From: Pseudomonas sp. gcc21
Lineage (GTDB): Bacteria; Pseudomonadota; Gammaproteobacteria; Pseudomonadales; Pseudomonadaceae
Direction: 5' to 3'
Assembly (NCBI RefSeq): GCF_012844345.1
Contig: NZ_CP051625.1
Location: 2,790,001 to 2,854,000, forward strand
Length of the DNA stretch: 64,000 nt
A model generated the notes under the pieces. That model did not search any database. It was given only the letters and a program-made list of their open reading frames with translations, and was not told the origin of the DNA. Numbering within the stretch: position 1 is the stretch's first letter; each line of letters opens with the position of its first letter. Shown in pieces: positions 1 to 64,000 of this stretch. The position numbers and the translations under genes are program-made.

Positions 1-1043
1 CCAACCACCTGGATATCAATACCATCCGCTGGCTGGAAGGCGTGCTGACCTCGCGCAACAGCACCATGATCATTATCTCCCACGACCGCCACTTCCTGAA
101 CAGTGTATGCACGCATATGGCTGATCTGGATTTCTGCGAGCTGCGCCTGTTCCCGGGCAACTACGATGAATACATGACTGCCGCGACGCAGGCCCGTGAG
201 CGTCTGCTATCGGACAACGCCAAGAAGAAGGCGCAGATCGCTGAACTGCAGACCTTTGTCAGCCGCTTCTCCGCCAACGCCTCAAAGGCCAAGCAGGCCA
301 CCAGCCGCGCCAAGCAGATCGACAAGATCCAGCTGGACGAGGTCAAGCCGTCCAGCCGCGTCAGCCCGTTCATCCGCTTCGAGCAGCACAAGAAGCTGCA
401 CCGTCAGGCAGTCATTCTGGATCGGGTCAGCCAGGGTTACGACGGCGTGCCCCTGTTCAAGAACCTCAGCCTGCAGATCGAGGCCGGTGAGCGGGTTGCC
501 ATCATCGGACCCAACGGTATCGGTAAAACCACCCTGTTGCGCACCCTGGTGGGCGAAGCGCCGCCGATGGCCGGCACCGTGAAGTGGGCAGAAAGCGCTG
601 ACGTCGGTTACTTCGCGCAGGAACACGGCGATGACTTCAAGGACGACTACAACCTGTTCGACTGGATGTCCCAGTGGACCCAGGGCGGCGAACAACTGGT
701 CCGCGGCACGCTCGGTCGAATGCTGTTCTCCAATGACGATATTGCCAAGTCGGTGAAGGTTATCTCCGGCGGTGAGCAGGGCCGCATGCTGTTCGGCAAG
801 TTGATTCTGCAAAAGGCCAACGTGATGGTCATGGACGAGCCGACCAACCACCTGGACATGGAATCCATCGAAGCGCTCAACCTGGCGCTGGATAACTACC
901 CCGGCACATTGATCTTCGTCAGCCACGACCGCGAATTCGTCTCCAGTCTGGCTACCCGCATTATCGAGCTGTCCGCCGACGGCGTGACCGACTTCAGCGG
1001 CACCTACGAGGATTACCTGCGCGAAATCGGCGTCGCCTCCTGA
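1..1043 (+). CDS. ABC-F family ATPase, YbiT-like (5' truncated by window edge)
   Basis: C-terminal part of an ABC-F protein, the soluble duplicated-ATPase family that acts on ribosomes (EttA, Uup, YbiT relatives). The window opens inside the first ATPase domain: codons from position 3 read NHLD followed by a D-loop and switch histidine (SHDRHF). A charged linker of about 80 residues rich in Lys/Gln follows. The second ATPase domain has Walker [10 protein letters not shown], signature SGGEQGR, Walker [14 protein letters not shown] and SHDREF. The stop is at 1041-1043. A GTG at 42 is internal, not a start, because the frame is open to the window edge. YbiT-type is preferred over EttA from the linker and C-terminus, but the paralogue assignment is an inference. 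Confidence 0.88.
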
Positions 1044-1046
1044 CCC

Positions 1047-1526
1047 TCAGTTGAACAACGGGCGCAGCCACTCTCCCAGCGCGCGCCCGTCCAGTACCAA
1101 CCAGTCAAACCAGAACAGTTGATGAAGCAGGACGATCAACCAGAACATCAGCTGATAGGACAGCTTGCGCGTCTTGTGGCGTAACAACTGCTGCGCCATC
1201 AGCGCACCGGGCCAGCCGCCCACGCCTTCCGACAGATGTAGCCACTTTTCCGGAATCCTCTGGCGCGACGCGATGGCGCTGCGCTTGTCTGATCGGTACA
1301 TCAGATAGCTGATCAGACTTGCGGCGGCATACACCACCAATGGCCAGAACACGCCGCCCGAAGCCAGGTGCAGCGCCCCCGTCAGCGGCAGCGCGCATAA
1401 CACTCCGAACACCACTGTCTTCAACAACCTGTGCTGCATGCCCGGGTTGCCCTGCCTCCGTCGCCCGGCGCTCGCCACCTGCGCTCTCGCGCCCGGCTTG
1501 CGCTGTCTCTCTGCTGTACGGGCCAT
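1047..1526 (-). CDS. DUF1294 family membrane protein
   Basis: Small integral membrane protein of 159 residues. A basic N-terminal tail of about 30 residues precedes a hydrophobic segment, then a block typical of DUF1294 (MYRSDKRSA, RIPEKWLH, GGWPGALMAQ, HKTRK.S) and further hydrophobic stretches. Function is unknown in the family; some members carry an N-terminal cold-shock domain, absent here. The start has a strong purine-rich ribosome site (AGAGGAAGGA) immediately upstream. It is convergent with the ABC-F gene, with only 3 bases between the stops. Confidence 0.75.
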   Translation of the reverse strand: MARTAERQRKPGARAQVASAGRRRQGNPGMQHRLLKTVVFGVLCALPLTGALHLASGGVFWPLVVYAAASLISYLMYRSDKRSAIASRQRIPEKWLHLSEGVGGWPGALMAQQLLRHKTRKLSYQLMFWLIVLLHQLFWFDWLVLDGRALGEWLRPLFN

Positions 1527-1677
1527 TCCTTCCTCTTGTTCTGGTCAGCGAATTCGCGCTGATTTTGCGTTACCCTGCGAGGCATTAACAGTACACCGCC
1601 CGGCAGGACGCCAGGCTGGCACCTTCGAATGAATCGAAGGTCAATATCATTCAGACAAGCGAGATGACGGGGGAGAC

Positions 1678-2049
1678 ATGAGTAACAGTCAGCGCGAACA
1701 GGGACAGATCGAGCGGCAACTCGTCGCATCACTCACCCGTGCCTGCGAGACCGCAAAAAGCGAAATAATCGGCTTCCAGTGGCTTACCCACGAAGCCGAG
1801 CGTCATGCGTTTCCAGCCAGCCTGCAGATCATCTGGGTGTTCGACACGCGCGAGAACCTCACCCGGGCGCTCGAGACAGGTCTGGGCAAACGCATGTACC
1901 AACTTAGCGCAGAGGCGCTGAAAGAGGCCGGGGTCGCACTCGACACCGTCGAAGCCCACGTCCGCTTTGATACAGAAGAAGAATGCGCCCGCGTGCATGG
2001 CGGTGACTGGCAGTCGCGGCTGGCATCGCTGCGATCCGCCAGCCGCTGA
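1678..2049 (+). CDS. Conserved hypothetical protein
   Basis: 123-residue soluble protein of the kind conserved across Pseudomonas and sometimes labelled 'Fis family regulator' without a visible basis. No helix-turn-helix, signal peptide or membrane segment is seen. Features are an N-terminal helix with ACETAK, a central WLTHEAER and IIWVFDT, and a C-terminal FDTEEECARVHGGDWQSR. The start has a GGGGGAG ribosome site. It lies 76 bp upstream of dksA2 on the same strand and may be co-transcribed. Function not recognised. Confidence 0.7.
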   Translation: MSNSQREQGQIERQLVASLTRACETAKSEIIGFQWLTHEAERHAFPASLQIIWVFDTRENLTRALETGLGKRMYQLSAEALKEAGVALDTVEAHVRFDTEEECARVHGGDWQSRLASLRSASR

Positions 2050-2125
2050 GCCGTTGCGAGAGGAACTTAAGCCGGCAATGCATTTCAGATATGAGCCTCA
2101 AGCCACCTGAACAAGGCCAATTATC

Positions 2126-2545
2126 ATGAGCGAATCAGTACTCACAACCGAACAATTGCTAGCCCAGCCCGAAGACGATTACATGAACGAGGGCCAGCTG
2201 GCGTTCTTCCAGAAGCTGCTGCAGGAGCAGCGTGCCGAGTTGCAGGTGCGAATCGACGCCGAGTTCCAGGCGCTACGCGAGTACGAACCCGGCAGCGACA
2301 TTGCTGACACCGGCAGTGCCGAAGAACAGCGTCAGTGGCAGCTGCGCCTGCTGGAACGAGAGAAAAAGCTGCTCGACAAGATTGACCAGGCCCTCGACCG
2401 TATTGCCGACGGCAGTTACGGCTGGTGTGCCGAGACCGGCGAGCCTATCGGCCTGAAACGACTGCTTCTCCGCCCCACCGCTACGCTTTCCATCGAAGCG
2501 AAGGAGCGCGAAGAGGAAATGGAAAGGCATCTGCGCGAGGCCTGA
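2126..2545 (+). CDS. dksA2: DksA2-type RNA polymerase-binding factor without zinc finger
   Basis: TraR/DksA-family transcription factor that enters the RNA polymerase secondary channel and acts with ppGpp. 139 residues: variable N-terminus, YMNEGQLAFF start of the coiled coil, tip with the two acidic residues (DIAD), long coiled coil, then the zinc-finger region. The four cysteines of canonical DksA are replaced by C-T-S-A (WCAETG, then TLSIEAKE). This matches P. aeruginosa DksA2, which works without zinc and is induced on zinc starvation (established knowledge). I see no Zur-box palindrome in the 76 bp upstream, so zinc control here is not supported by local sequence. A hairpin at 2562-2586 follows. 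Confidence 0.85.
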   Translation: MSESVLTTEQLLAQPEDDYMNEGQLAFFQKLLQEQRAELQVRIDAEFQALREYEPGSDIADTGSAEEQRQWQLRLLEREKKLLDKIDQALDRIADGSYGWCAETGEPIGLKRLLLRPTATLSIEAKEREEEMERHLREA

Positions 2546-2561
2546 ACCCTGAACGTGTCAA

Positions 2562-2586
2562 CTTCGCCGGACCCAGCCCGGCGAAG
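2562..2586. terminator. Hairpin between convergent genes
   Basis: Nine-base perfect inverted repeat (CTTCGCCGG / CCGGCGAAG) with a 7-base loop, lying between the stop of dksA2 and the stop of the convergent minus-strand gene. The position fits a bidirectional terminator. There is no long T-run. Confidence 0.5.
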
Positions 2587-2595
2587 AGGCTCTGC

Positions 2596-2967
2596 TCATT
2601 CCACAATCTGGCGCGACGTCTCCAGATATTCCGATCCCTTCGTTTTCACTGTCTCGGCGTCTGACTGCTCGGACGCCACATGGACTTCTTCCAGCGTTTC
2701 CGCCAGCTCGGCCAGTTCACTTTGAATCTTCCCTAGCGCGTTTTCCAGCGTATAGGTCAACTCGTGCACCTGATGCAATTCGGCGGCGGTCAGCTCGTCC
2801 TTTTCAACCAGGGCGGACAGTTTCTCGTTGTATTCGGAGAAGTTGCTCACCGCCTGCGGCAGGGTCTCGGCTGCCTCCCCCTTGAAGTGGTCGGGGCGCT
2901 CGGTTGCCATAAGGGATGAACTGGCTGAGGCAATCAAAACGGCTATCAACAATCGACGTGCGTTCAT
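2596..2967 (-). CDS. Periplasmic DUF6746-type protein
   Basis: 123 residues with a clear Sec signal peptide (basic start, hydrophobic run, cleavage likely after SSSLMA). The mature part is acidic and helical with ERPDHFKGEAAETL, consistent with a small periplasmic protein annotated DUF6746 in Pseudomonas. Function unknown. AAGGACTC upstream of the ATG supports this start. Convergent with dksA2. Confidence 0.6.
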   Translation of the reverse strand: MNARRLLIAVLIASASSSLMATERPDHFKGEAAETLPQAVSNFSEYNEKLSALVEKDELTAAELHQVHELTYTLENALGKIQSELAELAETLEEVHVASEQSDAETVKTKGSEYLETSRQIVE

Positions 2968-3129
2968 GTTTGAGTCCTTGGCGGTTAGTTACGAACTGAC
3001 GATAGCACAATGCGAACCATTATCAATTACTGACGCAATCAAACCGCTAGGCTCTGTCATCAGGGTGTCACGCCGCACATAGCACAATGAATCGTGCGGT
3101 ATGACATACATGTTTACGGAGCATTCACC

Positions 3130-3327
3130 ATGGCTTTCTATCCAGACAATGCAACCGACAGTACCAGCAGCCTGCGTCGTCAACGGCGGCTTGAGCAGGA
3201 CAAGAAGCGTATGGCCTATCGGCGAGCCATCGAAGAGTACCGCGACAGTCAGGTCCTGCATGAGCAGCTATGTGATTTTCACGACCTGCTCGGAAGCCAG
3301 CTGCGCGATTCAAGCCACTGGACCTAA
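3130..3327 (+). CDS. Small basic conserved hypothetical protein
   Basis: 65-residue soluble protein. The ATG at 3130 is chosen over the upstream in-frame ATG at 3094 because ACGGAG precedes it at good spacing. The middle is strongly charged (RRQRRLEQDKKR, YRRAIEEY) followed by a Leu-rich amphipathic end. It loosely resembles the short PA3496-type Pseudomonas proteins, but that is only an impression. The stop overlaps the stop of the convergent glycerate kinase gene by a few bases. Confidence 0.5.
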   Translation: MAFYPDNATDSTSSLRRQRRLEQDKKRMAYRRAIEEYRDSQVLHEQLCDFHDLLGSQLRDSSHWT

Positions 3328-4472
3328 CGTGGTTCGGTAGAGCGGGAAGCCAGGCGCCAGAGTCGGGCAATATCCGCGGCGCGTGATTGCAGCAAACCGT
3401 CGGCGTCGGCCATGGCCTGTTCCAGGCTGACCGGCCCGGGTGCCAGGCTGAATGCCGCTTCGATACCGGCCTCGTACACGCACTGATATCCGTCGCCCAG
3501 GCTGCCGGCCAGCGCGATCACCGGGACCCCGGTGGCCTGTGCCACACGCGCCACGCCCATTGGGGCTTTGCCGTGCAGGCTCTGGCGATCCAGCCGCCCT
3601 TCGCCAGTAATGACCAGATCGGCGCCCTGCATCGCCGCGGCCAGCCCGGACAGCTCTGCCACCCATTCAATACCCGGCCGGAAGGTCGCGCCCAGTACCG
3701 CCCGGGCAGCAAAGCCCAGTCCTCCAGCTGCACCGACACCCGGCACCTCACGATAATCTTCACCCAGGGTGGCCGCCATGACATCGGCGAAATGCCCCAG
3801 CGCCCGATCCAGTTGCTCCACCTGCTCCGGCGTGGCGCCCTTCTGCGGACCGAATACATGGGAAGCGCCGCGTGGACCGCATAGCGGATTGTCGACGTCC
3901 GCAGCCACCAGCATCTCAACCTCTGCCAGCCGCGGATCCAGGCCGTCCAGTTCGATGCGCTGCAGATTGATCAAGGCTGCACCGCCCGGTGTCAGCGCCT
4001 CGCCAGCGCCATCCAGCAACCGCACACCCAGCGCCTGCAGCACCCCGGCTCCACCGTCGTTGGTGGCACTCCCACCGATGCCCAGCATGATGCGCCGGGC
4101 ACCGGCATCCAGCGCCGCCAGAATCAACTCACCGGTACCGTAGCTGGTGGTGATACACGCATCACGCTGGGCCGGCTCGACCCAGTGCAGCCCACTGGCG
4201 GCCGCCATTTCGATCACCGCCTGGCCATCCTTCAGCCAGCCCCAATGGGCTCGCACCGGTTGGCCGAGCGGACCGCATACTGTCAGCTCGCGCCGCTCGC
4301 CATCGCTGGCCGCCAGCACAGCATCCACGGTGCCTTCGCCGCCATCAGCCATTGGACAGATACGGATATCGGCATCGGGATAGACCGTCCGCCAGCCCCG
4401 GGCAATGGCGCTGGCGACAGCCTGTGCGCTGAGGCTTTCCTTGAACGAGTCAGGGGCGATTACCAGTTTCAT
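3324..4472 (-). CDS. glxK: Glycerate kinase
   Basis: Glycerate kinase of the GlxK/GarK family, phosphorylating D-glycerate with ATP for entry into lower glycolysis. The N-terminal motif APDSFKESLSA, MADGGEGT, GIGGSATNDGG and the C-terminal ITGEGRLD are diagnostic. About 382 residues from the ATG at 4472. This start overlaps the stop of the upstream permease in a TGATG arrangement, suggesting translational coupling; a longer in-frame start at 4499 adds nine unconserved residues. The adjacent GntP permease points to D-glycerate uptake and use. Symbol given by family; the 2- versus 3-phosphoglycerate product is not decided. Confidence 0.9.
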   Translation of the reverse strand: MKLVIAPDSFKESLSAQAVASAIARGWRTVYPDADIRICPMADGGEGTVDAVLAASDGERRELTVCGPLGQPVRAHWGWLKDGQAVIEMAAASGLHWVEPAQRDACITTSYGTGELILAALDAGARRIMLGIGGSATNDGGAGVLQALGVRLLDGAGEALTPGGAALINLQRIELDGLDPRLAEVEMLVAADVDNPLCGPRGASHVFGPQKGATPEQVEQLDRALGHFADVMAATLGEDYREVPGVGAAGGLGFAARAVLGATFRPGIEWVAELSGLAAAMQGADLVITGEGRLDRQSLHGKAPMGVARVAQATGVPVIALAGSLGDGYQCVYEAGIEAAFSLAPGPVSLEQAMADADGLLQSRAADIARLWRLASRSTEPR

Positions 4473-5830
4473 CACAGCAGCACCAGGCTGAGCAGCCATA
4501 CGGTGAGCATACCCACCACACCCTGAATTAGCGTCGCAACCGTCTGCGCCTGATAGGCCGTAGCCACCTTCATGCGGCTGAACTGGGTGACCACCCAGAA
4601 GAAGCTGTCATTGGCGTGGGATACGGTCATGGCGCCGGCACCGATTGCCATTACGGTAAGTACCCGGCCCATCTCGCTGTCCAGCCCCAACTGCCCGAGC
4701 AGTGGCGCTACCAGCGCCGAGGTAGTCACCAGGGACACCGTGCTCGACCCTTGAGCGGTCTTCAGACCGGCGGCTACCAGGAAGGGCATGAACAGACCGA
4801 TGCCCAGAGAGGACAGCGTCTGGCCCAGATAAGCCCCTAACGGCGTGGCACTGAGCACGGTACCAAAGGCGCCGCCAGCACCGGTGATCAGCAGAATGGG
4901 CGCTGAAGCTACGATGCCTTGCGCCACCCGGTCATGCAGCTCCTGACGCTTGTTGTCCGACTTGAGCAGCGTGCAGGCCAGCGCCAGACCAATCGCCAGC
5001 GCGAAAATCGGCTGACCGAGGAAGACGATCAGGGTGTACAGCCCGCCTTCACCCACGGGGCGAGCAGGCAGGTTGACCACCGTGCCCAGACAGATCAGCG
5101 CAATCGGCACGAATATGGGGGCGAAGGCCTTGGCCGCGCTCGGCAGCTGCCCGTAACTGTCACGCATGGCCTGATAATCTTCAGTGTCCATGATCGGCGC
5201 GCCGTTATCTTCCAGCTCGATGTTCTTGCCGATGAAGCGATTGGCCCACAACATGCCGGCCATGGCAGTGACGAAAGACACCAGCAGACCCACCAGAATC
5301 ACCAGCCCCAGACTGGATTCCAGCCCCAGATTACCGGCGGCGGCAATAGGCCCGGGCGTTGGCGGCACGAAGGTATGCGTGGCATACAGGCCGGTCGCCA
5401 GCGCCACACTCATCGCCACCACAGAGACCTTCATCCGCGCTGCCAGAGCGTTTTTCAGCGAGTTGAGAATGACGTAACCGGAGTCGCAGAACACCGGAAT
5501 CGACACCAGATAGCCGATGATCGACACCGTCAGGGTGGGAAAGCGTTCACCCAGCAGGCGGATCACCGTTTCAGCCATGGTGATGGCCGCACCGCTGCGC
5601 TCGAGGATGACCCCGATGATGGTGCCGAACACGATGACGATGCCGATATAGCCGAGAATGCCGCCAAAGCCGCGGGTGATATGCCCGGCAATCTCCAGGG
5701 TTGGCAACTGGTAGGCAAAGCCAGCCAGCAGCGCAGCACCGAGCAGGGCCAGGAACGGATGCAGCTTGAATCGCGTAGTCGCCATGACGATAAAGCCAAC
5801 CAGCGCGACCAGAATCAGAACCAGAGCCAT
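4472..5830 (-). CDS. GntP family permease, probable D-glycerate transporter
   Basis: Inner-membrane proton symporter of the gluconate:H+ symporter (GntP) family. 452 residues, about 12-14 hydrophobic segments, with the family motifs THTFVPPTPGP (about residues 153-163), GAGGAFGTVL, QGSSTVSLVT and SHANDSFFW. The family takes sugar acids. The overlapping glycerate kinase gene makes D-glycerate the likely substrate (inference). It lies 66 bp downstream of a LysR gene on the same strand. Confidence 0.88.
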   Translation of the reverse strand: MALVLILVALVGFIVMATTRFKLHPFLALLGAALLAGFAYQLPTLEIAGHITRGFGGILGYIGIVIVFGTIIGVILERSGAAITMAETVIRLLGERFPTLTVSIIGYLVSIPVFCDSGYVILNSLKNALAARMKVSVVAMSVALATGLYATHTFVPPTPGPIAAAGNLGLESSLGLVILVGLLVSFVTAMAGMLWANRFIGKNIELEDNGAPIMDTEDYQAMRDSYGQLPSAAKAFAPIFVPIALICLGTVVNLPARPVGEGGLYTLIVFLGQPIFALAIGLALACTLLKSDNKRQELHDRVAQGIVASAPILLITGAGGAFGTVLSATPLGAYLGQTLSSLGIGLFMPFLVAAGLKTAQGSSTVSLVTTSALVAPLLGQLGLDSEMGRVLTVMAIGAGAMTVSHANDSFFWVVTQFSRMKVATAYQAQTVATLIQGVVGMLTVWLLSLVLL

Positions 5831-5896
5831 TTTGTTATTTCCTATGTGTTTGAGACCGCAGGCCTTGAGTCATTCAAGCACGCCGCCTGCATACTG

Positions 5897-6862
5897 TCAG
5901 CCCAGCGTATGACTTCCGGAACTGGCGAGTGAACCGAAGGGCTCGGCCAGGCGCTTGATCAACGCGCGTTCTTCGCGCATGAAGCTCAGGAATGCCTCCG
6001 CTACCGGACTGAGGCGCTTGCCCCGGGCATGCACGACGCACCAGCTGCGATAGAGCGGCAAGCCGATAAAGTCGAGCTGGACCAGTTCGCCGCTGCGCAG
6101 AAAAGGGGCGGCAGCATGCTGGGTAACCAGGGTGACGCCCAGGCCGGCCAGCGCGCCCTGAACAATTGAATCGCCGGACCCCAGCTGCAACACGCGGCGG
6201 GGATGCACGCGCTTCTCATCGAGGAACTCATCCGCCGCTTTCTGTGTGCCCGAACCCGGCTCGCGCTGGAGCAACACATGCTGCTCCAGCTCCGCCAGCG
6301 CCAGATCCTTGCGGCCCGCCAGCGGGTGATCCGGCCGCGCCACCGCGATGATGGGATTGTTCAGAAAAGGAAAGAATTCCAGCGCGCGGTCTTCCGGCAC
6401 CAGGGCCATCAGCACGACATCGTCGCGGTTATCCTGCAAGCGCTGGATGACCTGCGTTCGGCGCGTCACTTCGAGACGAAAGCTGACGTCCGGGTAACGC
6501 TGCAGGAACGCGGCGAGCAGATGCGGCGTCAGATACTGCACGCTGCTGACGACTGCGATACGCAATTCGCCGCGCAGGCTGCCCTTGAGCGTTGACAGAC
6601 TCATGTCAAGATTATCAAGCCGCTGGAATACGTCTTCGCTCGCCTCAAGCAGATGGTCAGCCGCCTCGGTGAGATACAGCTTGCGACCCACATACTCGAA
6701 CAGCGGCGCTCCGACCAGCTCCTCAAGTTGCCGGATCTGCTGGCTGACCGCTGATTGCGTCAAGGCCATTTCATCGGCGGCGCGACTATAAGAAAGGCTA
6801 CGGCAGACCGCACGGAACACCTGCAGCTGGCGCAGGGTGATACGCCACAACGAACGGCGCAT
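5897..6862 (-). CDS. pycR: LysR-type regulator, PycR-like
   Basis: 321-residue LysR-family activator/repressor. The N-terminal winged helix-turn-helix contains FRAVCRSLSYSRAADEM and TQSAVSQQIRQLEE; the C-terminal part is a periplasmic-binding-protein-like effector domain. It is divergent from pycA-pycB, as PycR is in P. aeruginosa (from memory, PA5437 next to PA5436/5435), which is the basis for the name. It is also co-oriented with the glycerate genes and could control them. A 16-bp perfect palindrome lies 36 bp upstream of its start. AGGGAATA supports the start. Confidence 0.75.
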   Translation of the reverse strand: MRRSLWRITLRQLQVFRAVCRSLSYSRAADEMALTQSAVSQQIRQLEELVGAPLFEYVGRKLYLTEAADHLLEASEDVFQRLDNLDMSLSTLKGSLRGELRIAVVSSVQYLTPHLLAAFLQRYPDVSFRLEVTRRTQVIQRLQDNRDDVVLMALVPEDRALEFFPFLNNPIIAVARPDHPLAGRKDLALAELEQHVLLQREPGSGTQKAADEFLDEKRVHPRRVLQLGSGDSIVQGALAGLGVTLVTQHAAAPFLRSGELVQLDFIGLPLYRSWCVVHARGKRLSPVAEAFLSFMREERALIKRLAEPFGSLASSGSHTLG

Positions 6863-6898
6863 GGCTATTCCCTAAAGATTGTGAACTGAGCGCGATAC

Positions 6899-6914
6899 AT
6901 TAGTAATTACTAAT
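6899..6914. promoter_or_regulatory. Palindromic candidate LysR operator
   Basis: ATTAGTAATTACTAAT is a perfect 16-bp palindrome containing the T-N11-A pattern of LysR-type binding sites. It lies just upstream of the pycR-like start in the divergent region toward pycA. Autoregulation is the simplest reading (inference). Confidence 0.5.
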
Positions 6915-6984
6915 AGCTGGCGCAAATATTATTCGTTTTTCTCTGAGCGCGTGCAGGCGTAGCTTGATAACAGGTCCTCACACG

Positions 6985-7254
6985 CTAGGGTCTGTTCCCG
7001 TTTCATCGCGGCCGCGACGGAGGCCCGTTTGGTGCAGAACAAGGCGCGAGGAGTGAAGTTTGGTTATTCCAAATGAGCGACGAGTAACGCAGTGCTGCGC
7101 TAAACGGGCCCCGTCCCGTCGGGTTGCGTTTCAAATGACGCCATGCAGCGTTGCGAGACTTGGCAAGGGAGCAACCATTACCTGCGTCCCGCGCCTTGCT
7201 TGGCGCCATTTGAACCGGCAACGCGGCTCGCGATGAAACGGGAACAGACCCTAG
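6985..7254. mobile_element. MITE-like element with 26-bp inverted ends
   Basis: Perfect 26-bp inverted repeats at 6985-7010 and 7229-7254 (outer sequence CTAGGGTCTGTTCCC) bound about 270 bp with no convincing gene. The outermost four bases are CTAG at both ends, so the element can be read as GGTCTGTTCCC...GGGAACAGACC flanked by a CTAG duplication, a target pattern known for IS5-family elements. Homology continues weakly inside both arms (an AAGGCGCG motif in each). It sits between the LysR operator region and pycA and fills most of the 443-bp gap 6863-7305; the remaining ends hold the pycA promoter and ribosome site. Confidence 0.7.
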
Positions 7255-7305
7255 GGCCGTGACGGCAGCGGAGGACCCTACCGACCACTCTCAGGAGGAA
7301 CGGCC

Positions 7306-8721
7306 ATGATCAAGAAAATACTCATCGCCAACCGCGGTGAAATCGCCGTCAGGATCGTGCGCGCCTGTGCTGAACTGGGCATTCGCTCAGCGGCGATCTA
7401 TTCGGAACCCGACCGGTATGCGCTGCACGTAAAGCGTGCCGATGAAGCCTATAACGTCGGCAGTGACCCACTGGCCGGGTATCTGAACCCGCGCCAGCTG
7501 GTCAATCTGGCCGTGGAAACCGGCTGTGATGCGCTACACCCCGGGTATGGATTTCTTTCCGAAAACGCGGAACTGGCAGAAATCTGCGCCGAACGCGGCA
7601 TCCGCTTTATCGGCCCTTCCGCTGAAGTGATCCGCCGCATGGGTGACAAGACCGAAGCCCGGCGCAGCATGATCAAGGCTGGCGTTCCGGTCACACCCGG
7701 CACCGAAGGCAACCTCAGCGATTTGCAGCAGGCGCTCTCTGAGGCTGAGCGTGTCGGCTATCCGGTCATGCTCAAGGCCACCTCAGGCGGCGGCGGCCGT
7801 GGTATTCGTCGTTGCAATACCAGACAGGAACTGGAACAGGCCTGGCCGCGGGTAATCTCCGAAGCGACCAAGGCCTTCGGTTCGGCGGATGTGTTTCTGG
7901 AGAAATGCATCGTCAACCCGCGCCACATCGAAGCGCAGATCCTCGCCGACAGCCACGGCAATACCGTGCACCTGTTCGAGCGTGACTGTTCGATCCAGCG
8001 GCGCAACCAGAAGCTCATCGAGATCGCGCCCAGCCCGCAGCTGACGCCGGAACAACGCGCCTACATCGGCGATCTGGCGGTGCGCGCGGCGCAGGCCGTC
8101 GGCTACGAGAACGCCGGCACGGTGGAGTTTCTGCTGGCCGAGGGCGAGGTGTACTTCATGGAAATGAATACCCGCGTGCAGGTCGAACACACCATTACCG
8201 AGCAGATCACCGGTATCGATATCGTGCGTGAGCAGATCCGCATCGCCTCGGGCCTGCCATTGTCGGTAAAACAGGAAGACATCAAACATCTGGGCTATGC
8301 CATCCAGTTCCGTATCAACGCCGAGGATCCGAAGAACGACTTCCTGCCTTCCTTCGGCAAGATTACTCGCTACTACGCACCGGGCGGTCCGGGTGTGCGG
8401 GTGGATACCGCGATCTATACCGGCTACAGCATTCCGCCCTATTACGATTCGATGTGCCTGAAGCTGATCGTGTGGGCCCTGACCTGGGAGGAAGCGCTCG
8501 ACCGCGGTCTGCGCGCGCTGGATGACATGCATCTGCACGGCGTGAAGACCACGACGCAGTATTACCAGGAAATCCTGCGCAACCCCGAGTTCCGCACCGG
8601 CGTGTTCGACACCAGCTTCGTCGAGACCCATCCCGAGCTCACGCGCTACTCGACCAAGCGCAAGCCAGAGGAAATAGCCCTGGTGATCGCCACGGCCATT
8701 GCTGCGCACGCAGGACTTTAA
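7306..8721 (+). CDS. pycA: Pyruvate carboxylase subunit A (biotin carboxylase)
   Basis: ATP-dependent biotin carboxylase subunit, 471 residues: uses bicarbonate and ATP to carboxylate the biotin carried by subunit B. Motifs: IANRGEIAVRI at the N-terminus, Gly-rich ATP-grasp loop GGGGRGIRRC (about residue 162), EKCIVNPRHIE, and EMNTRVQVEHTITE near residue 285. An AGGAGGAA ribosome site precedes the ATG. The next gene encodes the carboxyltransferase/biotin subunit, which makes this a two-subunit pyruvate carboxylase rather than acetyl-CoA carboxylase AccC. Supplies oxaloacetate (anaplerosis). Confidence 0.92.
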   Translation: MIKKILIANRGEIAVRIVRACAELGIRSAAIYSEPDRYALHVKRADEAYNVGSDPLAGYLNPRQLVNLAVETGCDALHPGYGFLSENAELAEICAERGIRFIGPSAEVIRRMGDKTEARRSMIKAGVPVTPGTEGNLSDLQQALSEAERVGYPVMLKATSGGGGRGIRRCNTRQELEQAWPRVISEATKAFGSADVFLEKCIVNPRHIEAQILADSHGNTVHLFERDCSIQRRNQKLIEIAPSPQLTPEQRAYIGDLAVRAAQAVGYENAGTVEFLLAEGEVYFMEMNTRVQVEHTITEQITGIDIVREQIRIASGLPLSVKQEDIKHLGYAIQFRINAEDPKNDFLPSFGKITRYYAPGGPGVRVDTAIYTGYSIPPYYDSMCLKLIVWALTWEEALDRGLRALDDMHLHGVKTTTQYYQEILRNPEFRTGVFDTSFVETHPELTRYSTKRKPEEIALVIATAIAAHAGL

Positions 8722-8822
8722 ATTCAGCTGCAAGCTTCACGCTTCAAGCTTCAAGCAGTCCGCACTCAGCGATGACTTGCAGCTTCAAGCTTCGGGCTTC
8801 CAGCTCATCAGGAGATAAGATC
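8722..8822 (+). repeat. Short AAGCTT-rich direct repeats in pycA-pycB gap
   Basis: The 101-bp gap is built largely of recurring GCTTCAAGCTT-like units (near 8730-8755 and 8775-8800), a low-complexity pattern seen in Pseudomonas intergenic regions. It ends with the AGGAG ribosome site of pycB. No terminator-like hairpin with a T-run is obvious, so pycA and pycB may still be one transcript. Confidence 0.5.
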
Positions 8823-10631
8823 ATGAGCAAACGCATCACCGTTACCGATACCGTCCTGCGCGACGCCCACCAGTCCTTGCTGGCCACCCGCATGCGCACC
8901 GAAGACATGCTGCCCATCTGCCCCAAGCTGGATCAGGTCGGATACTGGTCGCTTGAAGTCTGGGGCGGTGCGACCTTCGATGCCTGCATCCGCTTCCTCA
9001 AGGAAGACCCCTGGGAGCGTTTGCGCCAGCTGCGCGAAGCGCTGCCCAACACCCGTCTGCAGATGCTGCTGCGCGGTCAGAACCTGCTCGGCTATCGCCA
9101 CTACAGCGATGATGTGGTGCGCGCCTTCGTCAACAAGGCTGCATCCAATGGCATCGACGTGTTCCGCATCTTCGACGCCATGAACGACGTGCGTAACCTG
9201 CGCACCTCCATCGAAGCGGTCAAGGCCGCGGGCAAGCATGCCCAAGGCACTATCGCCTACACCACCTCACCGGTGCATACCGTCGAGGCGTTCGTCGAAC
9301 AGGCCAAGCAGATGGAAGCCATGGGCTGCGATTCGCTGGCGATCAAGGACATGGCCGGTCTGTTGACTCCCTTCGCCACCGGCGAGCTGGTCAAGGCACT
9401 GAAGAGCGAGCAATCGCTGCCGGTGTATATCCATTCCCATGACACCGCCGGCCTCGCTGCAATGTGTCAGATCAAGGCGATCGAGAACGGTGCCGACCAC
9501 ATCGATACCGCCATTTCGTCACTGGCCTGGGGCACCAGCCATCCGGGTACCGAGTCCATGGTGGCTGCGCTCAAAGGTACGCCCTACGACACCGGTCTGG
9601 ACCTGGCGCTGTTGCAGGAAATCGGCATGTACTTCCATGCCGTGCGCAAGAAGTATCACCAGTTCGAAAGCGAATTCACCGGCGTCGATACCCGCGTACA
9701 GGTCAACCAAGTGCCCGGCGGCATGATGTCCAACCTGGCCAACCAGCTGAAGGAACAGAACGCGCTCGACCGGATCCAGGAAGTGTTCGAGGAAATCCCA
9801 CGCGTACGCGAGGATCTCGGCTTTCCGCCCCTGGTAACACCGACTTCGCAGATCGTCGGCACCCAGGCGGTATTCAACGTGCTCGCGGGTGAGCGTTACA
9901 AGACCATCACCAACGAGGTGAAGCTCTATCTGCAGGGACGCTACGGTCAGGCCCCTGGCCCTGTGAATCAGGAGCTGCAGCGCCGCGCCATCGGTAATGA
10001 GCAGGTGATCGATGTGCGTCCGGCGGACCTTATCAAGCCCGAGATGGACAAGCTGCGCGCAGAAGCTGGCAGCATCGCCAGCAGTGAGGAAGATGTTCTC
10101 ACCTATGCGATGTTTCCGGATATCGGGCGCAAGTTCCTCGAAGAGCGCGCTGCAGGCACACTCAGGCCCGAGGAGCTGTTGCCGCAGGCGGGTGAACAGG
10201 CCAAACCGATGTCCGAGGACGGTGTGCCGACCGAATTCATCATTGATGTACACGGCGAGTCGTATCGCGTGGATATCACAGGCGTCAGCGTCAAGTCGAC
10301 CGGCAAGCGTCACTTCTACCTGAGCCTGGACGGCATGCCCGAGGAAGCCGTATTCGAGCCACTCAACACCTTCACCGCCAGCGGCGGGTCCGGTCAGCGT
10401 CGTCAGGCCAGCCACCCCGGCCATGTGACCACCAGCATGCCGGGCAACGTCGTTGATGTGCTGGTTGCGGTCGGCGACTCGGTAAGTGCCGGGCAGGCTG
10501 TACTGGTCAGCGAAGCAATGAAGATGGAAAGCGAAATTCAGGCAGCCATTGCCGGCACAGTGAAGGCCGTGCATGTAGCCAAGGGTGATCGGGTCAACCC
10601 CGGCGAAATCCTTATCGAGATCGAAGCCTGA
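8823..10631 (+). CDS. pycB: Pyruvate carboxylase subunit B (carboxyltransferase and biotin carrier)
   Basis: Transfers CO2 from carboxybiotin to pyruvate to give oxaloacetate. 602 residues from the ATG at 8823, chosen for AGGAG upstream and because the product then begins directly with the conserved TVTDTVLRDAHQSL-type start. Domains in order: HMG-CoA-lyase-like TIM barrel (about 5-265, with AIKDMAGLL holding the catalytic lysine), conserved carboxylase domain, then a biotinyl domain with EAMKME, biotinylated lysine at residue 567. Such proteins also resemble oxaloacetate decarboxylase alpha; pairing with pycA and absence of membrane oadB/oadG partners favour pyruvate carboxylase. Confidence 0.92.
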   Translation: MSKRITVTDTVLRDAHQSLLATRMRTEDMLPICPKLDQVGYWSLEVWGGATFDACIRFLKEDPWERLRQLREALPNTRLQMLLRGQNLLGYRHYSDDVVRAFVNKAASNGIDVFRIFDAMNDVRNLRTSIEAVKAAGKHAQGTIAYTTSPVHTVEAFVEQAKQMEAMGCDSLAIKDMAGLLTPFATGELVKALKSEQSLPVYIHSHDTAGLAAMCQIKAIENGADHIDTAISSLAWGTSHPGTESMVAALKGTPYDTGLDLALLQEIGMYFHAVRKKYHQFESEFTGVDTRVQVNQVPGGMMSNLANQLKEQNALDRIQEVFEEIPRVREDLGFPPLVTPTSQIVGTQAVFNVLAGERYKTITNEVKLYLQGRYGQAPGPVNQELQRRAIGNEQVIDVRPADLIKPEMDKLRAEAGSIASSEEDVLTYAMFPDIGRKFLEERAAGTLRPEELLPQAGEQAKPMSEDGVPTEFIIDVHGESYRVDITGVSVKSTGKRHFYLSLDGMPEEAVFEPLNTFTASGGSGQRRQASHPGHVTTSMPGNVVDVLVAVGDSVSAGQAVLVSEAMKMESEIQAAIAGTVKAVHVAKGDRVNPGEILIEIEA

Positions 10632-10637
10632 GCACAG

Positions 10638-10659
10638 CGGGGAGTCAGTTGACTCCCCG
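10638..10659 (+). terminator. Hairpin after pycB
   Basis: Ten-base perfect inverted repeat (CGGGGAGTCA / TGACTCCCCG) with a 2-base loop starting 7 bases after the pycB stop. No T-run follows, so it may protect the 3' end or terminate weakly before the carbonic anhydrase gene. Confidence 0.55.
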
Positions 10660-10686
10660 TCAACACCGAACCAGCGAGCGTATTCC

Positions 10687-11373
10687 ATGCCTTATAAAAA
10701 ACTGAAAAGTGCTGATGATGCTATCCAACAGATCGTCGACGGCTACCAGCACTTCCATGAAGAGGTATATCCCCAGCAGGAAGAATTATTCAAGAAACTA
10801 GCCTTCGAGCAGACGCCCAAGGCGATGTTCATCACCTGCGCCGATTCGCGCGTGGTGCCCGAACTGATCACCCAGAGTTCGCCCGGTGATCTGTTCGTCA
10901 CCCGTAACGTCGGCAACGTTGTCCCCCCCTACGGCCAGATGATGGGTGGCGTCTCCACCGCCATCGAATATGCCGTGGTCGCCCTCGGCGTCAAGCACAT
11001 CATCATCTGTGGTCATTCCGATTGCGGTGCGATGAAAGCCGTGCTGGACCCCTCCCAGCTGAAAGGTATGCCCACAGTAAAAGCCTGGCTGCAACATTCG
11101 GAAGTGGCCAAGATCGTAGTGCAGGAAAACTGTGGCTGCGCCGATCACACTACCCTCGGCATCCTCACAGAGGAAAACGTGGTCGCCCAACTCGGTCACC
11201 TCGCCACTCACCCCTCGGTGGCGTCGCGCCTGGCGCGTGGTGAAATGTTCATCCACGGTTGGGTGTACGATATCGAAACCAGCCAGATCCGCGCCTACGA
11301 TACCGAGAAAGGTGAATTCCGCCGGATCGGTGATGGCCCGCTGCCGATGGCGACTCCGCGCCCACGCTATTAG
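10687..11373 (+). CDS. can: Beta-class carbonic anhydrase
   Basis: Zinc enzyme interconverting CO2 and bicarbonate; 228 residues. Zinc-binding and catalytic motifs of the beta class are visible: CADSRVVPE (Cys/Asp/Arg near residue 44) and HSDCGAM (His/Cys near residue 103). The ATG at 10687 begins MPYKKLKSADDA, the usual start; an upstream in-frame start would run into pycB. It lies between pyruvate carboxylase and purK, both of which consume bicarbonate. A decayed copy of its C-terminal coding sequence lies downstream at 11584-11673. Confidence 0.93.
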   Translation: MPYKKLKSADDAIQQIVDGYQHFHEEVYPQQEELFKKLAFEQTPKAMFITCADSRVVPELITQSSPGDLFVTRNVGNVVPPYGQMMGGVSTAIEYAVVALGVKHIIICGHSDCGAMKAVLDPSQLKGMPTVKAWLQHSEVAKIVVQENCGCADHTTLGILTEENVVAQLGHLATHPSVASRLARGEMFIHGWVYDIETSQIRAYDTEKGEFRRIGDGPLPMATPRPRY

Positions 11374-11488
11374 CAGCCAGCCCCTTCAAGACATGAACAG
11401 AACCCTGCCCTGAGCTCAGCCTCGCGACTCATGTCCACCTGAACCGGTCTGCAGAAAATGCATCTGACCCGAATGGTACCGGGAAGGC

Positions 11489-11544
11489 CGAGTTCCATCT
11501 CGGCCAGCGGCGGCTCAGGCACGCCTGTGTCGAGATGGAACTCG
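11489..11544. repeat. 14-bp inverted repeat
   Basis: CGAGTTCCATCTCG at 11489-11502 is repeated inverted at 11531-11544 with a 28-base spacer. It is part of the 503-bp gene-free stretch 11374-11876 between can and purE. Function unknown; it could fold in RNA. Confidence 0.5.
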
Positions 11545-11583
11545 ACACTCCAGCACGCTGGGTCCGTCGGGATGTAGCGCACC

Positions 11584-11673
11584 TGCGAGATCAGGACCTA
11601 TGACGCCGAGACCGGTAAATTCCGACTGAGCGATGACGGTCCGCTGCCGATGGCGACACCCAGATCGCGCTAG
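11584..11673 (+). pseudogene. Remnant of a second beta-carbonic anhydrase (3' end only)
   Basis: In the frame ending with TAG at 11671-11673 the translation ends YDAETGKFR...DDGPLPMATPRSR, closely matching the C-terminus of the upstream carbonic anhydrase (YDTEKGEFR...GDGPLPMATPRPRY). No upstream coding sequence in this frame resembles the rest of the enzyme and there is no start. This is most simply a tail left by a duplication or by a replaced paralogue. Confidence 0.75.
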
Positions 11674-11799
11674 AGTGGGTTTTCCTGCCGCGATCACCTG
11701 CAACATAGATCAGTTCTGATCCCAATCGAATGTGGTTATACTGTGCCGCTTCATATTCTGCGCACTGCTTAGGCATTCCCTACGGCAGACTGCACCCCC

Positions 11800-11840
11800 A
11801 AGCCACGCCAGTCATTCTTGCGTGGCTTGTTGGTTTTTAC
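11800..11840 (+). promoter_or_regulatory. Terminator-like hairpin in the purE leader
   Basis: AAGCCACGC (11800-11808) pairs perfectly with GCGTGGCTT (11820-11828), followed by GTTGGTTTTT. This has the shape of an intrinsic terminator but lies about 50 bp upstream of the purE ATG. It either ends an upstream transcript or attenuates purEK. No alternative pairing was worked out. Confidence 0.55.
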
Positions 11841-11876
11841 CGCAATTGAGCGGCACAACTGAATGAGGCAACGACA

Positions 11877-12368
11877 ATGACCGCACTGGTTGGCGTGATC
11901 ATGGGCTCCAAGTCCGACTGGTCGACCCTGAGCCATACGGCCGATATGCTCGAGCAGCTTGGCATCCCCTACGAGGTGAAGGTGGTTTCCGCGCACCGCA
12001 CCCCTGATCTGCTGTTCCAGTATGCAGAAGAAGCTGACGGCCGCGGCATCGAAGTGATCATTGCCGGTGCCGGTGGCGCGGCTCACCTGCCTGGTATGTG
12101 CGCAGCCAAGACACACCTGCCGGTGCTTGGCGTACCGGTGCAGTCGTCTATGCTGTCCGGTGTCGATTCCCTGCTTTCCATCGTGCAGATGCCCGCCGGT
12201 GTTCCGGTTGCCACGCTGGCGATAGGCAAGGCCGGGGCGATCAACGCAGCGCTGTTGTCAGCAAGCATTCTCGGGGCCAAACACCCGCAGTTCCAGCAGG
12301 CTCTGAAAGACTTCCGCAACCAGCAGACCGAAACGGTGCTGGATAACCCGGACCCGCGTCAGGCGTGA
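11877..12368 (+). CDS. purE: N5-carboxyaminoimidazole ribonucleotide mutase
   Basis: Class I PurE, 163 residues: converts N5-CAIR to CAIR in purine synthesis. Motifs: GSKSDW near the N-terminus, SAHRTPD (about residue 40), [12 protein letters not shown] and the conserved GVPV. A GAGG ribosome site precedes the ATG. purK follows 10 bp downstream, so the two are surely co-transcribed. Length is normal for the family. Confidence 0.95.
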
Positions 12369-12378
12369 GGATAGCAGC

Positions 12379-13461
12379 ATGAAGATTGGCGTAATCGGCG
12401 GTGGACAACTCGGACGGATGCTGGCACTGGCGGGCACACCGCTGGGCCAGCAGTTTGCATTTCTGGATCCGGCTCCGGATGCCTGCGCCCAGGCGCTGGG
12501 TGAACATCTGTGCGCCAATTACAGCGACCACGATCACCTCCGCCAGCTCGCCGATGAGGCCGACGTGGTGACCTTCGAGTTCGAAAGCGTACCCGCCGAG
12601 ACGGTGGCCTTTCTCTCCCAGTTCGTTCCGGTCTACCCCAACGCTGAATCGCTGCGTATTGCCCGGGATCGCTGGTTCGAGAAGTCCATGTTCCTTGAGC
12701 TGGGCATTCCCACCCCCGAATTCGCTGACATCCAGTCGCAGGAAAACCTCGAAGCGGCGATCAAGCGCATCGGCCTGCCAGCTGTACTCAAGACGCGCAC
12801 CCTGGGTTACGACGGCAAGGGTCAGAAGGTCCTGCGCTTCCCGGAAGATGCGCACAACGCCTTCGCCGAGTTGGGCAGTGTGCCCTGCATACTCGAGGGC
12901 TTCGTGCCCTTCGACGGAGAAGTCTCGCTGATCGGGGTACGCGCCCGTGACGGCGAGACACGCTTCTACCCGCTGGTTCACAACGTTCACGAAGACGGCA
13001 TCCTGCGGCGCTCGGTCGCCAGCAGTGAGCATCCACTTCAGAGCCTGGCCGAAGACTATCTGGGCCGGATCATGAAGGAGCTCGATTATGTCGGCGTGAT
13101 TGCCTTCGAATTCTTCGAGATCGATGGCGGACTCAAGGCCAATGAAATCGCGCCGCGGGTGCACAACTCCGGACACTGGACCATCGAAGGCTCGGAATGC
13201 AGCCAATTCGAGAACCATCTGCGCGCCATTGCCGGTTTGCCGCTTGGCTCCACCGCGCGGGTCGGCGAAAGCGCCATGGTCAACCTGATCGGGGACGTGC
13301 CGCCGGTAGAGAAAATGACCGCAATCGAGAACTGCCATCTGCACCATTATGGCAAGGCATTCAAACCGGGTCGCAAGGTAGGCCACGCCACGCTGCGCTG
13401 TGCCGACAAGGCGAGCTTGCAGGCGCGGATTGATGAGGTTGAGCAGCTGATCAAGGGCTGA
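12379..13461 (+). CDS. purK: N5-carboxyaminoimidazole ribonucleotide synthase
   Basis: ATP-grasp enzyme making N5-CAIR from AIR, ATP and bicarbonate, the substrate of PurE. 360 residues. Visible: GGGQLGRMLALAG at the N-terminus, TFEFESVP, KTRTLGYDGKGQ (ATP-binding loop), EGFVPFDGEVSLI and EIAPRVHNSGHWTIE. GAGGATAGCAGC precedes the start. Normal length; second gene of purEK. Confidence 0.95.
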   Translation: MKIGVIGGGQLGRMLALAGTPLGQQFAFLDPAPDACAQALGEHLCANYSDHDHLRQLADEADVVTFEFESVPAETVAFLSQFVPVYPNAESLRIARDRWFEKSMFLELGIPTPEFADIQSQENLEAAIKRIGLPAVLKTRTLGYDGKGQKVLRFPEDAHNAFAELGSVPCILEGFVPFDGEVSLIGVRARDGETRFYPLVHNVHEDGILRRSVASSEHPLQSLAEDYLGRIMKELDYVGVIAFEFFEIDGGLKANEIAPRVHNSGHWTIEGSECSQFENHLRAIAGLPLGSTARVGESAMVNLIGDVPPVEKMTAIENCHLHHYGKAFKPGRKVGHATLRCADKASLQARIDEVEQLIKG

Positions 13462-13513
13462 ACGGCCGAGAGGGCTGCGTTCGGACGCGACGACCGCGTC
13501 CAAGCACAGCATC

Positions 13514-13893
13514 GGCGTAGCGCAGGCGCGCTACACCCCCAGGGATGCGTTCCCTGCTACGCCATACATTTCCCATTCGACGTAACGGTTCCCCAGGGTT
13601 TCCCCTGGGGTTGGCGTGCGGCTCGGGCCGCGTTCGGACGCGCCGACAGGGTTTAGTTCGCACTCCGCCGCGTTGAGACTCGTTGGTGTTGATGAGCATC
13701 GCACGGGCGCACGAGCTTGGCGTGGCGCAGTCGCGCTACACCCCCAGGATTGTTGCGGGCCGGGGTTCCTGGGGTTGGTGAGCGCCTGCTCGCCGAGAGG
13801 GTGTTATGAGCACGCGGGTCGCGTTCGGTCTCATTGACGGGCTTTGGAGTTGCTTGGAAGCTTGGCGTAGCGCAGGCGCGCTACACCCCCAGG
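13514..13893. repeat. REP-like repeats, three copies
   Basis: The gene-free interval 13462-13939 holds three copies (13514-13543, 13719-13748, 13864-13893) of a roughly 30-bp motif whose core GTAGCGC...GCGCTAC is a 7-bp hairpin with a 4-base loop, followed by ACCCCCAGG. The second copy has compensating changes. Between copies are phrases such as GGGGTTGGCGTGCG. The same motif recurs in the tandem array at 60.2-60.9 kb, so this is a dispersed REP-like family. No gene is seen. Confidence 0.7.
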
Positions 13894-13939
13894 GCCAGAC
13901 TGAGCCGGCGCTGGACGTCGGCTCGCTGTTTACGCCAGA

Positions 13940-14962
13940 TCAATCGGCGATGTGAACCAGCTGCTTGCCGAAGTTCTTGCCCTTGAGCATACCCTTGAAT
14001 GCCTCGACGGCATTCTCCAAGCCTTCAGCCACCGTCTCGCGGTATTTCAGCTGATGGTTGGCTACCTGGTCAGCCAGGATGCCGGTGATTTCCTGATGGC
14101 GGTCCTGCCACTCGGTCACCAGGAAGAAGCGGTGCTCCGGCGGATTCTCCATCGCCTTGAAGACGTGGAAAGGCGTCTCGACCTTGGTTGCATCCTCAGC
14201 GTTGTAGGCGGACACATATCCGCAGATCGGCACGCGCGAACCGGGGTTCAACAGGGTGGCCACGGCGCGGGTGACTTCACCGCCAACGTTCTCGAAGTAC
14301 ACATCAATACCATCCGGGCAGGCGGCTTTCAGATCGGCCTGCAGGTTGCCGGCCTTGTAATCGACACAGGCATCAAAGCCCAGCTCTTCGACCACAAAGC
14401 GGCATTTTTCCTCGCCACCGGCGACACCTACCACGCGGCAGCCCATCTGCTTGGCAGTCTGGCCGACCACTGTACCCACCGGGCCGGACGCTGCTGATAC
14501 CACCACGGTTTCGCCAGCCTTGGGCTTGCCGACGAATTTCAAGCCGCAGTAACCAGTCCGCCCCGGCATGCCCGCGACGCCCAGATAGGCCTGCAGCGGC
14601 ACACCCTTTGGCTCGATCTTGTACACCATCTGCGCGTCACCGGGGATGATGAAATATTCCTGCCAGCCGGTGTAACAGGTAACCAGGTCGCCAACGCTGT
14701 AATTGCCGGATTTTGATTCGATGACGCGGCATACGCTTTCACCGACAATGGTCTCGCCGATACCGACCGGGTCCATATAGCCCTTGGAGTCGTTCAGGCG
14801 CGGACGCATGTAGGGGTCGAGTGACAGCCAAAGGGTCTGGAGCAGAACCTCGCCGTCGCGGATGTCGCGTACCGGCTCTTGCTCCATGACCAGGTCGCCG
14901 TCGCGAATCTCGCCCTGTGGGCGTTGCTGGAGAATGATTTTGCGATTGATAAGGTCGGTCAT
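13940..14962 (-). CDS. NADPH-dependent reductase, CurA/leukotriene B4 dehydrogenase type
   Basis: Medium-chain dehydrogenase/reductase of the zinc-independent group (curcumin reductase CurA, prostaglandin reductase relatives), reducing alpha,beta-unsaturated carbonyls with NADPH. 340 residues: N-terminal GroES-like domain (LWLSLDPYMRPR), then a Rossmann domain with SAASGPVGTVVGQ and GCRVVGVAGG, and FENVGG. GAGGCACC precedes the ATG. Stands alone between repeats and the gamma-carbonic anhydrase gene. The physiological substrate is unknown. Confidence 0.88.
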   Translation of the reverse strand: MTDLINRKIILQQRPQGEIRDGDLVMEQEPVRDIRDGEVLLQTLWLSLDPYMRPRLNDSKGYMDPVGIGETIVGESVCRVIESKSGNYSVGDLVTCYTGWQEYFIIPGDAQMVYKIEPKGVPLQAYLGVAGMPGRTGYCGLKFVGKPKAGETVVVSAASGPVGTVVGQTAKQMGCRVVGVAGGEEKCRFVVEELGFDACVDYKAGNLQADLKAACPDGIDVYFENVGGEVTRAVATLLNPGSRVPICGYVSAYNAEDATKVETPFHVFKAMENPPEHRFFLVTEWQDRHQEITGILADQVANHQLKYRETVAEGLENAVEAFKGMLKGKNFGKQLVHIAD

Positions 14963-15115
14963 GGTGCCTCGCGTGCTGAATGATTGAAGAACAGCTTCGA
15001 GTGGAAGCAGCCCAGAATCATAGCCCAGCTTCAGCGAACCAACAGACTCAAAGGGCTACTATTCACGGCCCTGATTCAGCAGTAATTAGCAGACCGAAAC
15101 CGTTCCTTGACCCAA

Positions 15116-15658
15116 TCAGCCTGCCCAGTCTTCCGCGAGATGCTCGTTTTTCAGGCGCACGTAATTGTTTGCCGAATAGGTAAAAAACGCTTTCTCATCC
15201 TCGGTCAGCGGCCTGATAGCGCGTGCCGGACTGCCGACATAGAGGTGCCCGCTCTTCAATGTGCGATTGGCCGGGACCAGACTGCCGGCCCCCAGAATCA
15301 CCTCGTCCTCGATCACGGCACCGTCCATTACAATGCTGCCCATGCCAATCAGCGAGCGACTGCCGATGGTGCAGCCATGCAGCAGTACCTTGTGGCCGAT
15401 GGTCACGTCGTCACCGATGATCAGCGGATAGCCGGTGGGGTTGAACGGACCGGCGTGGGTGATATGCAGCACGCTGCCGTCCTGAACGCTGGTTCGCGCA
15501 CCGATGCGGATATGCAGCATGTCGCCGCGAATGACGACTGCCGGCCAGACCGAACAATCGTCGCCCATTACCACGTCACCGAACACCACAGCCGAAGGGT
15601 CGACAAAAACGCCCTGTCCGAGCTGCGGAGTCTTGTCTGCGAAAGGTCGTACATTCAT
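15116..15658 (-). CDS. Gamma-carbonic anhydrase family protein, YrdA-like
   Basis: 180-residue left-handed beta-helix (hexapeptide repeat) protein of the gamma-class carbonic anhydrase/YrdA group. Hexapeptide rungs run from about residue 20 to 140 (for example VVMGDDCSVWPAVVIRGD) and the putative metal histidines are in HITHAG and GHKVLLHG. Start at 15658 (MNVRPFAD) is chosen for GAGGTG at the right distance; a longer reading would add 11 atypical residues. Whether it is an active anhydrase cannot be told. Confidence 0.85.
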   Translation of the reverse strand: MNVRPFADKTPQLGQGVFVDPSAVVFGDVVMGDDCSVWPAVVIRGDMLHIRIGARTSVQDGSVLHITHAGPFNPTGYPLIIGDDVTIGHKVLLHGCTIGSRSLIGMGSIVMDGAVIEDEVILGAGSLVPANRTLKSGHLYVGSPARAIRPLTEDEKAFFTYSANNYVRLKNEHLAEDWAG

Positions 15659-15880
15659 GGCTTTGCACCTCATGCGGGACGCTCCCGGCACTTATCCGGC
15701 ACCAGGACGCCGAAGGGTTATCAGGCGTGCACGGCTGCGTTTCATCTGCGGCCGTTCAGAAATAACGCGCCGGTCGCATTGATTAACGTTGGTGAGGCCA
15801 CCATCCGTGCCAAAAGGCGTCATATTAAATAAGATGACGGTCAAAGTCCGTGTTTTCTCGAATCAGGATACCCAAACGCC

Positions 15881-17929
15881 ATGTCGAATCCGTTATTGCA
15901 ACCCTATGACCTGCCACCGTTCAGTGCCATCAAGGCCGAACACGTCAAGCCGGCCATCGAGCAGATCCTGGAAGACAACCGCAGGCAGCTGCACGCCTTG
16001 CTGGCGACCAACCCGACCGAGTGGACCTGGTCAGATGTGATCGAACCGCTGGATGATCTGGGCGAGCGGCTTTCCAGCGCCTGGTCGCCGGTAGGTCACC
16101 TCAACTCGGTGATGAACAGCCCCGAAATTCGGGACGCCTATAACAGCTGCCTGCCACTGCTCAGCGAGTATTTCACCGAGCTGGGTCAGAATCAGCAGCT
16201 GTTCGAAGCCTATACCCAGCTGGCGGAAAGCGATGGCTTCGCCCAGCTGGACGCGGCGCAGCAGATCATCATCGAGCACACCCTGCGCGACTTCCGCCTG
16301 TCGGGTATCGCCCTGCCCCCGGAACAGCAGAAGCGTTACGGCGAAATGCAGATGCGCCTGTCCGAACTGCAGAGCAAGTTCTCCAACCAGCTGATGGACG
16401 CCACCCAGGCCTGGACCAAGCACATCACCGACGCCGCCGAGCTTGCAGGTCTGACCGAGTCCGCCATGGCGCAGGCCCGGCAGGCCGCTGAAGAACGCGG
16501 GCTGGATGGCTGGCTGATCACCCTGGAATTCCCCAGCTATTTTGCGGTAATGACCCACGCCGATAACCGGGCGCTACGGGAAGAGGTCTATACCGCTTAC
16601 AGCACCCGTGCGTCGGATCAGGGCCCGAATGCCGGCGACAACGACAACGGTCCGTTGATCGAAGAGATCCTCGCGCTGCGTCAGGAGCTGGCCGAACTGC
16701 TGGGCTACGCCAACTATGCGGAGCTTTCGCTGGCCACCAAAATGGCCGAAAACACCGATCAGGTACTGGGCTTCCTGCGGGATCTGGCCAAGCGCAGCAA
16801 GCCGGCCGCCGAAGCCGATCTGCAGGCGCTCCGCGACTACGCCGCCGAACAGGGCTGCGAGGATCTGCAGGCATGGGATCTGGGCTACTACGGTGAGAAA
16901 TTGCGCCAGCATCGCTACGCCATTTCCCAGGAAGCGCTGCGCCCGTACTTTCCGGTGAACAAGGTGCTGGATGGCATGTTCGCGGTCGCTGGCAAGCTCT
17001 ATGGCGTGGACATGCGCGAGGTCGAGAGCTTCGATCGCTGGCACCCCGACGCGCGGCTATTCGAAATCGTCGAAGACGGCGAAGTCATCGGACGTTTCTT
17101 CCTTGATCTGTACGCGCGCAGCAACAAGCGTGGCGGTGCCTGGATGGACGGCGCGCGTGACCGTCGTCTGCTGCCCGGCGGCGCCATCCAGCGGCCAGTA
17201 GCTTACCTGGTGTGCAACTTCACGCCACCGGTTGCCGGCGACAAGCCCGCGCTGCTGACGCATGACGAAGTCACCACACTGTTCCACGAGTTCGGCCACG
17301 GGTTGCATCACCTGCTGACCCGGGTCGACTACGCCTCCGCTTCGGGCATCAACGGCGTCGCCTGGGATGCGGTGGAACTGCCCAGCCAATTCATGGAGAA
17401 CTGGTGCTGGGAGCCGGAAGGGCTGGAGCTTATCTCGGGCCATTACGAGACGGGCGAGCCGCTGCCGCAGGATCTTCTGGAAAAAATGCTCGCAGCGCGC
17501 AACTTCCAGTCGGGCATGGGCATGCTCAGGCAGATCGAGTTCTCCCTGTTCGACTTCGAGCTGCATGCCCGACGCGAGCCGGAGCGCAGCGTTCAGCAGG
17601 TACTGGATGCAGTGCGTGACGAAACCTCGGTGCTGCGCCCGCCTGCGTTCAACCGTTTCCAGAATGGATTCGCGCATATCTTTGCCGGCGGCTATGCGGC
17701 GGGCTATTACAGTTACAAGTGGGCGGAGGTGCTGTCGGCGGATGCCTTCTCGCGCTTTGAGGAAGAAGGTATTTTCAATCCTGAAACCGGCCGCGCTTTC
17801 CGCGAAGCCATCCTGGCGCAGGGCGGCAGCCGTGAGCCCATGGCCTTGTTCGTCGCCTTCCGCGGGCGTGAACCGTCCATTGACGCACTGCTGCGCCACA
17901 GCGGCCTGACCGGAGAACAAGCAGCATGA
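15881..17929 (+). CDS. prlC: Oligopeptidase A
   Basis: Cytoplasmic M3-family zinc metallopeptidase degrading oligopeptides and signal-peptide fragments. 682 residues, with the zinc motif HEFGHGLHH at about residue 468 and the distal FMENWCWEPEGL typical of the family. Normal length. Its stop overlaps the next gene's start (ATGA), coupling it to yheV, the usual Pseudomonas pairing. Confidence 0.95.
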   Translation: MSNPLLQPYDLPPFSAIKAEHVKPAIEQILEDNRRQLHALLATNPTEWTWSDVIEPLDDLGERLSSAWSPVGHLNSVMNSPEIRDAYNSCLPLLSEYFTELGQNQQLFEAYTQLAESDGFAQLDAAQQIIIEHTLRDFRLSGIALPPEQQKRYGEMQMRLSELQSKFSNQLMDATQAWTKHITDAAELAGLTESAMAQARQAAEERGLDGWLITLEFPSYFAVMTHADNRALREEVYTAYSTRASDQGPNAGDNDNGPLIEEILALRQELAELLGYANYAELSLATKMAENTDQVLGFLRDLAKRSKPAAEADLQALRDYAAEQGCEDLQAWDLGYYGEKLRQHRYAISQEALRPYFPVNKVLDGMFAVAGKLYGVDMREVESFDRWHPDARLFEIVEDGEVIGRFFLDLYARSNKRGGAWMDGARDRRLLPGGAIQRPVAYLVCNFTPPVAGDKPALLTHDEVTTLFHEFGHGLHHLLTRVDYASASGINGVAWDAVELPSQFMENWCWEPEGLELISGHYETGEPLPQDLLEKMLAARNFQSGMGMLRQIEFSLFDFELHARREPERSVQQVLDAVRDETSVLRPPAFNRFQNGFAHIFAGGYAAGYYSYKWAEVLSADAFSRFEEEGIFNPETGRAFREAILAQGGSREPMALFVAFRGREPSIDALLRHSGLTGEQAA

Positions 17930-18186
17930 CGCACGTAAAGAAACGCTTCATCGCCGGGGCGGTATGCCCCGCCTGCAGCAAAATGGACACTATCGTCATG
18001 TTTGAAGAGGACGGCGCTCAACACCGTGAGTGTGTTGAGTGCGGCTTCGCCGATACGCTGGATGAGCGGGGCAATTCGGTGCCCCGCGAAATCCCGACCC
18101 GGGTTACTGCGGCCAAACCAGCCAAGCCGGCCGCAACGTCCCATACGGTGCAGTTCTTTCCCAATCCGAAACTGAAGAAGAAGTGA
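17926..18186 (+). CDS. yheV: YheV family zinc-ribbon protein
   Basis: 86 residues. Two Cys pairs, CPAC and ECVECG, form a zinc ribbon; the C-terminus is basic and ends HTVQFFPNPKLKKK, a family hallmark. Starts inside the prlC stop codon. Function unknown in the family. Confidence 0.85.
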   Translation: MTHVKKRFIAGAVCPACSKMDTIVMFEEDGAQHRECVECGFADTLDERGNSVPREIPTRVTAAKPAKPAATSHTVQFFPNPKLKKK

Positions 18187-18195
18187 AACAGGAGA

Positions 18196-18840
18196 TCAGG
18201 CGGCGCCGCGCCACTTGATCTCGACCCCCAGCTCCTCGGACATGCAAGGCCACTGGTCCCATAATCTACGACAGGTTTCCGGATCGATTTGCGCCTTGTA
18301 GGTCTGGAAAGCCTCGCCTTCAAACAGGCTTTCCGGCACCAGCGCCTGCACAGCGCGTTCTACCTCTGCATCCAGCTCATTGGAAAACGGCTCGCCCAGC
18401 AACTGGTGCACGATGAGGTTTGCGCGGGTCATCCCGAGCGGAATCAGCGGGCCACAGCCATGCATGACGTACCGGTCGTTCACTTCTTCCACCAGGCGGT
18501 GGGCGAGATAGGCCTCATCAAGCAGCGCCAGCATGCCCTGGTGGTCGGCAGGTAACGCCGGTGGTTGCAGAAAGAAGGCTTCTGCGACCTTGAGCACTGG
18601 CAGTAGCTGGGCTCGTATCTGCGCAGCGTCTGCTACCGCTTCGGCGGCTTCGAGAATATCCGGCACCTGAGCAATATAGGCATTGATGAAACGCAGCAAG
18701 GTGGCAGTCGCTCCCGGCTGCGGTGCGATGGCTGGGTGCAAGTCGGGCAGCCGATGTTCCAGCCAGTCTTCAAGGGCTGCCTCGCTCTGTTGATTCGAAC
18801 GCGCTTCAGCAACACGCTCTCTTAATGCGGAAATGTTCAT
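18196..18840 (-). CDS. Conserved hypothetical protein
   Basis: 214-residue soluble, largely helical acidic protein from the ATG at 18840, which has GGAG upstream at good spacing; in-frame codons further upstream encode an unlikely basic tail. No domain recognised. Notable blocks: VNDRYVMHGCGPLIPLGM and a C-terminal IDPETCRRLWDQWPCM. Convergent with yheV. Found beside prlC-yheV in related Pseudomonas, as far as I recall. Confidence 0.6.
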   Translation of the reverse strand: MNISALRERVAEARSNQQSEAALEDWLEHRLPDLHPAIAPQPGATATLLRFINAYIAQVPDILEAAEAVADAAQIRAQLLPVLKVAEAFFLQPPALPADHQGMLALLDEAYLAHRLVEEVNDRYVMHGCGPLIPLGMTRANLIVHQLLGEPFSNELDAEVERAVQALVPESLFEGEAFQTYKAQIDPETCRRLWDQWPCMSEELGVEIKWRGAA

Positions 18841-19034
18841 TGGGAACTCCGTGCAGGGGTTGGAACGCCGCCCGCGGATGGAAAAAAGGTAAGCCATTCA
18901 AAGCTAGCAGAGGCTTTCGACACCGTCAAAGTGGCTCATTCGTGAGTCATTACATCTTATTGCGCAGCCTGTTGAGGCCGTCACATAAATGCATTATTCA
19001 GCCCACCGCCTATCACAACTTCTCCCGGCCAGGC

Positions 19035-19048
19035 TTGACGTCTATCAA
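19035..19048. promoter_or_regulatory. Candidate ANR/FNR-type box upstream of cox genes
   Basis: TTGACGTCTATCAA differs by one base from the TTGAT-N4-ATCAA consensus of Anr/Fnr. It lies about 200 bp upstream of coxB within the 411-bp gene-free interval 18841-19251, which otherwise shows no recognised feature apart from an A-rich stretch and the coxB ribosome site. Oxygen control of an oxidase would make sense, but the distance to any promoter is unknown. Confidence 0.35.
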
Positions 19049-19251
19049 AATAAACCGCAACGAGATATTGCGATCACCCTCGCCAGGTCTATACTCCAGA
19101 CTGTCTGGTAGCCGTTGGGGGGGCTACGCTCTCGCCTGTCAGTACCTTCAGGGGAACCGTGGGCAGGCTTTTGCGTGACCGTTGCAGTATGGGTTGAACT
19201 CCCCGTTGCGCCAGTTTTGGTTGATAAAAAAAATAAACAGGGGAACCGGGA

Positions 19252-20376
19252 ATGTTGCGATACGCAAGTGCCTGGCTGGGTGGTCTGTCACTGTCAGCAG
19301 TCAGCAGTTCCGCCAGCGCAGACTGGGAAGTAAACATGACCAGGGGGGTGACCGACGTCAGCCACTCGGTCTTCAACCTCCATATGACCATTTTCTGGAT
19401 CTGCGTGGCCATCGGCGTCATCGTCTTTGGCATCATGTTCTGGTCCATGTTCATGCATCGCAAATCCCGCGGTGCGGTTCCGGCTACATTTCATGAAAAC
19501 CTCACGGTCGAGATTCTCTGGACCGTTATCCCGCTGCTCATTCTGGTCGGCATTGCCATTCCGGCCACCCGGACGCTGATTGATATCTACGACGCCGACG
19601 ACGCCGACATCGATATCATGGTCACCGGTTATCAGTGGCGCTGGCAGTACAACTACCTGAACGAAGACGTCAGCTTCTTCAGCCACATGACAACCTCCCG
19701 CGATGCCATCAACAACCTGGCCGACAAGGGCGAGAACTACTTGCTTGAAGTCGATGAGCCGGTGGTGATCCCGGTGGGCAAGAAGGTACGTTTTTTAGTC
19801 ACCGCGGCCGACGTCATCCATTCATGGTGGGTGCCGGCGCTGGCAGTGAAAAAGGATGCCATTCCCGGCTTCGTCAATGAGGCCTGGACCCGCGTGGAGG
19901 AGCCCGGCATCTACCGCGGCCAATGCACCGAACTCTGCGGCCGTGATCATGCGTTCATGCCGATCGTGGTCGACGCACGCACTCAGGAAGACTATGACGC
20001 CTGGCTGGCGGAGAAGAAGGAATTCGCCGCCCGTGAAGCCGAGCTGACCGAGAAGGAATGGACCCTCGAGGAGCTGGTGGAACGCGGCGAGAAAGTCTAT
20101 TCCAGCACCTGTGCGTCATGTCACCAGCCTACCGGCCAGGGCATCCCCGGTGCCTTCCCGTCACTCGTCGGCACCGACATGGTCATGAACGACATCACCG
20201 GTCACATCGACATTGTCGTCAACGGCAGCCCCGGTACCGCCATGGCGGCTTTCGGTCAGCAGCTCTCCGAAGTGGATCTGGCAGCGGTCATCACCTACGA
20301 ACGTAACGCCTGGGGCAACGACACCGGCGACATCGTGACACCGCTCGACATCCTCGAATTAGAAGAAGACCAATAG
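19252..20376 (+). CDS. coxB: Cytochrome c oxidase subunit II with fused cytochrome c domain
   Basis: aa3/caa3-type oxidase subunit II carrying the CuA entry site. 374 residues: signal-like N-terminus, two membrane helices (about 45-65 and 85-105), cupredoxin domain with the CuA ligands (VIHSWWVP histidine, CTELCGRDHAFM near residue 224), then a C-terminal cytochrome c domain with CASCH near residue 286. The fusion lets cytochrome c deliver electrons directly. First gene of the oxidase locus, in the order known for P. aeruginosa aa3. Start supported by AGGGGAAC. Confidence 0.95.
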   Translation: MLRYASAWLGGLSLSAVSSSASADWEVNMTRGVTDVSHSVFNLHMTIFWICVAIGVIVFGIMFWSMFMHRKSRGAVPATFHENLTVEILWTVIPLLILVGIAIPATRTLIDIYDADDADIDIMVTGYQWRWQYNYLNEDVSFFSHMTTSRDAINNLADKGENYLLEVDEPVVIPVGKKVRFLVTAADVIHSWWVPALAVKKDAIPGFVNEAWTRVEEPGIYRGQCTELCGRDHAFMPIVVDARTQEDYDAWLAEKKEFAAREAELTEKEWTLEELVERGEKVYSSTCASCHQPTGQGIPGAFPSLVGTDMVMNDITGHIDIVVNGSPGTAMAAFGQQLSEVDLAAVITYERNAWGNDTGDIVTPLDILELEEDQ

Positions 20377-20386
20377 GAGACCTGTC

Positions 20387-21970
20387 ATGAGTGCAGTGAT
20401 CGATCACCATCACGCCGACCATGGACATGGTCCGGCCAAGGGCCTGATGCGCTGGGTGCTGACTACCAACCACAAGGACATCGGCTCGATGTACCTGTGG
20501 TTCAGCTTCGCGATGTTCCTGCTCGGCGGCAGCATGGCCATGATTATCCGCGCCGAGCTGTTCCAACCCGGTCTGCAGCTGGTGCAGCCCGAATTCTTCA
20601 ATCAGATGACCACCAGCCATGGTCTGATCATGGTGTTCGGCGCGGTGATGCCGGCCTTTGTCGGCCTGGCCAACTGGATGATTCCGCTGATGATCGGGGC
20701 GCCCGACATGGCCCTGCCGCGGATGAACAACTTCAGTTTCTGGTTGTTGCCGGCGGCCTTCGGCCTGTTGATTTCGACGCTGTTCATGGAGGGCGGCGGC
20801 CCGAACTTCGGCTGGACCTTCTACGCGCCGCTGTCCACGACCTACGCGCCGCCGAGCGTGACCTTCTTCATCTTCGCCATTCACCTGGCCGGTATCAGTT
20901 CGATCATGGGGGCGATCAACATCATCGCCACCATTCTCAACCTGCGCGCGCCCGGCATGACGCTGATGAAGATGCCGCTGTTTGTCTGGACCTGGCTGAT
21001 CACCGCCTTCCTGCTGATTGCGGTAATGCCGGTTCTGGCCGGTGCGGTGACCATGATGCTGATGGACATCCACTTTGGCACCAGCTTCTTTAATGCGGCG
21101 GGTGGCGGCGATCCGGTGATGTTCCAGCACATCTTCTGGTTCTTCGGGCATCCCGAGGTGTACATCATGATCCTGCCAGCCTTCGGTACGGTGAGCATGA
21201 TCATCCCGGCATTCTCCCGTAAACCGCTGTTCGGCTATACCTCGATGGTGTACGCCACCGGCGCCATCGCCTTCCTGTCATTCGCGGTATGGGCGCACCA
21301 CATGTTTACCGTGGGTATCCCGCTGACCGGCGAACTGTTCTTCATGTACGCCACCATGCTGATCGCCGTCCCCACCGGGGTGAAGGTGTTCAACTGGGTG
21401 TCGACCATGTTCCGCGGCTCGCTGACCTTCGAAGCGCCCATGCTGTTCTCGGTGGCCTTCGTCATCCTGTTCACCATCGGGGGCTTCTCGGGTCTGATGC
21501 TGGCGATGGCGCCGGCGGACTTCCAGTATCACGACACCTACTTTGTGGTGGCGCACTTCCATTACGTACTGGTGCCCGGCGCGATCTTCGGTATCTTCGC
21601 CTCAGCCTACTATTGGCTGCCCAAGTGGACCGGCCACATGTACGACGAAGTTCTGGCCAAGACGCATTTCTGGATGTCCTTCATCGGCATGAACCTGGCG
21701 TTCTTCCCGATGCACTTTGTCGGTCTGGCAGGCATGCCGCGGCGGATCCCGGACTACAACATGATGTTCGCCAACTTCAACATGGTCTCCTCGGTGGGTG
21801 CCTTCATGTTCGGGGCGACGCAGTTGCTGTTCCTGTACATCGTCATCAAGTGCATCCGTGGCGGCCCGAAAGCGGCTGCCAAACCCTGGGAAGGCGCTGA
21901 AGGTCTGGAATGGACGGTGCCCTCACCTGCTCCGTACCACACCTTCACTACCCCGCCAGAAGTGAAGTGA
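20387..21970 (+). CDS. coxA: Cytochrome c oxidase subunit I
   Basis: Catalytic heme-copper subunit, 527 residues, 12 membrane helices. CuB and heme ligands are visible: FFGHPEVYIMILPAFG (His-Tyr crosslink and proton-channel Glu), WAHHMF, and HFHYVLVPG. Preceded by TAGGAGACC, 10 bp after coxB. Reduces O2 to water with proton pumping in the inner membrane. Complete and normal length. Confidence 0.97.
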   Translation: MSAVIDHHHADHGHGPAKGLMRWVLTTNHKDIGSMYLWFSFAMFLLGGSMAMIIRAELFQPGLQLVQPEFFNQMTTSHGLIMVFGAVMPAFVGLANWMIPLMIGAPDMALPRMNNFSFWLLPAAFGLLISTLFMEGGGPNFGWTFYAPLSTTYAPPSVTFFIFAIHLAGISSIMGAINIIATILNLRAPGMTLMKMPLFVWTWLITAFLLIAVMPVLAGAVTMMLMDIHFGTSFFNAAGGGDPVMFQHIFWFFGHPEVYIMILPAFGTVSMIIPAFSRKPLFGYTSMVYATGAIAFLSFAVWAHHMFTVGIPLTGELFFMYATMLIAVPTGVKVFNWVSTMFRGSLTFEAPMLFSVAFVILFTIGGFSGLMLAMAPADFQYHDTYFVVAHFHYVLVPGAIFGIFASAYYWLPKWTGHMYDEVLAKTHFWMSFIGMNLAFFPMHFVGLAGMPRRIPDYNMMFANFNMVSSVGAFMFGATQLLFLYIVIKCIRGGPKAAAKPWEGAEGLEWTVPSPAPYHTFTTPPEVK

Positions 21971-21979
21971 GGTATTGGC

Positions 21980-22549
21980 ATGAGCGAAGGCATCAGCACT
22001 AAACGACTGGTAACCCGGCTGGGTCTGCTGGTGGTCGGCATGTTCGGTTTCGGCTTCCTGCTGGTACCGATCTATGACGTGATGTGCGATGCCTTCGGCA
22101 TCAACGGGAAGACCCGCGGTGCGGCCTACGAAGGTGCCGGCTCGGTCGTGGATGAAACCCGCTCGATCCGCGTGCAGTTCGTTTCGACCAAAGCCGAAGG
22201 CATGACCTGGTCTTTCGGCCCGCAGGCCAACGAACTGGTCATGCATCCGGGCGAAACCCGCGAAATGATCTTCACGGCGCACAACCCGACCGACAAGCCG
22301 ATGGTGGCGCAGGCGATTCCCAGCGTAGCGCCATCCAAGGCAGCGGCCTATTTCCACAAGACCGAGTGCTTCTGCTTCACCCAGCAGGTGCTGCAGCCCG
22401 GCGAGCGGGTGGAAATGCCGGTGCGCTTCATCATCGACTCCGCCCTCCCGGGTGAAGTCCGCCGGCTCACTCTGGCCTACACTCTGTTTGATGTGACCGA
22501 ACGTATGGCAGCCAGCCTTGATCTGGCTTCAATGCAGCACCCTGACTGA
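21980..22549 (+). CDS. ctaG: Cytochrome c oxidase assembly protein CtaG/Cox11
   Basis: Membrane-anchored copper chaperone inserting CuB into subunit I. 189 residues: one N-terminal membrane helix (about 10-30) then a periplasmic Ig-like domain with the copper motif ECFCFTQQ. Lies 9 bp after coxA with a GAGG ribosome site, so co-transcribed. Confidence 0.93.
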   Translation: MSEGISTKRLVTRLGLLVVGMFGFGFLLVPIYDVMCDAFGINGKTRGAAYEGAGSVVDETRSIRVQFVSTKAEGMTWSFGPQANELVMHPGETREMIFTAHNPTDKPMVAQAIPSVAPSKAAAYFHKTECFCFTQQVLQPGERVEMPVRFIIDSALPGEVRRLTLAYTLFDVTERMAASLDLASMQHPD

Positions 22550-22593
22550 ACTGCATGCCGCGTTAATCAGGCTGCCTATAAGGAGAACAAAAG

Positions 22594-23493
22594 ATGGCAA
22601 GTCACGACACGAGTCATGAAATTTACTATGTACCGCCGCAGAGCAAATGGCCGATTGTTGGCTCGCTTGGCCTGCTGGTAACGGTGTTTGGCGCTGGCAC
22701 CATGATGAACAACATGAGCGCCGGTTCTGATAGCAGCCTCGGGCACTGGATATTGCTGGCCGGCATCCTGATCATCGCCTACATGATGTTCGGCTGGTTC
22801 AGTAATGTGGTGAATGAGAGCCGCAAGGGGCTCTACAGCGCGCAGATGGATCGCTCGTTCCGCATGGGGATGGGCTGGTTCATCTTCTCCGAGGTGATGT
22901 TCTTTTCCGCGTTCTTTGGCGCGCTCTTCTATGTTCGCATGCTCGCTGGCCCATGGCTGGCAGGCGAAGGGCACAAAGGCGAATCCGGCCTGCTATGGCC
23001 CGAGTTCCAGTTCGTCTGGCCGCTGTTGCAGAACCCCGATCCGGCGGTCTATCCCGGCCCCACGGAGACGATCAGCCCTTGGCAATTACCGCTGATCAAC
23101 ACCGTGATCCTGATTACCTCGAGCATAACCATCACCTTCGCGCACCATGCGCTGCGAGCGGCCAAACGCACGGCGCTGACGCTCTGGCTCGCGCTCACGG
23201 TGTTGCTGGCGCTGATCTTCCTGACCCTGCAGATCATGGAGTACATCCATGCCTACAACGATCTCGGGCTGACGCTGGATTCGGGGATCTACGGGGCGAC
23301 CTTCTTCATGCTGACCGGCTTCCACGGCTTTCACGTGGCGATGGGTACGCTGATCCTGACCATCATGCTGCTGCGTGTAATGAAGGGCCATTTCACCTCG
23401 GATAACCACTTCGGCTTCGAAGCCGCAGCCTGGTATTGGCACTTCGTCGATGTGGTGTGGGTGGGTCTGTTTATCTTTGTCTACGTCCTGTGA
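22594..23493 (+). CDS. coxC: Cytochrome c oxidase subunit III
   Basis: 299-residue integral membrane subunit III with seven predicted helices; conserved FSEVMFFSAFFGALFY and the C-terminal AAWYWHFVDVVWVGLF. Stabilises the oxidase and its proton uptake. AAGGAGAAC precedes the ATG. A strong hairpin follows, so this is probably the last gene of the structural operon. Confidence 0.95.
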   Translation: MASHDTSHEIYYVPPQSKWPIVGSLGLLVTVFGAGTMMNNMSAGSDSSLGHWILLAGILIIAYMMFGWFSNVVNESRKGLYSAQMDRSFRMGMGWFIFSEVMFFSAFFGALFYVRMLAGPWLAGEGHKGESGLLWPEFQFVWPLLQNPDPAVYPGPTETISPWQLPLINTVILITSSITITFAHHALRAAKRTALTLWLALTVLLALIFLTLQIMEYIHAYNDLGLTLDSGIYGATFFMLTGFHGFHVAMGTLILTIMLLRVMKGHFTSDNHFGFEAAAWYWHFVDVVWVGLFIFVYVL

Positions 23494-23499
23494 AGGACT

Positions 23500-23523
23500 G
23501 CCAGCGCGGGCAACCGCGCTGGC
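23500..23523 (+). terminator. Hairpin after coxC
   Basis: Ten-base perfect stem (GCCAGCGCGG / CCGCGCTGGC) with a 4-base loop, 7 bases after the coxC stop. No T-run. Separates coxC from the convergent small membrane-protein gene. Confidence 0.6.
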
Positions 23524-23543
23524 AACTCATCGAAGGGAAGCTA

Positions 23544-23756
23544 CTAATTGAGCCAGGGCGTATTCCAGCCAAACTGTCCGGACCAGAAGCCATACGCAAT
23601 GAGCGCGACCACGGCGACGGTCAAGGCGATACGTAGCGACAGGGCACTGACCAGCCGGTTACTGCGCTCGGTATCCTTCATCAGAAAAAACAATCCACTG
23701 AACAGACTTACTACCAGCGCCGCCAGCAAGACCAGAATGGCCAGTTTCAACCACAT
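23544..23756 (-). CDS. DUF2909 twin transmembrane protein
   Basis: 70 residues from the ATG at 23756 (MWLKLAIL), preferred over upstream ATGs at 23762 and 23771 because GGATGGA stands at correct distance only for this one and the family begins MWLK. Two membrane helices separated by KDTERSNR. Found inside cox loci of Pseudomonas, on the opposite strand. Function unknown. Confidence 0.75.
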   Translation of the reverse strand: MWLKLAILVLLAALVVSLFSGLFFLMKDTERSNRLVSALSLRIALTVAVVALIAYGFWSGQFGWNTPWLN

Positions 23757-23822
23757 AAGCATTCCATCCATGTTTATTCGAATTTGCCCGAGTATAGCCC
23801 TCCATCCAGGCTGCACGAAGCC

Positions 23823-24560
23823 ATGTCTGCCGCTGTAATGCCGGCACGCTTCCGCCCCGGTTGGCTGCTAAGCCTGTGGGTGCTGGCGTTCATGCCATTG
23901 CTGATCGGGCTGGGCTGGTGGCAGCTGGAACGTGCCGAAGAAAAACGAAGTATGCAGGCGGAAATCGACCGGGCCGAATCGGCGGTTCCTATTTCCCTGC
24001 ACAATGCCATTCGCTTGTCCGACCCGGCCTGGCGCCCTGTCCACCTCGAAGGCCGCTTCGACACCAGGCACATCTGGTTACTCGATAACCGCATTCGCGA
24101 CGGCCGGGCCGGTGTCGAAGTACTGCAGATTTTCCATGACCTGCCCAGCGGCGAACGGATTCTGGTCAACCGCGGCTGGCTGGCGTGGCCGGACCGACGC
24201 ATTGCTCCGCAGATCGAAACACCGCCGGGCGTTCAGCGCCTTGATGCGCAGATAGTGGCGCCGAGTGAGGCCGGTTTGTTTCAACGCAACGGACATACCG
24301 CGCAGGCCTGGCCGCGCCTGACCACCAGCGTAGCGCTGCAGGAGATGGCTGAGCAGGCGGATATCAACCTGTCACCGCATATGGCACGTTTGCGCAGCGG
24401 CGATAAGGCTGCCTTCACACTCGACTGGCCGGCACTGCCGATGACGGCCAGCAAACATACCGGTTATGCCGTCCAGTGGTTCGCCCTGGCCCTGGCATTA
24501 CTGATTCTGTTTATCTGGGCCGGCTTTCGGCCCGAACCCGACGGGGATGCGAGACATTGA
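23823..24560 (+). CDS. SURF1 family oxidase assembly protein
   Basis: 245-residue SURF1/Shy1 homologue that aids heme a insertion into oxidase. Two membrane helices bracket a soluble domain: N-terminal PLLIGLGWWQLERAEEK (about 24-40) and C-terminal TGYAVQWFALALALLILF. Conserved GRFD, LLDNRIRDGRAGVEVL and VNRGW. The start at 23823 is taken as the most proximal fitting ATG; the upstream ribosome site is weak. Divergent from the DUF2909 gene. Confidence 0.88.
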   Translation: MSAAVMPARFRPGWLLSLWVLAFMPLLIGLGWWQLERAEEKRSMQAEIDRAESAVPISLHNAIRLSDPAWRPVHLEGRFDTRHIWLLDNRIRDGRAGVEVLQIFHDLPSGERILVNRGWLAWPDRRIAPQIETPPGVQRLDAQIVAPSEAGLFQRNGHTAQAWPRLTTSVALQEMAEQADINLSPHMARLRSGDKAAFTLDWPALPMTASKHTGYAVQWFALALALLILFIWAGFRPEPDGDARH

Positions 24561-24565
24561 ATGCT

Positions 24566-25159
24566 ATGAACCAACACACCGAACTCAATAACAAACCACG
24601 CGGCCAGCTCAAACTGCTGGCGATTATCAGTGTAGTCGCGCTGCCAATCGTCGCTGCCTGGGTCATGGCGAAGTTCGATATCGGTATTCCCGATACTCAG
24701 AAGAACAAATCAGATCTGGTCGAGCCGGTGGTTACCGCGGAAGACTGGAACATGCAGCTTGAGCCGGTCGGCTACGGTGCACCCTGGCGTCTGGTGGTGA
24801 CCAGTGCGGACGAATGTACCGAAACCTGCATGAGCCTGGTGCATGAGGCGCGCCAGATCAACGTGGCGCTGGGCCGTGAAGCCGGCCGGGTTACGCATGT
24901 GCTGGCGTCGGCGCAGCCACAACCCGCAGCGCTCTCGGAGCGGCTGCAAAGCGATTTCCCCAGGCTCGAATACTCCACCTTGAGCACTGATGCCTATATT
25001 CGCAGTCTGAACGAACATCCGCAGTCCTGGCGGCAGGGCCCCCAGCTGTGGGTTATCGATCCGCTCGGCAGAATCGTGCTGCATCAGGACCCGGACGAAC
25101 CCGGTAAACAATTGCTGGACGACCTGAAGCATCTGTTGAAAGTCTCAAAGGTGGGCTAA
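24566..25159 (+). CDS. Membrane-anchored protein of the cox locus
   Basis: 197 residues, one N-terminal membrane helix (about 15-37), then a thioredoxin-like periplasmic domain: WRLVVTSADECTETCMSL has a C-x3-C spacing like SCO proteins, and QLWVIDPLGRIVLHQDPDEPGKQLLDDLKHLL resembles the SCO C-terminal half. Conserved at this place in Pseudomonas cox loci. A copper or redox role in oxidase assembly is an inference. Confidence 0.7.
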   Translation: MNQHTELNNKPRGQLKLLAIISVVALPIVAAWVMAKFDIGIPDTQKNKSDLVEPVVTAEDWNMQLEPVGYGAPWRLVVTSADECTETCMSLVHEARQINVALGREAGRVTHVLASAQPQPAALSERLQSDFPRLEYSTLSTDAYIRSLNEHPQSWRQGPQLWVIDPLGRIVLHQDPDEPGKQLLDDLKHLLKVSKVG

Positions 25160-25165
25160 GCGAAC

Positions 25166-26206
25166 ATGCGAAGAAATGTATCAATCCTGGCCCTGGGCGC
25201 GTTGGCGCTGGGCTTTGTAGTCGTGATTCTGGGGGCTTATACCCGCCTGGTGCATGCCGGGCTAGGCTGTCCGGACTGGCCGGGCTGCTACGGCTTTCTC
25301 AGCGTGCCGCGCAGTGATACAGCGCTTGAGGTCGCGCAGATGCGCTTTCCGGATGACCCAGTGGAAGCCTTCAAGGCCTGGGCCGAAATGATCCATCGTT
25401 ATGCGGCGGGCCTGCTCGGGCTGTTGATTCTTGGTCTGGCCGTGCTCGCCGTGCGCCGTCGCAACGAACCGGGCTACCCGACTGCGCTCAGCCTGGGGTT
25501 GCTTTTGCTGGTTATCTGTCAGGCCCTGTTCGGCATGTGGACAGTAACGCTCAAGCTCTGGCCGCAGATCGTCACGACCCATTTGCTCGGCGGGTTCGCC
25601 ACGTTAAGCCTGTTATTGCTGCTGAACCTGCGCCTGTCGTCTGCCTTGCCAACCCTGCCCCCTTCGCCTGCCTTGAATGGCACCCGAAAACTGGCGCAAC
25701 TGGTGCTGCTGGTCGTGATCGGCCAGATCGCACTGGGTGGCTGGACCAGCAGCAACTACGCCGCTGTCGCCTGCGTGGACCTGCCCACCTGCCACGGCGA
25801 ATGGTGGCCGGACATGAACTTCGCCGCCGGCTTCAATGTCTTTCAGGAGATTGGTCCGAATTATCTCGGCGGTATGCTCGACGGGCCCGGACGTACGGCG
25901 ATTCATTTCAGTCATCGGATCGGCGCGGTGCTGACCACCGTCCTGGTGCTCTTGCTGGCATGGCGACTGTTCAGGCTCGGCCAGGCGGGTCTGGCAGCTA
26001 CGCTTGTAGTGGTGTTGGGCACCCAGGTCAGCCTGGGTATTACCAATGTTCTGGCACATCTGCCGCTGCCTGTCGCGGTCGCACATAACGCTGTGGGTGC
26101 GGTGCTGTTGCTGACGATGGTGGCGGTCAATTACCGGTTACGCGCGGCGTCGAGCCACGCACCGGTCCCAGCCAACAACCGCGCCACAGGGCTGGCAAGC
26201 AACTAG
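25166..26206 (+). CDS. ctaA: Heme A synthase
   Basis: COX15/CtaA family, 346 residues, eight membrane helices; oxidises heme O to heme A. Diagnostic blocks GAYTRLVHAGLGCPDWPGC, EMIHRYAAGLLG (heme His), VTTHLLGGFATL, HFSHRIGA and AVAHNAVGAVLLL. Six bases after the previous gene, so same operon. Confidence 0.94.
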   Translation: MRRNVSILALGALALGFVVVILGAYTRLVHAGLGCPDWPGCYGFLSVPRSDTALEVAQMRFPDDPVEAFKAWAEMIHRYAAGLLGLLILGLAVLAVRRRNEPGYPTALSLGLLLLVICQALFGMWTVTLKLWPQIVTTHLLGGFATLSLLLLLNLRLSSALPTLPPSPALNGTRKLAQLVLLVVIGQIALGGWTSSNYAAVACVDLPTCHGEWWPDMNFAAGFNVFQEIGPNYLGGMLDGPGRTAIHFSHRIGAVLTTVLVLLLAWRLFRLGQAGLAATLVVVLGTQVSLGITNVLAHLPLPVAVAHNAVGAVLLLTMVAVNYRLRAASSHAPVPANNRATGLASN

Positions 26207-26266
26207 GTCGTAACGCATACTGGCTAAAACAAGACAGATAAGGTGCATAAGCGCCGGGGGGAACAG

Positions 26267-27172
26267 ATGGCTAGCGTAAGCAGTGCTTTAACAGCCAGTG
26301 CCGGATGGCGCGATTATCTTGAGCTGACCAAGCCCAAGGTCGTAGCGCTGATGATCATCACCTCGGCAATCGGCATGTTGCTGGCCTCCGACGGCTTCGT
26401 ACCCTGGAGCGTTCTGTTACTCGGCAATCTGGGCATCGCGCTTTGCGCCGGTTCCGCAGCGGCGGTGAATCATGTGGTCGATCGGCGTATCGACCTGCAT
26501 ATGGCGCGCACCCAACGCCGCCCGCTCGCCCAGGGCCGCGTCAATCCGTTCAATGCTTTAGTGTTTGCCACCTTGATCGGCGGTGCTGGTCTCGGCATTC
26601 TGCTGCAATGGGTCAATGCACTTACCGCCTGGCTGACACTGGGCTCGTTACTCGGCTACGCCGTTATCTACACCTCCTTCCTCAAGCGCGCCACCCCGCA
26701 GAACATCGTCATCGGTGGTCTGGCCGGTGCGGCTCCCCCCCTGCTCGGCTGGACCGCAGTCACCGGCCAGATTGATGCGGAAGGCTTGCTGCTGGTATTG
26801 ATCATCTTCGCCTGGACGCCCCCGCACTTCTGGGCGCTGGCCATTCACCGCAAGGCCGAATACGCCAAGGTGGATATCCCCATGCTGCCGGTGACCCACG
26901 GCGAGCGCTATACCAAGCTGCATATCCTGCTCTACACCTTCATTCTGCTGGCGGTCAGCCTGCTGCCCTACGCAATACAGATGAGTGGGCCCCTTTACCT
27001 GGCCGTCGCGCTCATCCTCGGTGTGCGCTTCATCGACTGGGCCTGGGCACTGTGGCGCGATAGCCGCCCACATGCGGCCATTCGCACCTTCAAGTTTTCC
27101 CTCTGGTACCTGCTGTGGTTGTTCGTCGCACTGCTGGTTGACCATTACGTGAGTATTGCTGGATGGGTTTAA
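26267..27172 (+). CDS. ctaB: Protoheme IX farnesyltransferase (heme O synthase)
   Basis: CyoE/CtaB family, 301 residues, multi-pass membrane enzyme adding farnesyl to heme B. Prenyltransferase motif NHVVDRRIDLHMARTQRRPL (about residues 72-91) and a second acidic loop WTPPHFWALAIHR. Start at 26267 chosen for the adjacent GGGGGGAA; an in-frame ATG at 26243 lacks one. Its last 10 bases overlap the SCO gene. Confidence 0.94.
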   Translation: MASVSSALTASAGWRDYLELTKPKVVALMIITSAIGMLLASDGFVPWSVLLLGNLGIALCAGSAAAVNHVVDRRIDLHMARTQRRPLAQGRVNPFNALVFATLIGGAGLGILLQWVNALTAWLTLGSLLGYAVIYTSFLKRATPQNIVIGGLAGAAPPLLGWTAVTGQIDAEGLLLVLIIFAWTPPHFWALAIHRKAEYAKVDIPMLPVTHGERYTKLHILLYTFILLAVSLLPYAIQMSGPLYLAVALILGVRFIDWAWALWRDSRPHAAIRTFKFSLWYLLWLFVALLVDHYVSIAGWV

Positions 27173-27795
27173 CCGGCGTGCAGAAAACAGTAGTCATTAT
27201 CCTTGCCGTCATCGCCCTGATTGTCGGCGCTCTGGTCTACAAGACCACGCGTGAACCAGCACTGGATCGGGACGTACTGTCCCGCTCGGGCATTTTTCTG
27301 TTCGATGCCCCGCGCAGCCTTCCTGATGTTGAGCTGACATCCGCCGCAGGGGAGCCCTGGACTGGGGATGATCTTGCAGGGCAATGGGATCTGCTGTTCT
27401 TCGGCTACACCTACTGCCCGGATATCTGCCCGACCACCATGGCCGAATTGCGGGAGATCGAAAACAGCCTGCCGCAGGATCAGGCCGATCAGCTGCAGAT
27501 CACCATGATCAGCGTCGACCCGAACCGCGACACGCCCGAACGCATGCGCGAATACCTGGAATACTTCAGCGAGGATTTCAACGGCGCCAGTGGTGACCCG
27601 GAGCAACTCGCAAGCCTCGCCCGCGCCCTGTCGATTGCCTATATCGAGCCGGACACCAGTGAAGAAAACTATCTGGTCGATCACAGCGGCCAGGTGGTGA
27701 TGGTCAATCCTGAGGGTCAGTACGTCGGCTTCCTTCGGGCGCCGTTACGCCCCGCAGAACTGAGCCAATGGCTGCCACGCATCATGAAGCAGTAA
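27163..27795 (+). CDS. SCO1/SenC copper chaperone
   Basis: 210-residue membrane-anchored thioredoxin-fold protein delivering copper to CuA. N-terminal helix (about 8-25), copper motif TYCPDICPTT (C-x3-C near residue 86) and the third ligand in LVDHSGQ. Overlaps the end of ctaB. Last gene of the oxidase block before accessory DNA begins. Confidence 0.93.
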   Translation: MGLTGVQKTVVIILAVIALIVGALVYKTTREPALDRDVLSRSGIFLFDAPRSLPDVELTSAAGEPWTGDDLAGQWDLLFFGYTYCPDICPTTMAELREIENSLPQDQADQLQITMISVDPNRDTPERMREYLEYFSEDFNGASGDPEQLASLARALSIAYIEPDTSEENYLVDHSGQVVMVNPEGQYVGFLRAPLRPAELSQWLPRIMKQ

Positions 27796-27870
27796 GTGCG
27801 GCCAGATCGCCGAGAGGTCTCGCCCGCAGATATGGCGTCCGGCTGCGGAATTGAAGGAAAGGCACCGAAG

Positions 27871-27900
27871 TTGTAGGAGGGGCGACCCGCCGCGATGGCG
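27871..27900. repeat. Single REP-like palindrome
   Basis: TTGTAGGAGGGGCGACCCG followed by CCGCGATGGCG has the TGTAGGAG...CGCGATGG layout common to Pseudomonas REP elements. It lies in the gene-poor interval 27796-28428, which also holds gene fragments listed next. Confidence 0.5.
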
Positions 27901-27954
27901 TCTGTAAGCCTCCCTGGGGTGGTCTAAATGAACGTCGGGACGGACCACGCTGGG

Positions 27955-28029
27955 TGTATTCTTACAGAACGCAGCGCCGGACAACCCCGATGCTTGCCAG
28001 GCGGATATCTGTTGTTGCCAAGCGCCTCG
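27955..28029 (-). pseudogene. Fragment resembling IS66-family TnpA
   Basis: The minus-strand translation gives WQQQISAWQASGLSGAAFCK, which matches the N-terminal helix of IS66 accessory protein TnpA (W..I..W..SGLS...FC). Nothing else of the element is seen nearby, so this is a relic. It is joined in frame to the fragment at 28036-28134. Confidence 0.55.
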
Positions 28030-28035
28030 AACCCC

Positions 28036-28134
28036 CTCGTTTTTCCCTTCCCGTCGATCTTCGATCTTTTCGAGATAGCCTTCACGAGCATACTTCAATA
28101 ACGCCGCGTGGTTAGGAGGGAGAGGTCTCCCGGA
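28036..28134 (-). pseudogene. Fragment of AadA-like nucleotidyltransferase C-terminus
   Basis: Encodes LPPNHAALLKYAREGYLEKI followed by EDRREGK, closely parallel to the C-terminal part of the intact gene at 29332-30108 (APPGHARLLKYAREGYLGM, EDRWGK). It starts abruptly after a higA fragment and ends abruptly at the TnpA-like relic. Marks a second, lost aadA-type cassette. Confidence 0.65.
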
Positions 28135-28320
28135 CAATGTTGCGCATAGGCTACCTCCTAATGGTAAACAACAATTTTCGATATCTTCCGCACCGTTCTG
28201 GGTCCAGCGGAAGCACACCCGGAATTGCCTGTTGACTCGAATGCTGTGCTGACCTTGGCGATCACCATGCAACGGCTCCAACATGAGGGTGGAAATCTGG
28301 GGCAGATGACGGTTTACGAT
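28112..28320 (-). pseudogene. Remnant higBA toxin-antitoxin pair
   Basis: Reading leftward from about 28320: LEPLHGDRQGQHSIRVN and FRVCFRWTQNGAED are the C-terminal half of a HigB/RelE-type toxin. TAGGAGG then precedes an ATG at 28147 encoding MRNIVRETSPS, a typical HigA antitoxin start, which stops after 11 codons where it is fused to other fragments. The HigB N-terminal half is lost at the hairpin repeat 28293-28343. Confidence 0.65.
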
Positions 28321-28343
28321 TAATGTTCATCTGACCCCCATTT
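28293..28343. repeat. Hairpin repeat copy 1 (degenerate)
   Basis: Variant of the 51-bp stem-loop defined at 38272-38322: arms AAATCTGGGGCAGATGA and TTCATCTGACCCCCATTT around a loop containing TTAATG. Same orientation as the other copies. It cuts off the higB remnant. Confidence 0.65.
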
Positions 28344-28428
28344 ATTCTTCCAATTTAACTTCCGCGAGTTTGGTGACGCAAAGCGGCGCCGAATTCGTCA
28401 TCGTGCAACCGATTATTATGCATTTGAT

Positions 28429-28821
28429 CTACTCAACAAAACGCCCATCTAGAGCGTTCAACAAACTCGGATCTTCAACGCTCACAGCAGTCCCGCCAGT
28501 AAATGGTGCGGCCCATGAAAAGGCTGAGACGGTTCTGCCACCATAGACATCGACAATTGCGTTTGCACCGACTTTCCGCGCCTCTTCAGCGAGCATCGGA
28601 TATAGGCTCTCGACATTGTCGTAACCCGTTCGAGCATTGGCTTTTATTTGACCAATGACTTCGTACTCGACATCGGATGGCAAACTGGTCCGCATGATGA
28701 ATATCGGCCCCACGGTCTGCTCTGACACAGCTACCTGAGCAACAGAAGACGAAGACACTGACGCGCAGCCTCCTAATGCTGTGGTTACACAAATGACGAA
28801 CAACAGTTTCTTCATATTCAT
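28429..28821 (-). CDS. Putative lipoprotein, unknown function
   Basis: 130 residues from the ATG at 28821 (AGGAAGAG seven bases upstream). Type II signal peptide: MKKLLFVICVTTALGGC with lipobox ALGGC. Mature part contains EYEVIGQIKANARTGYDN and KVGANAIVDVYGG, a pattern of small lipoproteins that sense or bind in the envelope (YbjQ/DUF4156-like fold possible, not established). Probable cassette gene; its downstream attC is not clear. Confidence 0.65.
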   Translation of the reverse strand: MNMKKLLFVICVTTALGGCASVSSSSVAQVAVSEQTVGPIFIMRTSLPSDVEYEVIGQIKANARTGYDNVESLYPMLAEEARKVGANAIVDVYGGRTVSAFSWAAPFTGGTAVSVEDPSLLNALDGRFVE

Positions 28822-28850
28822 ATCTCTTCCTCGCAGGATCCAAGTACATA

Positions 28851-28876
28851 GATTAATGTTCATCTGACCCCAATTT
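28851..28876. repeat. Hairpin repeat copy 2 (right half)
   Basis: GATTAATGTTCATCTGACC followed by CCAATTT: loop plus right arm of the stem-loop at 38272-38322, left arm missing. Lies between the lipoprotein gene start and an attC. Confidence 0.7.
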
Positions 28877-28893
28877 CTTCGATATCACTACTG

Positions 28894-28968
28894 ATTTAAC
28901 GTAAAGCTTCGGCGGTTTTGTAGCCGCGGAGCGGCGGAGAACTGGTCCCGTGCAGCGACTGGTTAGGT
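28894..28968 (-). repeat. Integron attC site
   Basis: On the minus strand ACCTAAC (R'', fits RYYYAAC) opens and GTTAAAT (R', fits GTTRRRY) closes a 75-bp imperfect palindrome with the inner arms CCGCCGCTCCGCGG. Follows the 3' end of the 28984-29226 gene. Confidence 0.75.
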
Positions 28969-28983
28969 GTCTGCTCACTGAGG

Positions 28984-29226
28984 CTATGAGCCAATGCCGA
29001 TTAAAGAATCGATTCCATCATCCCTTATAGTCGCCTTAACTTCCTCCAAGGCTGCACTGTCTGTATCGAACTCGTCATCCCACACCGTGGAGTTGCCGAA
29101 CCCATCCTCTACTTCTAAAATCCAGCCGCCAGCGTCTCCCCGGTAAATATCCACTTTGACGGTTTTGCCGTCAGCCGTCAGTTTCTGGCATAGAGGGCTC
29201 ATTTCGACTTTAAAATCATCTTCCAT
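28984..29226 (-). CDS. Small acidic cassette protein, unknown
   Basis: 80 residues, no signal or membrane segment. Contains GGWILEVEDGFGNSTVWDD and a C-terminal acidic helix. The stop is 16 bp from the attC at 28894-28968, as expected for a cassette gene. Not recognised. Confidence 0.6.
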   Translation of the reverse strand: MEDDFKVEMSPLCQKLTADGKTVKVDIYRGDAGGWILEVEDGFGNSTVWDDEFDTDSAALEEVKATIRDDGIDSLIGIGS

Positions 29227-29257
29227 TACCGATCTCCGAATTGGAATTTATGTACAC

Positions 29258-29331
29258 ATAACGCCCGGCACACGCGCCGGTTTGGGCTTGGAAATCTTCC
29301 CTGCGCCTGTGATCGTCAGCGCTAATTATTC
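29258..29331 (-). repeat. Degenerate attC candidate after the aadA-like gene
   Basis: The minus strand ends in GGGCGTTATGTG, an R'-like GTTATGT, with a GCCGG-type inner palindrome (CCGGCGCG/ CGCGCCGG phrases). The R'' side next to the aadA stop is weak (TAATTAGCGC). Position is right for an attC but the sequence is decayed. Confidence 0.4.
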
Positions 29332-30108
29332 CTATAGACCATCAAGGCACTCTTCACTCGCGTTCTTGAGATAGGAAACAAGCGCATCAAAATCCTCCTG
29401 CTTTCCCCATCGATCCTCAGTCATTCCCAAATAGCCTTCCCGCGCATATTTCAATAGCCTTGCGTGACCAGGAGGTGCTTGCTTTTCGGCCCACTCTGCC
29501 GCCGCATCTTTTGGAGCAATATCGCCGGTAGCAGCGGTCAGCCACATACGTGACAAGGTCAGAACGACATTGCGTTCATCCCCTGCCGCCCCTGCCAAAA
29601 GACCCGGCAAGGAATCATGGATCGCCCGTCGGATATCAGCCACCGGCACCGGCTCGAAAACCTTTTCCGCATGGCTCCCATACAGCGGCAGGCTATTGTC
29701 GATCACTTGCTTCAGAACAAGCGCAAGATCAGGATCTCGGACCGGTTCCGGTACGCTTCCTGTCTCAAACTCCTCTCGCAACCACTCACCGTATACAAAC
29801 TCAGCCCGAGGCGGAAATTGCCACGGCACGACATCAGAAACCGTTATGACCGTCAGCTCTAGCGGCCTGATGGCTTGTAGATTCCCAATCGCGCCAGATA
29901 CGTTCATCAACTGAGTAACCAGAGCCTTCCTTTGTGCAAAGGTAGGCGGGGTTGTAACCACCACCAGGAAATCCACGTCGCTGTCGCGCTTTAGACCACC
30001 AACGACGGCAGAGCCGAAAAGGTAAATGCCGATGATCGAATTACCCAGCACACCTTCAACGACTGACTGTGCCCGTTTCGCTTCATTTGGGATTTCAATA
30101 TTGGCCAT
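29332..30108 (-). CDS. AadA-like aminoglycoside nucleotidyltransferase, ANT(3'') family
   Basis: 258 residues from the ATG at 30108. Nucleotidyltransferase active site GSAVVGGLKRDSDVD (about 29-43) with the paired Asp, a further acidic residue in RPLELTVI, and the family block GDERNVVLTLSRMWLTAATG, then APKDAAAEW. The architecture and length equal AadA, which adenylylates streptomycin/spectinomycin and is classically an integron cassette. All visible active-site residues are present. Whether it confers resistance or acts on another substrate is unknown. A C-terminal fragment of a related gene lies at 28036-28134. Confidence 0.85.
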   Translation of the reverse strand: MANIEIPNEAKRAQSVVEGVLGNSIIGIYLFGSAVVGGLKRDSDVDFLVVVTTPPTFAQRKALVTQLMNVSGAIGNLQAIRPLELTVITVSDVVPWQFPPRAEFVYGEWLREEFETGSVPEPVRDPDLALVLKQVIDNSLPLYGSHAEKVFEPVPVADIRRAIHDSLPGLLAGAAGDERNVVLTLSRMWLTAATGDIAPKDAAAEWAEKQAPPGHARLLKYAREGYLGMTEDRWGKQEDFDALVSYLKNASEECLDGL

Positions 30109-30233
30109 CACTCTGGAAGATCCTCTCGCCCGCACACCTGAGTTCAGCCGACCCGCGCAGTGAAGTGGACCAAGCGAAGAGCGCTACCTGCTGCCTGGGC
30201 GGGGAACGAAGCGGGTTCGGCTTGAGCCCATCG

Positions 30234-30464
30234 TCAGGTCCCGTCGCGGTCGTTGTCATCTTCTGAGTCTGCCGAGGACTTCTCATCCTTGCGAGCCTGG
30301 TGGCTGGACAAAGCAAGAGCTATGGCAATGCCGAGGGCAATCCCCGGACCGATGCCCAAGGCGAGATCGCCCAGGATAAGCCCGAACGCAGCGCCAATGG
30401 CGACGCCCAGCGCAATGCCGATGCCTAGATAGCTGGGTTTCTTGTCTGAGCTGCTTTTTGGCAT
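30234..30464 (-). CDS. Glycine-zipper membrane protein
   Basis: 76 residues from the ATG at 30464, which has AAGGAG at proper distance (an upstream ATG abuts it). A single glycine-rich hydrophobic stretch (GIGIALGVAIGAAFGLILG, then LALGIGPGIALGIAIALAL) followed by a highly charged tail ending in Asp/Arg residues. Glycine-zipper packing in the membrane is likely; function unknown. Likely cassette gene. The 124 bp up to the aadA start hold a GCCGACCCGC/GCGGGTTCGGC palindrome that may be a worn attC. Confidence 0.55.
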   Translation of the reverse strand: MPKSSSDKKPSYLGIGIALGVAIGAAFGLILGDLALGIGPGIALGIAIALALSSHQARKDEKSSADSEDDNDRDGT

Positions 30465-30563
30465 GCGAAGCATCTCCTTGGGGCCTAGCACTTTTCATAA
30501 GCTGCGAGCGCTTTCGAGCTTCTGGTGAAAGAAGGGAGCGAACTTGATGGCTTGGTTGTAAAC

Positions 30564-31082
30564 CTAGGTCGGCCATACAACGTCTACGCGCTCTTGTCGT
30601 TTGAGGCTAAAAGACGTTGCTCTTTTCCTCTGGCCGGGGCTCATCCAAACCAGGCGGACCTCAAGGCTGTTTGCTTCTGAAAACTTTTCCGTAGACCGGC
30701 TATCGAGTACCCGGTAGCGGTAAAGGTAGAGTTTGTTGCCAAGCATTCTTAGACTCGCCTTCACATCAAGAGCTGAATGATAAGCTTCTGCCGTTTCTTC
30801 GGAAGTCACCACGATTGACTTTAGCTCGATAGGGTTTCTGTCCTGCTGTACAACATATACGTATGCCTCAGCCGAGTAACCAGGCCAGAAGCTGTAAAAA
30901 TCAATGACCAAATATGGCAGCTCATCGACATTTATCTGCGACGCCAAATCGGGATCCGGTCTGGACCACTGCAAACATCTTCGATCGGCCTCTGTCTCTT
31001 CGTGAACGAAGTGATAAACCTCTGCTGTACCGCATGCAGTCAACACGAGGGCAGATAACAATAGCGCTAGAGCTCTGAGCAT
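30564..31082 (-). CDS. Putative lipoprotein, unknown function
   Basis: 172 residues from the ATG at 31082: MLRALALLLSALVLTACGT is a lipoprotein signal with lipobox LTAC. Mature part VYHFVHEE, ELPYLVIDFYSFWPGY and SLEVRLVWMSPGQRK suggests a beta-rich envelope domain. Not recognised. Within the cassette region. Confidence 0.65.
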   Translation of the reverse strand: MLRALALLLSALVLTACGTAEVYHFVHEETEADRRCLQWSRPDPDLASQINVDELPYLVIDFYSFWPGYSAEAYVYVVQQDRNPIELKSIVVTSEETAEAYHSALDVKASLRMLGNKLYLYRYRVLDSRSTEKFSEANSLEVRLVWMSPGQRKRATSFSLKRQERVDVVWPT

Positions 31083-31107
31083 CGTGATGATATGCCTATC
31101 GAAAAAG

Positions 31108-31461
31108 TTAGAGCGCAACCCCCGCCATGTTCAGCACGAGCATGGCGACAGTGCCCAAAACGAAAAACACTGGCGGACCCGCAACCGCCAACGCCCGGCA
31201 ACCGTTCAGTCGCAGCGCAGTCCACCCACCCATATCCCCGGTCGATCGGACTTCAGCAACGACAACTGCAAGAACTGCCGCTACCCACAGCAAGGCGAGG
31301 CTCCAAAAGCAAATCCCCGCAGCCATGTTCCATTGGTGCCAGAGCTCAAGGTCGCCGATGCCGCTCTTGTCCATGGCTTGGTCCGCGCGTGACCCGCTGA
31401 CGAAGAAGCCGACAAGCGCTATCCACTGAACAACCACAATGGACCGCAGAGCGTTTCTCAT
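31108..31461 (-). CDS. Three-helix membrane protein, unknown
   Basis: 117 residues from the ATG at 31461. Three hydrophobic segments (about 8-25, 50-72, 90-115) and a cytoplasmic loop RSTGDMGGW. Codons upstream of this ATG give an unconvincing basic leader. Not recognised; within the cassette region, 25 bp upstream of the lipoprotein gene on the same strand. Confidence 0.55.
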   Translation of the reverse strand: MRNALRSIVVVQWIALVGFFVSGSRADQAMDKSGIGDLELWHQWNMAAGICFWSLALLWVAAVLAVVVAEVRSTGDMGGWTALRLNGCRALAVAGPPVFFVLGTVAMLVLNMAGVAL

Positions 31462-31564
31462 TGTTTTTGCAGCCTGACGCCCGGCTTTGCGCGGAGGTCT
31501 AGCTGCGGAATGCCGACAAGGCTGTCCCAGACCCGCCGGGAAGAAAACAGCCAATCGGTACGTT

Positions 31565-31963
31565 TCAGCACCACACTAATCCTTTGTAAGGCGCGTGCTC
31601 CAGCTCAGCCAGGCGAGTCGCCAATGTGCCACTATGGACCTCAAGCCGATGACCATTCGGGTCGAGTAGATAGATGGAATCACCCTCGCTGGTATTCTGC
31701 TTCCACTCTACAGCGCCAATCTGATTCAGTTTAGTTCGCAACTCAAGGAGCTCCCCTTCGCTGATACTGAAAGCGACATGTGTGTAGTCATTGGAAGGCT
31801 CAGGTTGCCCCAAGCTCAAACATAACCATGTATTACCTGCGGTCAGGTACGCACCTGTCTCCCAGAACACATGCAGTTTCATCCCCAACAGATCACGGTA
31901 GAACTCGATCGACTGTCGCAGATTCCGCACGGAAAAGGTGATGTGGTTGATGCCGGTAATCAT
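31565..31963 (-). CDS. FosA-like fosfomycin thiol transferase
   Basis: 132 residues, vicinal-oxygen-chelate fold. Matches FosA along its length: GINHITFSVRNL with the first metal His, NDYTHVAF with the second, NGHRLEVHSG with the metal Glu, and the K+ loop EWKQNTSEGDS. Fos enzymes open the fosfomycin epoxide with glutathione; several variants are known as integron cassettes. Start at 31963 (MITGINH) preferred over a GTG three codons upstream because AAGGT is at correct spacing for it. The sequence differs clearly from P. aeruginosa chromosomal FosA as I recall it. Activity untested. Confidence 0.82.
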   Translation of the reverse strand: MITGINHITFSVRNLRQSIEFYRDLLGMKLHVFWETGAYLTAGNTWLCLSLGQPEPSNDYTHVAFSISEGELLELRTKLNQIGAVEWKQNTSEGDSIYLLDPNGHRLEVHSGTLATRLAELEHAPYKGLVWC

Positions 31964-32020
31964 GCGCTGCACCTTGAGTGAACGTAATGCGGAGCTAAGC
32001 CGTCGCTAAGGCGGTAAGCC

Positions 32021-32191
32021 TCAGCGGATTGCTACGTATTGAACCAGCAAGTCTAAAGCCGCAACGGATGCGACGGACATTAGCCACCAGCCAAAGCATA
32101 TACCTAGCCGAGAAGGCACAAACTCCGTCCAGAGTACGCTACCCAGAACAAAAACCAAGCACAGATAGATGCACGCCCTGGTAAGCATCAC
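32021..32191 (-). CDS. Small two-helix membrane protein (tentative)
   Basis: 56 residues if it starts at the ATG at 32191: two hydrophobic segments (ACIYLCLVFVLGSVLW and WWLMSVASVAALDLLVQY). The stop lies inside a palindromic, attC-like stretch near 31977-32040. The frame is open further upstream into the L,D-transpeptidase remnant, so the true start is uncertain. The ribosome site is weak. Not recognised. Confidence 0.35.
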   Translation of the reverse strand: MMLTRACIYLCLVFVLGSVLWTEFVPSRLGICFGWWLMSVASVAALDLLVQYVAIR

Positions 32192-32331
32192 TTTAGGACT
32201 GATCCCCCCATTGATCCATAAAGTTCTTAATGAGTAGACCAGACAAAAAAACCGATAAGGCATAGCGCCAGTAACGGAAATCCCGCCCAGTTTCCGAAAA
32301 TGGCAGAACCAAAGAACAGGATGCCGAACGC

Positions 32332-32806
32332 CGATCTTAATGGGAGTACCAGCATCCACAGCCTGCCATACTTCCTCCATCTCTGCGTTTGTGATCGCTA
32401 TACAACCATCAGTCCAGTTAAAGCGCTGCGCCAAATAGGACAACCAGCCAAACCCATTGCGTTGCCCGTGAATCATGATAAGCCCACCCGGGCTGACGCC
32501 ACGAGTCTTCGCGCGCTGAATATCTGCGGCGTTGGGATAGGAGACATGAACAGCCTTATAAAAGGCAGAATCTTACTTCTTATAATCCAGCACGTATTTA
32601 GCTTCTGGCGTGCGCTCATCACCTCCTTTTTCCTTGTGCCCTTTTGGGTTCGCCCCGAAGACGACATCGAATTCTCGGAAGGCTTCGCCGTTGCTGATCA
32701 GGAATAACTTGGCTTCTGACTTATTGACCAGAACGAAATCTGCTTTTTGCGCAGCCAACGCGATCGAGGGCAACACGAACAACAACAAGGCTAAAATTTT
32801 TCTCAT
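32332..32806 (-). pseudogene. L,D-transpeptidase (YkuD) pseudogene with in-frame stop
   Basis: Signal peptide (MRKILALLLFVLPSIALA) then KADFVLVNKSEAKLFLI and GDERTPEAKYVLDYKK. A TAA at 32573-32575 interrupts; the same frame continues DSAFYKAVHVSYPNAADIQ, then GGLIMIHGQRNG and WTDGCIAITNAE with the catalytic HG...GC signature. So the reading frame is otherwise intact and one nonsense codon splits it. The normal C-terminus (TPIKI..P) is also lost: from about 32332 the frame enters unrelated membrane-protein-like sequence. Family role: peptidoglycan or related L,D-transpeptidation in the periplasm; this copy should be dead unless read through. Confidence 0.8.
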
Positions 32807-32821
32807 GAGCCCCCTATAGAT

Positions 32822-32951
32822 ACATAACGATGACTAAGCGGCGCCCTAAAATGGGCGTTCGTCAAACGGCCGACAGGCCAAGAACGAACTTGATCGAATT
32901 TTAGCTTCCGGAGCCACCGTACGAGCTTCGCCATTGACGCGTTTGTTACAT
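32822..32951 (-). repeat. Integron attC site (long)
   Basis: Ends ATGTAAC and GTTATGT on the minus strand, about 130 bp, longer than the others. Outer arms pair imperfectly (TAACGATGACTAAGCGGCG against TAACAAACGCGTCAATGGCG). Follows the 3' end of the Coq7-like gene by 4 bases. Confidence 0.65.
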
Positions 32952-32954
32952 GAT

Positions 32955-33464
32955 TTAGAGCTTCGTCGACAGCCATATAGCGAACCTCGTTGACTGCTTC
33001 ACAAGCCCAAATATGGGCTTGTACACAAGCGACTGCGTGCCGTTTTGCTGCCCCATGTTTTGATGATTTTCTTCATCCCGCTTGATACTCAGAACCGCGG
33101 CATGCGCTTCGGTATCGTGCATCTCAAGGAAATCCAGCTGCCATTGCAGGTGATGAAGAACTGTCGTTTCTATTGAGTCTGTACACACCCATACCGCATT
33201 GCGACCTAACAAGGCTGTGACAGTGCCAAGCACAGCTTCACCCACTCTCCAAAATACAAGCCCATAGCACTGACGGATTCCGCGAGCCTTGAGGAGTAGG
33301 TCGAACCTGAGGTAATGCTCACGCTCGTGGCTAAGCATGTCCTCAAGCACCGGAACCATGTCTTTATACAAAAATCGTGCAATGGTCAGTTGAGCGCTAT
33401 AAATGCTTATGGCTCCGCGTTCTCCCGCATGATCCACTCTGATTATTCTCTCAATTTCCTTCAT
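32955..33464 (-). CDS. Coq7-like di-iron protein (demethoxyubiquinone hydroxylase family)
   Basis: 169 residues from the ATG at 33464, shorter than chromosomal Coq7 (about 215). All six di-iron ligand positions appear present: RVDHAGERGA (Glu), SHEREHYLRF (Glu, His), TDSIETTVLHHLQ (Glu), and RDEENHQN (Glu, His). Coq7 hydroxylates demethoxyubiquinone in ubiquinone synthesis at the membrane. It is flanked by attC-like sites on both sides, so it looks like cassette cargo rather than the housekeeping gene. An in-frame extension upstream to 33917 is rejected because it crosses the attC at 33489-33562 and is basic low-quality sequence. Confidence 0.78.
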   Translation of the reverse strand: MKEIERIIRVDHAGERGAISIYSAQLTIARFLYKDMVPVLEDMLSHEREHYLRFDLLLKARGIRQCYGLVFWRVGEAVLGTVTALLGRNAVWVCTDSIETTVLHHLQWQLDFLEMHDTEAHAAVLSIKRDEENHQNMGQQNGTQSLVYKPIFGLVKQSTRFAIWLSTKL

Positions 33465-33488
33465 GCAACCTGCTTGTGGCGTGGTGTC

Positions 33489-33562
33489 CCGTAACCTAAA
33501 GCTAAGCCGCCTGCTTCGAAACCTCAGCGGAGTATGCGGAGAGCTTGAACGTATTGTTGGAC
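33489..33562 (-). repeat. Integron attC site
   Basis: Minus strand: GTCCAAC (fits RYYYAAC) to GTTACGG, 74 bp, with inner arms CTCCGC.../...GGCGGCTTAGC. Lies just upstream of the Coq7-like gene; the cassette it belonged to (rightward) is no longer recognisable. Confidence 0.65.
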
Positions 33563-33828
33563 CCGAGCACGTGGGTGCAAGCCTCCCGCAGCATCCATGC
33601 ATCCGCGAACGGCAACGTTTGTGACGCAGCCGGTGTTTCTCAAGCCAGAAGCCCCTTCTACAATACAGCTTGACCGACCCTGACCCATGGCGCGAGGAAC
33701 CAGACCACGAATCCTGCCGCTCCTGCCGTTTTTTGCGCGGACAAGTGTTGGTCGAGGGTAAACAGTTAGAAGCCTCTCCCTCCCCTACTGACCGAATCCT
33801 TACAAGGCCTTTGCTGCAAGGCTTATCC

Positions 33829-33981
33829 TCAGAAAGGAAGATCCCGACCCCGTGCTCTTTTCTTTTTGTTGATGGCCCAGGTGGCTTCGTGGACGATGGC
33901 CTGCAGTTCTTGAGCAAGCTGATCGAACAAGTGAGCTACTCTGGCCCATTGATCTACGATCAAACAGCCCAGCCACGCGGA
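33829..33981 (-). pseudogene. Coding-like fragment, unknown
   Basis: Within the 607-bp gene-free interval 33465-34071. The minus frame ending at TGA 33829-33831 reads DQWARVAHLFDQLAQELQAI and then VHEATWAINKKKRARGRD, which looks like a genuine helical protein end but has no start codon or ribosome site and opens directly after a stop. Probably a truncated gene. The rest of the interval shows nothing I recognise beyond the attC and the promoter region of the next gene. Confidence 0.35.
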
Positions 33982-34071
33982 TCACGCAGGCGCCAAGGGT
34001 TTGCCCCGCATCTTGTGCGGTAACAACGGTCAGTGAAGCACTAGACCACTTATCTTTTTCAGGAGAAAAAA

Positions 34072-35199
34072 GTGTCAGATACCAACATCGAACTTACTTC
34101 CACCATTAGCGAAGACAACAAACTGGAACTTGCCCTGCGCGAGATCGAGATCCCGCAGCCAGGCGAAAATCAGGTGGTCATCCGCGTCGAAGCCGCGCCT
34201 ATCAACCCGTCTGACCTGGGAGTGATGTTCAGCGCAGCCGATATGACGACAGCCAAGCAATCCGGTAGCGCCGAGCGCCCAGTCATCAGTGCCGATGTCC
34301 CGGCCAAATTCATGGGTGCCGTTAAAAAGCGGATTGGCAAGTCTATACCCGTGGGCAACGAAGGCGCCGGTACCGTCGTCGCGGCTGGCTCGTCAGCCGC
34401 TGCGCAAAGCCTGATGGGCAAAACCGTTGCCTTCATTGGCGGTGGCAGCTACCGCAAATATCTGTGTGCCAATGTTCAAAGTTGTCTGGAACTGGAGCCG
34501 GGTACCACGGCAGTCGAAGCTGCCTCCAGCTTTGTTAATCCGCTTACTGCACTGGCTATGGTAGAAACCATGCGCGCCGAAGGTCACAAGGCCATCGTTC
34601 ACGCTGCCGCTGCCTCCAACCTCGGACAAATGCTCAACCGCATCTGCATCGCCGACGGCATCGACCTGGTCAATATCGTCCGCAAGCCAGAACAGGAAGC
34701 ATTGTTGCGCGACCTGGGTGCCCAATACGTGGTCAATTCCAGCAGCGACAGCTTTATGGCAGACCTGACCCAGGCACTCATCGACACCGGCGCCACCATC
34801 GCCTTCGACCCTATCGGTGGCGGACGATTGGCTAGTGACATCCTCACCTGTATGGAGGCCGCCGTCTCCCGCAACATGAATGAATACAGCGTGTACGGAT
34901 CTGACATCTACAAGCAGGTATATATCTATGGCGGCCTTGATCGTGGCCCCATCACGCTCAACCGCACCTTTGGTTTTGCCTGGGGTGTGAACGGCTTCCT
35001 GTTGTTCAATGCGTTGGGGAAACTGGGTAAGGACACCGCCGCCGCCATGCGCAAGCGCATAGCCGCCGAAATCAAGACCACGTTCGCCAGTCACTACACG
35101 CACGAAGTGTCCCTGGCCGGTGCGTTACAACTGGATGCGATGTCGGTTTACGGCAAACAGGCTACCGGGGAGAAGTTTCTGATCAAGCCGCAGAGCTAA
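34072..35199 (+). CDS. Zinc-binding-type alcohol dehydrogenase/quinone oxidoreductase family protein
   Basis: 375-residue medium-chain dehydrogenase/reductase. GroES-like N-terminal domain (VEAAPINPSDLGVMF), GNEGAGTVVAAGS, and a Rossmann half (HAAAASNLGQMLNRI, then IAFDPIGGG). The longer N-terminal part (to about 110) is typical of a Pseudomonas subgroup. GTG start at 34072 with AGGAGAAAA upstream. Plus-strand and GC-richer than the cassette genes around it, with no attC, so it seems to be ordinary chromosomal sequence interrupting the array. Substrate unknown. Confidence 0.8.
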   Translation: MSDTNIELTSTISEDNKLELALREIEIPQPGENQVVIRVEAAPINPSDLGVMFSAADMTTAKQSGSAERPVISADVPAKFMGAVKKRIGKSIPVGNEGAGTVVAAGSSAAAQSLMGKTVAFIGGGSYRKYLCANVQSCLELEPGTTAVEAASSFVNPLTALAMVETMRAEGHKAIVHAAAASNLGQMLNRICIADGIDLVNIVRKPEQEALLRDLGAQYVVNSSSDSFMADLTQALIDTGATIAFDPIGGGRLASDILTCMEAAVSRNMNEYSVYGSDIYKQVYIYGGLDRGPITLNRTFGFAWGVNGFLLFNALGKLGKDTAAAMRKRIAAEIKTTFASHYTHEVSLAGALQLDAMSVYGKQATGEKFLIKPQS

Positions 35200-35230
35200 C
35201 GTTTAGCGTCTGGCCGCAAGGCCATTCCAG

Positions 35231-35259
35231 GGCGCTGGAGTCAGGTTGACTCCAGCGCC
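35231..35259. terminator. Hairpin between convergent genes
   Basis: Thirteen-base perfect stem (GGCGCTGGAGTCA / TGACTCCAGCGCC) with a 3-base loop, between the stops of the dehydrogenase and the DUF2959 gene. Likely bidirectional terminator. Confidence 0.65.
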
Positions 35260-35281
35260 TGCGTGAGTGGTAATCCTGCCT

Positions 35282-35926
35282 TTAATCCTGGAGGCTGCTG
35301 ATGAAGGCTTCTGATTCAGCAATGGATTTTTCCATTTCCCTGATCAACTGGGCGACATCTGTTTCTATTGTCCCCAGCTCACCTTGTAACGAGTCAATGG
35401 CTCGCGCATTCAGATTATGCTTTAGAAACAGCACCTGATCCCGGAAGGCCTGTAATACGGGCGCCATGCGGGCCTCTGCGCTACGCATCGCCTTGATGAG
35501 TCCCTGGTATTGCCGCCGGGTCTGGCTTAACTTCGCTGCACTTTGGCGCTTGAGATTGGCATTGCTGTACAGCTCGATCTCTTCCTCCCACTCATCGAAC
35601 AATGCCTCGGACACGTCTTCGACCGCATCGATGCGGTCGATTACCGACTTAGCGGCGGCTTTACTGTCTTCGTATTCATCGTTCAGCCTGTCGTAGCGTG
35701 CTGCCAGGTCCTGGTCTTTGATCTGGATAATGGATCGGAATTGCGCCAGGGCGGATTCGAACTGTTCTTTGGCATCAGTCTGCGCATCCTGGACCGACCC
35801 CACGCGATTGACCATGATATCGCGCTTGTGAACACCCACTTTCTCCATGGCGCCGTAATACGCCGACTGACAACCCGTCAGAGCCGTAACCAAAAAAGCA
35901 CATAACAACCAACGACTTATCGACAT
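35282..35926 (-). CDS. DUF2959 family lipoprotein
   Basis: 214 residues. Lipoprotein signal (LLCAFLVTALTGC), the family start QSAYYGAMEKVGVHKRDIM, then a long coiled coil rich in Glu/Lys/Gln. Function unknown; conserved in proteobacteria. Not associated with an attC, and with the preceding gene forms the non-cassette island. Confidence 0.8.
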   Translation of the reverse strand: MSISRWLLCAFLVTALTGCQSAYYGAMEKVGVHKRDIMVNRVGSVQDAQTDAKEQFESALAQFRSIIQIKDQDLAARYDRLNDEYEDSKAAAKSVIDRIDAVEDVSEALFDEWEEEIELYSNANLKRQSAAKLSQTRRQYQGLIKAMRSAEARMAPVLQAFRDQVLFLKHNLNARAIDSLQGELGTIETDVAQLIREMEKSIAESEAFISSLQD

Positions 35927-36080
35927 ATATCCTTACCTTTAGCTGGATTTTTGCGAGCTTGAATGGGACAAATGATAGCCTTTTTGGATGCTGGGAGGTC
36001 ATACCCCCTGGCGCCAAGGCCCAGAGAAGGGGACAGCTTTATTTTCTGAAAATTTTCGGCCTGCCTTGGCCTCGAATCTC

Positions 36081-36111
36081 GATGAATGTTCATCTGATCT
36101 GACCCCAATTT
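36081..36111. repeat. Hairpin repeat copy 3 (right half)
   Basis: GATGAATGTTCATCTGATCT then GACCCCAATTT: loop and right arm of the 38272-38322 element with an internal ATCTG duplication. It abuts the truncated attC at 36112-36143. The bases just left (35927-36080) contain AAGGGGACAGCTTTATTTT, another phrase common near REP-associated transposases, and no gene. Confidence 0.65.
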
Positions 36112-36143
36112 AATACAGAACGAACTACAACAACCGGTTAGGC
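36112..36143 (-). repeat. Truncated attC half-site
   Basis: On the minus strand GCCTAAC (perfect R'') and a few inner bases follow the 36149-36520 gene, but the partner GTTRRRY side is missing: hairpin repeat copy 3 takes its place. Evidence that the repeat marks a deletion junction. Confidence 0.6.
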
Positions 36144-36148
36144 GTTAC

Positions 36149-36520
36149 TCAAGTTCCAGCACCGCACAGGGCGGCGGGCAGTTGGCCTGCTAAAGTTCGC
36201 TGCCAATCGGTAGCAACTTCCTTGGAACTGAATGTCCCATGTAAATCCCCGCTAGGAATTGGCACCCAGATTGTCGACCTCGAAAACTCACGATCACCGA
36301 CAACGATGCGGATCATTTTTCCGGTGTTTGCTTCCGTGAAGGCCCCCAAACTTTTGGTACCAATTCCTGTTAATTTGACGAATACCGGCCAGCCAAGATC
36401 TGTCTGCTCCCCAGCTACAGCTTTCTCCACGTAGGCCGAACAAAGACTAAACTCCTGCTCAGTCTCGGCCGATGCAACGCCAGGAAAAGCCAGTAAAAAA
36501 ACAGCGATCCAACTCATCAT
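36149..36520 (-). CDS. Secreted cassette protein, unknown
   Basis: 123 residues from the ATG at 36520. Sec signal (MSWIAVFLLAFPGVASAE), mature part with two cysteines (SLCSAYVEKAV, AALCGAGT) that may pair, and TKSLGAFTEANTGKMIRIVV. Sits between two attC positions. Not recognised. Confidence 0.65.
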   Translation of the reverse strand: MMSWIAVFLLAFPGVASAETEQEFSLCSAYVEKAVAGEQTDLGWPVFVKLTGIGTKSLGAFTEANTGKMIRIVVGDREFSRSTIWVPIPSGDLHGTFSSKEVATDWQRTLAGQLPAALCGAGT

Positions 36521-36531
36521 GACCAGTGCCT

Positions 36532-36604
36532 GCCTAACGCCTGAGGTAACGGCCGGCAACGGAGCGCAGCGAAGTTGGCGTCCCGCTGACCACCTTGTTA
36601 GGGC
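36532..36604 (-). repeat. Integron attC site
   Basis: Classical form: minus strand CCCTAAC ... GTTAGGC (R' fits GTTRRRY perfectly), 73 bp, central arms AACTTCGCTGCGCTCCGTT. One of the clearest attC sites here. Confidence 0.85.
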
Positions 36605-36650
36605 CTTTGAATCGGGATAGCATAGCTCTATCGCGACTCGCGGAGGCACC

Positions 36651-36884
36651 ATGACTACCGAAACACTAAATCAACTACGCTCTCAGATTTCGACTCTCTC
36701 TGAGTCAGAGCGTGCTGCGTTGGCTCGAGAGCTCATTATGAGCCTAGACGGCCCTCGCGACGACTCTGTTGAGCAAGCTTGGCACGATGAAATTATTCGG
36801 CGTGTAGCCAAGGTGAAAAGCGGTAAGGCTACACTGCTCAGCCGTGAAGAATTTCGTACAAAGATGCGAGCAAGGATAGGCTAG
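36651..36884 (+). CDS. Antitoxin, putative addiction-module component
   Basis: 77-residue helical protein of the 'putative addiction module component' type (TIGR02574-like): LSESERAALARELIMSLDG and AWHDEIIRRVAKVKSGKA. It precedes a RelE/ParE toxin gene by 5 bp. Gene orientation is opposite to most cassette genes, common for toxin-antitoxin cassettes that carry their own promoter. GGAGG precedes the ATG. Confidence 0.75.
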   Translation: MTTETLNQLRSQISTLSESERAALARELIMSLDGPRDDSVEQAWHDEIIRRVAKVKSGKATLLSREEFRTKMRARIG

Positions 36885-36889
36885 TAAAA

Positions 36890-37203
36890 GTGCGAACGGT
36901 AAGGATACTGGAAGAAGCCTCGCAGGAAGCCATAGAGGCGGCAGCATGGTACGAATTTGAGCAACCTGGACTGGGAGCCGAGTTTTTCGCTGCAGTTGAC
37001 ACTGCCATCGACGTTATTAAGAAAACTTCATCCCTCTATCACCTCTCCCCGAAGAGGCTGGCGATACCGGTGCAAGACGCCTGATTCTGAATCACTTCCC
37101 ATACGATATAGTGGCCATTGAACTGCCAGAAGAAGCTGTAGTCATTGCCGTTGCTCACCACTCCCGAAAACCTGGCTATTGGCGGAAACGCCGTAAGCCC
37201 TAA
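36890..37203 (+). pseudogene. RelE/ParE-type toxin gene, frameshifted
   Basis: First frame: VRILEEASQEAIEAAAWYE, QPGLGAEFFAAVDTAI, ending prematurely at 37084. From about 37040 a second frame continues PLPEEAGDTGARRLILNHFP and YDIVAIELPEEAVVIAVAHH, ending RKRRKP with TAA at 37201-37203 inside the next attC. One base appears deleted near 37038-37044. Together they give a full ParE toxin. A dead toxin with an intact antitoxin is the stable way for such a module to decay. Confidence 0.8.
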
Positions 37204-37275
37204 CGTGTGAACTCATGGGCCGGCTTGTAGCGGCGAAGCGGCGGAGAACCGGTCCCAGGCAGTGACTGGTTATGA
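37198..37275 (-). repeat. Integron attC site
   Basis: 78-bp site, minus strand from ATAACC near 37275 to GTTAGGG at 37198-37204. Inner arms TTCTCCGCCGCTTCGCCGC closely resemble the attC at 28894-28968. Contains the stop codons of both flanking genes. Confidence 0.75.
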
Positions 37276-37518
37276 ATTGGCCACACAGCCTCCGATCTTA
37301 TGGACACGCTTCGTTGAAGCCGGATATTTGGCTAGGAGCGTCGCAGGGCGGATGGGCCTGGGTACGAAGTTACCGTCACAATTTGGGCACTGGTGGCTCA
37401 AGACCTCTGAGGCACAAGAAGCGTAAAAGGTGCACTCGAAGCTACAGATCACCGCCTCAGTCGATTCTGGCGGCAGGTCCTTGTCGCAGCACTCACAATT
37501 GGGCCTTAACTCAAGCAT
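37270..37518 (-). CDS. DUF1272 family protein
   Basis: 82 residues, cysteine-rich zinc-binding type: MLELRPNCECCDKDLPPES, then ICSFECTFYASC and HQCPNCDGNFV. The whole family pattern is present including RPATLLAKYPASTKR. Function unknown; found both as chromosomal genes and integron cassettes. Ends in the attC at 37198-37275. Confidence 0.85.
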   Translation of the reverse strand: MLELRPNCECCDKDLPPESTEAVICSFECTFYASCASEVLSHQCPNCDGNFVPRPIRPATLLAKYPASTKRVHKIGGCVANS

Positions 37519-37535
37519 CGCGCTCTCCGTGCTGA

Positions 37536-37608
37536 TTGATAACGCCTGGGCTAAGCCGCCGGTGCGAAGCGCAGCGTAATACCGGTCGGCTTGAGCCCAT
37601 GGTTAAGC
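37536..37608 (-). repeat. Integron attC site
   Basis: Minus strand GCTTAAC (fits RYYYAAC) to GTTATCA, 73 bp, with the typical arms AAGCCGACCGG... / CCGGCGGCTTAGC. Begins inside the stop of the 37603-38172 gene. Confidence 0.8.
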
Positions 37609-38172
37609 ATCTTCCCACCGTACATGAAGAATCTCATCAATCCTCTCCTGATACTCCGGTTGGATATGGATGGGGATAACACCCTCTCCTATCTCTTTTG
37701 CTATCGCGTAACGATGATGGCCACCATTAAAAATGACCTCACCACTTTCAAGCGGTTTGACCAATGGAGGAGAAATCGGCCGCCCTTCTGATAGATAAAC
37801 TATCAGACGCGCTAGCTTGTCTTTCGAACCAACTTTCCAGAGCTCGCCTTCGTCACGGCGACTATAGTGGCAAAGCTTTTTGTCAAATTCTTGAAGGGTA
37901 ATAAAGCCCAGCAAGAACCCGGCAGGGTAATACTCTGCAAATTTTTTTGGGCTCTCGCCATCCAATGAGTGACGTTGGCTTTCCCGTGAAAGATCCCAAT
38001 TGAATTTTATTGGCGGCCATTCCGACGAGAGGGTGTCAATATATTTCTCTGACTCATTAGATAGCCTTTGGAAAAGCGATCGCTTCGCTCGATATTCTTC
38101 AAGCGTTTCACCTGCATTCTCGGCTGAGATCTGATCAATGGCTTTACCTAGATCCATATCCTCGGACTTCAT
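37603..38172 (-). CDS. Cassette protein with ParB-like C-terminal motif
   Basis: 189 residues, soluble. C-terminal third has LARLIVYLSEGRPISPPLV, GEVIFNGGHHRYAIAKEIG, which resembles the ParB/sulfiredoxin-like nuclease-fold motif (GxHRxxxA). N-terminal part helical and unrecognised. Flanked by attC sites on both sides, so a complete cassette. Function unknown. Confidence 0.65.
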   Translation of the reverse strand: MKSEDMDLGKAIDQISAENAGETLEEYRAKRSLFQRLSNESEKYIDTLSSEWPPIKFNWDLSRESQRHSLDGESPKKFAEYYPAGFLLGFITLQEFDKKLCHYSRRDEGELWKVGSKDKLARLIVYLSEGRPISPPLVKPLESGEVIFNGGHHRYAIAKEIGEGVIPIHIQPEYQERIDEILHVRWEDA

Positions 38173-38178
38173 CGTGTG

Positions 38179-38225
38179 CTCAACGCCGCATTCAGCGGCT
38201 TGTCCGCTGGAATGCTTTGTTAGCC
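38179..38225 (-). repeat. Short integron attC site
   Basis: Minus strand GGCTAAC to GTTGAGC (perfect GTTRRRY), only about 47 bp with stem AGCGG/CCGCT. Adjacent to the start of the 37603-38172 gene. It belongs to a cassette whose gene is now only a tail (38192-38271). Confidence 0.7.
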
Positions 38226-38271
38226 AATTCCAGCTCTAAATCAGACAATTGCTTGTCTACTTTTTCGGGCG
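38192..38271 (-). pseudogene. Tail of a lost cassette gene
   Basis: The minus frame reads PEKVDKQLSDLELELANKA and stops at 38192-38194 inside the short attC, the normal place for a cassette gene to end. Upstream it runs directly into the hairpin repeat at 38272, with no start codon. The rest of the gene is gone. Confidence 0.5.
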
Positions 38272-38322
38272 AAATTGGGGTCAGATGAAGGTTTAGGATT
38301 AATGTTCATCTGACCCCAATTT
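38272..38322. repeat. Hairpin repeat, complete copy
   Basis: AAATTGGGGTCAGATGAA (38272-38289) and its perfect reverse complement (38305-38322) around a 15-base loop. Three other full or half copies occur at 28293-28343, 28851-28876 and 36081-36111, all in the same orientation. The GGGGTCAGA core recalls sequences linked to REP-associated tyrosine transposases (from general knowledge; no transposase gene is in the window). Confidence 0.8.
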
Positions 38323-38395
38323 ATGTAACGACGCAATCACGCGCTTGTCGCGTGCATTGTATTGTATTGTATTGTATTGTATTGTATTGTTATAG
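38323..38395 (-). repeat. Integron attC site containing a pentanucleotide repeat
   Basis: Minus strand CTATAAC to GTTACAT, 73 bp. One arm includes ACGCGACAAGCGCGT; the rest is seven tandem ATTGT units (38356-38390). Directly abuts the complete hairpin repeat. Confidence 0.65.
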
Positions 38396-38396
38396 T

Positions 38397-39259
38397 TTAT
38401 ACATCAATGATTATCCTTTGCATTTCATCTTTATAGTATTCGATGTAAACCGGATAAACGCCATCTGCGCCTAAAGATATTGATACCCCTGCACCTAAGC
38501 CACCATTAACAAAAGATAAATGACGTATTTTTTGTATTCTGTATCGTGCATATCACCCCCAATATAGCTAGATTTTATGGCTGGAAAATCCCCGCTATAT
38601 TCAACTTTTTTAGCAAGCCCTCTAGCTACCATTTCCTTTGCCGCAAGCTCTTCTTCAAAACCAAGCAACTCTGCGGGGAAAGAATCATCCTCGTTGGATG
38701 TACAAAAATATTCCCCAGAGTCTATGACTTTATACATATGTTCTTGTTTCTGAAATTCCTCATGCTCCATTTCTGAGGTCATCTTAGGATACCACGGGTC
38801 GCAGATCATTAGACTTGCAGTATCTACGCATACTGACCCGATATGTCTTTGCTCTAGGTCACTATCAGAAACCTCTATAAAATCCTTTATCTCGCTATCC
38901 CATACAGTTATGCTCTTTCGGAATTCAGTCGCTTTTTCAATGGAGTCTCGAAGTGACTGTATTTCTCGATTTTTAAGGTCAATCTGCTCTACATGAGACG
39001 CACTATCTTCAGCCAGCCGAGATATCTCTTCTTCTCTTATTTTTATTCTTTCGCTGAGCTGCTTCTCAATAAACTCAGGCGCTCTTCGCTCAAGATCTAA
39101 GGCTTTGTCTTTCCACAGCCTCAGGTTCTGCGCTGCTATTTTAAGCTGTGAATCCTTAAGCTGATTGACAGACCGGAGGTTTTTTACATATGCGGCATAT
39201 ATGAATCCAATTACTGCTAAAGCAGTTAGGTTTGTAGCCGCAGCGACTATTTCATACAC
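38397..39259 (-). pseudogene. Membrane-anchored coiled-coil cassette protein, frameshifted near the end
   Basis: An uninterrupted frame from 39259 stops at 38495 (254 residues): N-terminal membrane helix (LTALAVIGFIYAAYV), coiled coil (about 30-110), then GSVCVDTASLMICDPWYPK. Just before that stop, at a run of six A's near 38533, a shift of frame would continue HLSFVNGGLGAGVSISLGAD, GVYPVYIEYYKDEM and end at 38397 beside the attC, the normal end for a cassette gene. The GDG.YPVY-like end resembles DUF4241-type proteins. One A is probably missing, so this is a recent pseudogene or a sequencing error in a homopolymer. Confidence 0.65.
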
Positions 39260-39303
39260 GATAATCCCTCTGTTCTAACGTCTATGGCACGATCTCTAAC
39301 AAC

Positions 39304-39380
39304 TTATAACGATTAAGCTAAGGGGCGGGCTTTAGCCCGTCCCAGCGAACGAAGTGAGCGATTTGAGCGCATTGTTATAC
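39304..39380 (-). repeat. Integron attC site
   Basis: 77 bp between ATAAC at 39306-39310 and GTTATAC at 39374-39380, central palindrome GGGGCGGGCTTTAGCCCG, then TCGTTCGCTGGG-type arm. Contains the stop of the 39375-39665 gene. Confidence 0.75.
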
Positions 39381-39665
39381 GCCCAGACCACGAATTAATG
39401 TATCGGCTTCTTCTGCGTTTATGACTTTGTATGGCTGGTTGTAATGTGAATATAAGAATGGCGTGCCGCCTTCTTTGCAGGTGACCTTAGCTTGAATTAA
39501 AAACTTAGTTCCCACCGGATAGCCTTTGCGCATTTTTGAGGAGCATTCGACATTCATTGATGTGTCGAGATTCTGGCCTGGCAACGGGCGCGCCCGAACA
39601 CCTTCGCTAGAAGTAGTGCCCCGACCTGAGTACGTTTCGATAGCTACGGTTCGATAATTGCTCAC
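39375..39665 (-). CDS. Small cassette protein, unknown
   Basis: 96 residues, soluble. Contains PVGTKFLIQAKVTCKEGGTP and YNQPYKVINAEEADTLI, beta-rich in the middle. Not recognised. Complete cassette between two attC sites. Confidence 0.65.
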   Translation of the reverse strand: MSNYRTVAIETYSGRGTTSSEGVRARPLPGQNLDTSMNVECSSKMRKGYPVGTKFLIQAKVTCKEGGTPFLYSHYNQPYKVINAEEADTLIRGLGV

Positions 39666-39701
39666 TAACGACCTCCATGTGCAGAGTTTTATTGCTTGGG
39701 C

Positions 39702-39761
39702 GTATAACGCTTGAATTAAGCCGCGCTGCGAAGCGGCGTCGGCTTGAATGATTTGTTATAT
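39702..39761 (-). repeat. Integron attC site
   Basis: 60-bp site with the textbook inner arms AAGCCGACGCCGCTTCGCAG and GCGGCTTAATTCAAGCG, very like attC sites of mobile integrons (for example those of aadA cassettes). Ends GTTATAC on the minus strand. Confidence 0.85.
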
Positions 39762-40007
39762 GTGAGTGCGATAGATCTCAACCGCGGTTTCCTGGGGCGT
39801 TGAGTTTGAGTAACGAAGAGCACCATTCCCGTGCCTAGAGTGTATGTAGGGCCCCGCCCCCGGCTCTGGGCGTGACTCAACCTCCTCTCCGCGCCATCCG
39901 CCTTCGAGCTCAACAACGAAAAACTCATCCTTCTTTTTCATCAGCTTCTGCACGAGGCTGCGAAGCCCAGTGGAGTTGAAGTCCTCTTTATCTTCCAGGA
40001 ACGACAT
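39756..40007 (-). CDS. Small cassette protein, unknown
   Basis: 83 residues from the ATG at 40007 (GAGGTTAAGA upstream; the longer reading starts inside the neighbouring attC). Contains KKDEFFVVELEGGWRGEEVE and ends in the attC at 39702-39761. Not recognised. Confidence 0.6.
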   Translation of the reverse strand: MSFLEDKEDFNSTGLRSLVQKLMKKKDEFFVVELEGGWRGEEVESRPEPGAGPYIHSRHGNGALRYSNSTPQETAVEIYRTHI

Positions 40008-40019
40008 TCTTAACCTCAC

Positions 40020-40100
40020 ATCTAACGCCGTCAACACAGGCCGAGCGAAGCGAGGTCCAGCCCGCGTCTTTTGCGGGCGCTGTGCTTGGCCTTGTTAACT
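40020..40100 (-). repeat. Integron attC site (first after attI)
   Basis: 81 bp. R' GTTAGAT fits GTTRRRY; the R'' side is AGTTAAC. Arms GCCAAGCACAGCGCCCGC and the CCTCGCTTCGCTCGG loop region. Follows the first cassette gene directly. Confidence 0.8.
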
Positions 40101-40712
40101 GCTTTTTTTACTTTTGATAGATTTTAAATGGTCTACAAAATCATTATGAGTGCGCCAACCTAAAAGTCTCACTATTTCAAAGGCAAAGTTTACTTGCGAC
40201 CTGGCATCCCATACGACCCCGTCATTCCTGATTGCGTCAAGTTTTCCGAACAAGTTTATTACATTGACTGATATTTCTTTAGGGTTCTCGTAGTGGATAC
40301 TTTGGTTTCGCCCCTCAAAGATAATATCCTTGACTAAAACCCCACCAATATTTTCCCCATCGGGTGCATTTTGTGGTTTACCGTATCTTAAAGAGATACA
40401 TTGCTTTGCAATTTGTAGGAGCGCACCAGAAAGGGCAGCTATTGAAACTGACTTAGCGTCAATACTCTGGGACACCTCTTTGATGTGGTTTTCTAGCTCT
40501 CTTTTTGGTTGCGCGACTTTTGCCATCTGCGCATGATAGTAATTCGCAGCAGGATGAAATTCGTTAGCCATGAAGACTTGATACTTAACATTGAATTCGG
40601 CAGTAAGCCTTTTCAGCTCAGCATTCAGATTTTCCAAGCTCGCAAAATCCTCCCAAATCAGATCGATTAACGATGAAGTAGCAAACTTAGTTTCATCAAT
40701 ATATTTCTGCAT
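40095..40712 (-). CDS. First cassette gene, unknown function
   Basis: 205 residues, mostly helical and soluble. Blocks: HPAANYYHAQMAKVAQPKRE, IAALSGALLQIAKQCISLRY, and FEIVRLLGWRTHNDFVDHL. Not recognised; a HEPN-like helical fold is possible but not shown. As the first cassette it would be best placed for expression from an integrase-side promoter. Confidence 0.65.
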   Translation of the reverse strand: MQKYIDETKFATSSLIDLIWEDFASLENLNAELKRLTAEFNVKYQVFMANEFHPAANYYHAQMAKVAQPKRELENHIKEVSQSIDAKSVSIAALSGALLQIAKQCISLRYGKPQNAPDGENIGGVLVKDIIFEGRNQSIHYENPKEISVNVINLFGKLDAIRNDGVVWDARSQVNFAFEIVRLLGWRTHNDFVDHLKSIKSKKSS

Positions 40713-40931
40713 ATCTCAATACTTGGTAGCAATTAACAGTGATTAGATGAAATTCCGTGATATCACATATTCGTTGCTTCCAGATAACAACGCAACGCCT
40801 GCTCTCCAGCGCATCAGAAATTACGCTAAATCAGATATATACCAAGCGCGTCACAGGCCTGCCTGTAATCGCTTGACTTCCACAATTGCTGATCTCGATA
40901 CCACTGTACGCCCATACAGCTAGAGGCAGGT
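40713..40931. other. Probable attI and integron promoter region
   Basis: 219 bp between the first cassette gene and the integrase start. AGATAAC at 40782-40788 gives GTTATCT on the minus strand with GGCGTTGCGTT before it, a plausible attI crossover point. The integrase ribosome site is GAGGCAGG before 40932. A Pc promoter is expected here, but I could not fix -35/-10 boxes with confidence. Confidence 0.5.
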
Positions 40932-41218
40932 ATGAACACCGCCCCAACCACTCCTCGTCTTCGAGACCAGTTCCGAGCCGTTATTCGGTTACACCATTAC
41001 AGCATTACAGCATTCGCACGGAGAAGTCTTACTGGTGCTGGATACGATACTTTATCCGTTTCCACAAGCTGCGTTATCCTCTTGAAATGGGTCCGGCGGA
41101 GGTTAACGCTTTTCTCAGTTGGTTAGCGGTGGACCGAGACGTTGCTGCGGCCACGCAAAATCAGGCGTTGAATGCAATCGCGTTTCTCTATGCCCGGGTG
41201 CTACATCCCGCCAGATAA
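40932..41218 (+). pseudogene. intI: Integron integrase, truncated and frameshifted
   Basis: Starts MNTAPTTPRLRDQFRAVIRL and HHYSI in one frame; then an exact 8-bp tandem duplication (ACAGCATT, near 41004-41019) shifts to a second frame reading HYSIRTEKSYWCWIRYFIRF, HKLRYPLEMGPAEVNAFLSW and AATQNQALNAIAFLYARVL, the SAM-like N-terminal domain of IntI. It ends after LHPAR at 41218. The whole catalytic domain (about two thirds of a 320-340 residue protein, with the Arg/His/Tyr residues) is missing. The end overlaps the pdeM stop by 18 bp. Confidence 0.9.
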
Positions 41219-41854
41219 CCGAAATAGCTCTCCATCAACAACCAAAACAGCATCCTCGGCAGGGTCTGGCTTGATATCCCAACCCCCTGTCAGCGCGCCG
41301 AATGAGGGCAGTACTGTTACACCTTCGCGAAACCAGAATACCGGGGCGCGTAGTTTGTCTCTTCCTACTGTCAGGGTATACGCGGGGTGCAGGTGGCCGG
41401 CGAGGATGTGTTTGCCTGGCACGCTGATTGGTTCATGGCAGAGCCGGAAGGGGCCTAGATCCAGGGTGGCGTGCCAGGTGATGCCGATGTCTATGCCCTC
41501 GGCATGCCGGTCGTGGTTTCCGATCACGGCTTCCACTTGCACGTCCGCATGACGTTTGAGCCATAGCGGGAACTGCTCGAGGAAGGGCTCGCCTTCCCTG
41601 GGGCGATGGTGGAAGAAGTCGCCCAGAACGATCAGCCGTTTGGGGCGGAAATATTGGATGAGTGCGGTGAGGCGTTGCAGATCGTCCTGGCTTTGCCCGG
41701 TGGGCACTGCCAATCCCTTGCGGCGGAAGAAGGCGCCTTTGCCAAAGTGCGTATCGGCGACCATGAGCGTTGCGTGGGCTGGGTAGTACAGGGCCTTGTC
41801 GCCGTGCAGCACAACCTTCTCGCCCGCCAGCTGCCAGTCCAGCGTGCGGCTCAC
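41201..41854 (-). CDS. pdeM: Ligase-associated DNA damage response endonuclease PdeM
   Basis: Calcineurin-like metallophosphoesterase, 217 residues. Metal motifs VADTHFGK, VLGDFFHH, GNHDRHAE and HILAGHLHPAY are all present. GTG start at 41854 overlaps the helicase stop (GTGA), and this begins SRTLDWQLAG as in the family. Last gene of the exonuclease-ligase-helicase-PdeM operon. Its 3' end is the point where the integron remnant joins the core chromosome. Confidence 0.9.
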   Translation of the reverse strand: MSRTLDWQLAGEKVVLHGDKALYYPAHATLMVADTHFGKGAFFRRKGLAVPTGQSQDDLQRLTALIQYFRPKRLIVLGDFFHHRPREGEPFLEQFPLWLKRHADVQVEAVIGNHDRHAEGIDIGITWHATLDLGPFRLCHEPISVPGKHILAGHLHPAYTLTVGRDKLRAPVFWFREGVTVLPSFGALTGGWDIKPDPAEDAVLVVDGELFRLSGGM

Positions 41855-44313
41855 TTGCGTTTTTTCGCGACGCGGTCCGCGTTGCGCTCCAGTGTTGCCA
41901 GCATGCGTTGCACCCGTTGGCGCCAGTTTTCGGTACTCAGGCGGCTGCGCAGGCGGTCGACCCACAGCGGAAAGCCCAGCGGGGAAAAATGCTTTGGTGT
42001 GACGATGGTCAGCTCCTGTCCTGCGGCGCGCTCAAGCACATCGCGCAGCCTGCGTATGTCGAGCTGATCTTCCAGCACTTCGCGGCGCGCCTGGTCGAGT
42101 AATCGGTGATCGGGATCGTAACGTGCCAGGGTGTCGTAAAGCAGGCCGGTCGACGCCTGCAGCTGACGATCGGTCTTGCCGCGCCCCGGATAACCCTGAA
42201 ATACCAGGCCGCTGATCCGCGCAATATCACGGAATTGCCGGCGCGCCAGCTCGCTGGCGTTCAGCGCCGCCAGTACGTCATCGAGTAGTCGCTCCGGGCT
42301 GAGCAGCGTGCGCCACAGCGCTTCGGTCAGCTCGGGCGGCTCGGTGGAGGTCAGTAGTTCGAGACCGTAATCATTAACTGATAGTGAAAAGGTCGCCGGC
42401 TGGATCTGACCGATACGCCAGGCCAACAAGGCGGCAAGACCTTCGTGTGCCAACCGGCCGGCAAAGGGATAGATAAACAGATGGTGACCTTCCCGTGATC
42501 GGCAGCGCTCGATCAGCAGATGATGCCGGCCCGGCAAGGCGGACTGGTCCCGCTGCACTTCAAGCACTGGGCGCACGGCTTCGACTTCGGCGTCCCGGTA
42601 GATGCCCTTCTCCACCTCTTCGAGAATCTCCAGCACGGTGTCGGCGAGCTCTGATGACAAGGGCAACCTGCCGCCGTACCAGCGCGGAACGCTGTGTCGC
42701 CGGGTACTGGCTGGCCGTACATAAGCGACCAGATCACGGACCTTGATCAACTCCAGCGCGCGACCGGAAAACAGAAATACATCGCCGGGATTCAGCCGTG
42801 CGATAAAGGACTCTTCCACCGTGCCGAGCGACCCACCGCGCATGAATTTCACCCGCATTTGCGCGTCACTGGTAATAGTGCCGATGGCCATGCGGTGCCG
42901 CCGCGCAATGCCGGTGTCCTCCACGCGGAACAGGCCATCCTGCTCGACCACCCGCTGAAACTGCGGATAGTGTTCCAGCACCGGCCCGCCCTGGGTGATG
43001 AACACTAGGCACCAATGGAACATCTCCTCGGTCAGGTCGGCGAACGCATGGGTGGCGCGGGCTTCGGCCAGTGCGTGTTCAGCATGGAAACCGGGGCCGG
43101 CGGCCAATGTCACCAGATGCTGAACCAGCACATCCAGACACAACCGCAGCGGTCGGCGAGCCTCCACGCGACCGGCCTCCCAGGCGCGGCGGGCGGCGGC
43201 GATTTCCACCAGTTCGAAGGCGTGGCTCGGCACGCAGAGGATTTCACTGCTGGCGCCGGGCTGATGGCCGGAGCGTCCGGCGCGCTGCATCAGGCGGGCA
43301 ACGCCCTTGGGGCTGCCGACCTGGACCACGCGATCCACTGGCGAAAAATCCACACCCAGATCCAGACTCGAGGTACAGACCACGCAACGAAAGCTGCCGT
43401 CGCGCAGACCATCCTCGATCCGTTTGCGCAGCTTGCGGTCGATTGAGCCGTGGTGCAGGCCGATCTCGGTCAACCAGTCCATGCGCGCCTTGAGTACCGA
43501 CTCGAACCACAGCTCGGCCTGCGAACGGGTGTTAGTGAACAGCAATGCAGTTGCGCCCTGCTCCAGATATTCGAGCACACCCTCGAGCTGCGCCAACCCC
43601 AGATGACCGGCCCAGGGGAAGCGCTCAAGCGTCGGGGGTAGCAGGCCGCGAACGGTCAGTGTTTTATGCGTATCACCGGCTACGCTGACGCCCGGTGCGG
43701 CGCCCTTGCCGAGCAATACCTGCATCGCCTCATCCAGATTGCCCAAGGTAGCTGACAAGCCCCAGACCGGCAGACCGGGACGCCGCGCGCGCAACCAGGC
43801 CAGACACAGTTGTAGCTGGACGCCGCGCTTGTTACCCAGCAGCTCATGCCATTCATCGACGATGACTGCGTCCAGATGACGAAAGCTTTCCTCCACGTTT
43901 CGGTAGGACAGCAACACGGACAGGCTCTCAGGCGTGGTGACCAGCGCCTCGGGTAACTTGCGCCGCTGCCTGGCACGCACGCTTGCGCTGGTATCACCGG
44001 TGCGGGTTTCCACGCGCCAGTTAAGTCCCAGCCCGTCGACCGCCTCCTGCAGATTGCCCGCGGTATCCGAAGCCAGGGCCCGCAGTGGCGTGATCCACAA
44101 CACCCGCAGCCCGACCGGTGCTCTGGTTTGCTCCAGCGCCATGGATACCGGGCCCAGCCAGGCAGCGAGCGTCTTGCCGGAACCGGTGGACGCATGGATC
44201 AGGCCCGACTGTCCGTCACGAAAGGCGGTCCAGGTGCGGCGCTGGAACGGAGCCGGTTGCCAGCCGCGGCTGGCGAACCAGTCTTCAATCGCCTTGATGC
44301 CGTCAGCTTCCAT
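41851..44313 (-). CDS. Ligase-associated DEXH box helicase (Lhr-type)
   Basis: 820-residue superfamily 2 helicase, Lhr-core type. Walker A HASTGSGKT (about residue 40), motif II IVDEWHELLGNKRG, motif III SATLGN, C-terminal RecA domain with QRAGRSGHQPG, then winged-helix and Lhr-specific domain. Unwinds DNA or DNA:RNA in repair of damage together with its operon partners. Overlaps the ligase gene by 11 bases upstream and pdeM by 4 downstream. Confidence 0.93.
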   Translation of the reverse strand: MEADGIKAIEDWFASRGWQPAPFQRRTWTAFRDGQSGLIHASTGSGKTLAAWLGPVSMALEQTRAPVGLRVLWITPLRALASDTAGNLQEAVDGLGLNWRVETRTGDTSASVRARQRRKLPEALVTTPESLSVLLSYRNVEESFRHLDAVIVDEWHELLGNKRGVQLQLCLAWLRARRPGLPVWGLSATLGNLDEAMQVLLGKGAAPGVSVAGDTHKTLTVRGLLPPTLERFPWAGHLGLAQLEGVLEYLEQGATALLFTNTRSQAELWFESVLKARMDWLTEIGLHHGSIDRKLRKRIEDGLRDGSFRCVVCTSSLDLGVDFSPVDRVVQVGSPKGVARLMQRAGRSGHQPGASSEILCVPSHAFELVEIAAARRAWEAGRVEARRPLRLCLDVLVQHLVTLAAGPGFHAEHALAEARATHAFADLTEEMFHWCLVFITQGGPVLEHYPQFQRVVEQDGLFRVEDTGIARRHRMAIGTITSDAQMRVKFMRGGSLGTVEESFIARLNPGDVFLFSGRALELIKVRDLVAYVRPASTRRHSVPRWYGGRLPLSSELADTVLEILEEVEKGIYRDAEVEAVRPVLEVQRDQSALPGRHHLLIERCRSREGHHLFIYPFAGRLAHEGLAALLAWRIGQIQPATFSLSVNDYGLELLTSTEPPELTEALWRTLLSPERLLDDVLAALNASELARRQFRDIARISGLVFQGYPGRGKTDRQLQASTGLLYDTLARYDPDHRLLDQARREVLEDQLDIRRLRDVLERAAGQELTIVTPKHFSPLGFPLWVDRLRSRLSTENWRQRVQRMLATLERNADRVAKKRK

Positions 44314-45898
44314 AAATACGCAGCAGCTCTTTGACCTGATCGAGGGTGTCGGCCTCCTCCACCGGCTTGTCCTGACGCCAGCGGGCGATGCGCGGAAAAC
44401 GCAGAGCGATGCCGGACTTGTGCCGGGGCGAGGGTTGAATGCCCTCGAAGGCGATTTCCAGCACCTGCTGGGCCTTGAGCGAGCGCACCGGGCCGAACTT
44501 CTCGATGGTATTGCGACGAATCCAGTGATCGAGTTGCTGGATCTCCTTATCGGTCAGCCCGGAATAAGCCTTGGCGATGGGCACAAAGCTGTCGCCGTCG
44601 CGCACCGCCAGGGTGTAATCGGTGTACAGATTGGCGCGCCGGCCGTGCCCCGGTTGGGCATACAGCAGCACGGCGTCGATACTCAGTGGGTCGATCTTCC
44701 ATTTCCACCAATCACCGCGTATCCGGCCACTGCGATAGGGGCTGGCGCGGCGCTTGAGCATCAGACCCTCGACGCGGCGTTCGCGGCTGGAGTCCCGCAG
44801 CGTCGCCAGAGCCGGCCAATCACTGGCGTCAGTCATCGGGCTCAGCCGCAGCGCAGGTTGCGCCGCTTCGGCGAGCACATCTTCCAGCGCACTGCGCCGC
44901 TCCTCCAGTGGCTTTAGCCGCCAGTCTTCGCCCTGATATTCGAGCAGGTCATAGGCGAGAAACACCACCGGCACTTCCTTGAGCAGCTTCGGGCCCACCG
45001 TCTTGCGCTGGATGCGTCGCTGCATCTGCGAGAAGGGCAGCACATCTGTGTCCCAGGCCAACAGCTCGCCGTCGAGCACGACCTCAGGCAGCGCCAATGC
45101 AGCCTCTTCCACCTCGGGGAAGCGCCCGCCCATGGGCTCTTCGCCACGCGACCACAGCCACACGCCGCTGGGTCGGGCAATCAATTGCGCGCGGATGCCA
45201 TCCCACTTCCATTCCGCCAGCCACTGGTGCAAATCGCCCAGATCGGAAGGCTCGCCCTCCAGCGGCGACGCCAGAAAAAACGGATAGGGCTGGCCCTTGC
45301 GCTCTTCGCGGTCCTCCTCGTCAAAGAGGCGTGAATAAAACTCGGCACTGGGTTCGAACTCGCCCATCAGCCGGCGTGCGATCAGTGCCCGGGGCTTACC
45401 GCTCAGCGTTGCCAAAGCACGCTCTACCAAGCTCCGAGATACACCGACACGCAGGCTGCCGGTCAGCAGCTTGTTGTACAGAAAGCAGGCGTGGCGTGGT
45501 AACGCGCGCCATAGCGCGATGACCTGTTCCTTGCGCTGGTCTTCTTCCAGGGTGCGCAAACTCAGGATGCTTTGCTCGATCCATTCAGCGAGGCTGCCCT
45601 GCACCGCCGGCCGCTCGGCGTCACCCTCCATCAACAGGCTGATGGTTTCGGCCAGATCACCCACGTGCTGGTAGGTCTCTTCAACCAGCCATTCCGGCAG
45701 GGCGCTGGCCTCCGCCAGCCATTCGCGCAACCGGCGCGGCCCGACCAGACGCTTCATGCGTCGCCCGGTCAGTATGTACACCGCCCAGGCGCCGTCGTGC
45801 GGGTCGATGCCGTCGAAATAAGCAGTGAGCACATCCAGTTTGGTCTGGGTACGCGTCGTCGCGTCCAGTTCGGTGTACATATCGGCGAAGGCCTGCAT
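44303..45898 (-). CDS. ATP-dependent DNA ligase
   Basis: 531 residues. N-terminal ligase domain, adenylation domain with the nucleotidylated lysine in LAEWKWDGIRAQL (Lys 231), DGELLAWD (motif III), VEGLMLKRRASPY (motif IV) and WWKWKIDPL (motif V), then an OB fold. This type is the ligase of the 'ligase-associated DNA damage response' set, distinct from NAD-dependent LigA. Starts within the exonuclease stop codon region (one-base overlap at 45898). Confidence 0.93.
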   Translation of the reverse strand: MQAFADMYTELDATTRTQTKLDVLTAYFDGIDPHDGAWAVYILTGRRMKRLVGPRRLREWLAEASALPEWLVEETYQHVGDLAETISLLMEGDAERPAVQGSLAEWIEQSILSLRTLEEDQRKEQVIALWRALPRHACFLYNKLLTGSLRVGVSRSLVERALATLSGKPRALIARRLMGEFEPSAEFYSRLFDEEDREERKGQPYPFFLASPLEGEPSDLGDLHQWLAEWKWDGIRAQLIARPSGVWLWSRGEEPMGGRFPEVEEAALALPEVVLDGELLAWDTDVLPFSQMQRRIQRKTVGPKLLKEVPVVFLAYDLLEYQGEDWRLKPLEERRSALEDVLAEAAQPALRLSPMTDASDWPALATLRDSSRERRVEGLMLKRRASPYRSGRIRGDWWKWKIDPLSIDAVLLYAQPGHGRRANLYTDYTLAVRDGDSFVPIAKAYSGLTDKEIQQLDHWIRRNTIEKFGPVRSLKAQQVLEIAFEGIQPSPRHKSGIALRFPRIARWRQDKPVEEADTLDQVKELLRIYGS

Positions 45899-46893
45899 CA
45901 GTCGTCCTCGCCGCCGTAGAGGGTTTCCAGCTCGTAGGCTTCAACGCCTTCACGTTCGCGCAGATAGCGCACCAGATCATCACTGCGCCCGTGGGTGGTG
46001 AGCACGGTACTTGCGCCGGATTCGCGGATGGTACGCAGCAGGGCCGGCCAGTCAGCATGGTCACTGAGCTCGAAGCCATGGTCATAGCCGCGACGGCGAC
46101 GGTTGCCGCGTATGCGCATCCAGCCGGAGGCAAAACCGGTACTCGCGTTACGGAAGCGCCGCATCCATGACGAGCCGGCGGCAGAGGGCGGCGCCAGAAT
46201 AAGCTCACCGCCAAAATCATGGTCAGCGGGCAGGTCCGAGATGGGCAGAGTCGGCAGCATGGTCACGCCGGCCTGCCGGTAAATATCGGTCATCGCTACC
46301 ATCGCGCCGTGGACGTACACGGGCCGATCAGTATGTTCAGTGAGCGCGGCCAGCACCCGCTGCGCTTTGCCCAGCGCGTAGGTGAAGAGAATGCAGGGGC
46401 GGTCAGGATGCGCCGACCACCACTCCCAAATCTGCTCGGCGACCCGCTCCACTGGGGGCCAGCGGTAACAGGGCAAGGCAAAGGTCGCCTCGGTGATCAG
46501 GGTATCGCAGGGGACAACTTCGAAGGGTGCGCAGGTCGGGTCGGGATCGCGTTTGTAATCGCCGGTCACCACCCAGACGCGGCCATCATCATGTTCAAGC
46601 CGCGCCTGGGCGCTGCCCAGGACGTGACCGGCCGGATGCAAACTCAGGGTAATAGCGCCGAAACGCCGCTGCTCGCCGTAATCCAGGCCGGTGAACCGGT
46701 GCTCACCCAGCCGGTGGCGCATGATCGGCAGGCTGTCGTGCTGCGCCAGGTAGTGTTCACTGCCCGCGCGGGCATGATCGGCGTGGGCATGGGTGATGAC
46801 GGCGGTAGCCACCGGACGCCACGGATCGATGTGAAAGTTGCCCGCCGGGCAGAACAGCCCCTCGTCGGTCGGAATGATGATCGGATCACGCAT
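45898..46893 (-). CDS. Ligase-associated DNA damage response exonuclease
   Basis: 331-residue metallo-beta-lactamase/beta-CASP nuclease of the SNM1 type. Zinc motif THAHADHARAG (about residue 34), GDYKRDPDPTC, ITEATF, and the late FELSDHADW. First gene of the four-gene repair operon (exonuclease, ligase, helicase, PdeM). No damage-inducible (LexA) box was seen in the 100 bp upstream. Confidence 0.92.
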   Translation of the reverse strand: MRDPIIIPTDEGLFCPAGNFHIDPWRPVATAVITHAHADHARAGSEHYLAQHDSLPIMRHRLGEHRFTGLDYGEQRRFGAITLSLHPAGHVLGSAQARLEHDDGRVWVVTGDYKRDPDPTCAPFEVVPCDTLITEATFALPCYRWPPVERVAEQIWEWWSAHPDRPCILFTYALGKAQRVLAALTEHTDRPVYVHGAMVAMTDIYRQAGVTMLPTLPISDLPADHDFGGELILAPPSAAGSSWMRRFRNASTGFASGWMRIRGNRRRRGYDHGFELSDHADWPALLRTIRESGASTVLTTHGRSDDLVRYLREREGVEAYELETLYGGEDD

Positions 46894-47010
46894 GCGGTAC
46901 AGCGCCCCTGTGACACGTCGAAAGTCGACACCTGTAGGTGGGACAATCGCAGCGCGACGGTGTTACAGGGGTTGCACTAATCCGCCGCTTAGGCGTGTTT
47001 TAAGCGCAGC

Positions 47011-47796
47011 TCAGGCGCGTCTGGGCACCGCCAGCACCAGCATGAACAGCGCCGCTGCGCAGACCACGATTGACGGGCCGGCCGGCGTATCCAGATTCCA
47101 CGACATGCTCAAACCGCCGAGCACCGCCAGACAACCCAGCACACTGGCACCGAGAGCCATCTGTTCCGGGGTGCGTGCGTGACGCTGGGCGGCGGCAGGC
47201 GGAATGATCAACAGGGAGGTGATCAACAGCACGCCGACAATTTTCATCGCCACGGCAATGACGATGGCGATCAGCAGCATCAGCGCCATACGGATCGCCG
47301 TGACCGGCTGGCCCTCAACGCGCGCCAGCTCTTCATGCACGGTGACCGCCAGCAAACGGCGCCAGAGCAGCGCCAGCAATACCGAGACGACAACCACGCC
47401 GCCGAGCATCCAGCCGAGATCCGCCGTGCTGATCGCCAGCAGATCACCGAACAGATAGGCCATCAGATCGACCCGCACGTTATCGGTCAGCGCCAGCACC
47501 ACGAGGCCAAGTGAAAGCGTGCTGTGCGCGAGAATGCCCAGCAGGGTATCGCTGGCCAGCCACTGGCGGTTCTGCATCACCACCAGCAGGATCGCCAACA
47601 GCACACAGCCAGCGGTGACCGCGATGGTCAGGTTGATTTCCAGCAGCATGCCCATGGCGATGCCGAGCAGGGCAGAGTGCGACAGGGTATCGCCAAAATA
47701 GGCCATGCGCCGCCAGACCACGAAGGAGCCAAGCGGGCCGGCAACCAGCGCCAGCCCCAATCCTGCCACCAGCGCGTACATCAGAAAATCAGGCAT
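47011..47796 (-). CDS. znuB: Zinc ABC transporter permease
   Basis: 261 residues, about 8 membrane helices, ABC-3 family (metal-type permease). Conserved [19 protein letters not shown]. Start at 47796, overlapping the znuC stop by 8 bases. Imports Zn2+ across the inner membrane with ZnuA and ZnuC. Last gene of zur-znuC-znuB. Confidence 0.95.
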
Positions 47797-48565
47797 GCTT
47801 GCAACTCGGTCCGTGTTGATGCCCGGCGGGCGTTTCGACCACCTCGCCGTGCAGATCATGGTCGTGATCGTGGTGATGGTTGTATACCGCCAGCGCGCTG
47901 GCCTGCTCGCCGAACAGTGCGACGAAAGCGGGGTCCAGACTGACCTGCTCGGGCCGGCCGGAACAGCAGACGTGGCGGTTGAGGCAGACCACGGTATTGG
48001 TCGTGGACATCACCAGATGCAGGTCATGCGACACCATCAGTACGCCGCACCCGTAGCGGTCGCGTAGCCGGGTGATGAGTTCGTAGAGTTCGATCTGACC
48101 GTTGACGTCAACGCCCTGCACCGGCTCATCGAGCACCAGCAGATGGGGTTTGCGCAGCAAGGCCCGCGCCAGCAGGATGCGCTGCAGTTCGCCCCCCGAC
48201 ACCTGCTGCAACGGACGCTGGGCCAGATGCCCTGCGCCGACCTCTTCAAGCGCCTCGACCGCCGCGGGACGCTTGACCCGGGGTGCGAGCATCAGGAAAC
48301 GCAATACTGTCAGCGGCAGCGTCGCATCAACCTGCAGTTTCTGCGGCATATAGCCAATCCGCAGTCGCGATTTGCGTGTGACCGTGCCGGAATCGGCTTT
48401 GAGCAGGCCGAGCACGATGCGCACCAGACTGGTCTTGCCGGCGCCGTTGGGCCCGATCAGCGTGACGATTTCACCCGGCTGAACGCTGAGGTTCACCTGG
48501 TCGAGAATGGCGTTGCCATGCAGCCGCAGACTGACCGACTCCAAGGAAAGCAGTGCGTTGCTCAT
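47789..48565 (-). CDS. znuC: Zinc ABC transporter ATPase
   Basis: 258 residues from the ATG at 48565 (ATGA overlap with the zur stop). Walker [12 protein letters not shown], signature [16 protein letters not shown], Walker [13 protein letters not shown], switch SHDLH. His-rich C-terminus ([14 protein letters not shown]) is typical of Znu ATPases and may hold zinc. Confidence 0.95.
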
Positions 48566-49056
48566 GCGGCCGCCTGGCACTGGGCACAGAGCCCGGTGAT
48601 TTCCACCGTTTCGCCTTCGACGGCGAAACCCACGCTGTTCGCGCTGACCGCGATGGCGTCGCGGATGGCCGGCTGATCCAGCTCGATGGCGATTCGACAG
48701 GATCGGCAGATCAGAAACTGCCCTTCGTGCCGATGCTCCGGACTGGCGCAGCCGATAAAGGCATTCAGCGAGGCAATGCGGTGCACCAGCCCCTGCTCAA
48801 GCAGAAAGTCCAGCGCCCGATATACGGTGGGCGGCGCGGCGCGGCGCTCATCCTCACGCGCCAGCGTCTCGAGAATATCGTAGGCACCGAGCGGTTTGTG
48901 GCTCTGCCAGACCAGTTCCAGCACCCGCTTACGCAGCGTGGTAAAGCGCACGCCGGCCTGGGCGCACAGCTGCTCGGCAGCGCCCAGCGCCTCGCTGACA
49001 CACTGGCTATGGTCGTGCGGGTGATGGGGGTCGATCTGAATAAATGCGTCCGTCAT
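48562..49056 (-). CDS. zur: Zinc uptake regulator Zur
   Basis: Fur-family repressor, 164 residues from the ATG at 49056. N-terminal HHPHDH, DNA-binding helix region ([29 protein letters not shown]), and the structural zinc site pairs CRSC and CAQC. Divergent from znuA across a Zur-box palindrome. The upstream in-frame extension to 49224 would read through that operator and is rejected. Confidence 0.94.
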
Positions 49057-49089
49057 AGGTCGGGCCCGTATGCTCAGCGATGAGTGAGC

Positions 49090-49104
49090 TGTTATCATAT
49101 AACA
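49090..49104. promoter_or_regulatory. Zur box
   Basis: TGTTATCATATAACA is a near-perfect palindrome matching the gammaproteobacterial Zur motif (GTTATANTATAAC). It lies in the 73-bp divergent region between zur and znuA, so one operator can control both znuA and zur-znuC-znuB. Confidence 0.88.
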
Positions 49105-49129
49105 CTTGCCACCCTCCGAGGTATGTCCC

Positions 49130-50080
49130 ATGTTGTTCCGTCGTCTGATGCTGCTGTTTGTCGGGCTCAGTGTGAGTTGGTCCGCTGCCTCAGCCACTAC
49201 CCCCACCGTGCTGACTACTATCAAGCCGGTGCAGTTGATCGCTGCTGCTGTTCTGGAGGGCGTCGGTTCGCCTGCGGTACTGCTGCCACCGGGCGCGTCG
49301 CCGCACAGCTATGCATTGCGACCCTCTGACCGCCGTGCGGTGCTGCAGGCCGAGCGCATCTACTGGGTAGGCCCGGATCTTGAGCGGTTCGTTGAACGGC
49401 TTCTGAATGAGAGCCAGACCGCGGTGGCGCTTATGCACATTCCGCAACTGACACTGCGCGACATGCGCCAGACGCTGGACGACCATGCCGATTCTGCGGC
49501 ATCGCAATCACATCAACATGCGCACGATGAGCTTTCGCACGGCCACGAGCACAAACCCGGCAGTCTGGACGCGCATATCTGGCTCGACCCGCACAATGCT
49601 TTGACCATTGCGCGCTATATGGCTGAGGATCTGAAGGCGTTGTATCCGGACCACGCAAGCACGCTGGATCAGAACCTGGCTGCATTCGAAAGTCGCCTGA
49701 CGCAACTGGATAGCCGGCTGCGCGCTCGCTTCGAGGCTCTGCATGACAAGCCGTACTTCGTATTCCATGACGGCTACGGTTACTTCGAAGATCATTACAA
49801 CCTGGCGCCGCGTGGCATTTTCAGCCTGTCCCATGATGTGCAGCCGGGTGCGCGACATATCAATGCGCTGCGGGAGCAGCTGCAGCAAGCCGGCCCCGCC
49901 TGCGTCTTCAGCGAACCGCAATTCACCCCACGACTGATCGACTCCCTGACTCGCGACCTGCCTGTGCGCAAGGCAGAGCTTGACCCGCTGGGCAGCGAAG
50001 TCGACGTGAATGCGCGGGGCTATGAGGCTTTGCTAAAAGGACTTGCCGACCAGTTGGCGGGGTGTCTTGAACAGCTGTAA
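49130..50080 (+). CDS. znuA: Zinc ABC transporter periplasmic binding protein
   Basis: 316 residues from the ATG at 49130 (GAGG upstream). Sec signal (MLFRRLMLLFVGLSVSWSAA), cluster A-I metal-binding fold: PPGASPHSYALRPSD (first His), the His-rich loop HQHAHDELSHGHEHKPG that is specific to zinc receptors, DAHIWLDPHN, and FVFHDGYGYFE. Delivers Zn2+ to ZnuBC. Confidence 0.95.
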   Translation: MLFRRLMLLFVGLSVSWSAASATTPTVLTTIKPVQLIAAAVLEGVGSPAVLLPPGASPHSYALRPSDRRAVLQAERIYWVGPDLERFVERLLNESQTAVALMHIPQLTLRDMRQTLDDHADSAASQSHQHAHDELSHGHEHKPGSLDAHIWLDPHNALTIARYMAEDLKALYPDHASTLDQNLAAFESRLTQLDSRLRARFEALHDKPYFVFHDGYGYFEDHYNLAPRGIFSLSHDVQPGARHINALREQLQQAGPACVFSEPQFTPRLIDSLTRDLPVRKAELDPLGSEVDVNARGYEALLKGLADQLAGCLEQL

Positions 50081-50096
50081 GCGACAACTGCCGGGA

Positions 50097-51050
50097 TCAG
50101 CCTGAGACCGGCAGCTCTACCTCAACCCGGCGGTGATTCGCCAGAATCGCCTGGAAATGATCCGGGTCCTTGATCAACACGCCTTCATGCTCGGCATGCG
50201 CCCGCGCTGCAATTTCTCTGGAGAGCCAGAACCGCAGCGCGGCGATGCGTAACATGTGCGGCCAGCACTCGGCCTCCACATTGGTGAAAGGACGGTGCGC
50301 GGCGTACGCCTTGAGCAGGGCGTCTGTGCGGGCCGGGTCGAGTTGATTGGCATCGTCCAGGCACCAGTCATTCACGCTTATGGCTACGTCATAAAGCGTC
50401 GAGCCGCTGGCAGCGTTGTAGAAATCGATCACGCCGGTCAGCTCATGGCCTTCGAACATGACGTTGTCGCGGAACAGATCCGCGTGCAGGACGGCCTGCG
50501 GCAGGGCAGGCCTGAACGAGGCGAACTGTTCAAGGGCGTGCAGAGCCTCGTCAAGCAGTGCGGACGCGTCGCCCGATGCAGACTGGCGTAGCAGTGCGGC
50601 TTCGTGCTGCATCCACTCGACACCGCGATCGGTTTTACGGGCAAGGCCGCAATCGGCGCTGACCGCATGCAAACGCGCCAATATGTCACCCACAGCGCTG
50701 CAATGGCTGGCATCCGGTTGCTGCACATGTGAGCCCGGCAGACAGGGCTGGAGCAGTGCCGGTCGACCATTCAAGCTGCCTATAGCCTGTCCCTGCCGAT
50801 CCGGGATGGCGTAAGGCACCGGCAGCGCTGCCTGGTGCAGGCACTCAAGCAGCGCAACGAAAAACGCCAACTCATTCACCGGACCGCGCTCAACAAGGGT
50901 GAGCACAAACTCGCCGCCCTCACAGGTCACGAAGAAATTGCTGTTCTCGCTGCCGCCGTCGATGCCCCTGAAATCAACCAGCTCACCCAGCTCGAAGCGG
51001 TGCAGGAACTGCTCAAGCTCGGCGCGGCTGACCGGAGTGAATACCGACAT
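50097..51050 (-). CDS. thrB: Homoserine kinase (ThrB, APH-like)
   Basis: 317 residues of the choline/aminoglycoside-kinase fold used for homoserine kinase in Pseudomonas. Catalytic loop VLHADLFRDNVMF (about residues 186-198) and VIDFYNAASG. Phosphorylates homoserine in threonine synthesis. Convergent with znuA, 16 bp apart. Same placement as thrB in P. aeruginosa between polA and znuA. Confidence 0.9.
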   Translation of the reverse strand: MSVFTPVSRAELEQFLHRFELGELVDFRGIDGGSENSNFFVTCEGGEFVLTLVERGPVNELAFFVALLECLHQAALPVPYAIPDRQGQAIGSLNGRPALLQPCLPGSHVQQPDASHCSAVGDILARLHAVSADCGLARKTDRGVEWMQHEAALLRQSASGDASALLDEALHALEQFASFRPALPQAVLHADLFRDNVMFEGHELTGVIDFYNAASGSTLYDVAISVNDWCLDDANQLDPARTDALLKAYAAHRPFTNVEAECWPHMLRIAALRFWLSREIAARAHAEHEGVLIKDPDHFQAILANHRRVEVELPVSG

Positions 51051-51058
51051 GAGTTATC

Positions 51059-51343
51059 TCACCACTCGAAGATCTTCCAGGATGGGATACGCATGCCTTC
51101 AGGCTGATCGCTACGGGTGAAGTTGCCTTCGTCATCCACGGCTACCAAAAAGTAGGGCGCACCGACCTTTGGAGTAACTTTGACGGCATAGAGAAAGCCA
51201 TTGACCCGATACTCCTCAACGGTGCGGTCGCCTTCCTGACGAATGGTTACGTCCGGCTCTGCAGTAATCTGATCCTGTGCCATGAGCGGCAGGCTCACTG
51301 CCAACACTGCGGCGCCCAACCAACGGTTTACTCTGCGTGACAT
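51059..51343 (-). CDS. DUF2782 family periplasmic protein
   Basis: 94 residues from the ATG at 51343. Signal peptide (NRWLGAAVLAVSLPLMAQ), then EPDVTIRQEGDRTVEEYRVN and GAPYFLVAVDDEGNFTR, the DUF2782 pattern. Eight bases upstream of thrB on the same strand, so co-transcribed. Divergent from polA. Function unknown. Confidence 0.8.
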   Translation of the reverse strand: MSRRVNRWLGAAVLAVSLPLMAQDQITAEPDVTIRQEGDRTVEEYRVNGFLYAVKVTPKVGAPYFLVAVDDEGNFTRSDQPEGMRIPSWKIFEW

Positions 51344-51435
51344 GTTACTCTTGCCCCTTGCCCGGAATGATCGGAATGTCCTTCTATTGCTGACCATTCT
51401 AGCCCTTTTTACCTTTGGATACGTTGACCTGACGC

Positions 51436-54177
51436 ATGACTGATAATGCACCTCTGATCCTGGTGGATGGCTCGTCCTACCTGTACCGCGCCTTCCACGC
51501 CCTACCGCCACTGATGACCTCCACCGGCAAGCCGACCGGCGCAGTGAAAGGCGTGCTGAACATGCTTAACAGCCTGCGCAGGCAATATCCCCACAGCCCC
51601 TTTGCCGTCGTGTTCGATGCCAAGGGGCCGACCTTCCGCGATGAGCTGTTCGAGAGCTACAAGTCCCACCGCCCGCCCATGCCCGATGATCTGCGCGTTC
51701 AGATCGAACCGCTGCATGCCAGCGTGCGCGCCTTGGGCCTGCCGCTTTTGTGTGTAGAGGGCGTCGAAGCCGATGACGTGATCGGTACGCTGGCGCGCCA
51801 GAGCGCAGCGGCGGGCCGGCCGGTGATCATTTCCACCGGCGACAAGGACATGGCACAGCTGGTCGATGAGCACATCACCCTGGTCAATACCATGAGCGGT
51901 ACAGTGCTCGACATTGCCGGCGTGCATGACAAGTTTGGCGTCGGGCCGGAATGCATCATCGATTATCTGGCGCTGATGGGGGACAAGTCCGACAACATTC
52001 CGGGCGTACCGGGCATCGGCGAGAAAACCGCCCAGGGCCTGGTTACCGGGCTCGGCGGCGGGCTCGATGTCATCTATGCCAATCTGGAAAAGATACCCGA
52101 GCTGCCAATCCGCGGTGCCAAGAAACTGGCCGACAAGCTGGTCGAAAATCGCGAGATGGCTTACCTGTCCTATCAGCTGGCGACCATCAAGGTGGATGTC
52201 GAACTGGAGCTGCGCGCCGACGCGCTGATGCCCGGCGAACCCAACCGCGAGGCGCTCATCGAGCTGTACCAGCAACTGGAATTTCGCAACTGGCTGGACG
52301 AACTGCAGCGCGAAGCCAAGGCCGCCGACGACGCCATACCCGGCCTTGCCAAGGCGGAGACCGTCGAGCCACATTACGAAACCATTCTGGAGAAAGCCGA
52401 CTTCGAGCGCTGGGTCGATAAGCTCAAGGCCGCTAAGCTGTTTGCCTTGGATACCGAGACCACCAACCTCAACGCACAACTGGCTGAGCTGGTCGGGATC
52501 TCGCTGGCGGTCAACCCGCATGAGGCCGCCTATATTCCACTCGGGCACAGCTATATGGGCGTGCCGCAGCAACTCGACCGCGACTATGTATTGGCGACAC
52601 TCAAGCCGTTGCTTGAGGATTCCTCGCGCGCCAAGGTCGGGCAGCATTTCAAATACGACATGAATATCCTCGCCCACTACGGCATCGATGTTTGCGGCGT
52701 GTCCTATGACACCATGCTCGAGTCCTACGTACTGAATTCAACGGCCAGCCGCCACGACATGGACAGCCTGTCGCTGAAGTACCTCGGCCACGGCACCATT
52801 CGCTTCGAGGACGTCGCCGGCAAGGGCGCGAAGCAGCTGACCTTCGACCAGGTCTCGCTGGAGCAGGCCGGGCCTTATGCCTGTGAAGACGCGGACATCA
52901 CGCTGCGTCTGCATCAGACGCTGCTGCAAAAACTGTCCGCTACGCCGTCGCTGGTGAGCGTGCTCAAGGATATAGAGATGCCGTTGGTGCCTGTGCTGGC
53001 GCGCATCGAGCGTTATGGCGCATTGGTCGACGGGCAGCTGCTGGGCGTTCAGAGCCGCGAATTGGGCGAGAAGATGCTCGAGCTGGAACAGCGTGCACAC
53101 GAGCTTGCGGGACAGCAGTTCAACCTCGGCTCGCCCAAGCAGCTGGGTGTTGTGCTGTATGAAAAGCAGGGCCTGCCGGTCATTTCCAAGACCGCCAAGG
53201 GCCAGCCCAGCACAGCCGAATCAGTGCTCGCCGAGCTGGCGGAGCAGGGCTACGAGCTGCCTCAGGTGATCATGCAATACCGCACGGTGAGCAAGCTCAA
53301 ATCCACCTATACCGATCGACTGCCGGAGCAGATCAATCCGCGCACCGGGCGTATCCATACCTCCTATCATCAGGCGGTTACGGCAACCGGCAGGCTGTCA
53401 TCATCCGATCCGAACCTGCAGAATATTCCGATCCGTACCGCTGAGGGACGGCGCATTCGTCAGGCGTTCATCGCGCCCGAAGGCTACAAGGTGCTGGCGG
53501 CGGACTACTCTCAGATCGAGCTGCGCATCATGGCGCATCTTGCCCAGGACGACGGCTTGCTGGATGCCTTCAGGCATGACCGCGACGTACACCGCGCCAC
53601 GGCGGCTGAAGTATTCGGCGTCTCGCCTGAGGAAGTCAGCAACGACCAGCGCCGTAGCGCCAAGGCGATCAACTTCGGCCTGATCTACGGCATGAGCGCC
53701 TTTGGCCTGGCCAAACAGCTTGGCGTGGGTCGCAAGGAAGCCCAGGAATACATCGACCGCTACTTCGCACGCTATCCCGGTGTTCTCGGATATATGGAGC
53801 GCACCCGTCAGCAGGCCGGCGATCAGGGCTATGTCGAAACCCTGTTCGGCCGCCGGCTGTATCTACCGGAGATTCATTCGCGCAATCAGGCGCTGCGCAA
53901 GGGCGCCGAGCGCACGGCGATCAACGCGCCTATGCAGGGCACCGCCGCTGATATCATCAAGCGCGCAATGATCACGGTAGATAACTGGCTTGCCGAATCC
54001 GGACTGGATGTGCGGGTCATCATGCAAGTGCACGACGAACTGGTTCTCGAAGTACGTGAGGATCTGGTCGAAGACATCCGCGCCGGCCTGTGCGAGCGCA
54101 TGAGCGCCGCTGCCTCGCTGGACGTGCCACTGGCGGTGGAAGTGGGGGTAGGCGACAACTGGGACGAGGCGCACTAA
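51436..54177 (+). CDS. polA: DNA polymerase I
   Basis: 913 residues, three domains: 5'-3' exonuclease ([46 protein letters not shown]), 3'-5' proofreading domain ([10 protein letters not shown] at about 336), and polymerase ([42 protein letters not shown]). Complete. Followed by its own hairpin and then the ErsA-like sRNA, as in Pseudomonas. Confidence 0.97.
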
Positions 54178-54188
54178 CCAGTGCGCTG

Positions 54189-54238
54189 CTCTGCAGGCTG
54201 CGCCAGCCGTGGCCTGCAGAGAATATCTAAATTTTTTT
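54189..54238 (+). terminator. polA terminator
   Basis: Ten-base perfect stem CTCTGCAGGC / GCCTGCAGAG (54189-54221) followed after 10 bases by seven T's. Confidence 0.75.
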
Positions 54239-54249
54239 GCGTTCCTGTT

Positions 54250-54277
54250 GAACTTTTTCGGAACCCTTCCGGTCAGA
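54250..54277 (+). promoter_or_regulatory. AlgU (sigma-22)-type promoter for the ErsA-like sRNA
   Basis: GAACTT (54250-54255), 17-base spacer, TCAGA (54273-54277). This is close to the GAACTT-N16/17-TCTGA pattern of the AlgU envelope-stress sigma factor, which drives ErsA in P. aeruginosa (established knowledge). Confidence 0.6.
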
Positions 54278-54282
54278 GCTTA

Positions 54283-54419
54283 TGAATGGCCAGTCAAGCC
54301 TTTCTTGCTCCTTAGATGTGATTTTAGTGTTGGCAGAAAAACCCGGGCACCCTTTCCTAGCACAGCCCGGTCGTTAAACCCCGATCCTTCCCTCCCCATA
54401 GAAGCTCGGGGTTTTTTTT
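54283..54419 (+). ncRNA. ersA: ErsA-like small regulatory RNA
   Basis: Located between polA and engB, the site of ErsA in Pseudomonas and of Spot 42 in enterics. An AlgU-type promoter ends just upstream. The C-rich single-stranded run GATCCTTCCCTCCCCATAG is the kind ErsA uses for mRNA pairing. It sits as the loop of the terminator hairpin AACCCCGA (54377-54384) / TCGGGGTT (54406-54413), which continues into T's. About 137 nt, close to the known 132 nt. The start is inferred from the promoter. Confidence 0.75.
54377..54419 (+). terminator. Intrinsic terminator of the ErsA-like sRNA
   Basis: Eight-base stem AACCCCGA / TCGGGGTT with a 21-base C-rich loop, followed by a T-run to 54419. Confidence 0.8.
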
Positions 54420-54428
54420 GGCCGCGAT

Positions 54429-55076
54429 TTACTCCGCTGCCCCATCCTCGCCGTCGTCTTCTTCACTGAAGAACCACACATCAAGCACTTCGTATGCTTC
54501 TTCCAGCCCCTGACGCTTGGGTGCCGAGAACAGCTGTACCGTCGCCCGGTTGCCATATTCCTTGCGCACTGTCGATTGCACCTTGAGCAGCACATTCTTC
54601 GCTGCGCCATACGCCAGCTTGTCCGCCTTGCTCAGCAGGATATGCGCGGGCAGACCGCTGACATCCGCCCACTCGAGCATCATCCGGTCAAAATCCGACA
54701 ATGGATGGCGGATGTCCATCACCAATACCAGGCCGACCAGCGAATCCCGCTGTGTCAGGTAGGCGTCGAGGTGCTGCTTCCAGTGTTCCTTCAGCGCCAG
54801 CGGGACCTTGGCATAACCGTAGCCGGGTAGGTCAACCAGTCGGCGTTGTTCATCCAGTGCAAAAAAGTTTATCAGCTGGGTGCGGCCTGGGGTTTTCGAG
54901 GTTCTGGCCAGACGTGCATGGGTCAAGGTGTTCAGGGCGCTGGATTTGCCCGCATTGGAGCGTCCGGCGAAGGCCACTTCATAGCCGACATCCATGGGAC
55001 ATTGGTCGACCTGGCTGGCGCTTTTGATGAACGTGGCTCGTTGGCAGAGAGAAACAAGGGGTGTAGCTGAGGACAT
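54429..55076 (-). CDS. engB: Ribosome biogenesis GTPase EngB/YihA
   Basis: 215 residues from the ATG at 55076. G1 [13 protein letters not shown]3 [10 protein letters not shown]4 LLSKADKL, G5 SAPK. Acts in large-subunit assembly. The longer in-frame reading to 55214 crosses non-conserved sequence. C-terminal tail is acidic ([11 protein letters not shown]). Convergent with polA/ErsA. Confidence 0.93.
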
Positions 55077-55344
55077 GGACGATCCATTGGGGCTGACGGG
55101 GCTGATGACATTCACCTGAGCCGGTAGCTTAGTATATACTGCTGCGGTTTTATATCCTGAAAGCGTAACTGCGACAGTATGGACATTGCTTCGCTTCCGA
55201 GCGACCGATAGCATGGCGTTGGCAAACCGACCTCTGCTTCATTTATCGAGCAATAACAAACGAGGCGGTCTGTCCTAGAGCGCGTTGCAGACCGCAGCGA
55301 CGGGTACAGCCCACACATTCTTTTAGCCGTAATTGGATTAGCCG

Positions 55345-55953
55345 ATGAATAAATTACTCGTGAGCCTGGTGTTATCTCTCGGTGTGGCCGGTTCGGCCCA
55401 TGCACTGGAAGGCAACGCCGAAGCGGGACAGGGCAAGGTCGCCGTTTGTGGCGCCTGTCATGGCCCGGACGGAAATAGCCCTCTCCCGAATTTCCCCAAA
55501 ATTGCCGGTCAAGGCGAACGCTATCTGTTCAAGCAGTTGGTGGATATCAAGGAGGGCGCTCGAGTAGTTCCGGAGATGACTGGCATGCTGGACCCGTTCA
55601 ACGAACAGGAACTGGCAGACATCGCGGCTTATTTTGCTGAACAGACCGCGACCAAGGGCGTGGCTGATCCCGATCTGGCCCAGCGTGGCGAAGAGCTGTA
55701 TCGCGGCGGCAACCTGGAAGTTGGCCTGCCTGCCTGTACCGGCTGCCATTCTCCGACTGGCCAGGGCATCGATACAGCCGGCTTCCCGCAACTGGCTGGT
55801 CAGCACGCTCAGTACACCGCCAAGCAGCTGGTTGATTTCCGTGAAGGCGATCGCACCAACGACGGTGAGGCGCGCATCATGCAGACCATCGCCAGCCGCC
55901 TGAGCAACCGCGATATCGAAGCTGTTTCAGATTACATTCAGGGTCTGCGATAA
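55345..55953 (+). CDS. Cytochrome c4 (diheme)
   Basis: 202 residues: signal peptide (MNKLLVSLVLSLGVAGSAHA), two class I heme c domains with CGACH (about residue 36) and CTGCH (about 131), and axial Met in the MTGM and MQTI regions. Periplasmic electron carrier to cytochrome c oxidases, a plausible donor for the aa3 oxidase encoded at 19-23 kb. The 268-bp gap upstream to the engB start shows no recognised feature beyond promoter sequence. Confidence 0.94.
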   Translation: MNKLLVSLVLSLGVAGSAHALEGNAEAGQGKVAVCGACHGPDGNSPLPNFPKIAGQGERYLFKQLVDIKEGARVVPEMTGMLDPFNEQELADIAAYFAEQTATKGVADPDLAQRGEELYRGGNLEVGLPACTGCHSPTGQGIDTAGFPQLAGQHAQYTAKQLVDFREGDRTNDGEARIMQTIASRLSNRDIEAVSDYIQGLR

Positions 55954-55990
55954 GCCCTGATGTATTGCCATCTGTAACGGCAGGCTTCAA

Positions 55991-56019
55991 AAAAAGGGTG
56001 GCTTCGGTCACCCTTTTTT
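55991..56019 (+). terminator. Terminator after cytochrome c4 gene
   Basis: AAAAAGGGTG / CACCCTTTTT stem around a short CTTCGG-containing loop, with flanking A and T runs, 38 bp after the stop. Strong intrinsic terminator. Confidence 0.85.
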
Positions 56020-56163
56020 GTCCCTGCGGACGTTACAGTGGTTATACGAAGCAGGCAGTGATTCAAATTACCTCCGGCCCGCGTTGCGTTGCCGGGCGAT
56101 ATCAGGGAAGCTCTGAACCCATCGGAAATCCTTGAATACCAGCGTTCTGTACAGGAGAACTAC

Positions 56164-56802
56164 ATGCGCGCGATGTTATCAGTTGGTCTGATCTGGCTCT
56201 TGGGCTGTTTCGCCATGGCCGCGACCGCACAGGAAGCTACCCGCTACCAGGAAGGCAAGCACTACGTGAAGCTGCCAAGCCCGGCACCCGTGGAAGAGCC
56301 CGACAAGATCGAAGTCGCCGAGCTGTTCTGGTATGGCTGCGGCCACTGTTTCAGCTTCGAGCCGATCATCGGCGAATGGAAGAAAGACCTGCCAGAGGAC
56401 GTCCATTTCCGTCCCGTTCCGGCATTCTTTGGTGGCGCCTGGGATACCCACGGGCAGCTGTATTACACCCTGGATAGCCTGGACAAGCTTGATGAAACCC
56501 ACACGGCTGTCTTCCAGGCGATGCACAATCAAAAGAACCGCCTGGCTGATCAAGAGGCCATGATCAAGTTCCTCGAGCCCTACGGCATTACCGGAGAAGA
56601 GTTCACCAAGGCGTGGTCTTCCTTCGGCGTGCGCGCCAAGATCGAGCAAGCCAAACGCCTGGCCAAAGCCTACCGCGCCAGTGGCGTACCGACGCTGATC
56701 GTCAACGGCAAATACCGGATCGAAGGCGGCATGGCCGGCAGCTTTGAGGATATGCTGAAGGTTGCAGACTACCTGGTCGAGCAGGAGCGCAAGGCGCTTT
56801 AA
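56164..56802 (+). CDS. dsbA: Thiol:disulfide interchange protein DsbA
   Basis: 212 residues from the ATG at 56164 (AGGAGAAC upstream). Signal peptide to about residue 22, active site CGHC (residues 59-62) and the cis-Pro loop SGVPTLIVNG. Introduces disulfides in periplasmic proteins. Same position after cytochrome c4 as in P. aeruginosa. Confidence 0.94.
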   Translation: MRAMLSVGLIWLLGCFAMAATAQEATRYQEGKHYVKLPSPAPVEEPDKIEVAELFWYGCGHCFSFEPIIGEWKKDLPEDVHFRPVPAFFGGAWDTHGQLYYTLDSLDKLDETHTAVFQAMHNQKNRLADQEAMIKFLEPYGITGEEFTKAWSSFGVRAKIEQAKRLAKAYRASGVPTLIVNGKYRIEGGMAGSFEDMLKVADYLVEQERKAL

Positions 56803-56965
56803 CCGCTCCGTTTCTGGAGCCTGGCGAGCTACCACACAGAGGAGGGATGACCGGCAAACGATGCGGCTCATCCCGGCGGCCTGAACGGCCCCTTCTCTTG
56901 CGGCTTGCGCTTTCGGACCAGGGACTGGCCACGCAGTATTACCACGATGGCTACGAGGGGGTTGA

Positions 56966-57841
56966 ATGATCGCAGCGGGAAATATCACCACAAAACGCTC
57001 TACCCATGGCGCCATGGCGCCGGCCAGCCTGCGCACCAATCCGCACTGTGCACGCTGCGAACAAACTCTCCCCGAAGTTTTGCGCCTGCTCAGCTTCAAC
57101 ATCCAGGTTGGCATCAATACCCAGCGTTACCGCCACTACGTGACCCGCAGCTGGCAGCACCTGTTACCCCACGCCGGACGCAATAGCACGCTGGATATGA
57201 TCAGCCGCATCCTCAACGACTTTGATCTGGTTGCGTTGCAGGAAGTCGACGGCGGCAGCATGCGTTCAGGCTACATAAACCAGGTCGAGCATCTTGCCCG
57301 CGAAGGTCAGTTTCCCTACTGGTACCAGCAACTCAACCGTAACCTCGGGCGCTTTGCCCAGCATTCCAATGGCCTGTTGAGCCGTTATGCGCCGCATTTC
57401 CTTGAGGACCACAAGCTACCCGGCGTCTTACCCGGTCGCGGCGCTATCCTCACCAGCTTCGGCGAGGGGCCCGCATCCCTGCTGGTAGTCATGATGCACC
57501 TGGCGCTAAGTCCGCGCACCCGCGCCAACCAGCTTGCTTACATCCGCGAACGCATCGCTGATCACAAGCACGTGGTGCTGATGGGCGACATGAATACCCA
57601 CGCCGAGGATCTGCTGGAAAACTCGCCGCTGCGTGATTCAAAAATGCACACGGCTACCCTGCCAGGCACCTATCCGAGCTGGAAGCCAGCACGGGTACTC
57701 GACCACATTCTGCTCAGCCCGAGCCTGTCCATTGAGCAGGTTGACGTGCTGCCCCATCCCATCTCTGACCATCTACCCGTGTCGATGCATATCCGTCTGC
57801 CATCCGGCCTGTGCGTACCCGCCAGTTCGGTGGGCAGCTGA
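56966..57841 (+). CDS. Endonuclease/exonuclease/phosphatase family protein
   Basis: 291 residues. EEP-fold motifs in order: LLSFNIQVG, VALQEVDGGS, MHLALSPRTR, MGDMNTHAED, and ISDHLPVSM near the end. Metal-dependent phosphoesterase; substrate unknown (nucleic acid, inositol phosphate or lipid headgroup are all used by this fold). No signal peptide. The N-terminal Cys pair CARCEQ is unusual. GAGGGGG precedes the ATG. Conserved next to dsbA in Pseudomonas. Confidence 0.85.
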   Translation: MIAAGNITTKRSTHGAMAPASLRTNPHCARCEQTLPEVLRLLSFNIQVGINTQRYRHYVTRSWQHLLPHAGRNSTLDMISRILNDFDLVALQEVDGGSMRSGYINQVEHLAREGQFPYWYQQLNRNLGRFAQHSNGLLSRYAPHFLEDHKLPGVLPGRGAILTSFGEGPASLLVVMMHLALSPRTRANQLAYIRERIADHKHVVLMGDMNTHAEDLLENSPLRDSKMHTATLPGTYPSWKPARVLDHILLSPSLSIEQVDVLPHPISDHLPVSMHIRLPSGLCVPASSVGS

Positions 57842-58040
57842 CCGGCAGATCATCTGCAGACACCCTCGCATTAGCTAACGGACATGCTAGGCTAGCCATC
57901 GATTTCCGCGGGCGTTCGGGCCGGTGCCGCTTCGTTACGGCCGCGTCGATTTCCCGTTCGGCTTGAACAAAACGTGAGGAGTGAAGCGTGTTCAGCACAT
58001 CCATGTGGGCTAACCGGAGACAGACCGGCAAGGGGCCCTG

Positions 58041-58922
58041 GTGAAATTTACGGCACTGTTTTTTCTCGTCACGCTCCTGATTGGCTGCACCAGCGGCCCC
58101 CGCATCGACACCCGCCACCAGTCCCACAGCCAGGACAGCCGTGTGCGTTATGTCGTGTTGCATTACACCTCGTCCGGCTTCGAGCGGTCGCTGAACGCCC
58201 TGACCCTGGGCCCTGTCAGCAGCCACTATCTGATTGATGAAAATCCCGCCACTATCTATCGGCTCGTAGAGGAAGATCGCCGCGCCTGGCATGCGGGCGA
58301 AAGCAGATGGCAGGGACGCACCTACGTCAACGGCATATCCATCGGCATCGAGCTGGTACATAAGGGATTTATTGAGACGCCCGAGGGCAGGCGCTGGTAT
58401 CCGTGGGAGCAGGAGCAGATCGATAATTTGATCATTCTGCTCAAGGACATTCTTCAGCGCCACGATCTGGCACCGGAACAGGTTGTGGGTCACAGCGATG
58501 TTGCGCCGCAGCGCAAGGTTGATCCCGGCCCGCTGTTCCCGTGGCTGCAACTCGCGGAGGCGGGCGTATCAATCTGGCCGGATGCCGATGCGGTAGCGCT
58601 TTATCAGGCGCAACTGGCCGGGCTGACTCCGTCAGTTAGCTGGTTCCAGCAAACCCTGGCCGGCTTCGGTTACGAGGTCCCGCAAACCGGGCTGCTCGAC
58701 AAGGCTACACTGAATGTCATCGCGGCCTTTCAAATGCGCTTTCGACCGGCACGGTATGACGGCCAGCCCGACACCCAGACGGCAGCCATACTCGCGGCGC
58801 TGGTACCCACCGCAGCGGAATCGCCCCTCTGGTGTGCGTACAAGCCGACACCTGAAAGCACGAGGCCGCCCTGTCTGCTGCCGCTGCTCGACTCAAGCCC
58901 CATGCAGGATATTCTTGACTGA
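58041..58922 (+). CDS. N-acetylmuramoyl-L-alanine amidase (AmpD/AmiD type) lipoprotein
   Basis: 293 residues, GTG start with AAGGGG upstream. Lipoprotein signal with lipobox LLIGC, Amidase_2 domain with zinc ligands in VLHYTSSG and VGHSDVAPQRKVDPGPLF, and a C-terminal peptidoglycan-binding domain (about 195-250). Probably outer-membrane anchored, cutting the amide between MurNAc and L-Ala in muropeptides, like AmpDh2/AmiD. Its stop overlaps the next start (TGATG). Confidence 0.88.
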   Translation: MKFTALFFLVTLLIGCTSGPRIDTRHQSHSQDSRVRYVVLHYTSSGFERSLNALTLGPVSSHYLIDENPATIYRLVEEDRRAWHAGESRWQGRTYVNGISIGIELVHKGFIETPEGRRWYPWEQEQIDNLIILLKDILQRHDLAPEQVVGHSDVAPQRKVDPGPLFPWLQLAEAGVSIWPDADAVALYQAQLAGLTPSVSWFQQTLAGFGYEVPQTGLLDKATLNVIAAFQMRFRPARYDGQPDTQTAAILAALVPTAAESPLWCAYKPTPESTRPPCLLPLLDSSPMQDILD

Positions 58923-60151
58923 TGCTGAACGGAATCTGGCTCGGCTTCTTTACCACTGCGTTCGCTGCCGCGCTCTGGCAATGGCTGGGTGTCGGCGATA
59001 GCGAAGTATTCAGCCGTCTGGTGGCGTCACTCTTCGATATGGCGCGGTTGAGCGTCGAAATCGTCCTGGTGCTGGTCGGCACCATGACCCTATGGCTGGG
59101 CTTCTTGGCGATAGCAGAAAAGGCCGGACTGATACGAGTGCTGGCACGCCTGCTGGATCCACTGTTCCGTCGACTGATGCCCGACGTACCCAGCGGCCAC
59201 CCGGCACTGGGGCATATCACCATGAATTTCGCCGCCAATGTGCTGGGGCTGGATAACGCTGCCACACCTATCGGCCTCAAGGCCATGCATGCGCTGCAAA
59301 GCCTGAACCCGAACAAGGAAACCGCCACCAACGCGCAGATCCTGTTCCTGGTACTGAATACCTCGTCACTGACACTGCTACCGGTCACCATCTTCATGTA
59401 CCGGGCGCAACAGGGTGCGGCGGATCCGACGGCGGTGTTTCTGCCGATTCTGCTGGCGACCACGGCCTCGAGCCTGGTGGGTCTGTTGTCCGTGGCGGTC
59501 ATGCAACGCTTGCGGCTGTGGGACCCGGTGGTGCTCGCCTATCTCCTGGGTGGCGCACTCGCGCTGGGCGCGCTGCTGGCTACGCTCGCCGGTATGTCTG
59601 CGCAGGCACTGAGCGCCACCTCGACACTGGTCGGCAATCTCACGCTGTTCGGCATCATCATGGTGTTCTTGCTGGTCGGTGCACTGCGCAAGGTAAACGT
59701 CTACGACACCTTTATCGAGGGTGCGAAGGAAGGCTTCAGCTTCACCATTTCGCTGCTGCCGTTCCTGGTGGCGATGCTGGTGGCAGTCGGTGTGCTGCGC
59801 GCCAGCGGCGTGCTGGATGCCGGCCTGGACGGCATTCGCTGGGTGGCGGATGCGCTGGGTTGGGATACGCGCTTCATCGACGCGCTGCCCACCGCTTTTA
59901 TCAAACCGCTATCGGGCAGCGGGGCCCGTGCAATGATGATCGAGACCATGGATACCTTCGGTGTCGACAGCTTCCCGGCACTGATGGCGGCAACCTTCCA
60001 GGGCAGTACCGAAACGACTTTCTACGTCATCGCCGTGTACTTTGGCGCGGTCGGCATCCGCCGCGTCCGTCACGGATTGGGCTGCGCGCTGCTGGCTGAT
60101 CTGGCGGGGATGCTCACGGCCATAGCAGTCTGTTACTGGTTTTTTGGGTAG
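58922..60151 (+). CDS. Nucleoside recognition domain membrane protein (SpmA-SpmB fusion type)
   Basis: 409 residues with about ten membrane helices and two Gate domains, each half resembling SpmA or SpmB of Bacillus. Visible blocks: NFAANVLGLDNAATPIGLKA (first half) and LSGSGARAMMIETM with FQGSTETTFYV (second half). Transport substrate unknown. Translationally coupled to the amidase gene, which hints at a cell-wall-related role (inference). Confidence 0.85.
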   Translation: MLNGIWLGFFTTAFAAALWQWLGVGDSEVFSRLVASLFDMARLSVEIVLVLVGTMTLWLGFLAIAEKAGLIRVLARLLDPLFRRLMPDVPSGHPALGHITMNFAANVLGLDNAATPIGLKAMHALQSLNPNKETATNAQILFLVLNTSSLTLLPVTIFMYRAQQGAADPTAVFLPILLATTASSLVGLLSVAVMQRLRLWDPVVLAYLLGGALALGALLATLAGMSAQALSATSTLVGNLTLFGIIMVFLLVGALRKVNVYDTFIEGAKEGFSFTISLLPFLVAMLVAVGVLRASGVLDAGLDGIRWVADALGWDTRFIDALPTAFIKPLSGSGARAMMIETMDTFGVDSFPALMAATFQGSTETTFYVIAVYFGAVGIRRVRHGLGCALLADLAGMLTAIAVCYWFFG

Positions 60152-60224
60152 CCTGCGGGGTCTCATCGCAGCTCGCGATGAGATTGGGATCTGGCGCATC
60201 GGCTGCATCGGGCCTCCCCTGGGA

Positions 60225-60866
60225 TTGGCGTGCGCCTGCGCGCCGATAAGGTTTGATACCAGGCCTGGTGTTCTGCAGAGGCTTTGGCGTAGCGCGGGCG
60301 CGCTACACCCCCAGGCCCGTTGCGCCATCGCTCATATTAAAGATCCAGCGCAGCCGCTCGGACAAGCTTCCCTGGGGTTGGCGTGCGCCTGCGCGCCGAC
60401 AGGGTTTGATACCAGGCCTGGTGTGCTGCAGAGGCTTTGGCGTAGCGCGGGCGCGCTACACCCCCAGGAGCGTTGCGCCAACGTTCATATCAAAGATCCG
60501 GCGCAGCCGCGCGGACAAGCTCCCCCGGGGTTGGCGTGCGCCTGCGCGCCGACAAGGGTTTGATACCAGGCCTAGTGTGCTGCAGAGGCTCTGGCGTAGC
60601 GCGGGCGCGCTACACCCCCGGGCCCGTTGCGCTGTCGCTCATATTAAAGATCCGGCGCAGCGGACTGGACAAGCTCCCCTGGGGTTGGCGTGCGCCTGCG
60701 CGCCGACAGGGTTTGATGCCAGGCCTGGTGTTCTGCAGAGGCTTTGGCGTAGCGCAGGCGCGCTACCCCCCAGGCGCGTTGCGCTATCGCTCATATCAAA
60801 GATCCGGCGCAGCCGCTCGGACAAGCTCCCCTGGGGTTGGCGTGCGCCTGCGCGCCGACAGGGTTG
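60225..60866. repeat. 153-bp tandem repeat array, about 4 copies
   Basis: TTGGCGTGCGCCTGCGCGCC starts units at 60225, 60378, 60531, 60685 and 60837 (spacing 153, 153, 154, 152; the last unit is partial). Each unit carries a REP-like hairpin GTAGCGC...GCGCTAC (60286, 60439, 60593, 60746) followed by ACCCCCAGG, and a GATCC.GCGCAGCCG phrase. Because 153 is divisible by 3 a long open frame appears, but it lacks any start context and shifts frame. The array fills most of the gene-free interval 60152-60970. The same hairpin motif occurs at 13.5-13.9 kb. Confidence 0.85.
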
Positions 60867-60970
60867 GTACCTTGCATAACATTGACCTGCAGACGGCCAA
60901 CAGCCCCCTTTCCTGCGCGCCCTGAATCATCTGTTAAGCTGTCAAAACAGCCTCACAAAGGACCGCGCCG

Positions 60971-62308
60971 ATGTCTGCACCCCGTTTTGACCAGCTTCAC
61001 CGCGAGCCAGGCCCCTTCTTCGTTGCCCTGGGGGGCGCCGGCATGTTCGGCGCCAATTTCTATCTGTACGGCTCGGCTGGCGAATGGATAGCGGTGGACT
61101 GCGGCTTCGCCCTGCAATCAGCGCCCGGCGGCGCTACACAGGTATCGATTCCCGATATCAGCGCTCTCGAACGTCACGACATCAGGCTTTCGGCGATCCT
61201 GATAACACATGGGCATGAAGACCATATCGGCGCGATTCCCTACCTGTGGCGACAGCTGGACTGCCCTCTTTATGCCAGCCCGTTCACCGCAAGGCTGATC
61301 CGTAACAAACTGGACCCAGCCCTCAGCTGGCCAACCCTGCGCGAGATCAAGCCACTGCAACCGGTGGGTATTGGCGCTTTTCAGGCTGAATGGATACCGG
61401 TTACCCACTCGATTCCGGAGTCACACGCCATTGTGCTCGACGTCGCGGGCAAACGCCTTTACCACAGCGGCGACTGGAAGCTGGACCCGCAGCCGGTCGT
61501 GGGTGGATTGACCGCGCAGGGCCGACTGCAAGCAATTGGCCGCAGCGGCGTCGATGTGATTATCGGCGACTCCACCAACGCGCCTACTGCCGGATCCAGT
61601 TATTCCGAAGCAAGCGTACAGAACGGTTTGCTCGATACCATTAGGGATTGCCGCAAGCGGGTCATCGTTACCTGTTTTGCCAGCAACCTTGCCCGCCTGC
61701 ATAGCCTCGCGGAAATCGCCTTCGATACCGCGCGTTATGCAGGCCTGCTCGGGCGCAGCCTGCTGACCATGCACCGCGCCGGGCGCGCACATGATTATCT
61801 CAGCGCCCGACCAGGCTTTATCGATCCCTGGGAGTTGGGCTATCTGCCCCGCGAGCAGCAGTTATGGATCTGCACCGGCAGTCAGGGCGAACCGGCTGCA
61901 GCGTTGGGCAGGCTTGCCAGCGGTAGCCATCCGCACCTGTCCCTCGAGGAAGGCGACACCGTGGTGTTTTCCTCGCGGCTGATTCCAGGTAATGAGGAAT
62001 CCTTGGCGGCGATCAAATCAGGCTTGATGGAGCAGGGCGTAACAGTCATTGATGACGACATGGCACCCATTCACGCCTCCGGCCATCCGCCGCAGGAAGA
62101 TTTGCGTCAGTTGTATGGATGGCTGAACGCGCGATATCTGCTGCCGGTGCACGGCGAGCCTTATCACCAGCAGGCTCACCTCAAATTCAGTCGCGACCTG
62201 GGAATGAGCGGTACGGTGCCGGCCAATGGCGATCTGATAGACCTGCGCGGACGGCCTTGCAAGGTGGCGCAGATGTCTACAGGATTGGTTGAGATTCAGC
62301 GGGATTGA
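60971..62308 (+). CDS. MBL-fold metallo-hydrolase, RNase J-like
   Basis: 445 residues. Metallo-beta-lactamase motif THGHEDHIGAIP (about residue 78), YHSGDWKLDP, GDSTNA, a beta-CASP insert, and a C-terminal HASGHPPQEDL plus LLPVHGEP as in RNase J and related RNA-processing nucleases. Some bacteria without RNase E use RNase J; in Pseudomonas this is an accessory member of unknown substrate. AAGGA precedes the ATG. Confidence 0.85.
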   Translation: MSAPRFDQLHREPGPFFVALGGAGMFGANFYLYGSAGEWIAVDCGFALQSAPGGATQVSIPDISALERHDIRLSAILITHGHEDHIGAIPYLWRQLDCPLYASPFTARLIRNKLDPALSWPTLREIKPLQPVGIGAFQAEWIPVTHSIPESHAIVLDVAGKRLYHSGDWKLDPQPVVGGLTAQGRLQAIGRSGVDVIIGDSTNAPTAGSSYSEASVQNGLLDTIRDCRKRVIVTCFASNLARLHSLAEIAFDTARYAGLLGRSLLTMHRAGRAHDYLSARPGFIDPWELGYLPREQQLWICTGSQGEPAAALGRLASGSHPHLSLEEGDTVVFSSRLIPGNEESLAAIKSGLMEQGVTVIDDDMAPIHASGHPPQEDLRQLYGWLNARYLLPVHGEPYHQQAHLKFSRDLGMSGTVPANGDLIDLRGRPCKVAQMSTGLVEIQRD

Positions 62309-62328
62309 GGTCGCTGGTCTTCAAACCC

Positions 62329-62727
62329 GAATCCCCCCTAGCCCCCCTTTTTCAAAGTGGGGAACTGGTCCGAGCGGCTGCTGACTGTTGAATTCTCAGC
62401 GATAGCCAGTCGGCTGGACAAGACAAGTGCGGGATAGCAGTACCAACATTTCCCTTCAGTCCGAGACACGGAGCCGACTGCCAGCATGCCGCTCTCAGTG
62501 ATAACTATCTGTCAAAACAACACAAACACGACAAGCCCGCACGAACGTCTCGCTCAACTGCCAGCTAGCCGCTCCTAGGGATCGCTAGTTGTCAGAACAA
62601 CACAAACGCGCCAAGTCCGCGCGGCCAGCATGTCGCTTGCTGCGATAGCTCTATCTCAGGCCAACACAGACACCCCAAGCCCGCACGAACGTCCCCCACT
62701 TTGAAAAAGGGGGGCTAGGGGGGATTC
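62329..62727. mobile_element. MITE-like element with 34-bp inverted ends and internal repeats
   Basis: Perfect 34-bp inverted repeats at 62329-62362 and 62694-62727 (core CCCCCCTAGCCCCCCTTTTT). The 331 bp between hold three diverged direct repeats of about 70-80 bp, each starting GCCAGC and containing CAACACA and CAAG.CCGC phrases (about 62480-62560, 62561-62624, 62625-62692). No gene. It fills the interval 62309-62762. The CCCCCCTAGCCCCCC arm is a sequence I recall as widely dispersed in proteobacterial genomes. Confidence 0.65.
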
Positions 62728-62762
62728 GCTTTTAGGAACATGCGCTTTTCAGCAGCGCCCAA

Positions 62763-64000
62763 TCAAACCAGTTCCTTGACCTTCTGCCACAACATGCCCA
62801 GCGCCAGCAGCGGGGCGCGGAAGCGGTCGCCGCCAGGGAAGGTCATATGGGGAATCTGGCTGAACAGGTCGAATCCGCGACTGGCCTGCCCGGTAATGGC
62901 TTCAGCCAGAATTCTTGCCGCCAGGTGCGTGGCGTTCACGCCGTGTCCCGAATACGCCTGCGCATAGAACACATTGGCCTGCCCGGACACTCTGCCAACC
63001 TGCGGCAAACGGTTGGCACCGATGCCGATCATGCCGCCCCATTGATAGTCGATTTGCACGTCGGCCAGCTCGGGAAACACTTTCAGCATCTTCGGACGCA
63101 TATAGGCGGCGATATCCGCGGGATCACGGCCGGTATAGTGGCAGGCACCGCCGAATAACAGGCGGCGGTCGGCCGACAACCGGTAATAGTCCAGCCCCAC
63201 CCGTTGATCACATAGCGCCATATTCTGCGGGATCAGCCGCTGCGCACGCGCTTCGCTCAGGGGTTCGGTGGCGATGATATAACTGCCCGCCGGGATGACC
63301 GTGCCGCTTAGCTGTTCGTCCAACTTGCCAAGGTAGGCATTGCAGCCGATCACCAGCTGCTGCGCGCGTACCGTGCCGCCAGCCGTGTGCACGGTGACAG
63401 TCGCGCCATACTCGATACGGGTCACCCGGGAGTTCTCGAACAGCCTGACGCCCAGGCTCTCAGCCGCTGCGGCCTCGCCCAGCGCCAGATTGAGCGGGTG
63501 CAGATGACCGGAGCCCATGTCGCTCATGCCGCCGACATATACATCGGAGCCGACCACGCTGCGCATATTGTCCGGCTCGATGATGCGTAGCTCATGCGCG
63601 TAGCCGAGGGATTCCAGATCGGCTTTTTCCTCGCGGAACTGCTCCAGGTGGCGGGGTTTGTTGGCCAGATCGCAATAGCCCCAGGTCAGATCGCAATCGA
63701 TATCAAATTCAGCCACGCGGTCCCGCACGATCTGCACCGCCTCGATGCCCATGCGTTTGAATTCGCGCACACCTTCAGCGCCGACCTGGTTTTCAAACTG
63801 TTCCAGATCATGGCCCACACCGCGGATCAGCTGCCCACCGTTACGTCCGCTCGCGCCCCAGGCAATCTGGTGCGCCTCCAGCAGAATGACCGAGAGTCCG
63901 CGCTGCGCCAGCTCAATAGCTGTATTCAGCCCGGTGAAGCCGCCGCCGATGACGCAGACGTCGGCCTGGGTATCGCCTTTCAGTTCAGAGAAGGCGAGGG
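62763..64000 (-). CDS. FAD-dependent oxidoreductase, gamma-glutamylputrescine oxidase-like (5' end beyond window)
   Basis: The frame is open to the window edge, so the N-terminus is missing. FAD-binding motif VIGGGFTGLNTAIELAQ (near 63930), ASGRNGGQL, and the C-terminal YSGHGVNATHLAARILAEAI and FPGGDRFRAP typical of PuuB/PauB enzymes of the DAO family. These oxidise gamma-glutamylputrescine in polyamine breakdown. The GTG near 63818 is internal. Partner genes are outside the window. Confidence 0.85.
   Translation of the reverse strand, partial: LAFSELKGDTQADVCVIGGGFTGLNTAIELAQRGLSVILLEAHQIAWGASGRNGGQLIRGVGHDLEQFENQVGAEGVREFKRMGIEAVQIVRDRVAEFDIDCDLTWGYCDLANKPRHLEQFREEKADLESLGYAHELRIIEPDNMRSVVGSDVYVGGMSDMGSGHLHPLNLALGEAAAAESLGVRLFENSRVTRIEYGATVTVHTAGGTVRAQQLVIGCNAYLGKLDEQLSGTVIPAGSYIIATEPLSEARAQRLIPQNMALCDQRVGLDYYRLSADRRLLFGGACHYTGRDPADIAAYMRPKMLKVFPELADVQIDYQWGGMIGIGANRLPQVGRVSGQANVFYAQAYSGHGVNATHLAARILAEAITGQASRGFDLFSQIPHMTFPGGDRFRAPLLALGMLWQKVKELV

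Follow-up and report, generated by a model that had tools for sequence, protein, structure and literature searches.

Evidence for a decaying sedentary chromosomal integron in a Halopseudomonas-type chromosome

The window (the whole stretch of 64,000 nucleotides that was analysed) is part of a 3.98 Mb Halopseudomonas-type chromosome, and one locus within it is very probably a Halopseudomonas-lineage chromosomal integron of the sedentary kind, now in decay. SCO/CtaB lies on one side of this locus and PdeM/Lhr on the other; between these flanks are the N-terminal fragment of an integron integrase, an attI core common to relatives, and attC sites. An earlier note on this DNA had proposed integron architecture, and its elements were found: part of an integrase gene, attI, and attC sites that all face one way. 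Two features of a sedentary chromosomal integron are present, namely an attI that adjoins intI and attC-bounded cassettes oriented away from intI (eight firm sites on one strand, six to seven of which persist with reduced training). The third, a functional integrase gene, has been reduced to a remnant by a frame change and a large deletion. The intI1 gene of a mobile class 1 integron is absent from the locus, where the fragment is 54% identical, over the same residues, to the integrase of a second integron in the same genome. An open-literature search returned no earlier description of an integron in Halopseudomonas.

The integrase remnant and attI

The intI remnant lies at 40886..41218 (+), at the right edge, where the earlier note had placed a truncated integron integrase; it is identified by TIGR02249, PF13495, a tree and a junction alignment. 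Its single-frame ORF matched the integrase_gron model TIGR02249 over residues 11-80 of 315 with 82.4 bits (80.4 bits in the genome search), the outcome that separates it from a non-integron tyrosine recombinase, and PF13495 also matched. In the ORF frame, the remnant corresponds to roughly residues 19-92 of a relative 324 aa long, and the remaining ~70% is gone up to the 3' end of PdeM. The start of intI is in another reading frame (40932..41000, +), with a short tandem repeat at the frame change. None of the genome's 18 matches to PF00589 falls in the window.

Over the same residues, the remnant is 63-80% identical to intact integrases of the main genus lineage; for the intact integrases of a second lineage (G013, G020, G030) the identity is 51-56%. 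In the tree, of which it occupies only 23% of the columns, the fragment nests inside the genus IntI clade (98/97) together with integrases of the purL site. purL adjoins intI in 18 of the 30 fetched pieces, and the integrase frame is unbroken in 8 of these 18 genomes and broken or partial in 10; purL received no mention among the matches listed by the literature search. No integron was seen at the purL site of the window's host genome. Three genomes have the integron beside PdeM, this host's and those of P. profundi and P. saliphila, and no two of them share the same integrase lesion. Given the genus-wide IntI lineage at purL and the differing lesions of the three PdeM copies, the earlier description of a decayed chromosomal integron is correct. 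The locus may also be frozen, as that note held, but this stays conditional because the integrase frame of the second integron, on the same chromosome, is open.

The attI core GTTAATT (40731..40737, -) is present in 18 of 20 aligned loci, and in these 18 the homology among relatives ends at this core, at ACTGTT. Upstream of intI, a LexA-box-like CTGT-N8-ACAG (40904..40919) occupies the matching place in most aligned relatives; we take its consensus to be that of LexA boxes, and the motif alone is expected by chance about 0.85 times per window.

The attC array

A plain R''/R' and folding scan gave 26 matches in the window, 12 of them in the locus, and was dropped as too noisy; a stricter form was therefore used only for collecting training sites beside the integrases of relatives. 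The covariance model R1 was poor at long hairpin tops, with only 3 window sites at E < 0.02, so a two-arm score was adopted. Genome-wide, 5 of the 10 R1 matches listed fall in the locus (150 of 1,869 candidates scored), and Rfam at its gathering threshold gave no match there and one sRNA elsewhere. The two-arm model is our own, its bit values are not those of Infernal, and it was assessed by leave-one-out, shuffles and control DNA. It was trained on 26 sites, all outside the window, picked by eye from 39 listed array-side matches. Twelve of the others were set aside as not resembling attC, either because no AACAA/AACCA followed the R'' box or because they clearly lay within coding DNA, and the thirteenth was a near-duplicate of a selected site (L086).

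This model gave eight attC sites of at least 20 bits, all on the minus strand, and three borderline ones (17.8-18.2 bits); no plus-strand site of at least 14 bits occurs in 27701-41400. From attI outwards, the firm sites are 40020..40100 (39.5 bits), 39702..39761 (46.8), 39304..39380 (26.9; 15.3 without the class 1 and P. profundi training sites), 38323..38395 (26.2, with a seven-copy ATTGT repeat at 38356-38390 beside the R'' box), 38178..38225 (43.3), 37537..37608 (40.7), 37198..37275 (22.4; 15.3 without the class 1 training sites) and 36532..36603 (31.9). The borderline sites, also on the minus strand, are 33489..33562 (17.9 bits), 31982..32037 (18.2) and 28894..28968 (17.8; its folding z of 0.9 is no better than shuffles). 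A possible fossil attC at 29256..29321 (-) scores 6.3 bits and by eye retains the right arm and has lost the left. Of the eleven sites that the earlier note had proposed, eight thus proved firm, those at 28894 and 33489 became borderline, and 32822..32951 (-) was rejected as a palindrome only (-0.5 bits); the borderline 31982 had been missed. By either model the window holds at least two attC sites (eight firm by the two-arm score, three by R1). A dispersed palindromic repeat with two 18-base arms (38272..38322) directly adjoins an attC, and several regional palindromes were ruled out as attC, being copies of the dispersed GGGGTCAGATGAA repeat.

None of 12 dinucleotide shuffles of the window had a site of at least 20 bits, and two had sites of at least 17.5 (four in all). 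Natural control DNA of 183,688 bases, which is not fully independent because four related Alcanivorax-type records are included, gave one site of at least 20 bits and four of at least 17.5; a stray control match at window position 48478 (+) reached 18.9 bits, above all three borderline sites. When the five sites of the second (class 1) integron were removed from training, seven of the eight firm sites stayed at 20 bits or more, the exception being 37198, and all three borderline sites fell below 14 bits. Removing the P. profundi site as well left six of eight, 39304 being lost, with 31982 at 14.1 bits. In folding, 7 of 12 sites had z above -2, including three of the eight firm ones.

attC score falls with distance from attI (Spearman rho -0.74, p 0.0098; 11 sites of at least 15 bits). 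This trend is not peculiar to the window locus: among 13 other loci it appears in G016 and G026 at p < 0.01 and is not significant in the other 11. Compared with 16 other loci, the window has lower attC scores (Mann-Whitney p 0.003), but nine of these loci supplied 21 of the 26 training sites, which biases the comparison.

Cargo of the array

Most genes of the locus are on the minus strand, as the earlier note had observed; the exceptions are a zinc-type dehydrogenase gene and an addiction-module pair. Nearest to attI are four cassette ORFs: 40095..40712 (-), 39756..40037 (-; 93 aa as listed, overlapping both neighbouring attC) and 39375..39665 (-), each with no family match, and 38495..39259 (-; 254 aa), which has no assigned family and one weak PADLOC match (E 0.006). 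PADLOC, run on 10 ORFs, gave two weak partial matches in all. A 189-aa ORF follows at 37603..38172 (-), again with no family match, and then a DUF1272 cassette gene (37270..37518, -) with an 84% relative in another array of the genus (L088). The addiction-module pair (36651..37084, +) runs opposite to the array and consists of an antitoxin gene (36651-36884, +; PF09720, TIGR02574) and a putative partner (36890-37084, +), a short ORF with no Pfam match that was identified by eye. The cassette ORF at 36149..36652 (-) has a SecDF_P1_head match under the Pfam cut-off.

Farther from attI lie a COQ7-family gene (32955..33494, -; Pfam 144.5 bits, NCBIfam equivalog not reached) and an L,D-transpeptidase (YkuD) gene that is broken into two ORFs (32021..32806, -). 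Two genes are of resistance type: a FosF/FosK-like fosfomycin thiol transferase gene (31565..31972, -; Fos_GSH 199 bits, cut-off 180) and an AadA/ANT(9)-like nucleotidyltransferase gene (29332..30135, -; PRK13746.1 248 bits, cut-off 193; ANT_9 308 bits, under its cut-off of 340). The distal cassette ORF (28429..28863, -) has no family match.

A conserved 2.2 kb block (33808..36031) holds two convergent genes, the zinc-type dehydrogenase (34072-35199, +) and a DUF2959 gene (35282-35926, -). No recognisable attC was found at its edges, which speaks against a cassette and sets it apart from a run of ordinary cassettes. Of 37 genomes, 9 have the block; it extends 100-270 bases beyond its two genes, and its surroundings differ between most genomes. 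In eight of the nine, an attC of at least 20 bits and the same orientation lies within ~10 kb, one of these depending on a single 21.5-bit site; in G030, no attC was found in 10 kb of contig. An unlikely reading is that the block is a module which has no attC itself and yet travels with, or settles in, the integron arrays of Halopseudomonas. If true, integrons would have a second means of gathering cargo in addition to cassettes.

Origin and decay

P. profundi and P. saliphila share the flanks and the locus with the window, and carry other cassettes and different integrase remnants. In blastn (E 1e-3), the window and the arrays of these two relatives had in common the flanks, the intI 5' region, the DUF2959 block, attC or attC-edge stretches and the dispersed repeat, and no further stretch. 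Three records without an integron at this place have a gene between PdeM and SCO, which is presumably of radical-SAM type. Relocation of this gene elsewhere was also considered, and G000, G017, G021 and G007 gave no match and G022 one.

The platform may descend from the integrase family that usually lies beside purL, and would have moved or been acquired between SCO and PdeM before the window's host, P. profundi and P. saliphila split. Its ancestral integrase, probably under SOS/LexA control, would have taken up circular cassettes at attI through attI x attC recombination of the folded bottom strand; because captures enter at attI, older cassettes would be displaced away from it. Each of the three hosts may then have lost the integrase in its own way, after which the distal attC wore out.

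It is possible, if rather improbable, that the array, despite lacking its own integrase, still recombines because the class 1 integrase encoded on this chromosome acts on its attC in trans; it would then not be frozen. The second integron, assigned to class 1 by eye from its cassettes, is located ~313 kb away at 3.144 Mb, and its intI has an uninterrupted frame of 339 aa. The attC at 39702..39761 is 87% identical to the attC of an aadA-type cassette there, which in turn has 88% matches in plasmid records among the matches listed. The plasmid search, with a 5.1 kb query, covers the best 12 of 3,175 matching records, and only short attC-sized and DUF1272-sized matches are among those listed. However, tblastn of the window array against the second integron revealed no common cassette gene and only a 38% AadA resemblance, and the class 1 integron may have arrived only recently.

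It is very improbable that the locus never worked as an integron here and that cassettes came singly, by secondary sites or homologous recombination, beside a captured intI fragment. Judged from its sequence, the integrase could not be active now, and an orphan attC pair exists elsewhere in the genome (C1:691.6-694.1 kb), but the conserved attI, directly after which P. profundi and the window have different DNA, fits capture at attI, as do the uniform attC orientation and the distance trend. Some regional palindromes do belong to a dispersed repeat, but it is hardly credible that the palindromes are no more than repeats or terminators of an ordinary kind and that the remnant derives from another tyrosine recombinase, since an attC model trained outside the window separates its sites from shuffles and control DNA, refuting this for most of the eight strong sites, and the fragment matches integrase_gron.

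Comparison with known systems

A decaying chromosomal integron would add a genus of pseudomonads with one integrase lineage that lies mostly at purL (18 genomes) and in three genomes at PdeM. The three PdeM genomes, with their differing integrase remnants, form a natural series for the decay of attC arrays after integrase loss, and the window's host is a case of an orphan array meeting a class 1-type integrase. Pseudomonas stutzeri reportedly has chromosomal integrons (Holmes et al. 2003, as cited in PMC2426708 and PMC3108266), which are likened to the window by description only, as pseudomonad cassette arrays.

Integrase decay is already well documented, and the present locus adds a further case. 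A 2008 survey, based on a 2007 search and covering the integrons of 103 bacteria, found nearly one third of integrases broken by stops, frameshifts or major insertions or deletions, as is the integrase of the window; the Halopseudomonas lineage was not seen in the accessible part of that survey (PMC2426708). According to the available text of a study of Xanthomonas, the chromosomal integron at ilvD is a genus-wide platform downstream of a housekeeping gene with frequent integrase inactivation (PMC12444791). The Halopseudomonas integron is similar in its genus-wide platform, one favoured site, inactivated integrases, and remaining arrays and CALINs, whereas its commonest site is purL and that of the window host's clade is PdeM. 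A CALIN is defined in the same text as a cluster of at least two attC lacking an integrase (PMC12444791). The locus is like a CALIN in having eight firm attC and a truncated, no longer working integrase, and unlike one in that the intI remnant and attI core are still attached.

Chromosomal setting and integrase remnant

The window covers C1:2790001-2854000 of a one-contig genome of 3.98 Mb. To the left of the locus stand genes that we take to be CtaA, CtaB and an SCO-type gene, and to its right presumably PdeM and an Lhr-type helicase. The named relatives of the PdeM gene are from Pseudomonas profundi (93%), P. saliphila (91%) and further Halopseudomonas. The gap separating SCO from the array's distal end contains a scrap of an AadA C-terminus (28054-28119; 22 residues, 77% identical) and an ORF at 27745-28284 with a short match to IS66 TnpA (31 bits versus a cut-off of 28). 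Elsewhere in the window, the ErsA/Pseudomon-1 sRNA (Rfam RF01719) lies at 54305-54427.

The earlier note had placed a truncated integron integrase at the right edge of the array, and this was borne out: the ORF at 40886-41218 matches residues 11-80 of TIGR02249 (integrase_gron) at 82.4 bits, and also PF13495. About 70% of the gene is gone, and the remnant abuts the 3' end of PdeM; the gene start sits in a different frame, with a short tandem repeat at the frame change. At the same site, P. profundi retains a longer N-terminal part of intI without this tandem repeat, and in P. saliphila a C-terminal piece alone remains (residues 287-323, 92%). Because the three remnants differ, the visible lesions are best read, from the sequences, as separate events; an older lesion common to all three integrases may lie beneath them. 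In the tree, the window and P. profundi fragments cluster (96/85) within the genus IntI clade (98/97).

An upstream alignment of 20 loci revealed a common ...ACTGTT in 18, with divergence directly after it. The attI core lies at 40731-40737, 18 bases ahead of the first cassette ORF's start codon, and a CTGT-N8-ACAG box at 40904-40919. SOS control of integron integrases is described as established (PMC3108266).

The attC array and its cargo

The attC scoring model was built from 26 sites, none from the window. Nine further loci that hold a genus integrase or what is left of one, the P. profundi PdeM locus among them, supplied 21, and the host's second integron supplied five. In leave-one-out runs all 26 were recovered at 28.2-56.5 bits with correct ends. 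Along the locus the model found eight attC at 22.4-46.8 bits and three more at 17.8-18.2, every one on the minus strand; a stray match at 48478(+) (18.9 bits) outranks the three weaker ones. Bottom-strand folding of 12 sites gave z of -3.8 to -2.3 for five and -1.4 to 0.9 for seven. Within the attC at 38323, next to the R'' box, are seven perfect ATTGT units (38356-38390), which are predicted to widen the unpaired spacer. By eye, an attC-like L box pair that has lost both core boxes was seen at 30137-30245, where the model gave no match.

The predicted cargo includes an AadA/ANT(9)-like and a FosF/K-like gene, according to family matches, together with COQ7-like, DUF1272 and split YkuD genes and an addiction-module pair in reverse orientation; the remaining ORFs had no family match in the scans each was given. 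Relatives of the DUF1272 gene (84%) and the Fos gene (72%) occur in other genus loci with attC (L088 and L104, respectively). Both close relatives share the conserved DUF2959-dehydrogenase block (33808-36031) at 93-94% identity. It recurs beside genus integron arrays, with attC nearby in eight of the nine genomes carrying it; a check of its edges for attC found none there.

Other integron and repeat elements

The same chromosome (G000 is the window's genome) has another integron, of class 1 type, whose intI frame is open (L019, G000:C1:3140001-3160000); it carries several resistance-type cassettes, genes other than intI being judged by eye. A second orphan attC pair is present in L121 (G000:C1:682001-702000), at 9599-9670 (46.7 bits) and 12037-12096 (41.2 bits), with an adjoining metG-like gene and an IS3-type insertion between the two attC (names by eye).

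The dispersed repeat TTCATCTGACCCCAATTT occurs at 26 places in the genome at up to 2 mismatches, and in the window at 28326, 28859, 36094, 38272 and 38305. In some copies it makes a perfect hairpin whose two arms are 18 bases each, and some adjoin window attC. Two Y1_Tnp (PF01797) genes have copies close by, at 1992.1 kb (31 bases away) and at 1994.6 kb (about 520 bases away), which makes the repeat a candidate for a RAYT-associated REP element.

Distribution in the genus and comparison with known integrons

TIGR02249 matches above the cut-off were found in 24 of the 37 genus genomes, the window's own genome and G035 counting through genes of more than 500 bits that resemble class 1 (class inferred). 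In 18 of 30 fetched pieces, representing 18 genomes, purL is convergent to intI; the remaining pieces have the integrase at other places or at a contig edge. Among the TIGR02249 matches listed, the integrase frame of these purL-site genomes appears unbroken in eight and broken or partial in ten. The purL site of the window's genome has no integron integrase and no attC of at least 20 bits (best 16.3 in 20 kb). Three records (L055-L057) have two genes between PdeM and SCO and no attC of at least 20 bits; a search for one of these genes in G000, G017 and G021 gave no match.

A limited open-literature search found no earlier description of the Halopseudomonas purL platform or of a shift to PdeM. 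An early survey counted close to a third of integron integrases as pseudogenes (PMC2426708), and a later one 43-46% (PMC3108266). In Xanthomonas, a one-site, genus-wide integron is reported with an often inactivated integrase and with CALINs (PMC12444791); the window locus adds a new case of this known pattern.
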